Shown here piece after piece: positions 1 through 22,316 of a stretch of 22,316 bases of DNA. The notes under the pieces were generated by a model that saw only the letters and a list, made by a program, of their open reading frames with translations, did not search any database and was not told where the DNA came from. The position numbers and the translations under genes were made by a program. The DNA is taken from IMG/VR virus record IMGVR_UViG_3300048541_000100, positions 1-22,316 of that record, one strand, 5' to 3'. The DNA is from a virus. Each line of letters begins with the position of its first letter. The stretch's first letter is position 1.

Positions 1-26
1 GGGTAAGTGAATTTTTCTACAAGCAT
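1..26 (-). CDS. 5' end of a gene leaving the window (partial)
   Basis: Minus-strand ATG at 26-24 opens a reading frame that starts MLVEKFTYP and runs off the window. A good Shine-Dalgarno AAAGG lies about eight bases upstream, and a perfect sigma-70 promoter sits at 54-82 with a predicted start near 47, giving a leader of about 20 bases. Only nine residues are visible, so no product can be named. The host-type promoter suggests early expression, unlike the late genes upstream. Confidence rests on promoter plus ribosome site, not on protein similarity. Confidence 0.5.
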
Positions 27-53
27 TAAGTATACCTTTATTAGTTAAGATGT

Positions 54-82
54 ATTATAACATGTGATGGATGTTGTGTCAA
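54..82 (-). promoter_or_regulatory. Perfect consensus sigma-70 promoter
   Basis: On the minus strand TTGACA (82-77) is followed by a 17-base spacer and TATAAT (59-54). This is an exact match to the host housekeeping promoter in both boxes and in spacing. It directs transcription toward position 1 and sits immediately after the terminator of the preceding late genes, whose T-run touches the -35 box. Predicted +1 is near 47. Likely an early phage promoter. Confidence 0.85.
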
Positions 83-83
83 T

Positions 84-109
84 AAAAAAGGCACTTAAAA
101 ATGCCTTTC
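84..109 (-). terminator. Rho-independent terminator
   Basis: Minus-strand hairpin with stem AAGGCA/TGCCTT (plus-strand arms 88-93 and 102-107, loop of eight) followed by a T-run (TTTTTTATT). It lies about 20 bases after the stop of the 105-aa gene and closes the 2097-130 transcription unit. Confidence 0.8.
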
Positions 110-129
110 TTTTCAATAACTTATAGGTA

Positions 130-447
130 TTACCAACTAATATTCCACTGTAATGCTGTTGCATCGTTTGGATTTGTAATAATACTAACACCGTATCCTA
201 ACTTAGTGAAGTAGTTTTTTACATAGTTAAGTTGATCTAATTTAGTTGGATCTGTTGTAATGTTGTTCCACACATAGTAGTAAACATTACTGTTAGTCAT
301 TGTAGAATTGTTTACATTTGCATATAGTATGCCAGCATCAACATTAGCATATACTGCGTTCTCAATAGCAGTTACTTCGTTGTGAATTACAGTATTGTTT
401 CTAGTACTGCTTCGTGCTGTTTTAGCATTTATAAATATGCCTGGCAT
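130..447 (-). CDS. Small phage protein of unknown function (105 aa)
   Basis: Starts MPGIFINAKTARSS and has no signal peptide or membrane segment. The C-terminal half (about residues 65-105, from TKLDQLNYVKNYFTKLGY to ALQWNISW) looks like a compact alpha/beta domain of a type I associate with small structural proteins of marine T4-like phages, but I cannot name a family. The start ATG lies two bases after the stop of the upstream 112-aa gene, with GGAG inside that gene as ribosome site, so it is translationally linked. It is the last gene of the transcription unit and is followed by a clear terminator. A role in the virion is inferred only from context. Confidence 0.75.
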   Translation of the reverse strand: MPGIFINAKTARSSTRNNTVIHNEVTAIENAVYANVDAGILYANVNNSTMTNSNVYYYVWNNITTDPTKLDQLNYVKNYFTKLGYGVSIITNPNDATALQWNISW

Positions 448-449
448 TG

Positions 450-788
450 CTATGCTATCTCCGTGTTCATTGCAGTACTTGCTGCACCTTGAGCTAAGTC
501 AGATACTGTGTCTGCTGCTTCTTCCCCGTCATCTGTGCTTACTTCGTCGGGTAATTGATTCTTAGTTTTAATGACTTCTCTGTTTACACTACTAGCATGT
601 CCGCTCTTATCAATTGCTGCAATAAGTTCGTCTGTTGTAGTAACATATCCTTGCTTGGCTAGAAGTGCTCTAAATTGTTCAGTAGGAATATCCGTCTCAC
701 CTTTTGCTCCTACTTTTGTAAGTAGATCTTGAACAGTAAGAATTAAATCGGAAAAATATCCCTCTGATATCACTTCTCTAATTAGCAT
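450..788 (-). CDS. Unknown protein with capsid-targeting-like N-terminus (112 aa)
   Basis: Begins MLIREVISE followed by GYF. The leader ends in an I-S-E tripeptide, the kind of site cut by the T4 prohead protease gp21, and resembles the T4 internal-protein leader MKTYQEFIAE. The rest is a mostly helical, acidic protein (VQDLLTKVGAKGETDIP at about residues 19-35, and DDGEEAADTVSDLAQGAAS near the end) with no recognised catalytic motif. GAGG lies about six bases before the ATG. It sits between the 435-aa acidic structural-type protein and the 105-aa protein, with one- and two-base spacings, so the three are co-translated. Packaging in the head is an inference. Confidence 0.75.
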   Translation of the reverse strand: MLIREVISEGYFSDLILTVQDLLTKVGAKGETDIPTEQFRALLAKQGYVTTTDELIAAIDKSGHASSVNREVIKTKNQLPDEVSTDDGEEAADTVSDLAQGAASTAMNTEIA

Positions 789-789
789 G

Positions 790-2097
790 TTAAACCTCTA
801 CAGGTGTTCTGCCTAATGGTTCTTCTTCTGGGCCTGCCGCTGCTGGTTCGTTAACATCCATTGCTGGCTCTTCTAATCCTACTTCAGGTTCTGCAGGTGC
901 GCCTAAGTCAGCAGTGTCACCTAAACCCATATCGTCAGTGTTTACAATTGTGCCTGCGCCGATTAAACCTGCTATAGCATTATCAATGCCATCTTTAGCA
1001 AGTTTTGAATTTTCTAAGTATCCGCTTAGTAAACCATTAACACTGTCTGCAAAAGTAGCTGCTGCTTGAGCACCCATTTCGCCACGCATTTGATCTGCAA
1101 TTGCAGGAAGACTTTCATTCATCATACGACCAATTTCTTCTACATGTCCTTGTATGTCGTCTGCTAATGCTCTTACTGCCATTACAACTTCTGCTTCTTC
1201 GATACTTGTACCTTCAACTTCTTCGTTTAGCATGTCGTCTATAATACTATCAAACATTGTGCTTTCGTTTTTCTTTTCGTCTTCAGTGTCGCCTGTTACT
1301 TCGTACTCTTCGCCGTCTACTGTAAATTTCTTTTCGCCTTTAGCAATAGCGTCTTTTCTTGCGCCTGTGAATTTGTTTTGCTCTGCTACTTTAGCACCAA
1401 ACATTTTAATACCGTTTGCAACTGCATCTTCATCTAAACCGTTTAAGAAACCAACAACTGCGTCTCTACTTTTTTCTGTTACTTTAGCAAAAGATTCTAA
1501 CTTCTCTTCAATTGCTTCTAGGCTTTCTGTACCTGTTAATTCAACACCACACTCTTTAGCAAGTTCTCTAAGCAATGAATCGTTAAGGTCTGTTTCTGGG
1601 ATATACTCGCCTTCTTCTTCAATACTTTCGTGATTCATACCACATGATTCCAAGTAGTTTTTTGCTGCTGAAAGGATAATTGGCATAACATGTTCATCAT
1701 CGTATGCAAAACGAGAGTCCATTCTGTACTGATTCATGCATTCGCCACAAGCCTCGTCTACAGTGTAGCCGCTGTCCATTAAACTACAAACACTAGCATT
1801 AATCATTTCTTTCATCTCACCATGTGCTGGTGATTCTGCGTACATGCCTTCGCTAATCATAGTTGTAAGAACATCTTTGATGCCTAAAAACTTTGCGTAA
1901 TCAGGATCTTGTTGAAACTTAGTTTTACCGCTTTTGATTAAAGCAATACTTTTGTTAGCAGTTTCTAGTAAACTGTCTAATTTTGCTTTCTTAGGAAATC
2001 CGGAGGTCTTCAATGACACACCAAATTCTTCCTTTAGCATTTTGTTAACTTTGGCAATCTTCTTTGCCCCGTTTTGGTTGAATTCTTTTAAAAACAT
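790..2097 (-). CDS. Acidic virion structural or prohead-core-like protein (435 aa)
   Basis: Strongly acidic and largely helical, with no transmembrane segment. Residues about 275-390 (FDSIIDDMLNEE, then VRALADDIQGHVEEIGRMM and a helix ending in GLIGAG) look like a conserved domain that I recall from structural proteins of marine T4-like phages. The tail after residue 400 is rich in Ala, Pro and Glu. At least seven (I/L)-x-E tripeptides occur (for example LLE, ISE, IEE, LNE, LEE), the cleavage signature of the T4 gp21 prohead protease, so a core or scaffold protein processed during maturation is one reading. Four cysteines lie close together around residues 104-130 and at 153. A late-type promoter GATAAATA lies about 38 bases upstream. 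It leads a three-gene unit ending at the terminator at 84-109. The exact role is not established. Confidence 0.8.
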   Translation of the reverse strand: MFLKEFNQNGAKKIAKVNKMLKEEFGVSLKTSGFPKKAKLDSLLETANKSIALIKSGKTKFQQDPDYAKFLGIKDVLTTMISEGMYAESPAHGEMKEMINASVCSLMDSGYTVDEACGECMNQYRMDSRFAYDDEHVMPIILSAAKNYLESCGMNHESIEEEGEYIPETDLNDSLLRELAKECGVELTGTESLEAIEEKLESFAKVTEKSRDAVVGFLNGLDEDAVANGIKMFGAKVAEQNKFTGARKDAIAKGEKKFTVDGEEYEVTGDTEDEKKNESTMFDSIIDDMLNEEVEGTSIEEAEVVMAVRALADDIQGHVEEIGRMMNESLPAIADQMRGEMGAQAAATFADSVNGLLSGYLENSKLAKDGIDNAIAGLIGAGTIVNTDDMGLGDTADLGAPAEPEVGLEEPAMDVNEPAAAGPEEEPLGRTPVEV

Positions 2098-2134
2098 TTT
2101 TATTAATCCCAGGTATTAAATTCTCTATTACTGT

Positions 2135-2142
2135 TATTTATC
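2135..2142 (-). promoter_or_regulatory. T4-like late promoter (GATAAATA)
   Basis: Minus-strand GATAAATA, one base different from the T4 late box TATAAATA, 37 bases before the start of the 435-aa gene. The same octamer precedes six other genes or operons in this window at 21-50 bases. Confidence 0.75.
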
Positions 2143-2157
2143 ATCTTTGTGAACATT

Positions 2158-2547
2158 TTAGTTGAACCGTTTGAGTTCGTCTTTGGTATAATTGAACTTA
2201 CATATTGTATCAAACAGTCTTGCTTCAACTACTTGGGATTTTGTAAAGTCTTTTGTGTTTTTTATAGTGTGTCTATAGAACATTATGTCGTTTTTACACC
2301 TATAATACTGTCCCATTAGCCCTTCTAACTTAATTTTAATAGTTATACTAGGTGCTTTTCCTTTATTACGAAGTCTGCATAAGTATGATGCAACACATTT
2401 CATTGGAATTTCTGTTGCTACTAAAGATTTAGTAATGTGCTCTTGCACAGCAAATGAATCGTTATGTTTGGTTACAACATACACACCTTTTTTAGCAACA
2501 TTAGTGGCTATAGTGTCTAATTGCTTGGTAAGTCTTTGCTTGTTCAT
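2158..2547 (-). CDS. Unknown basic protein (129 aa)
   Basis: I choose the ATG at 2547 (MNKQRLTKQLDT), because the longer frame would need a GTG at 2607 inside the upstream gene. The protein is basic, with short alternating strands (KKGVYVVTKHNDSFAV, then PSITIKIKLEGLMGQYYRCKNDIMFY) and a helical C-terminus, consistent with a small alpha/beta fold. No catalytic motif is recognised. No Shine-Dalgarno is visible before this ATG. Instead CATAAATA sits exactly five bases upstream, which would put a late transcription start on the A of the ATG (leaderless). It follows a 73-aa gene by 23 bases and is the last gene of the long late operon. Confidence 0.75.
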   Translation of the reverse strand: MNKQRLTKQLDTIATNVAKKGVYVVTKHNDSFAVQEHITKSLVATEIPMKCVASYLCRLRNKGKAPSITIKIKLEGLMGQYYRCKNDIMFYRHTIKNTKDFTKSQVVEARLFDTICKFNYTKDELKRFN

Positions 2548-2552
2548 ATAGG

Positions 2553-2560
2553 TATTTATG
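2553..2560 (-). promoter_or_regulatory. Late-promoter-like box adjoining a start codon (CATAAATA)
   Basis: CATAAATA on the minus strand, five bases before the ATG at 2547. With the T4 late geometry (octamer at -13 to -6) the +1 falls on the A of the ATG. The same arrangement occurs at 3472-3479 and 22009-22016. Confidence 0.45.
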
Positions 2561-2570
2561 AACTGGTGTT

Positions 2571-2792
2571 CTATAATTTTTGTTTTGCTGAGTATATAAT
2601 GTAGCACTCACACCCATTTTTGTTTACTTTATTGAAAATATTTTTTTGATGCATTACATCACAGAGATGTGCATCACGCTCAGACAGTTCATTTAATTTT
2701 AAACCGCCAAACAGTTCAGCCTGATCATATAGTTGTGTTTCAAACTTGTTAATTAGACTTAAGATGTTATCTTTACCTTTTACTGCTTTCAT
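2571..2792 (-). CDS. Small protein of unknown function (73 aa)
   Basis: Starts MKAVKGKDNILSL with an ATG that overlaps the stop of the sigma-region-4 gene in an ATGA (2789-2792), so it is translationally coupled to it. The protein looks mostly helical (LINKFETQLYDQAELFGGLKL then LSERDAHLCDV) with two closely spaced cysteines near the C-terminus (GCEC). No family is recognised. The coupling suggests a function together with the upstream gene, but nothing in the sequence shows it. Confidence 0.65.
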   Translation of the reverse strand: MKAVKGKDNILSLINKFETQLYDQAELFGGLKLNELSERDAHLCDVMHQKNIFNKVNKNGCECYIIYSAKQKL

Positions 2793-3466
2793 ATCTTTTG
2801 CTGATGCCTTGACTTTTTAGGCTTACCGTATCCGCCTGTTTGTAAAGTAGCCTCGGCATGCATTGCTGCCATGTGCTTCTTATATTTTTTAGTGCCTTTT
2901 TTATGTGGGCTTTTGCCTTCAGGCATAGTATCTTTGATATCTTTAACCATATCAGGATGTCTAAATTTGCGTAAAATCATTGATTCTATTTGTCGTGTTC
3001 TTTCTCTAGTAATACCAAACATTTTGCCAACATCTTCTAAACTATGTTGGTCCTCACCGTCAAGTCCATATCGTAAGGCTATAAGTTTTCTTTCTGCAGG
3101 TTTTAGTGTATCTAACATTTTAGAAAGTTTTTCATTTCTCTGCCTGTCCCTTATGTCTTTATCTAAGTCTTGATCGTATGTTAAGTCGTCATCGTCGAAT
3201 GAATCAAAGTCTTGTGCTTTGTTTACAGGATCTCTATCATCTAAATGTGGCATAGGTTGTTGCCTGTAAGTTTTGCCATCTGGATTATACAGAGATGCTT
3301 GTTGATTTGCATTTGCTTCGCTTGTTTTTTTCTTCTTTTTCTTTTTAGGAGTTGTATTAGCAAACACACTTGCATTAGGTCTTTTTTGCATAGCACCCAT
3401 AGGAGCTGCAACGGTAGCAATACCACCTGCACTAGTTGTTTCTTGAATAATATCGTTGATCTTCAT
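2789..3466 (-). CDS. Stand-alone sigma-70 region 4 protein (225 aa)
   Basis: Residues about 113-175 are a clear sigma-70 region 4: LKPAERKLIALRYGLDGED (4.1) followed by the helix-turn-helix SLEDVGKMFGITRERTRQIE (4.2) and LRKFRHPD, very close to the C-terminal end of bacterial RpoD. In RpoD this domain contacts the -35 element and the beta-flap of RNA polymerase. Regions 1, 2 and 3 are absent, so it cannot open a promoter by itself. In T4 the late co-activator gp33 occupies the beta-flap, so a comparable role is one inference. The N-terminus MKINDIIQE resembles a capsid-targeting leader ending in (I/L)-x-E, and residues 41-47 are seven lysines. The C-terminus is basic (KKGTKKYKKHMAAMHAE). No Shine-Dalgarno is seen. 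GGTAAATA lies five bases before the ATG. It lies 21 bases after the superoxide dismutase gene. Confidence 0.9.
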   Translation of the reverse strand: MKINDIIQETTSAGGIATVAAPMGAMQKRPNASVFANTTPKKKKKKKTSEANANQQASLYNPDGKTYRQQPMPHLDDRDPVNKAQDFDSFDDDDLTYDQDLDKDIRDRQRNEKLSKMLDTLKPAERKLIALRYGLDGEDQHSLEDVGKMFGITRERTRQIESMILRKFRHPDMVKDIKDTMPEGKSPHKKGTKKYKKHMAAMHAEATLQTGGYGKPKKSRHQQKI

Positions 3467-3471
3467 AGTAG

Positions 3472-3479
3472 TATTTACC
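3472..3479 (-). promoter_or_regulatory. Late-promoter-like box adjoining a start codon (GGTAAATA)
   Basis: GGTAAATA on the minus strand, five bases before the ATG of the sigma-region-4 gene, which has no visible Shine-Dalgarno. Same geometry as 2553-2560 and 22009-22016. It deviates from the late consensus at its first two bases. Confidence 0.4.
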
Positions 3480-3487
3480 GTTTTTAA

Positions 3488-4024
3488 TTATGTTAGTCTA
3501 ACGTTTACAATGTCCCAGTTAATAATACGCCACATATTGTTTAAGTATTTGCCTTTGTCATGTTGGTAATCTAATGCCCAAGCATGTTCCCACCAGTCAA
3601 CTAACATTGCAATGTCATTTTTAACTTGATGATTAACTATTGTTTTGATATCACCGGATGTACTCATGTATACCCAGCCGCTACCTTGTATCTTCATTGC
3701 TACTTCTTCGAACTGTTCTTTGAATGTAGCAAAGTCTCCATACTTACTGTCTATAAGTTCTTTACTTGCACCAGTAGGATTATTACTACCACCTGGTGCT
3801 TTCAATTGTGGAAAAAATATATTGTGTAAGAATGCACCTGCTTCCATAAACTGTGCATCGCCTTTGCCCTCGTTAAATTTTGTAACGTATGCTTTAGCAA
3901 GTTTACCATAGTGAAAGTTAATTGTGTCCTCACTCATAACAGGATTGAGATCGCTTTTACCGTAAGGTAATCTTTCTTGTACAAGTACTTTCTTTTCTTC
4001 TGTTAAAAAATCATTTAAGTTCAC
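3488..4024 (-). CDS. Fe/Mn superoxide dismutase with N-terminal extension (178 aa)
   Basis: Fe/Mn family superoxide dismutases convert superoxide to oxygen and hydrogen peroxide. From residue 19 (LPYGKSDLNPVMS) the protein follows this family to its end. All four metal ligands are in place: His38 (INFHYG), His67 (AFLHNIFF), Asp143 and His147 (LVDWWEHAW). The active-site Tyr46 (KAYV) and Trp117 (GSGWVYM) are kept. His132 (VNHQV) occupies the place where Mn enzymes often carry Gln, which bears on metal preference. At 178 residues it is slightly shorter than usual bacterial forms. The first 11 residues, MNLNDFLTEEK, are extra to the family and resemble the T4 capsid-targeting leader. The start is GTG, overlapping the upstream stop as GTGA (4021-4024), so translation is coupled to the ParB-like gene. 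A packaged, injected antioxidant is an inference. Confidence 0.93.
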   Translation of the reverse strand: MNLNDFLTEEKKVLVQERLPYGKSDLNPVMSEDTINFHYGKLAKAYVTKFNEGKGDAQFMEAGAFLHNIFFPQLKAPGGSNNPTGASKELIDSKYGDFATFKEQFEEVAMKIQGSGWVYMSTSGDIKTIVNHQVKNDIAMLVDWWEHAWALDYQHDKGKYLNNMWRIINWDIVNVRLT

Positions 4025-4917
4025 TTCTTTTTTCCGCCTTTCATGTTAGCACACCAGTGATACATTTTGCCTTTTTCACCACTATACTTTTTAGCCTTTG
4101 CTCTTAAACTTGTTACAGAACCTTTACAACTAGCACCTGCTTTTTTGACTCTACCAGGCTTGCTTTTGCCTTTCTTCTTACCGTCTGCAAAGTTTTCGTC
4201 GATTGCATTTAATAATGCTTGAAGGTCTTGCATTGCTTCTATTGTTTCGTATATGCTACCGCCAAACTTAACACTTGAAGTTTTCTTCTTTTTCTTCTTT
4301 TTCTTTTTCTTGTACGGTGCTAGTGTACCTATTCCTAAAAATCCTCTACTAACAGGAGCATCCATAGTAGGAGCATCGCCTGGATCAGCACCACCTACAT
4401 CACCACCTGCATCACCACCGGAATCGCCTCCGCCTGTTGCTGCACCACCATCACCACCTGCACTTGCACCACCACTGGCTCCACCTGAGCCTCCTGCTCC
4501 GGCTCCACCGCCGGCTCCACCACCACCGCCTCCGGCGCCGTCTTCGTATGTTTCTTCGTCTCTGGCTTTACTACTGTAATGCTTTATTAATTCTTCTATA
4601 GTAGCATCGACTCTAATTGCTTTAACTTTATCTAAGTCTAATTCTAATGCTACATCATATCTATGATGTCCGTTGACAATAAAATTATTTTTGTCTATAA
4701 TTATAGGTCTTATACTACCATCATCAAAGCCACGCTTTGCTTTATCTTTTAATCCTTTTACTCGTTGCTTTTGCACAGGCTTTAGATTAGATACTGATAT
4801 GTTTCCTAACTTATATGAGAAAGGGCCGTCGTCAAGATCAGGTTGCCTAATCTGAGGCATAATCTTTCGCGGGAAGTTTTTTTCTTGCTCCGGCCTTTGT
4901 AACTCAGAAAGTTTCAT
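4021..4917 (-). CDS. ParB/Srx-fold protein with Gly-rich linker and Lys-rich tail (298 aa)
   Basis: Residues about 36-112 form a ParB-like domain: a start of GNISVSNLKPVQ, then RPIIIDKNNFIVNGHHRYDVALEL, where the NGHHRYDVA box is the characteristic nucleotide-binding loop of this fold (ParB CTPases, sulfiredoxin, some nucleases). Which activity applies is not clear. Residues 127-180 are almost pure Gly/Ala/Ser/Asp, followed by ten lysines at 203-212. A basic C-terminus has two cysteines, SCKGSV and YHWCANM, a small module I recall from other marine T4-like phage proteins. The start MKLSELQRPE resembles the neighbours' leaders only loosely and lacks a clean (I/L)-x-E. The ATG overlaps the stop of the 1958-aa gene by one base (TAATG), and the stop overlaps the superoxide dismutase start. 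Confidence 0.85.
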   Translation of the reverse strand: MKLSELQRPEQEKNFPRKIMPQIRQPDLDDGPFSYKLGNISVSNLKPVQKQRVKGLKDKAKRGFDDGSIRPIIIDKNNFIVNGHHRYDVALELDLDKVKAIRVDATIEELIKHYSSKARDEETYEDGAGGGGGGAGGGAGAGGSGGASGGASAGGDGGAATGGGDSGGDAGGDVGGADPGDAPTMDAPVSRGFLGIGTLAPYKKKKKKKKKKTSSVKFGGSIYETIEAMQDLQALLNAIDENFADGKKKGKSKPGRVKKAGASCKGSVTSLRAKAKKYSGEKGKMYHWCANMKGGKKK

Positions 4918-7900
4918 TATCTCATTGATACCTGTACTGCTGGTCCATTCATCTTGTCACCCCAATCCAATGAACCCAATTTAAACTTGTCTAAGTGATT
5001 TTTATAATCATCTACATCAAATGCTAAACTTTTCTTGCCGCCAAGTTTTAAGAACAAGAACATACTAAAGCCTTTTTCTTTGAGTATGTTTGCATAACTG
5101 CTGTAAGATATTTCGCCTGCTAGTGTACTTGCATCCGCTCTATCCATGCCAGTGTAGTTTGCAATCATATAGTTAATCATGCTTTTATCGCCATATTTAA
5201 ATGTAGCAGTAAATAGTTCTTGTATGTATGCTTTACCTGCACCTGCTGCAAGTGTGTCTAATTGAGTAGCAATATCCAGGAAGTGTGTTCCTGCTCTACT
5301 ACCTGCGTTACCACTTGGTAAACGTTGTGGTCTATCTTCTGGTGCAATTTTAAACTTGTCGTAAACTGCATCTAACTGTGGCTGTCCGTAGTCGGCATTA
5401 CTATTTTTAAGTCTGCCACCACCACTTGACTTCTCACCTTTAACTTCAACTTCGACACCATCAATTTTTAAATCACCTACACTAGCAAATGTAATGTTAG
5501 GTGCTAACAGTGCAAGACCAACTTCGCCTGGTCCTCTATTAGAGCCTTCAATGTTTAGTGCTATGTTAAACAAGTTATCATATAGTTCTGTTATAAATTC
5601 TGTACTAACTCCTTCGGCACCTTTTAGCCATTGATCCCATGTTGATGCACCGTCTGCCATTAAAACTTTAGTATCAACATAGCTCACTTGTCCGTATGTG
5701 GAAAGGAAGTTTTCGATGTCGTCAAAATCACCCTTAGTATTCATAATTGCTTTTACGAACTCTGGTAGTACACCTTTATAACTGTAGTCTGCTTCTGGTG
5801 CTGTTTTCTCTGGCTTTAAGAAATCTTCAGGGTGTACTCGTTCATGGTTTTCAGCATCTGTTCTCATAAAACGGTAAACTCGTTGTATGAATGCTGGGTT
5901 ATCTTTTAATTTATCTATAATAAAATTGAATCTTTCTTTATCTCTGTCTAAGTCATCTTCCGACAACATGCTTTCTTTAAGTCCTGCTTTTTGTTTAATA
6001 GTAGGATGTACTTTGTTTTGTACAAAGCCTTTGAATATAGAACGCAAATCAGTATCAGGACCTGCACCACTAGCGGCTTCTCTGAAAGCTCTAATCATAC
6101 TAGGATCAGGTACTACAAAATATGCTTCCATTTGTGCTTTTAAATCACTAGCAAGTAACGGAACATTTAGTAACTCTTGTATCTTCTTTTCTGGTGAGTT
6201 GTCTGGTACTGCACCTTCTACATATTTTGCTTTTTTACCAGACTTATTAGGGTGTTCAAAACCTTTACCTTTCTTTTTATATGCTTCGTTGATTTTATTA
6301 CTGTCAACTTTGTTCAATAAGTTTAATTGCTCTTCTAGTGGCAACTTGTCAAACTTGTTAAATGTACTTTCTTTACTCATCCTTCTAATCCTATCTCTTT
6401 GAGCTTGGGCGTCAGCTTCGCTACTATGTACTGTACTAACATCGTCTCCTAGACTACCATCAGCATTTAGTCTAAAATAGTTTCCGCCACTTACTTTATA
6501 ATTTTTTTCTATGTATTCTTTAGCCGCTTTAACCGCAGCCGCCCATCTTTCTGTGCCTATTGCTTTTTCATTATCTGGGCGCCAGTTGTGATTGCTGTCA
6601 AATTGATCATAAACTTTCTGTAACAAGTTTACACCTTGATTGCCTACGCCACGCTCTATTTTTAAGTAGTCTGCTAGATTACCCCAATTTGTGCTATTTG
6701 CTACACCGTTTGAAGATGCTCCTTCAAGTCCTTCTACATCAGCGGCGTCAACCATACCCGATATTGCGTTCTTTGCTTTTTGTTGTTTTTCTTGGTCTGC
6801 TTTTGCCTTCTTAGAAAGTTCTGGATTATTTACATGCCACGAAGCTGCTGCCATTGTATCAAGCGGTTCGCCGTATGGTCCTTCTGCTTCTTCACTTGGA
6901 AGTAATGGCTTGAACTGACCCATTCCTTCTCTGCCATCACCTAAGGATGGCTCAAATTTGACATTTCTTTGCTTTAATAAATTTTTAATTTCACCATCAT
7001 TTGAATTTATGTTTATGTAATTACTTTCGTCTGCTACTCCACTAAAACCAGCATCGTAAACTTGCTGGAATTTACGAAGTACTTTCATTGCTACTTTCTC
7101 TCTCCATGTACCTTTATGTGCATCATTTGCTAATATATCACTAGCAACTAATGCCTGATGATAATGAGCAGTAGGTATACTTAGTATGTTTCCAAGTCTA
7201 CTTTGTACTTTACTTTGTGGGCTTTGTAATTCTTGGGCAATATCACGGTCAGTGATCATATCTTCGCCGGCTTTAAGATTTCTATAATACGAACTTGAAA
7301 CAAATATTGAACCACCAAATTTAAATACTGGAAGTGTACCAATGTGTGGAGACCCGTGTTTTTTCTTAAACTGATCCTGTTTTACATCTAATTTTTTCTT
7401 TTTATCAATGGCTGTTTGTTGAGAATCAAATCCAAACTCTTGTGCAATTTTATCAAACCCTTCTAAGAAATTTTTTATATTAGTGGTACGCTCGCCAATT
7501 AACTTTTGTATATACTCGTCATCGTAGTAATCAGGAGTTCCTTTCTTTTTATCGTAATATCTTTCGTATGAAGATCTTAAATAATCTTGCATTGTATTTC
7601 TAAATCTGTGTGCAACTGGTTCACTAAACGCATCTGGTCTGCCTCTAACTTCATCAATAGCATTTTCCAATGTCTCTGCAGCATATTTGCTCATTGCAAA
7701 ATATGCAGGACCTTCACGCACATCTTCATGTCTAGTGCCTTTTACTTGAGGATGGTTATCAACCATATAATTGTCTTCGGCTTTATTTTGCTTAACTAGT
7801 TTTTCTGCAAGATCAGCAATTACCTTCATGCTATCATAATATTTTGCAGGCTGGTCTTGTCTAACATCTTCTAAATGTTCCCAACGAAGTCTCATTTTTT

Positions 7901-10793
7901 GCAACATTTTACTCATTGCATTTTCAATATAACTGTCTTGTCCTTGCTGTAGATCTGGATTATGATCTCTAGAAACAGCATGTTCCCATTGTGGGAATTT
8001 TTTGATATAATCTTGTAATTTGTTTAGCTCTTTTTTCATTATAGGCATGCCGGGTTCAAACATCTCTTGGTAATCATACCCTCCGGAAATTACTCTTTTA
8101 TGAAAAATTTTATATTGTGAATTAATATCAGATGATGTTTGAGTTGCTTTGTCTATAAACTCACCAGCATAATCTTTGCTTACTCTTGGAGATGCTGTAT
8201 CGATAAGGTCAGCAAGTTTTTCTTTGTCTAAGCCGTCTTCGGCATGCACAGCATTCCATAGTCCTTGTACAATTCTATCTGTTTGTGCCGCAGTTAAATA
8301 ATCTGGTTCTACAACAACTGTCTTTTTAAATAATCTATCGGAACCATTCTTAATTCTACTTAAACGTTCTTTATGTGTTAAAGTACCGCCTGGGTTTCTA
8401 CCAATCTCAACTGATTGATTAACATCAGGCGTAATAATTATCTTTCCTAATTGTTCGACAGTTAATTTAAATTCAGGTAATGTTTTTCTTAGTACGCCAA
8501 TGCCTTTAGCATTAATAGTTGCACGGTTTAAATTTTGACTTATATCATAACCTGCCTGTGCTATTGCTCTTGCAAATTTGTTTTGTGCTTTCTTTAAGTA
8601 TGCTTCAGCCTGTTTGCTTGGTGCTATTGTACTTGGTTGTATATAACCTGTTGTGGTTTCATCTTCTTCTAATCCATCAAGTTTTGTACCTGTACCTTTT
8701 TCGAAATCCTTTACACTTTGTTTCCATTTTTTATCAGCACCCGGAGCACTTAATTTTTTATATTCTTCTAATGTGTTAAATGCTGATGCCACTAAGTACA
8801 TACTGTTAACATAATTTTCTTTAGAAAAATAACCTTTTAATACATCTATTGCAGGATGTTCGACATCTGTTCTACTTTTTACACGCTCTTCATCATCAGG
8901 TGAAATAGTATCTAGTTTGCTTATCATTCTAAACAATGCTTTTACATAGTCGTCATTGTACATCTTGTCGCTATATGCAGCAGTCAATGTTGCCGCATAT
9001 CTAACAATTGCTTTTACTGCTGTATTATAATTATTATGGTAATCGTTGCCACCACCAATTCTAAATTCAATTAATTGGTTGCCTGTCTCTTTGTCAGATT
9101 CTTGTTTAAAATTAATAGCACTGAACTTATCTCTACTAATACCGCCTTTTAATATTTCTTCAATACCTTTTATAGTTTTAGTACTGTCAGGATTTCTTTT
9201 AAGTTCACTTGCCATTCTTTTTAAGTTATCCATTTGGCTTTTTGCATAAGAGTTTCCTTCTCTGCCAAATGTACTTAATAAATATTTGTCGCCTAACAGT
9301 ACAGCAAGTTTAACATCGTTAATATCTTCTTTTTCTTCACTGTCTAGACTCATTGTAACATGTAATCCAGTTGAACTATTTGTTTCGGCGCCTTGCTCTT
9401 CTAACCACTCAAATAAACTTTTCATTTCACCGAGCATTTCTTTTGGTGTGCTGTACACTGGGCTAATTATTTCTGCCCCTGTGCCACCTGAATCAATCGA
9501 ACTATCATCCTCTACACGCCAATAATCTATTCCACCGCTAGTGGAATGATATTCACCAACTTGTACTTCGTTGAACTTACTGTTATTGTACATCCAGTCT
9601 TCTAATCCCGCGGACACTTCCTCTAATCCGCCGCCTCCATTTGGATTGTAAAGATAAATTCCAAATTCTGAAAGACAACTACTCCAACTACCGTACTCGT
9701 TACTTGCCCAGTCGTCTATGCTATTACTATCTCTTGCATCATCATAGGCTCTTTCCATTGCTTCGCCTTCGTCGCGAACACCATCTGCAAGCCATTCTTT
9801 GTACTCATCGAGTAATTCTTCTTCCACATACTGACGACCCCAAGCCATAAAGTCCCAATCTTCGAACTCTTCCAATTGGTCATCGTCCATGTCTTCTACT
9901 TGATTTTCTTTGTATTCCCTTATGTCATCTTCGTCTAATTCTTGATCTATGTAATCGTTGAGATATACTTCGTCCTCTTCTCTTTCGCTAACTATTTCCC
10001 AAACAATATCACTTTCGAGGTCCATCGCCTGTTCGCTAATCCATTCATCGTACGCATCATTAATAGTATCAACCGAGCCTCGACCATCTTGATCTGCAAC
10101 AAAATCTTCAATGTCATACCAGTTATATTCGTATAACCAGTCACCCTCATCATCATCACTTCCACCATAAATATTTTCCCAACTTGTTTCGGCTTCGAAT
10201 CCACATTTAATAGGTGCAACTAATGCTTCTTTTGCTAACTTCTGACTATTAAAATTAATCTCAAATAGTAGTTCGTCACCTTGCTCACGGCGTTTATGCT
10301 CTCGAGTAAGTCTCTTAATTTTTTGGCCTATGTGACTTTTCTTTTGTCTTTTAGTAAGCATTTTGCCAAGTTTGCCTTCACTTACTTCCTGCTCTTCGCC
10401 TGGCAGTGTAATATCATCGTCTGGATTAAGTGTAAAAAATTCTTTGCTTTTTTGGTTTTGTACAACAACTGCATCTTTGTTTAAGCCATTGTCTACTGGG
10501 CTTACAACTTTAATAATGTCGCCTTTGTCGTCTTGGTATTCAAAGTCTTGTGCTAACTCTTTTGCTTTTGATATAGTTGGCTCAACTGGTGCTGGTTGTT
10601 CAGTGTCAGTCTTATTTTGCTGACTGCTAGGACTTACTTGAGGTTTGTTTACACTTGATTTTGGTGGTTTAGCGGCTGCTGTTGCTTTAGCAGTTGAACC
10701 TGTTTTTTGTTGAGATGTTGGTGTACTTGCACCACTAGACATGCCGTACTCAGAAATTAAAGACTTTAGTGTGCGTATATCCTTCGCTTTCAT
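4917..10793 (-). CDS. Giant protein: amidoligase-like and PD-(D/E)XK nuclease-like domains (1958 aa)
   Basis: The N-terminus MKAKDIRTLKSLISE ends in I-S-E, like a gp21-cleaved leader, and is followed by a Ser/Thr/Pro/Lys linker (20-75). Residues about 195-600 match the putative amidoligase pattern (COOH-NH2 ligase of the glutamine-synthetase-like fold): KCGFEAE (196-202), WRVEDDSSID (425-434), GAEIISP (439-445), STGLHVTMS (474-482) and IEFRIGGGN (575-583). Residues 211-370 are a strongly acidic insertion (61 Asp/Glu of 160). Residues about 700-1750 are mostly helical and unassigned. Near the C-terminus, Glu1757, Asp1774 (VGDLKIDG) and Glu1783-Val-Lys1785 (VEVKGE) followed by GGGRLK form a PD-(D/E)XK nuclease-like site. 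No transmembrane segment is seen. It starts six bases after the Arg-rich gene. Both enzyme assignments are by motif only. Confidence 0.85.
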   Translation of the reverse strand: MKAKDIRTLKSLISEYGMSSGASTPTSQQKTGSTAKATAAAKPPKSSVNKPQVSPSSQQNKTDTEQPAPVEPTISKAKELAQDFEYQDDKGDIIKVVSPVDNGLNKDAVVVQNQKSKEFFTLNPDDDITLPGEEQEVSEGKLGKMLTKRQKKSHIGQKIKRLTREHKRREQGDELLFEINFNSQKLAKEALVAPIKCGFEAETSWENIYGGSDDDEGDWLYEYNWYDIEDFVADQDGRGSVDTINDAYDEWISEQAMDLESDIVWEIVSEREEDEVYLNDYIDQELDEDDIREYKENQVEDMDDDQLEEFEDWDFMAWGRQYVEEELLDEYKEWLADGVRDEGEAMERAYDDARDSNSIDDWASNEYGSWSSCLSEFGIYLYNPNGGGGLEEVSAGLEDWMYNNSKFNEVQVGEYHSTSGGIDYWRVEDDSSIDSGGTGAEIISPVYSTPKEMLGEMKSLFEWLEEQGAETNSSTGLHVTMSLDSEEKEDINDVKLAVLLGDKYLLSTFGREGNSYAKSQMDNLKRMASELKRNPDSTKTIKGIEEILKGGISRDKFSAINFKQESDKETGNQLIEFRIGGGNDYHNNYNTAVKAIVRYAATLTAAYSDKMYNDDYVKALFRMISKLDTISPDDEERVKSRTDVEHPAIDVLKGYFSKENYVNSMYLVASAFNTLEEYKKLSAPGADKKWKQSVKDFEKGTGTKLDGLEEDETTTGYIQPSTIAPSKQAEAYLKKAQNKFARAIAQAGYDISQNLNRATINAKGIGVLRKTLPEFKLTVEQLGKIIITPDVNQSVEIGRNPGGTLTHKERLSRIKNGSDRLFKKTVVVEPDYLTAAQTDRIVQGLWNAVHAEDGLDKEKLADLIDTASPRVSKDYAGEFIDKATQTSSDINSQYKIFHKRVISGGYDYQEMFEPGMPIMKKELNKLQDYIKKFPQWEHAVSRDHNPDLQQGQDSYIENAMSKMLQKMRLRWEHLEDVRQDQPAKYYDSMKVIADLAEKLVKQNKAEDNYMVDNHPQVKGTRHEDVREGPAYFAMSKYAAETLENAIDEVRGRPDAFSEPVAHRFRNTMQDYLRSSYERYYDKKKGTPDYYDDEYIQKLIGERTTNIKNFLEGFDKIAQEFGFDSQQTAIDKKKKLDVKQDQFKKKHGSPHIGTLPVFKFGGSIFVSSSYYRNLKAGEDMITDRDIAQELQSPQSKVQSRLGNILSIPTAHYHQALVASDILANDAHKGTWREKVAMKVLRKFQQVYDAGFSGVADESNYININSNDGEIKNLLKQRNVKFEPSLGDGREGMGQFKPLLPSEEAEGPYGEPLDTMAAASWHVNNPELSKKAKADQEKQQKAKNAISGMVDAADVEGLEGASSNGVANSTNWGNLADYLKIERGVGNQGVNLLQKVYDQFDSNHNWRPDNEKAIGTERWAAAVKAAKEYIEKNYKVSGGNYFRLNADGSLGDDVSTVHSSEADAQAQRDRIRRMSKESTFNKFDKLPLEEQLNLLNKVDSNKINEAYKKKGKGFEHPNKSGKKAKYVEGAVPDNSPEKKIQELLNVPLLASDLKAQMEAYFVVPDPSMIRAFREAASGAGPDTDLRSIFKGFVQNKVHPTIKQKAGLKESMLSEDDLDRDKERFNFIIDKLKDNPAFIQRVYRFMRTDAENHERVHPEDFLKPEKTAPEADYSYKGVLPEFVKAIMNTKGDFDDIENFLSTYGQVSYVDTKVLMADGASTWDQWLKGAEGVSTEFITELYDNLFNIALNIEGSNRGPGEVGLALLAPNITFASVGDLKIDGVEVEVKGEKSSGGGRLKNSNADYGQPQLDAVYDKFKIAPEDRPQRLPSGNAGSRAGTHFLDIATQLDTLAAGAGKAYIQELFTATFKYGDKSMINYMIANYTGMDRADASTLAGEISYSSYANILKEKGFSMFLFLKLGGKKSLAFDVDDYKNHLDKFKLGSLDWGDKMNGPAVQVSMR

Positions 10794-10799
10794 CTTGTA

Positions 10800-11096
10800 T
10801 TAACGCCTTCTTCTTACTGGTCTATTGAGTGATTTTAACCTCTTTGCCATAGGATTAAATCTTTTAGTTCTACGAGCTTTACGAATCATTCGTTTGCCCA
10901 TTTTGGCTTTTGTTCTTCTCAGTGTCATACGCTTTTTGAGATCAATTGGCTTTGCACATTGACTTGGATTAGCAACAACTCTGCCTGCTCGTGGACCGCT
11001 TGTACAACGGACAGCACGTTTAATCTTGTTGCCCATACGGCGCCAAACCATACGAGCTTCGAGGATTTCTCCCTCTACTATTTCATCAAGTCTCAT
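10800..11096 (-). CDS. Very basic Arg/Lys-rich protein (98 aa)
   Basis: I choose the ATG at 11096 (MRLDEIVEGEILEARM), which overlaps the stop of the preceding one-TM gene as ATGA. The longer frame would add 26 Cys/Tyr-rich residues from inside that gene. The leader MRLDEIVE ends in I-V-E, with a second site I-L-E before ARM. The remainder contains VRCTSGPRAGRVV and NPSQCAKPIDLKKRM (two cysteines), then a run rich in Arg and Lys ending VRRRR. I recall this Cys-containing basic module from marine T4-like phages. It would bind nucleic acid; a DNA-associated internal head protein fits both charge and leader, but this is inference. Confidence 0.8.
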   Translation of the reverse strand: MRLDEIVEGEILEARMVWRRMGNKIKRAVRCTSGPRAGRVVANPSQCAKPIDLKKRMTLRRTKAKMGKRMIRKARRTKRFNPMAKRLKSLNRPVRRRR

Positions 11097-11344
11097 CCTA
11101 ATAAGCTCTCTAATAATATTGCTATTGTACCTAGCAATGAAGTAACAGTAACAGCAACTATGCCAATAATCCATCCTTCCATTTTATTTAATCTTTGCTT
11201 AGTATCATCTTTAAATTCACGCAACTCAGTTGTTATTGCTTCAATACGAAGCATGTCAGCAATGATGTGTGCTTCGATATTTCCTGAGTATGCCGGTAGT
11301 GATTCAGCAGCTTGATCTAACTCTGGTTTTGTTTTCTTTGGCAT
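11093..11344 (-). CDS. Small protein with one C-terminal membrane helix (83 aa)
   Basis: Residues about 28-56 form a charged amphipathic helix (IADMLRIEAITTELREF, then KQRLNKME), followed by one hydrophobic segment at 57-79 (GWIIGIVAVTVTSLLG). This helix-then-TM layout is like XhlA-type holin or holin-associated proteins and some phage membrane anchors. There is no charged tail after the membrane segment. A lysis role is possible but no endolysin gene is nearby, so it is only a topological suggestion. It starts one base after the stop of the 134-aa gene and overlaps the Arg-rich gene by four bases, so all three are co-translated. Confidence 0.75.
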   Translation of the reverse strand: MPKKTKPELDQAAESLPAYSGNIEAHIIADMLRIEAITTELREFKDDTKQRLNKMEGWIIGIVAVTVTSLLGTIAILLESLLG

Positions 11345-11345
11345 G

Positions 11346-11750
11346 TTATAATAAATCCTGTTTTGTGAATTCCATATTTACTGAATTCTTTGTATCTATT
11401 GTGCCTGCATTTAATACAATACCGTCAAGTTCATCAACTAATGTAGTAATGCTATGCACACTCTCACGCTCAAAAGCAAATTTAAAAATCCAGCCAGCAC
11501 CTGTCATAGTTGGTGCTCCATATCCTTCTAGTACATTAGCACCTACTCCGCTTAATGCAACTGGCTTGTTCATGATAATTGGCATAGCTCTTAAGCCAAT
11601 AACTTGAACAACACTTTCAAAATCTTTTTGCGTATTGTTTGTAAAATCACCAGTATGTGTAATGTCTAATGATGTATATAATGTGTAAAATTCTATGTTT
11701 CCTGTTACAACTTCTTGGCTGTTCATTGCGCCTGATCTATTTAATGTCAT
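11346..11750 (-). CDS. Probable small virion protein (134 aa)
   Basis: Start taken at the ATG at 11750 (MTLNRSGAMNSQEV): GGAG at 11760-11757 sits about seven bases before it, and the late promoter GATAAATA ends 21 bases upstream, whereas the longer frame starts right at the promoter. The sequence is beta-rich without charge clusters (NIEFYTLYTSLDITHTGDF, then GAGWIFKFAFERESVHSIT), no membrane segment, and no enzyme motif. First gene of the long late operon. A structural role is inferred from late promoter and composition. Confidence 0.8.
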   Translation of the reverse strand: MTLNRSGAMNSQEVVTGNIEFYTLYTSLDITHTGDFTNNTQKDFESVVQVIGLRAMPIIMNKPVALSGVGANVLEGYGAPTMTGAGWIFKFAFERESVHSITTLVDELDGIVLNAGTIDTKNSVNMEFTKQDLL

Positions 11751-11771
11751 GTGTGTCTCCGATATATACAC

Positions 11772-11779
11772 TATTTATC
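11772..11779 (-). promoter_or_regulatory. T4-like late promoter (GATAAATA)
   Basis: Minus-strand GATAAATA. With late geometry +1 falls near 11766, giving a 16-base leader with GGAG before the ATG at 11750. It appears to drive the long operon down to about 2158, in which I see no internal terminator. Confidence 0.8.
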
Positions 11780-11818
11780 ATCAAACTGTTAACAGGTATC
11801 TAAAAATTTTTGCTGGTC

Positions 11819-11846
11819 AAAAAAAAGCACTCCGAAGAGTGCTCTT
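11819..11846 (-). terminator. Rho-independent terminator with TTCG loop
   Basis: On the minus strand AGCACTC, loop TTCG, GAGTGCT and then eight T. It lies about 50 bases after the stop of the 97-aa MAQ gene and insulates it from the next late operon. The 11847-11892 stretch between holds nothing else I recognise. Confidence 0.88.
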
Positions 11847-11892
11847 TAATGTGACGCCTTGCAACATCACGTTCCTAAGGTAGTAAGGAATT

Positions 11893-12186
11893 CTAGCCGG
11901 AAAAGGAAGTTACCCCAGCCCATGCACAGCCAGTAACACCGAATGCGTTAGTAGCATCATCAGCAATTGCTGGGCCACCTTCGTATGCAATGTATATTGC
12001 TGTAGTTGCATCTACTGAGAAACCTTCAATACCAGTAATAGTGTAGTTTTGTACAGTTATTGCTTGTATTAAAGCATCCATTTTCGCTTGGGTCATGTTT
12101 GTTGAAACTGTTGCAGTTGCAATATGTATTACTCTACCGAAACCGTTTAGGTCTTCAGTAAAACCATTTACTCTTGTTTGTGCCAT
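11893..12186 (-). CDS. Small MAQ-family virion-type protein C (97 aa)
   Basis: One of three small proteins in a row with the same N-terminus (MAQT here, MAQA in the others) and the same broad layout: about 30 variable residues, a helix (QAKMDALIQAITVQ), a strand (NYTITGIEG), then a segment like IYIAYEGGPAIADDATNAF and a final strand. The three align by pattern and not by high identity, so they are diverged paralogues. It is a one-gene unit: late promoter 12232-12239, GGAG before ATG, and terminator 11819-11846. This is the arrangement expected for a highly made virion protein such as a capsid decoration protein. No family is recognised. Confidence 0.8.
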   Translation of the reverse strand: MAQTRVNGFTEDLNGFGRVIHIATATVSTNMTQAKMDALIQAITVQNYTITGIEGFSVDATTAIYIAYEGGPAIADDATNAFGVTGCAWAGVTSFSG

Positions 12187-12231
12187 TTTGTTACTCCGAT
12201 TTGAACGGGCTTACCTGTTGCCCTATGCAAA

Positions 12232-12239
12232 TATTTATC
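12232..12239 (-). promoter_or_regulatory. T4-like late promoter (GATAAATA)
   Basis: Minus-strand GATAAATA, 45 bases before the start of the 97-aa MAQ gene and just after the terminator of the preceding MAQ gene. Confidence 0.78.
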
Positions 12240-12251
12240 TTATTATAGTCA

Positions 12252-12281
12252 AAAAAAATCCCCACATAGTGAGGATTTTTT
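12252..12281 (-). terminator. Rho-independent terminator
   Basis: Minus-strand hairpin with arms ATCC/GGAT continued through CAC/GTG around a TAT loop with one mismatch, flanked by A-run and T-run. It follows the 82-aa MAQ gene by about 20 bases. Confidence 0.75.
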
Positions 12282-12298
12282 AAACTAAATGTTAAAAC

Positions 12299-12547
12299 TT
12301 AGCCAAAAGTTACAACTAATGTTGCGCCTGTTAATGATGGTGTTGCGCCAGCGCCTTGTAAAGCGATGTGACAACCGTCATTTGCTACGTCATCTTCAAT
12401 TGCTACAACGATAAAGCCTTCTGCTTGTGCTTCTGCTGTCACGTCTGCTACTGAGTTTGTTGATACATCAGTTACTGACATAATGTGAGTAGTTCCTACT
12501 AGGCCGTTAGCTGCTCTAACTGCTGCGTTTGGGTTTGCTTGTGCCAT
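12299..12547 (-). CDS. Small MAQ-family virion-type protein B (82 aa)
   Basis: Starts MAQANPNAAVRAANGLVG. After about 30 residues come a helix (VADVTAEAQAEG), a strand (FIVVAIEDDV), and a segment CHIALQGAGATPSLTGATLVVTF at positions equivalent to those in the two neighbours, supporting common ancestry. Ala/Val/Gly-rich, no charged clusters, no membrane segment. A single-gene unit with its own late promoter (12597-12604), GGAG nine bases or so before the ATG, and its own terminator (12252-12281). Likely an abundant head or tail surface protein; I cannot assign it to a known family. Confidence 0.82.
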   Translation of the reverse strand: MAQANPNAAVRAANGLVGTTHIMSVTDVSTNSVADVTAEAQAEGFIVVAIEDDVANDGCHIALQGAGATPSLTGATLVVTFG

Positions 12548-12596
12548 GGTTATTCTCCTAAATATAATGTAGAGCTAATTCTTTACTCTATGTACT

Positions 12597-12604
12597 TATT
12601 TATC
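12597..12604 (-). promoter_or_regulatory. T4-like late promoter (GATAAATA)
   Basis: Minus-strand GATAAATA, 49 bases upstream of the 82-aa MAQ gene and directly after the terminator of the 86-aa MAQ gene. Confidence 0.78.
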
Positions 12605-12613
12605 AATCTAGTC

Positions 12614-12641
12614 ATAAAAAAAGGCAGTTAAACTGCCTTTT
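12614..12641 (-). terminator. Rho-independent terminator
   Basis: Near-perfect hairpin AAAGGCAG/CTGCCTTT with loop TTTAA, followed by T-run on the minus strand. About 20 bases after the stop of the 86-aa MAQ gene. Confidence 0.87.
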
Positions 12642-12662
12642 AATATCTAAAGTTAGTTAAAC

Positions 12663-12923
12663 TTAGAATGATACATCAGCAATAACGTGTGCTGCAATGT
12701 CACCGTTTGCTAAGTTATCTGCACCTTCAACTATCATTTTAACTGTATCGCCTGATACTGCGCCAACTTTAAGTACTGAAAGGTTTAAGTTTTGAACAGA
12801 GCTAACTAATGCTGTTAATTGAGTTGCTGAAATATTTCCTGATTGTTGTTGAAAACTTTTAAGAAATACATCTTTACCAATAAACTCGCCTGCTGCTGCT
12901 GATCTTCTATCTGCTTGTGCCAT
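12663..12923 (-). CDS. Small MAQ-family virion-type protein A (86 aa)
   Basis: Starts MAQADRRSAAAGEFIGKD. The helix QLTALVSSVQNL, strand LSVLKVGAV and segment VKMIVEGADNLANGDIAAHV correspond in order to the parts of the other two MAQ proteins. AGGAG lies seven or so bases before the ATG, and the late promoter at 12954-12961 is 31 bases upstream. A terminator follows at 12614-12641. It is the first of three independent one-gene units, which suggests high expression and separate dosage. Function as a capsid or tail decoration protein is an inference from size, late promoter and insulation. Confidence 0.82.
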   Translation of the reverse strand: MAQADRRSAAAGEFIGKDVFLKSFQQQSGNISATQLTALVSSVQNLNLSVLKVGAVSGDTVKMIVEGADNLANGDIAAHVIADVSF

Positions 12924-12953
12924 GTTAATTCTCCTGAATTGAATATATGCTAT

Positions 12954-12961
12954 TATTTATC
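12954..12961 (-). promoter_or_regulatory. T4-like late promoter (GATAAATA)
   Basis: Minus-strand GATAAATA, 31 bases upstream of the 86-aa MAQ gene, in the gap after the stop of the 185-aa gene. Confidence 0.8.
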
Positions 12962-12964
12962 AAT

Positions 12965-13522
12965 CTATGCTTTAAAATCCGATTTATTTATACTAAGAGC
13001 GTCTAAGTTTCTGGCTTGTGATTTTGCTTTTCCTAATGCTGAACTAAATGTTGTTCCAAGATCTGTTGTGTTTAGACCTGCTGTTGGATTTAATTTCTTT
13101 AATATTCTTTGTCTTGTGTTGCCATCACCGGCAGTATAATCTTTGACTGCATTCTGGTTACCTACTTGGGCACCTCGTTTTTTCTTAGGCTCTGCTGACA
13201 GTTTAACTGGAGAATCAGTATTTGTTTTATCAGATTTCTTTTTAGATTTTCTGTCTTTTGTTTGTTTCTTGCCAGTTACATATTCACTGTCTGGGTACAT
13301 ATCTTGTACTGCTGCTTTGATTGCTGTTCCTGCATTATAATTTGGCTTATTAAAATATTGTAAAGCATTCATAACAACTGAAGCCTTATGGAATTGCATT
13401 GCCCACTGATACTTGTTTCCGTTAGGATCTAAAAACTCGCCGTCAAATTCTTGATTAAGTAATTCAAGTGAATCTTTAGTACCTTGGGTTTCACGCTCTG
13501 CTATAATTTCATCAATTCTCAT
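12965..13522 (-). CDS. Basic protein with capsid-targeting-like N-terminus (185 aa)
   Basis: Begins MRIDEIIAE followed by RET; the I-A-E end is the same tripeptide as in the T4 internal-protein leader MKTYQEFIAE. Residues 30-80 look folded (FLDPNGNKYQWAMQFHKASV), and 85-125 are a disordered Lys/Ser/Asp stretch (KKQTKDRKSKKKSDKTN, then EPKKKRGAQVGNQNA). The C-terminal third is polar. No enzymatic motif is recognised. AAGGAAG precedes the ATG, which overlaps the stop of the 268-aa gene as ATGA. Last gene of the operon from 18738. A DNA-associated, packaged protein is a plausible inference. Confidence 0.78.
   Translation of the reverse strand: MRIDEIIAERETQGTKDSLELLNQEFDGEFLDPNGNKYQWAMQFHKASVVMNALQYFNKPNYNAGTAIKAAVQDMYPDSEYVTGKKQTKDRKSKKKSDKTNTDSPVKLSAEPKKKRGAQVGNQNAVKDYTAGDGNTRQRILKKLNPTAGLNTTDLGTTFSSALGKAKSQARNLDALSINKSDFKA
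12985..12992 (-). promoter_or_regulatory. Possible second late promoter (canonical TATAAATA)
   Basis: Minus-strand TATAAATA, identical to the T4 late consensus, inside the last codons of the 185-aa gene and 62 bases before the 86-aa MAQ gene. It may add to the promoter at 12954-12961, or may only be coding sequence. Confidence 0.4.
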
Positions 13523-14325
13523 GTTTGTTTCTTCCTTCTACCAGCAGCCCAATAACCTGCTATAGCACCAATACCGGTACCTGCTTTTTTAACTGTATCA
13601 GGTTTTTCTTTAGCAAGTTTTGTTAATTTCTTAGCGGCATACCTACCTGCGGCTGCACCAATTGCTGCACCTGCTACTTTTTGTGCAAAACTAGTTCTTG
13701 GTACATCATATGCTGGTTCTGTGCTATACTTCCTATATTTAACCATAGTAGACATAGGTGTAAGTAATTCACTTCCTCTTCCTATGCTACGCATTGTTTG
13801 TAATATTTTTGTTACTACTAGTTGTCTACTTGAATACTTTAAATTACCCCAATCAGTAATAAATCTACGGTATTGTTTATACTTAGAATCTGTAATTTGT
13901 AGTTGTGCTTCTAGTCTAAAGAAGTAACTAACTGCTTCATTTTTTCTATCAGAGCCGTTTGCAATTTTTTTCATAAACATAAAATGCTTTCTAGCATCAA
14001 AGTTTATATTTTGTAAAAAAGAAGTACTTGCTACTCTGTTCTTTAATGTTATTTTATTACTCTTAGGATTTGCAATTGTAAAACATAGCATGTATAAGTC
14101 AGTAGCACTAGTTCTAAATGTAGTATATCCACCATACTGGGAGGTTTGCTTTGCATAATTTGCTGCATAGCCATGTTGTACATCATCCTGTACCATCATA
14201 TAAAGTGCAATGGTATTTAAATAAGTTAGATTAGCAACATCTCTACCAGTGAGCTGACGCATATTGCCAGAAGATCTGTATAATCTACTTTCAGATATTT
14301 CTTGATCTATAAATTCTAATTCCAT
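13519..14325 (-). CDS. Unknown protein with C-terminal glycine zippers (268 aa)
   Basis: Starts MELEFIDQEISE then SRLYRSS; the leader ends in I-S-E like its neighbours, though less typical. Residues about 25-205 are a helical, Tyr- and Arg-rich globular part (GRDVANLTYLNTIALYMM) with no known motif. Residues 211-268 hold two glycine-zipper segments (VAGAAIGAAAGRYAA and AGTGIGAIAGYWAAG) separated by a lysine-rich stretch, a pattern of membrane-inserting proteins. An ejected protein that touches the host membrane is possible. The ATG overlaps the stop of the 429-aa gene by one base, and AGGAT precedes it. No homologue is recognised. Confidence 0.75.
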   Translation of the reverse strand: MELEFIDQEISESRLYRSSGNMRQLTGRDVANLTYLNTIALYMMVQDDVQHGYAANYAKQTSQYGGYTTFRTSATDLYMLCFTIANPKSNKITLKNRVASTSFLQNINFDARKHFMFMKKIANGSDRKNEAVSYFFRLEAQLQITDSKYKQYRRFITDWGNLKYSSRQLVVTKILQTMRSIGRGSELLTPMSTMVKYRKYSTEPAYDVPRTSFAQKVAGAAIGAAAGRYAAKKLTKLAKEKPDTVKKAGTGIGAIAGYWAAGRRKKQT

Positions 14326-15614
14326 TATCCTGTTGGCTTCCCTGTTCCAAAGTTTAATCTACTGAATTCCATTCTGTCAACTAGTTTGAGAGCATTACCA
14401 ATTCTGTCAATAGCAACAAAACCTTCTCCGCTTGTGGCTTTAAATCCTTCGCCATCGGCTGCAAAAGTTTGTGTGCTTTGTAATTTTCCTAACTTAGCAA
14501 TAATGGCCAACTTTGCTTTGATCAACATCATGTATAAATCATACACTGCTGTGATTTCTCCTGCATGTTGTTTAATGAATGTTACAGTCTGAACCATTTT
14601 TTCAGTTTTAGCATCTTTAGTTGCTTGTCTTTTTACTTTGTCAATTTCTTTTGTAGACTTATCAATCCATTTTACAACAAATTCTTTTGCTAAACTTTCA
14701 GGGGAGCCAAAGTCTCCTGCTCTAATCTTATTGTTTACTGTGGCTTTTAGTTGTTGTAAGAAATCTTTGCCCACTAAGTCGTTGCCTTTCTCTAACCAAT
14801 TAAACACATCTTTACTAATTTGCTTAGTGTAAGTGTCAGCGGCTTTGATAGTTGCTAATACTTCTGCTGATTCTTCAGCAGTCATTGTTACTGTACCTGA
14901 TACATCCTTGATGTTTGCATCTGTTTGCCAAACACTAGATGTACTGCCTAATCTATTTGAATCGAATCCAAATGTTGCTGTTGTATCTGCTAGTGTTGGT
15001 CCGCCTGCGTACTCTGTGTGCCACACTATACCTAGCTCAGCACTTAGCATTTGCTGTGCTAGTTCACTGTCCTTTGGTAAAGCATAAGCAAGAGTATTAG
15101 GCTTAAAATATATTAAGGCTTCACCATCGTGATTCATTTCTTTGATGTCACCTTTTTGAAACATCAAGTCGCCTTGTGCAACTGTGTCCCATTTTAATTT
15201 GCTTAAATGTTTTAAACAATTTTTTAATTTGATTCGTAAACCACTGCCGTCTTTGTCGCCTCTGTCTGCGTGGTACTTGTCGATGTCTTCTTCAGTGAAG
15301 TTAAGTTTTGCTTTTCCTGCAAACACACCTTTAGTACCTACAAAGAATTTGCCAGTTGCTGGATCTTTACCTGCTACGATTGCAGGTGAACCGTCCCACT
15401 TAACAGTCATATCAAATGCACCTTTTGCGTTACCTTCTAACATTTGATGCAAACTATACAAGTAATCTACTGCTTCTTTGGCTCCTTGATATCCTTTGTT
15501 AAAGATATTATCTTCAAGGTGTTCCATGTGAGTGTTCTTGCCGTCTGCTTCTAACAACAAGCTCTCATTGATTACTCTAGTTACTAGAGGTTTTGATATC
15601 TCTATAAAACGCAT
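14325..15614 (-). CDS. Ligase-like nucleotidyltransferase candidate (429 aa)
   Basis: Residues 72-76 are KWDGS, the form of motif I (K-x-D-G) of covalent nucleotidyltransferases (DNA/RNA ligases, capping enzymes), where Lys binds AMP; T4 RNA ligase 1 has KEDGS. Downstream FFVGTKGVF (90-98) resembles the ligase FxxKSKG segment, and QGDLMF (147-152) could be motif III. IYFKPN and GIVWHTEY (195-202) follow, a pattern I recall from uncharacterised marine T4-like phage proteins. A clear motif IV and V are not seen, so activity is uncertain. The C-terminal half is helical and Lys-rich. The leader MRFIEISKPLVTRVINE ends in I-N-E, with a second LLE before ADG. The stop overlaps the next ATG (TAATG). 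Confidence 0.82.
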   Translation of the reverse strand: MRFIEISKPLVTRVINESLLLEADGKNTHMEHLEDNIFNKGYQGAKEAVDYLYSLHQMLEGNAKGAFDMTVKWDGSPAIVAGKDPATGKFFVGTKGVFAGKAKLNFTEEDIDKYHADRGDKDGSGLRIKLKNCLKHLSKLKWDTVAQGDLMFQKGDIKEMNHDGEALIYFKPNTLAYALPKDSELAQQMLSAELGIVWHTEYAGGPTLADTTATFGFDSNRLGSTSSVWQTDANIKDVSGTVTMTAEESAEVLATIKAADTYTKQISKDVFNWLEKGNDLVGKDFLQQLKATVNNKIRAGDFGSPESLAKEFVVKWIDKSTKEIDKVKRQATKDAKTEKMVQTVTFIKQHAGEITAVYDLYMMLIKAKLAIIAKLGKLQSTQTFAADGEGFKATSGEGFVAIDRIGNALKLVDRMEFSRLNFGTGKPTG

Positions 15615-18479
15615 TTAGATGCCTGCTAACTTTTTCATTTCTGACATTTGTACAACATCAGTTGGTATTAGCATAACATGTGATGTTACACTTTCTGAAA
15701 TTAATACTTCGTATCCTATATCTGCCCAAGTAAGTCCTGCATGTTCTAGTATAGCACACATGTGTTCGTATGCTTCTGCTCTCATGCTTCTTGCCATTTT
15801 AACAAAAGTTGCGTATGCTTGTGGATCTGATTTTGCTAATCCACCTTTCTTCATTACTGGAGCTGCCGCTTGTATAAATTTATCTGCATCGTATCCTTTA
15901 CTTTTTAGTTCACTTAATTTAGCAACTAATGCTTTTGCAGATGCTAAGTCACCTTGTAGTGTCTTAGACTGTAACATTTTTAACTCTGCTGTAGTAGGAC
16001 CTGGTACTGCTTTAGGAGCACCTTGTGCTGGCTGTTGTCCTTGTGGTTGTGCTGGCTGTTCACCTGCTTGTGGTTGTGCTGGTTGTCCTGGTTGTGCTGG
16101 TTGCTCTGGTGTTCCTGGTTCCTCTGGTGTTCCTGGTTCTGCTTGTTGTCCGCCACCGGACTTACCAAACATTCCACCAATTGCTGCTCCTACTACGCCT
16201 GCTGCTTTCTTTCCTAAACTTGCTTTAGGATCTGATCTTGTTTTTTGTGCTAAGCCTGGTGTTTTACCTGATACCCAATCTTTTGCTCTTTGTATTAAAC
16301 CAGGATTCTTTAATGCAGTACCGTCACCGTTTCTGCCATACTTTGCCATTAAGTCTTGTTGCATTGCACCTTGTGCAGATCTACCTTGTGGGTCTTTCCA
16401 GCCTGTGCCGTCAAATGTAAACTTAATGCCATTAATTGTTTCTGACTTGCCTACTTTCAATTCTGGTAAATTTGAATCTTCTGCATCGCCATCTTGTGCT
16501 TGTTGTACACCTTTGCCTATTGCGCCACTACCACCTGCAGAACCCCCTGTAGGACCGCTTGTAGTGCCCTGTGCGCCTGTTTGTTGTCCTCCGGCACCTT
16601 GTGCACCACCTTGAGGTTGATCAGGCTGTGTGCCGCCCTGTGGTTGTTCTGGTTGCCCACCCTGTGGTTGTTCTGGTTGTTCTGGTTGTTCTGGTTGTTC
16701 TGGTTGTTCTGGTTGTTCACCTTGTGGTTGCTCTGGCTGTTCGCCTTCTGGCTCTTCTTCTGGTGCTACTGCTTCTACACCAGCCGCTTTAAATGCCGCA
16801 TCAACTTCTTCTTTTGTTGCACCTGCATTCTTTTGCAAGAATTTAGCAACATCATCTGACTCTGTTGGTGATTTAGCCGCTGTATAATCTGCTTGTAATT
16901 TCTCAGGATCTATTGCACCTTGCATACCTGTTATTGCTGCTATCTTATTTGTAAATGCTTTTACTGGAGCACTGTTAAGAATTGGCTTGATAACAGTATT
17001 AACTGCGGCAGTACCAACTGCTTTGGCTGCTTGTCCTACTTTGCCTACTGCTGACTTATATGCACCACCAACTTTTTTAGCAATGCCACCTAAATCTGGT
17101 GCTTCGCTCATTGTTTGTTCTATGTTTTCGATTAATTTATGCTCTTGTAAATGCTCCATGCCTTCAATAATAACTTTATTATCTTTAACATGTTTGTTGT
17201 ACCATTCCAGCATAACAAATACTGCTACTTCTTCACCTACTTGTTCAACTAATGCATCAAAGTCTTCGCCAACTTCTTCTGATAATACATTTTTCCACTC
17301 AGGATGTACAAAACTTTGAGTCAAGTTGTCTGCTACATCACCACCTACTTCGCTTTTTACTGCTCCACCAACTGATGCTGCAATTTGATTTCTAAATTCT
17401 CCAGCTTCTGCGGAAAATAATCCATCCATGCCGCCGCCATTAGCTGCAACAATTTGATTGTATTCTGCAAATTCTTGTGGATCCATTAGCACACCCATTG
17501 ATGAACCAAAGCCTTCTGCCTTCATTACAAGTTTGCCGTCTGTGATTTCAGCACTTCGTGCCATCATAGATTCGTATTTGTCTGCATACTCAGGACCAAC
17601 ATTCATTCTTCCTAAGAGTTCTTCGGTTGCTGTAGGCTGAGCTGAGAATAATTCATCTGCTAACGCATCTTCATCAGCATTTAGGTTATCGATAAACGAA
17701 TCAATTTCGTCCATGCTCATTCCTGCGTCTTGTCCTGCACTTGCTAAGTCAACTTCTTGAGCTGGGAAAGATGTTGACATTAAGTTTTCATCACCTTCTA
17801 TTGGTACATCTCCAAATCCACTTAGTATATTACCTGCAAGTCCTGCAATAGCACCTTTGGCTGCGCCTACGGCTGCTGTTTTAGCAATGTCTGCTACAGT
17901 TCCACCTGCGGCTGCTTTGATAGCACTGTCTACTACTGTTCTAAATATTGCTGTTGTTCCTATAATACCAAGTACTGCTGGTCCACCTGCTCCTGCGACA
18001 CCCATTCCAATAGTGATAACTGTCATCATCAAGCCTTTGAATGCTGCAATGTCTTCATCATTTTCAATTGACTGAGCACCTTTTTGGATAGCGGCAACAA
18101 CTGCTGATGCATTTTTGCCTGCAGGGTCTGGTAATTTTGCAACCATTACTTTTAATCTTTCAATAGGTACTGCGTTACCTACTTTAGATAGTATTGCTTT
18201 AAGTTTGGGATTACCAGTTATTTTTGCAAATAATGGTGTTAGTTGAAGTTGAGCTTTCTTTGCTAGTTGAGCAGTGTTTCCACCTTCGCCACGATTAGTA
18301 ACTAAGCTCTGAAATACACCTTGTATTTGCTCTGGCGCAAGTGCTGCCTCGTTGAGTTTAGTTAACTCTCTAACTATTGTATTTAAATCTTCTCTAACAG
18401 AAACAGGCAGTTCTTGCCAGGCTTCGTTTATCTTAATATTTTCTGTTATTAGATCAATATCTTTACGAATTAGATTCAT
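15615..18479 (-). CDS. Large repeat-rich protein with a membrane-like segment (954 aa)
   Basis: Leader MNLIRKDIDLITE ends in I-T-E, with a second I-N-E before AWQ. Residues about 145-223 form long Gly/Ala/Val/Ile-rich hydrophobic stretches (GLMMTVITIGMGVAGAGG, then TAAVGAAKGAIAGLAGNI) that could cross or perforate a membrane. A second such area follows near 470-530 (KKVGGAYKSAVGKVGQAAK). Residues about 570-640 are Gln/Pro/Glu repeats (EQP units) and 765-815 are Pro/Gln/Gly-rich, both likely flexible. A short folded unit, INGIKFTFDGTGWKDPQG, lies between. The C-terminal about 120 residues are a helical domain (YEHMCAILEHAGLTWADIGY). No enzyme motif. The start overlaps the 91-aa gene by 17 bases; GGAAG precedes it. 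Confidence 0.8.
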   Translation of the reverse strand: MNLIRKDIDLITENIKINEAWQELPVSVREDLNTIVRELTKLNEAALAPEQIQGVFQSLVTNRGEGGNTAQLAKKAQLQLTPLFAKITGNPKLKAILSKVGNAVPIERLKVMVAKLPDPAGKNASAVVAAIQKGAQSIENDEDIAAFKGLMMTVITIGMGVAGAGGPAVLGIIGTTAIFRTVVDSAIKAAAGGTVADIAKTAAVGAAKGAIAGLAGNILSGFGDVPIEGDENLMSTSFPAQEVDLASAGQDAGMSMDEIDSFIDNLNADEDALADELFSAQPTATEELLGRMNVGPEYADKYESMMARSAEITDGKLVMKAEGFGSSMGVLMDPQEFAEYNQIVAANGGGMDGLFSAEAGEFRNQIAASVGGAVKSEVGGDVADNLTQSFVHPEWKNVLSEEVGEDFDALVEQVGEEVAVFVMLEWYNKHVKDNKVIIEGMEHLQEHKLIENIEQTMSEAPDLGGIAKKVGGAYKSAVGKVGQAAKAVGTAAVNTVIKPILNSAPVKAFTNKIAAITGMQGAIDPEKLQADYTAAKSPTESDDVAKFLQKNAGATKEEVDAAFKAAGVEAVAPEEEPEGEQPEQPQGEQPEQPEQPEQPEQPEQPQGGQPEQPQGGTQPDQPQGGAQGAGGQQTGAQGTTSGPTGGSAGGSGAIGKGVQQAQDGDAEDSNLPELKVGKSETINGIKFTFDGTGWKDPQGRSAQGAMQQDLMAKYGRNGDGTALKNPGLIQRAKDWVSGKTPGLAQKTRSDPKASLGKKAAGVVGAAIGGMFGKSGGGQQAEPGTPEEPGTPEQPAQPGQPAQPQAGEQPAQPQGQQPAQGAPKAVPGPTTAELKMLQSKTLQGDLASAKALVAKLSELKSKGYDADKFIQAAAPVMKKGGLAKSDPQAYATFVKMARSMRAEAYEHMCAILEHAGLTWADIGYEVLISESVTSHVMLIPTDVVQMSEMKKLAGI
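16018..16146 (-). repeat. Imperfect Pro/Gln/Gly-coding repeats
   Basis: Degenerate 9- to 12-base units on the plus strand (ggttgtgct, ggttgtcct, ggtgttcct) encode a Pro/Gln/Glu/Gly-rich linker of the 954-aa protein. In frame throughout. Confidence 0.7.
16666..16719 (-). repeat. Tandem 9-base repeat (six units) coding EQP
   Basis: Six consecutive copies of ggttgttct on the plus strand (the last differs at one base), coding an (EQP)n run at about residues 588-605 of the 954-aa protein. Length change by one unit keeps the frame, so copy number may vary among relatives. Confidence 0.9.
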
Positions 18480-18738
18480 TCTTTTCTTCCCGTTGGCTCT
18501 CTTTAATAACTTTTTTTATGCCTCGGGAGAATTTGGAAGAATCTTTAGCACGAATGCTATTGACTATACGATTGGTTAAATCCTTTGCTTGATCTTCGCT
18601 GTAATGTGCTTCGATTCGTTCAATTAAATGTATTACACTTTCAATAAGGTGTTCGCCACGGTTTTCAACCGCATGATTTCTGTCTCTGTCTACAGAAATA
18701 AGATTTAATTCTTCTATTATACTGCGAGTTTTACGCAC
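18463..18738 (-). CDS. Small conserved-looking phage protein (91 aa)
   Basis: Starts MRKTRSIIEELNLISVDRD. The protein is wholly helical and highly charged (HAVENRGEHLIESVIHLIERIEAHY, written in two helices) and ends with a basic then acidic tail (SRGIKKVIKESQ, REEKNE). I recall similar small proteins beside replication or late genes of T4-like marine phages, but without known function. AGGAG lies about six bases before the ATG, and the late promoter 18767-18774 is 29 bases upstream. It leads the operon of the 954-, 429-, 268- and 185-aa genes, with its 3' end overlapping the 954-aa gene by 17 bases. Confidence 0.8.
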   Translation of the reverse strand: MRKTRSIIEELNLISVDRDRNHAVENRGEHLIESVIHLIERIEAHYSEDQAKDLTNRIVNSIRAKDSSKFSRGIKKVIKESQREEKNESNS

Positions 18739-18766
18739 ATTACGCTCCTGTTAATAGGCTTAACAC

Positions 18767-18774
18767 TATTTATC
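18767..18774 (-). promoter_or_regulatory. T4-like late promoter (GATAAATA)
   Basis: Minus-strand GATAAATA between the stop of the helicase gene and the start of the 91-aa gene, 29 bases before its ATG. It separates the replication pair from the late operon. Confidence 0.8.
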
Positions 18775-18776
18775 AA

Positions 18777-20159
18777 TTAGAAGTCGTCATTCTTGCGTAA
18801 AAAGTCGACCATATTAAGTGCTTGTCCTACTGTGTCCTGTGTTTCAGGTTCATCTGCTTTAATACTACTGTTTCTTTTTAGTTGATCAACTAAACTGTTA
18901 GTACTCATTGTTAGAGAATCTTCATCACCTTCTTCTAAATCTTCAATTCTTAATGTATCTGTATCAAATTTTAAATCAACTTTGCTACCAACACCTGCAC
19001 TACTACGAGTTTTCATAAATTGTATTTGATATCTACCTCGTTCTCGCATAGCATTACTTGTAAATATACCAATAACATTATCTGCTGTATTAACTTTACT
19101 GATACCACCTGCAATATGACTGTGATCATATTCTACTTCTTCTACAGCACTTCTTCCTAACTGCGATGCTGTTGCATGTAGTATATCACGCTCTACTGCT
19201 AAGTTACGCAACTCTTCAGATATGTATTTGTCTTTAACAAACAAGTTTTCTGCTGATATTTTAGCACTAATAGGCATCATTAAATCTAAGTAGTCAACTA
19301 ATAAACAGTCTATTTTCTCACCACATTCAATTTCATATTCTCGTAAAAATACTCTAACATCATTTGCATTTACACCACTTGGCATTTGCTTAACTCTGAG
19401 ATTACCGGCGCCTTTTGCTTTCATACGCACTCGCAAATCAACATCGTCAATGTTTTTCATAACATCTCTTGTGCCATAACCACTAACCATTGCATCTAAA
19501 CGCATACTAATAAGTTGTTCACTTAGCTCTAAACTGATATAGACTACATTTAGTCCAGCCATTACCCAATTAACTGCTAAGTTCTGTAAGAATAAACTTT
19601 TACCACCACCACTTGGAGCAGCAAATATATTAATCTCGCCTCTGTTCATGCCACCATATAACTTTTGATCAATACCTTTCCAACCTGTGCTAGTTGCACC
19701 TGCTTGTTGCTTGATCCATTCAAGCCTTTCTTTAGGATTTTCAAAATAATCTAAGCCTAGATCTTTTACAAGACCAGTTTGTACTGCCGCTTTAATTTTA
19801 TTTTCTACTGTGCCGTAGTCTTGTTTTTCGAGTAAGTCTGTGCTTTCAATGATTGCTGCTTCAAGTGCCTTGTGTCTACAAAATGTTTCAAACTCACGCA
19901 AGAACCAGTTGTGATGATCTGGTGTTATATTTTCAATTGGAAGTAATTCAACACCTCCTACTGCTTGTATTTGCTCCAGTGTGGGAATAGAATTAAATTC
20001 AGTGCTGTGATTTTGTAATAATTCAACCGAAGGACGAAACTTTCTATTAAAGTATCCAGGGTCAACAATGTTTTGACATCTTGAGAACAATGTAGGATCA
20101 CTGATCAAGAACCTCAAAAACATTTCCTGTACTTCTTCGTTGTAATCTTTTATATCCAT
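18777..20159 (-). CDS. 41: Replicative DNA helicase, DnaB/T4 gp41 family (460 aa)
   Basis: Hexameric 5'-3' helicase that unwinds the replication fork and works with the primase. The RecA-like core shows Walker A APSGGGKSLF (181-190), the ISLELSE box (208-214) that follows it in DnaB proteins, Walker B DCLLVDYLDL (284-293) and the ATASQLGR motif (329-336). The N-terminal about 130 residues are helical, as in the primase-binding collar. Length is close to T4 gp41 (475 residues). The ATG overlaps the primase stop by one base (TAATG), so both subunits are coupled. The C-terminal tail is acidic. Gene order primase then helicase, on the same strand, fits the T4 41/61 pair. Confidence 0.95.
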   Translation of the reverse strand: MDIKDYNEEVQEMFLRFLISDPTLFSRCQNIVDPGYFNRKFRPSVELLQNHSTEFNSIPTLEQIQAVGGVELLPIENITPDHHNWFLREFETFCRHKALEAAIIESTDLLEKQDYGTVENKIKAAVQTGLVKDLGLDYFENPKERLEWIKQQAGATSTGWKGIDQKLYGGMNRGEINIFAAPSGGGKSLFLQNLAVNWVMAGLNVVYISLELSEQLISMRLDAMVSGYGTRDVMKNIDDVDLRVRMKAKGAGNLRVKQMPSGVNANDVRVFLREYEIECGEKIDCLLVDYLDLMMPISAKISAENLFVKDKYISEELRNLAVERDILHATASQLGRSAVEEVEYDHSHIAGGISKVNTADNVIGIFTSNAMRERGRYQIQFMKTRSSAGVGSKVDLKFDTDTLRIEDLEEGDEDSLTMSTNSLVDQLKRNSSIKADEPETQDTVGQALNMVDFLRKNDDF

Positions 20160-21142
20160 TATAGCATTCTCATCTTTACTTGTGATTTAATCTTATTATT
20201 GGTTGCGTATTTAATTATACTCGCAACGGTTAAAAGTCTGCCATATTTGGCGACTGCATCTGCGGCATCTTTTACATCAACATGCCAAGGTGGGAAACTT
20301 ATTTCCCAATTAAGTTCAAGAGCTTGTTCAATTAGCTCTTTACCTGCTGTATCTCTGTCAGGACATACAATAACTCGTTTACCTAATCTATCAATTAAGT
20401 GTGCCTGTTCTGGTGTTATGCTGTTACCAAGTATACTAACACCGTCAACAAGTATAGCATCAAACACGCCTTCTGTGACAATTACAATTTCTCGTTCACT
20501 GTCAGCAAATGTATCAACATTAAACACATATCCTGGTTGTAGTTTATGCAAATACTTTGGTGTTTGCTTGTCTGGTGGGGCAATATGTCTTCCTGTCCAG
20601 CCTACAATTTCTCCATTATATGTAAATGGCACAATAACTCTTTTCTTGTTTGCTATATCGTTAAAATGTAGCAAAGGGTATATGCCTAGTAGCCCTCGCT
20701 CTCTAGCATATTCTTTTAGAGCATTGCCATCTGCTAAACTATCAATTGTTTGTACATCTTCTGGCAATTCTACTGTGTCAAACTTGCTTAAATTATAAAC
20801 ATAGTTAGTACCTTCTGACTCTTGTAAGTCGTCACTGTACTTTAACATTTCAACTTGCACTGCATGTATGTCACTTGTAGTGGCACCCATTTTCATTGCT
20901 AAGTCTTTATACTTCTTACCCATGTAAGGATTAGGAGACCAACCTGTTTTGTGTCCACAGTTAAAGCAATTAAAACTAATCTTAGCACCATTAGAAATAA
21001 CACCTGCACGTTTACGGTTATCACTGCACACAGGACAATCAAATGTAGTCCAGCCACTAGGTGTCCTTGTACTACGCACTGGAAGATTGTCTACTAACAA
21101 TCTATGTATTTGCTCTATTACAGAATCCACACTCATAGGCAT
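20159..21142 (-). CDS. 61: DNA primase, T4 gp61 family (up to 327 aa)
   Basis: Makes RNA primers at the fork together with the helicase. A zinc-binding module lies at residues 36-64 (CPVC at 36-39 and CFNC at 59-62, followed by GH). The TOPRIM domain shows VTEGVFDAILVDG with Glu224, and CPDRDTAGK with Asp262 and Asp264. Length is close to T4 gp61 (342 residues). Two in-frame ATGs are possible, at 21142 and 21136 (MSVDSV). The sigma-70 promoter directly upstream puts the predicted transcription start on the second ATG, so the shorter form is likely and would be read from a leaderless message. No Shine-Dalgarno is visible. Confidence 0.95.
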   Translation of the reverse strand: MPMSVDSVIEQIHRLLVDNLPVRSTRTPSGWTTFDCPVCSDNRKRAGVISNGAKISFNCFNCGHKTGWSPNPYMGKKYKDLAMKMGATTSDIHAVQVEMLKYSDDLQESEGTNYVYNLSKFDTVELPEDVQTIDSLADGNALKEYARERGLLGIYPLLHFNDIANKKRVIVPFTYNGEIVGWTGRHIAPPDKQTPKYLHKLQPGYVFNVDTFADSEREIVIVTEGVFDAILVDGVSILGNSITPEQAHLIDRLGKRVIVCPDRDTAGKELIEQALELNWEISFPPWHVDVKDAADAVAKYGRLLTVASIIKYATNNKIKSQVKMRML

Positions 21143-21171
21143 ATTATAGCAGAGTTAAATATCAAAGTCAA
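21143..21171 (-). promoter_or_regulatory. Extended -10 sigma-70 promoter of the primase-helicase pair
   Basis: Minus-strand TTGACT (21171-21166), 17-base spacer, TGC and TATAAT (21148-21143). One mismatch in the -35 box and an extended TGn -10. The expected +1 is 21136, the A of the second ATG of the primase frame. The host-type boxes contrast with the GATAAATA boxes of the other genes and fit early or middle expression of replication genes. Confidence 0.82.
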
Positions 21172-21178
21172 ATAGAAT

Positions 21179-21967
21179 TTAGTTTCTAACGTGAATATTG
21201 GAAATAGTACTATTGGCATCGTCCGGGTAACTTATAACTCTTACCCAGTTGCAATTGACAGAAAATGATTTATGTAGGATATCAGTGGTACCAGAAATGG
21301 CTACATTACTTACTACATCAAACCAATCTGAATGTGCATCGTCGGCATCGGGTGTTGTATGCAAACAACTTGCTTGTATTTTTATATTTCCTGTATAGGT
21401 TGAATGATACACTGCTACACTGTGTTGGGCATTTTGGAAGTTACTATCCAAGTTACCAAAGAACGCACTCGAAACAAAAACATTGTTTGTTGGTTCTAAC
21501 ATTGTAGTATTAAACTGTGTAGGGATTGGTTCGAGAACTGCTTGTTCAGATATTTCAATATCTAATGCAACATCATTATTTTGATTTGAATACATTGGTA
21601 AGTCTACACCGTTCTCGTTTGTTCTAGTAATATACATTCTATATAGACCTGGGTTAATATTTTGTAAATCGCCTTCTGTGAGATGTAACTTTACCATTCC
21701 TGTGTCGCTAGTAACTTCGATTCTTTTAGTGAGTAGTCTAGTTCTAGATGCTGGATTCACAATGTATGCAACAACATCATCTGTGAATACAGGTTGTAGT
21801 TTTCTATCGCGGTTTCTAATATTAAAGTTGATTGTATTAGTTAACCCTTTGTGTGCTATTAGTGATTTATTGTTCATTGGTTTGTTATCCACATGTAAGT
21901 TGTCGGCCTCAATTACGAGATCTACTGAATTCTCGTACAAATATAGTCTGTTATTGGCATGATTCAT
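21179..21967 (-). CDS. Probable virion structural protein, baseplate/fibre-like (262 aa)
   Basis: Starts MNHANNRLYLYENSVDL. Residues about 40-145 have the strand pattern of an Ig-like, BppU-type N-terminal domain of phage baseplate or fibre proteins (TINFNIRNRDRKLQPVFTD, VAYIVNP, GMVKLHLTEGDL, GLYRMYITR, then DVALDIEISE). A second beta-rich part (165-262) has SVAVYHSTYTGNIKIQAS and a final CNWVRVISYPD, as in adhesin-type domains. No membrane or signal segment. AAAGG precedes the ATG and the late promoter 21992-21999 lies 25 bases upstream. It is a single late gene in front of the early primase promoter. Family assignment is by pattern only. Confidence 0.78.
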   Translation of the reverse strand: MNHANNRLYLYENSVDLVIEADNLHVDNKPMNNKSLIAHKGLTNTINFNIRNRDRKLQPVFTDDVVAYIVNPASRTRLLTKRIEVTSDTGMVKLHLTEGDLQNINPGLYRMYITRTNENGVDLPMYSNQNNDVALDIEISEQAVLEPIPTQFNTTMLEPTNNVFVSSAFFGNLDSNFQNAQHSVAVYHSTYTGNIKIQASCLHTTPDADDAHSDWFDVVSNVAISGTTDILHKSFSVNCNWVRVISYPDDANSTISNIHVRN

Positions 21968-21991
21968 ATAATATATACCTTTCTATTACAG

Positions 21992-21999
21992 TATTTATC
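21992..21999 (-). promoter_or_regulatory. T4-like late promoter (GATAAATA)
   Basis: Minus-strand GATAAATA, 25 bases before the ATG at 21967, in the 54-base divergent gap to the plus-strand gene at 22022. Confidence 0.8.
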
Positions 22000-22008
22000 T
22001 ATTACTAA

Positions 22009-22016
22009 GGTAAATA
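22009..22016 (+). promoter_or_regulatory. Late-promoter-like box adjoining a start codon (GGTAAATA)
   Basis: Plus-strand GGTAAATA, five bases before the ATG at 22022, identical in sequence and spacing to the box at 3472-3479. Part of it (AAGG) could instead serve as a distant ribosome site. Confidence 0.4.
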
Positions 22017-22021
22017 TCGTT

Positions 22022-22316
22022 ATGCAAGAAATTGATCAAGAGCGGTTTCCGTTCATTACTGGAATTACCTATGCTAGTTCCGAGTATTACGGGATAGTAG
22101 TTAATTATGATAACACTATACTAACAATGTACGACCTAGCAAAAATGCCAGACTTGGAAACTAGAACTTCGTTTGTTACCATGGGTGAAACTTGGTGGTG
22201 GGAATCTAATCGACTACTACCAATTGATGTGTTTTTGCATCACGAAATGAAACCTTACCAAAAATACCTAACCACAATGGTTATGAAAGATGTAGACCAT
22301 ATGTTTGGTCCAATGA
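22022..22316 (+). CDS. Unknown protein, 5' part (98 codons, partial)
   Basis: The only plus-strand gene, open to the window end. It starts MQEIDQERFPFITGITY and continues with an alternating pattern (EYYGIVVNYDNTILTMYDLAKMPD, in two strands), then GETWWWESNRLLPIDVFL. This looks like a conserved small phage protein I have seen in T4-like marine phages, but with no function known to me. The three consecutive tryptophans are distinctive. It is divergently arranged to the 262-aa structural gene and is preceded by GGTAAATA five bases before the ATG. Confidence 0.8.
   Translation, partial: MQEIDQERFPFITGITYASSEYYGIVVNYDNTILTMYDLAKMPDLETRTSFVTMGETWWWESNRLLPIDVFLHHEMKPYQKYLTTMVMKDVDHMFGPM

Follow-up and report, generated by a model that had tools for sequence, protein, structure and literature searches.

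A T4-type capsid-targeting leader proposed for nine unrelated late proteins of a marine giant phage

Why should nine proteins with unrelated mature parts begin with much the same short leader? The question is raised by a 22,316-nt fragment of a marine giant phage, IMGVR_UViG_3300048541_000100 (the window, here meaning the whole of the fragment), from which head genes are absent. The leaders are 9-17 residues long and end in (I/L)-x-E (Table 1), and a sequence-only reading had taken their bearers for a packaged, injected set like the internal proteins of phage T4. A capsid-targeting sequence (CTS) is expected to span about 10-20 residues; in T4 it has 10-19, of which residues 4 and 7 target the protein and residues 8 and 10 govern processing (PMC9026906). 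T4 leaders for comparison are MKTYQEFIAE and, on Alt, MELITELFDE. All nine open reading frames and their N-termini are present as that reading described them, and the single positions under which it listed the leaders are the starts of minus-strand genes.

Table 1. Leaders, protein segments and late-promoter-like sites in the window
Feature	Position	Strand	Remarks
Leader MLIREVISE, 112-aa protein	762..788	-	gene 450-788
Leader MKINDIIQE, 225-aa sigma70-r4 protein	3440..3466	-	gene 2789-3466
Leader MNLNDFLTE, Fe/Mn superoxide dismutase (SOD)	3998..4024	-	gene 3488-4024
Leader MKAKDIRTLKSLISE, 1958-aa amidoligase-like protein	10749..10793	-	gene 4917-10793
Leader MRLDEIVEGEILE, 98-aa Arg/Lys-rich protein	11058..11096	-	gene 10800-11096
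Leader MRIDEIIAE, 185-aa protein	13496..13522	-	gene 12965-13522
Leader MELEFIDQEISE, 268-aa protein	14290..14325	-	gene 13519-14325
Leader MRFIEISKPLVTRVINE, DUF6267 protein	15564..15614	-	gene 14325-15614
Leader MNLIRKDIDLITE, 954-aa protein	18441..18479	-	gene 15615-18479
Variable cargo slot, 225-aa protein	2921..3322	-	holds Sigma70_r4 (PF04545), about 2957-3115
Basic C-terminal domain, 298-aa ParB-like protein	4021..4194	-	AIDE before it, candidate internal cleavage site
GATAAATA late-promoter-like site	18767..18774	-	ahead of 91-954-429-268-185 aa operon
GATAAATA late-promoter-like site	11772..11779	-	ahead of 141-83-98-1958-298-SOD-sigma operon
GATAAATA late-promoter-like site	2135..2142	-	ahead of 435-112-105 aa operon

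Within the window, [IL]xE falls in residues 2-19 of 15 of the 23 proteins, against a background of 0.167 taken from the same window proteins (binomial p=2.7e-7), and the stricter [ILVFM][IL]xE in 9/23 against 0.043 (p=2.6e-7). A second shared feature, M-x-[ILFAV]-x-[DE]-[IFLV], occurs in 9/23 window proteins as opposed to about 1% of relatives' internal methionines; the leaders appear to follow a pattern particular to this lineage, M-[K/R/N]-[I/L/F]-x-[D/E]-[I/F/V]...[I/L]-x-E. The bare tripeptide was rejected as a genome-wide predictor: it is not enriched in a 340-kb relative (16/348 vs 9-20/348), nor does it separate the proteins of Pseudomonas phage PA5oct detected in virions by mass spectrometry (MS) from the others (7/91 vs 21/346), and so its diagnostic value depends on conservation, context and an accompanying N-terminal motif. 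Leader and site combined are found in 6/91 MS-positive PA5oct proteins and 1/346 others (Fisher p=4e-4), a comparison that is not fully blind because the PA5oct list was already known by the time the sharper motif was derived from the window. Partial likeness to the motif is also seen in the start of the 91-aa protein (MRKTRSIIEE) and in the N-terminus of the 298-aa protein, MKLSELQRPEQE.

Conservation among relatives locates the signal at the boundary between leader and body. The tripeptide at this junction is retained in 55 of 57 comparisons, as against 170/380 (45%) for internal [IL]xE, and all nine junctions persist in orthologues despite leaders that have diverged or changed length: examples are MLIREVISE / MLIREVILSE / MRIAEVFLLE, MKINDIIQE / MLIKDIITE / MKISDIIIE, MNLNDFLTE / MKIIDFLTE, MRIDEIIAE / MKINEIILLE, ..SLISE / ..HVLKE / ..HLLME, ..QEISE / ..QELSE / ..EDLCE and ..RVINE / ..NILSE. 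The site is kept in 3/3 relatives of the 112-aa protein despite insertions, in 8/8 of the 185-aa protein, in 9/9 of the 954-aa protein though the N-termini vary widely, and in 9/10 of the 1958-aa protein (the tenth being a truncated ORF); the leader of the SOD is retained in 4/4 and that of the 225-aa protein in all relatives compared, and in the 268-aa protein [IL]xE followed by S[RK]L[YF]R is retained in 12/12. One predicted cleavage site had been misplaced. In the 98-aa protein, cleavage had been assigned after IVE8, which is retained in only 3/9 relatives; ILE13, preceding ARMVWRR, is retained in 8/9 (and is present in the ninth given a TTG start), and conservation therefore favours cleavage after residue 13. 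Two proteins served as negative controls: the site of the 262-aa protein, which had been described as lacking the leader, drifts from LYE to LYD, and that of the 435-aa protein is not retained among relatives, so neither was accepted as a leader protein.

The leader genes were also said to lie in late-type operons, and, judged by promoter motif, this is borne out. The GATAAATA motif occurs 7 times in the window (1.46 expected) and precedes the operons; in the 340-kb relative 42 of 61 occurrences are directly upstream of genes, the portal and sheath genes among them. The motif thus suggests late expression alongside head genes. The head genes themselves can be followed in relatives. A gp21-type protease, which the sequence-only reading had named as a check, is encoded by the 340-kb relative (PF03420 match at E=5.8e-25; T4 gp21 structure 5jbl at E=5.9e-14) together with gp22, gp68, gp23 and gp20, and is present by homology in PA5oct as well. 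The order is that of T4: portal, gp67-position protein, gp68-like, gp21, gp22, gp23. The PA5oct gp67-position protein is MS-positive and bears the leader MKINDIITE, nearly identical to MKINDIIQE of the 225-aa protein; that of G001 has a targeting-like start, MRLNEFYEP, without [IL]xE, and gp22, gp68 and the MCP of the clade have [IL]xE sites close to the N-terminus.

PA5oct also gives a view of the virion itself. Homologues of two of the nine proteins, the 112-aa protein (MKIKDILVE/SDEY, predicted cut) and the SOD, were detected in its virions by MS, which does not place them inside the head; a SOD leader from PA5oct or a relative is MNDSIKKYISIAE. PA5oct has no homologue of the other seven, whose packaging we infer. 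The homologues of the leaderless 262-aa and 435-aa proteins are MS-positive too, so the leader is unnecessary for virion presence, and because the MS set includes leaderless metabolic enzymes (RNR, thymidylate synthase), detection does not prove packaging.

The proposed cargo is varied. The SOD is identified by Pfam profile matches, and the Amidoligase_2 match of the 1958-aa protein is barely above the cut-off. The DUF6267 assignment (E=4e-99) opens a wider comparison: among 74 full-length homologues, 73 carry a leader that closes with [IL]xE ahead of an invariant body, and leaders from other marine T4-like phages, e.g., MIRFKKFIAE/SKNTH (predicted cut), resemble T4 MKTYQEFIAE. In distant phages, DUF6267 and SOD proteins have different CTS-like leaders, and on most phage SODs the leader is of another sequence that closes with [ILV]xE; there is no leader on the Vibrio 2.275.O SOD or on the S-SZBM1 DUF6267 protein. 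An identity of DUF6267 as a DNA/RNA ligase is suggestive only and is not claimed (K-W-D-G is invariant, the predicted model has pLDDT 71, and the top PDB match is DNA ligase IV at E=0.8). The 954-aa protein ends in MKKLAGI, resembling the LAG tail of the gp22 scaffold. Relatives encode the basic domain of the 298-aa protein as a separate 65-aa protein starting MKIVEITE/NFADGKKKG (predicted cut).

The 225-aa protein is unusual in that its middle is wholly unlike between related phages while both ends are conserved. In related phages the slot holds a CxxC zinc-ribbon-like segment or one of several unknown domains, or is empty; these other slot domains had no Pfam match, and no Sigma70_r4 was found elsewhere in the genomes of four relatives. 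Tentatively, the protein might be a modular delivery vehicle in which domains are exchanged between a fixed capsid-targeting leader and an equally fixed basic tail, EGKSPHKKGTKKYKKHMAAMHAE, and its packaged sigma-r4 might act on host RNA polymerase when infection starts. If so, a phage could exchange injected effectors inside one gene.

The T4-type character of the leader is well supported, if indirectly, by the conserved tripeptide, the gp21/gp22/gp68/gp23/gp20 of the relative, the PA5oct gp67-position leader, the late promoters and the MS detection of 2/9 homologues. The idea of a packaged, injected set is supported in part, one cleavage site having been misplaced, and a capsid-targeting system of the T4 type, loaded with new cargo, is the likely explanation of the locus. 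The proteins would be made late, from GATAAATA promoters common to head and tail genes; by analogy with T4 and from the PA5oct gp67-position leader, the leader would dock them on a gp22/gp67/gp68 prohead core, where a gp21-type protease would cut after [I/L]-x-E and free the mature protein within the maturing head. The cargo (Fe/Mn-SOD, slot-borne sigma70 region-4, amidoligase-like giant, DUF6267, basic Arg/Lys-rich protein and others) would travel in the virion and, most likely, enter the host along with the DNA; injection is suggested by analogy with T4 Alt and the internal proteins. Plausible jobs in the host are oxidative-stress protection, RNA polymerase redirection, and DNA/protein modification or condensation.

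Other explanations account for part of these observations. The leader could be a prohead-core docking signal for proteins that enter and are cut but serve assembly or head structure, with no delivery to the host. Its presence on the gp67-position core protein, the [IL]xE sites near the N-termini of gp22, gp68 and MCP, and the LAG tail that the 954-aa protein has in common with gp22 would fit such a role, but work in assembly is not obvious for a SOD, a sigma70-r4 domain, an amidoligase-like protein or slot domains that are exchanged freely, and we consider this explanation rather unlikely. Cleavage is itself a prediction here, and the N-terminal propeptides of other giant phages are longer (PMC5694885); an uncleaved leader might send its proteins to the virion or elsewhere, with the E conserved for binding. 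What is retained, however, is the exact gp21 tripeptide, fixed at the junction despite leader insertions, and the 340-kb relative has a gp21-type protease, which leaves this a very slim prospect. That short, charged, amphipathic N-termini contain [IL]xE by chance is scarcely credible: on its own the tripeptide turns up often (in about 17% of 18-residue stretches) and is unenriched genome-wide, but the enrichment in the window (p about 3e-7), the conserved junctions and the leaders of DUF6267 homologues all argue against coincidence.

If the capsid-targeting reading is right, a short tag that can be read from sequence foretells, for uncultured marine T4-like and giant phages, which of their unknown proteins travel in the head and probably on into the host; such cargo is otherwise nearly impossible to deduce from sequence. 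Superoxide dismutase and a sigma-factor domain would join the kinds of protein that phages may pre-load, and cultured relatives such as PA5oct make this reading of the tag directly testable.

The closest known system is that of T4, in which IPI, IPII, IPIII and Alt likewise carry a short N-terminal leader ending in [IL]xE on otherwise unrelated products of late genes, and whose CTS-cutting gp21 has a counterpart in the 340-kb relative. The differences lie in the leader consensus, which resembles T4 gp24 (MAKINELLRE) and the gp67-position protein of PA5oct more closely than it does the internal proteins, in the cargo (SOD, sigma70-r4 domain, amidoligase-like 1958-aa protein, DUF6267) and in the exchangeable middle of the 225-aa protein. 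The phiKZ-like giant phages (SPN3US, phiKZ, 201phi2-1) also pack many proteins into the head and remove N-terminal propeptides by a prohead protease, but those propeptides are mostly >100 residues long with other motifs (PMC5694885), unlike the 9-17 residues and T4 motif seen here, where there is moreover a clear gp22 scaffold. Enzymes in virions are known from T4-like cyanophages, whose cytidylyltransferases (NMNAT) were reported there by MS (PMC9146016, PMC10665884); whether such enzymes are carried or contaminants is left open in PMC9602691 and PMC10665884, whose available portions name no leader for them. Two of these cytidylyltransferases start MRFRQFIIE/AVAA and MKNFSSFLTE/ADEK (predicted cuts), canonically CTS-like. 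They would be virion enzymes with a CTS-like leader, as proposed here for different enzymes, and the leader tag, if correctly read, would readily explain their puzzling presence.

Every gene of this 22,316-base viral record lies on the minus strand. The window encodes a T4-type helicase and primase (phrog_19, phrog_47), and its remainder includes a long run of genes, mostly unknown. The helicase is best matched by the giant Pseudomonas phage PA5oct and its kin (53%), followed by Sinorhizobium phage Phosso and Agrobacterium phage Atu_ph07. Uncultured viruses closely related to the window include a 339,794-base contig (L021, or G001; here the 340-kb relative), with a DUF6267 identity of 63%, and fragments of 92 kb (95%), 102 kb (83%) and 53 kb (89%). 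Marine T4-like phages (L202, L203, L204) also have a mostly unknown gene block near the genes for the gp41 helicase and gp61 primase, or between them; some of its genes have leaders like the T4 capsid-targeting sequence (CTS) and some are reported in virions.

The sequence-only reading had given nine window proteins a short leader ending in [IL]xE, and all nine leaders were found at those gene starts. The tripeptide occurs within residues 2-19 of 15/23 window proteins, where the background rate of these proteins is 0.167 (p=2.7e-7), and with a preceding hydrophobic residue in 9/23 against 0.043 (p=2.6e-7). A second common start feature, M-x-[ILFAV]-x-[DE]-[IFLV], is present in 9/23 window proteins versus about 1% of the relatives' internal methionines. 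Across the 340-kb relative bare [IL]xE is not enriched (16/348 versus 9-20/348 in control stretches), so the leaders form a local set rather than a general habit.

The junction between leader and body (the slash below) is kept in orthologues though leader sequence or length differs: MLIREVISE/GYF, MLIREVILSE/GYF and MRIAEVFLLE/SFF in one case, SLISE/YGM, HVLKE/YGA and HLLME/YGM in another. Over eight families, with a tolerance of two residues, [IL]xE was kept in 55/57 comparisons at the junction versus 170/380 at internal sites; the negative controls were the 262-aa protein (LYE to LYD) and the 435-aa protein. DUF6267 was handled separately: in a list inspected by eye, 73 of 74 full-length homologues carry, right before the body, a leader that ends in [IL]xE, and in the sole exception (L029) another LVE follows a few residues later. 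This count takes in phages at only about 42% identity, whose leaders (MIRFKKFIAE/SKNTH, MQRLSSFLTE/DKNTH) resemble T4 MKTYQEFIAE. Phage superoxide dismutases (SODs) from diverse contigs mostly have varied leaders ending in [ILV]xE, such as MKYFSTFITE/EKAK and MNNDLSQLKQFITE/VENK. For the 98-aa protein the cut proposed earlier, after IVE8, was misplaced; the conserved site is ILE13/ARMVWRR. A 231-aa unknown marine-phage family (L205-L231), also found elsewhere in the relative, has MRELKDIINE, MELKNYIAE or MQFKDFLTE before a constant SF.KEY.

The motif GATAAATA has 7 copies in the window versus 1.46 expected, all on the gene strand and ahead of genes. In the 340-kb relative, 42 of its 61 copies are followed, 8-120 bases downstream, by a gene start on the same strand (7% for random positions), and the genes behind it include portal, tail sheath and tail tube. 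Judged by this placement it is most likely the late promoter, and joint expression of the leader genes with virion genes is therefore probable. Three small leaderless proteins starting MAQ each stand behind their own copy; at the matching place PA5oct has two small proteins (MVQKVHGG, MTQKIHG), both detected by mass spectrometry (MS-positive). The gp21-type protease of the 340-kb relative (PF03420, E=5.8e-25) also matches the T4 gp21 structure 5jbl (E=5.9e-14, GVSSRG/GVASRG motif aligned). Its gene is flanked by those for gp22 and a gp68-like protein, and these, together with the portal and major capsid genes, are arranged as in T4. The small PA5oct protein in the gp67 position, encoded between the portal and gp68-like genes, is MKINDIITEGYYN; it is MS-positive, and its leader differs at one position from MKINDIIQE of the window's sigma-like protein. 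T4 itself has MKTYQEFIAE on IPII and IPIII, MELITELFDE on Alt and MAKINELLRE on gp24. A C-terminal tail, [RK][LK]LAG[IL] or similar, is common to the scaffold protein gp22, the 954-aa protein and a protein of 539-744 aa that has KKxIIYPGRFQPM close to its N-terminus; the tail is possibly a second core-binding signal.

Coordinates of features in the window and in related phages
Feature	Sequence	Position	Strand
GATAAATA late-promoter-like sites	window	2135, 11772, 12232, 12597, 12954, 18767, 21992	gene (minus)
225-aa sigma-like protein	window	2789-3466	minus
298-aa ParB-like protein	window	4021-4917	minus
Candidate AIDE site	window	near 4194	
Three MAQ proteins	window	11893-12923	minus
DUF6267 protein	window	14325-15614	minus
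C-terminal LAG-type tail	window	15615-18479, C-terminus	
C-terminal LAG-type tail	340-kb relative (G001)	270962-272074	
Block syntenic with window	PA5oct	144,985-160,138	

Virion data come from the 'ESI-MS/MS' notes on PA5oct genes. MS-positive proteins are numerous in the block syntenic with the window, among them homologues of the 105-, 112-, 141-, 262- and 435-aa proteins and SOD; of the nine leader proteins, just two, the 112-aa protein and SOD, have homologues in PA5oct, and both homologues were detected. Genome-wide, bare [IL]xE does not separate MS-positive proteins (7/91) from others (21/346). The motif M-x-[ILFAV]-x-[DE]-[IFLV] occurs in 9/91 versus 7/346 (p=0.0016), and together with an [IL]xE site in 6/91 versus 1/346 (p=4e-4), in a comparison that is not fully blind because the sharper motif was derived from the window after the PA5oct list had been seen. 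The MS set also includes metabolic enzymes without a leader, so being detected does not by itself prove packaging. Cyanophages give a second, independent hint: cytidylyltransferases detected in virions of S-SZBM1 (PMC9146016) and S-CREM2 (PMC10665884) open MRFRQFIIE/AVAA and MKNFSSFLTE/ADEK, respectively. The neighbouring DUF6267 protein of S-SZBM1 lacks a leader and does not appear among the proteins detected by MS in the part of the PMC9146016 table that was covered; this contrast is a single case and only suggestive.

What is read directly from sequence is the set of leaders with their conserved junctions, the relative's genes for protease and scaffold, and the putative late-promoter motif. 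By analogy with T4 (PMC9026906, PMC5694885), the leader would dock each protein on the prohead core and be cut off by the protease, and the cut protein would stay in the head. Less firmly than these three steps, we infer that the cargo then enters the host, where the plainest guesses are antioxidant protection by SOD and action of sigma region 4 on RNA polymerase. The CTS and its use for varied cargo in T4-like phages are already known (PMC9026906). In the searched literature, which left out most subscription journals, this leader form is not described for PA5oct-like giant phages, no CTS is reported on SOD, on DUF6267 or on a domain of a sigma factor, and the cargo slot described below does not appear; such absence is not proof of priority.

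The cargo itself is varied. DUF6267 has an invariant K-W-D-G resembling ligase motif I; a ligase was not called, the structure model and fold search being too weak. In the 298-aa ParB-like protein a C-terminal basic domain follows AIDE, and in relatives (L019, L003) that domain is a separate 65-aa protein behind its own leader, MKIVEITE, which suggests an internal cut in the fusion at the candidate AIDE site. The 225-aa sigma-like protein combines a constant leader and linker, MKINDIIQE/TTSAGGIATVAAPMGAMQKRPNASVF, with a constant basic tail, EGKSPHKKGTKKYKKHMAAMHAEATLQTGGYG..., around an exchangeable middle. Among close relatives (DUF6267 89-100% identical, where comparison was possible) this slot holds sigma70 region 4 (window, L190), a CxxC zinc-ribbon-like sequence (L182) or unrelated sequences (L184, L193). 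The middle is different again in L186 (SOD 93% identical), and more distant relatives have other sequence or almost nothing (L191). T4 internal-protein loci are likewise hypervariable, their products sharing the leader only (PMC12373910), but in the window protein the exchange takes place inside one gene.

Follow-up and report, generated by a model that had tools for sequence, protein, structure and literature searches.

Locus and late-promoter context

The DNA analysed here, a stretch of 22,316 nucleotides referred to as the window, is a fragment of the genome of a marine T4-related phage, with helicase and primase genes recognised by their resemblance to those of annotated phages. Its DUF6267 protein (4e-99) has relatives in 466 phage records, mostly of cyanophages. 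Two contigs are syntenic with the window: one of 92 kb (G002), in which many genes are 80-95% identical, and one of 340 kb (G011), in which the DUF6267 protein is 63% and the superoxide dismutase (SOD) 87% identical. The larger contig, a jumbo relative, encodes a protease of the gp21 type, proteins that resemble scaffold and capsid, SOD and proteins framed as described below (L283:8769-15577, L285:7806-10714), with the gene order of the window.

The gene of main concern lies on the minus strand at 2789-3466 and encodes a protein of 225 aa (ORF list, Pfam, genome search); this open reading frame and the motif LEDVGKMFGITRERTRQIE, both quoted in the original prediction, are there. Adjacent to it, likewise on the minus strand, are the genes of an Fe/Mn SOD (3488-4024; Sod_Fe_C, 3.9e-22) and of a protein with a ParB-like middle (4021-4917; phrog_620, 9.6e-10). 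The protein of 1958 aa encoded at 4917-10793 matches Amidoligase_2 weakly (5.8e-5) and has the leader MKAKDIRTLKSLISE.

The sequence GATAAATA is found seven times in the window; over the two strands, 1.46 copies would be expected, and none of 100 shuffles attains seven. Every copy lies in a gap between genes and on the coding strand, which makes GATAAATA a strong candidate for a late promoter. The late box of T4, TATAAATA, was discarded, showing no enrichment (2 found, 2.41 expected). One GATAAATA copy (11772-11779, minus strand) stands at the head of an operon running to 2158, in which the genes, SOD and sigma gene included, are separated by 21 nt or less or overlap; the next copy (2135-2142, minus strand) is located downstream of the operon. 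Read from these sites and the operon layout, the sigma gene would be part of a late operon and its product made late. A variant late promoter, GGTAAATA, identified by comparison with relatives, precedes its ATG by 5 nt (3472-3479, minus strand). Of the 13 relatives read, 8 have GATAAATA at this position; the four closest have GGTAAATA, and L005 has AATAAATA. The box is placed 5-6 nt upstream of the ATG in all 14 sequences read, a distance that suggests a leaderless late mRNA. A simple scan of positions 1900-5200 for sigma-70 promoters yielded 8, with 10.6 expected.

A detached sigma-70 region 4

Pfam assigns residues 118-170 of the full 225-aa protein to Sigma70_r4 (PF04545; E 3e-13, 49.5 bits vs a cut-off of 24.1), and a genome search of the 22-kb record locates the domain at 2957-3115 on the minus strand (9e-16), with no second copy in the record. 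Families of sigma region 2 or 3 were detected neither by Pfam nor by PHROG searches, no domain other than Sigma70_r4 is seen in Pfam at E 0.1, and the PHROG matches are confined to phrog_351, phrog_36, phrog_11138 and phrog_1740. The closest PDB sequence is RpoD (4g6d_A, 8.6e-17). In the AlphaFold model, the leader is disordered and confidence is restricted to residues of about 98-180 (pLDDT blocks mostly 81-96). Foldseek and VIA-align match the model to region 4 chains of sigma-A/sigma-70; the best match among those listed has a Z of 10.8 (83 aligned, rmsd 3.3), in the range below about 13 in which helical bundles may share a common arrangement. Despite this caveat, sequence and structure agree on the sigma-4 identity of the domain, which comprises residues 98-181 (2924-3175, minus strand; Pfam, PDB, AlphaFold, Foldseek, VIA-align and RpoD alignment).

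In an alignment with a 613-aa RpoD, R154, E155, R158 and Q159 are identical to R584, E585, R588 and Q589. R584 and E585 touch the -35 bases (PMC2613000), R584, E585 and Q589 have been named for -35 recognition (PMC8407463), and region 4 peptides in isolation are able to bind promoter DNA (PMC2613000). The protein is hence what the original prediction had taken it for, a region 4 very near that of RpoD and detached from regions 2 and 3: of the hallmarks of the sigma-70 family, it has region 4 with the -35 contact residues and lacks region 2, which is responsible for core binding and -10 recognition. Many small ORFs of phage contigs likewise consist of region 4 without region 2, and this part of the finding is therefore not new; as a novelty, the detached sigma-4 itself was dropped.

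The domain gives no signal of the host, a genome scan returning three bacterial matches of 39-51% identity. The 225-aa protein is known from one lineage only, as would be expected of a decaying fusion, in which the captured end of an rpoD gene persists without function in a hypervariable phage gene. The open reading frame, the intact predicted fold, the retained contact residues and an identical sequence in a second contig (L025) all speak against decay, which is very improbable.

A constant frame around exchanged middles

A search of IMG/VR revealed relatives that match the window protein at its two ends only. This frame, constant among the relatives, consists of the first ~48 and the last ~43 residues, and its DNA is 88-94% identical in close relatives. 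In four of these, 105-113 of the first 120 nt and 116-120 of the last 132 nt are identical, the middles being unrelated. The fixed N-terminal part (3317-3466, minus strand; residues 1 to about 50, judged by identity in the four) is common to them up to about residue 40-51. At the C-terminal side, the border is positioned at ~E183, L027 sharing four residues more (from D179), followed by the C-terminal tag GKSPHKKGTKKYKKHMAAMHAEATLQTGGYGKPKKSRHQQKI (tag 1; residues 184-225; 2792-2917, minus strand), in which the AlphaFold model has a helix at residues 193-209. Queries with the frame or the tag gave no match among isolate phages. In a regex census, 18 distinct proteins had both ends, 8 the leader end only and 27 the tag only; sigma-4 is found in one of the 18 (the window sequence and its copies), and a framed protein of 68 aa (L058) is nearly empty between the ends.

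The ParB-like protein (4021-4917) is a second framed protein with a different C-terminal tag (tag 2, NFADGKKKGKSKPGRVKKAGASCKGSV..., 4024-4194, minus strand) directly preceded by I-D-E, and in G002 and G011 its gene exists as a 65-aa version without the middle. The novelty is the setting, a constant frame round swapped middles, rather than region 4 itself; the original prediction had overlooked that the middle can be swapped and that the C-terminal tag comes with a cleavage-like site.

Sigma-4 is also part of other tagged proteins. In L012 (7539-8333), L013 and L014 (7578-8372), pterin-4a-carbinolamine dehydratase is fused to Sigma70_r4 and ends with GFSQKAHCAGRKK, a tag-1 protein adjoining; proteins of the dehydratase family double as transcription cofactors elsewhere. 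In a protein of G003 with no clear leader, Sigma70_r4_2 (1.7e-10) is followed by D-I-D-E and a further tag (tag 5, see below). Together with the window protein, sigma-4 therefore occurs in three tagged architectures.

Detached sigma-4 proteins with neither leader nor tag are common in phage contigs, and the window protein could act in the cytoplasm of the producing cell, as a late repressor or decoy on RNA polymerase or -35 DNA, the leader and tag being incidental. An incidental leader does not explain, however, why the whole frame is conserved around a changing middle, and such a role appears quite improbable.

The exchange of middles also bears on a role like that of T4 gp33, which the original prediction had envisaged and which has become less likely. 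As a late coactivator replacing gp33, the protein would operate with gp55 at GATAAATA promoters and hold the beta-flap. The late-type promoter at the sigma gene is in line with this, as is the distribution of the two families: the gp55-type phrog_234 is found in G011 (7.4e-24), and the gp33 family phrog_254 neither in G011 nor in five other contigs, being found in HTVC008M and Melnitz. However, -35-like hexamers are not in excess upstream of the late boxes (3.29 vs 3.38 in shuffled sequence), which argues against sigma-4 reading a -35 element at late promoters. Sigma70_r4 was absent from the equivalent slot in G011 and the other syntenic relatives searched, and late transcription in this lineage is therefore independent of sigma-4. 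Moreover, the 225-aa protein does not match phrog_254, and unrelated middles occupy the frame elsewhere. Replacement of gp33 is accordingly judged distinctly improbable.

Leader sequences

In the strict leader pattern applied here, a glutamate at position 9-12 is preceded by hydrophobic residues at E-6, E-3 and E-2. The predicted capsid-targeting leader of the sigma protein, MKINDIIQE (residues 1-9; 3440-3466, minus strand), has these hydrophobic residues and an ending of the type L/I-x-E. Their spacing is that of T4 leaders. A cut after E9 (I-Q-E / T) is predicted from the rule that T4 gp21 cleaves after L/I-x-E (PMC9026906). The packaging-like leader of the original prediction is present, with T4 capsid-targeting spacing; it persists as a whole where the middle is swapped, and it is like the leaders of virion-detected enzymes of phage S-CREM2.

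The strict pattern is matched by 4 of the 23 window proteins, with a chance of 0.0091 per start (p=5e-5): the sigma protein (2789-3466), SOD (3488-4024; MNLNDFLTE / EKK) and two further products of the minus strand (450-788, MLIREVISE / GYF; 12965-13522, MRIDEIIAE / RET). It was substituted for a loose L/I-x-E rule, which proved noisy (11/23 in the window, 34/153 in HTVC008M). In S-CREM2, strict leaders are found in 5 of 26 virion-detected vs 4 of 130 undetected proteins (Fisher p=0.007), five being a small number. The test set, drawn from two stretches of S-CREM2, comprised 156 CDS and half (26) of the 52 virion proteins that Table 3 lists; another Fisher test (8/15 vs 20/130) omitted 8 tail/portal and 3 head proteins of the 26. 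Among the five are a SAM hydrolase, a kinase and a cytidylyltransferase, for which the authors thought encapsulation possible (PMC10665884). In a sample of 153 of the 198 annotated features of HTVC008M, two proteins match, a tail-fibre assembly protein and uvsX, neither an obvious cargo. Taken with the S-CREM2 enrichment, the leader is therefore a serviceable marker, although not a universal one. The Cas9-like virion protein gp12 of S-CREM2 (L288:7704-10313) contains FMAE / A close to the N-terminus; this may be a leader that comes after a wrongly placed start.

The leader of the window SOD is kept in two relatives. The jumbo phages PA5oct and Vibrio phage 2.275.O have SODs without this leader, and the 'ESI-MS/MS' note for PA5oct therefore supports SOD packaging only weakly. 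A protein of 954 aa (15615-18479, minus strand) ends with EMKKLAGI, an ending it has in common with the C-terminus of a relative's scaffold-like protein. The motif [hydrophobic]xx[hydrophobic][KR]xLAG[IL] is located at the C-termini of cargo-like proteins and of one scaffold-like protein (15618-15665; L285:8963-10075; L198:2677-3768), and also within other proteins, directly before site-like E residues; it is possibly a second core-binding signal.

Junctions resembling prohead-protease sites

The predicted cleavage site in front of tag 1, M181-P-E183 / G184 (2918-2926, minus strand), is deduced from the statistics of the octamers before the tag and has the form hydrophobic-x-E / G. E precedes the tag in all 48 distinct octamers, the search pattern having made no demand for it, and 38 of the 48 have a residue of the set L, V, I, M and F at P3, vs a mean of 0.198 at adjacent positions (p=1.4e-18). 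When similar octamers are thinned to leave 36, P3 is one of these residues in 28 (p=1.3e-13); V or M occupies it in 17 of the 48, whereas the specificity described for gp21 is L/I, a point against the cleavage prediction. Tag 5 (AEYQGRKVKLN...), which is unrelated to tag 1 and occurs in HTVC008M, Melnitz and other isolate phages, follows E in 14/14 and has L, I, V, M or F at P3 in 12/14 distinct rows, some of them close kin. The junction of tag 2 is weaker (E in 9/10; P3 aliphatic in 4/9, aliphatic or aromatic in 8/9). Yet another tag follows I-S-E / G in S-CREM2 gp160 (L289:21343-22236; ...EISEGKKDACYHKVKARYDVWPSAYASGALVKCR), a virion-detected protein.

The tag 1 junction resembles the site of the T4 gp21 protease and would presumably be cleaved in the same way. 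No protease gene was recognised in the 22-kb window, which is a genome fragment. The gp21 family (PF03420) is present in G011, HTVC008M and Melnitz, and a protease was found in 3/12 and 3/9 of the relative records searched, many of which are fragments.

The evidence for packaging, frame swap and leader, would be the same for an internal head protein in which the helix-turn-helix of sigma-4 serves only to bind or condense the phage DNA in the head and takes no part in transcription. The helix-turn-helix and the basic stretches are suited to DNA binding, and the other middles tested yielded no transcription domain. Retention of the equivalents of all four -35 base-reading residues, R584, E585, R588 and Q589, nevertheless goes beyond the needs of plain packing, and the recurrence of sigma-4 in three different tagged architectures likewise counts against this explanation, which is considered unlikely.

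A proposed capsid-cargo model

The sigma-4 fold and the -35 residues within it, the exchange of middles inside the frame, the junctions that look like protease sites and the late-promoter context are observed, whereas packaging, cleavage, injection and an effect on RNA polymerase are inferred. In the preferred reading, which is given an even chance, the gene is an interchangeable capsid-cargo cassette with a sigma-4 domain delivered at infection, in the following manner: The protein, made late, would be drawn into the prohead core by its 9-residue leader of the T4 capsid-targeting type. Cuts after I-Q-E9 and after M-P-E183, made by a prohead protease of the gp21 type, would then remove the leader and detach the tag at the C-terminus. 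What is released between them, a region 4 of sigma-70 with a flexible arm at its N-terminus, would be kept in the head and enter the host cell together with the DNA. There, sigma-4 may occupy the beta-flap, -35 DNA or both, and so weaken the host sigma-70 at promoters that depend on a -35 element, ahead of phage gene expression. A sigma fragment injected with the DNA may thus disturb host transcription from the outset.

A broader proposal is put forward tentatively, at slightly less than an even chance. Marine T4-like phages, including the 340-kb relative, would possess a general cargo system of capsid-targeting leaders, unrelated C-terminal tags at prohead-protease sites and exchangeable middles, cut into separate injected proteins. 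The middles would comprise sigma region 4, ParB-like proteins, pterin dehydratase plus sigma-4 and many unknowns, SOD having the leader only, and the sigma-4 protein would serve as a decoy sigma domain brought in by the capsid, a new route to the takeover of host transcription. If this holds true, leaders and tags are a readable code for injected proteins among the unknown proteins of phages, and sequence alone would suffice to compile lists of host-takeover and anti-defence proteins for abundant ocean phages. Sigma region 4 would then be a ready-made weapon turned on the RNA polymerase of the host at a time when no phage gene has yet been read.

Comparison with known systems

In open-licence PMC literature on capsid targeting and prohead proteases, as far as its accessible text goes, no description of sigma-4 cargo or of cleavable C-terminal tags was found. 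The T4 counterpart of the proposed early attack on the polymerase is chemical modification by Alt, which is packaged, processed by gp21 at its N- and C-terminus and, once injected, targets the RNA polymerase of the host (PMC9026906). Unlike Alt, the window protein has no ADP-ribosyltransferase domain detectable by Pfam, and its proposed mode of action is binding rather than modification.

The internal proteins IPI-IPIII of T4 also have a short N-terminal leader that ends with L/I-x-E, its hydrophobic residues being spaced as in the window protein. T4 internal-protein leaders measure 10-19 residues, and in IPIII residues 4 and 7 serve targeting and residues 8 and 10 processing; the mature parts are variable, and many are injected and have been suggested to help in taking over the host (PMC9026906). 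The window protein differs from IPI-IPIII by its middle, a sigma-70 region 4, and by a conserved C-terminal tag with a site-like junction.

Like T4 gp33, the window protein would sit on the beta-flap, provided that the sigma-4 contacts hold; unlike gp33 (phrog_254), to which it has no sequence match, it possesses a true sigma-4 fold, a leader and a tag. It shares region 4 without region 2 with the stand-alone phage sigma-4 proteins (phrog_351, phrog_36 and similar), among which, as listed and apart from the tagged proteins of L012-L014, it alone bears this leader or these tags at its ends. The SAM hydrolase, kinase and cytidylyltransferase of S-CREM2, detected in the virion (PMC10665884), have the leaders MKDFDSFLEE, MKRFDAFLTE and MKNFSSFLTE, which the available text of that paper does not describe as targeting signals. 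These leader-bearing virion proteins are enzymes, whereas the putative cargo of the window is a sigma-4 domain.
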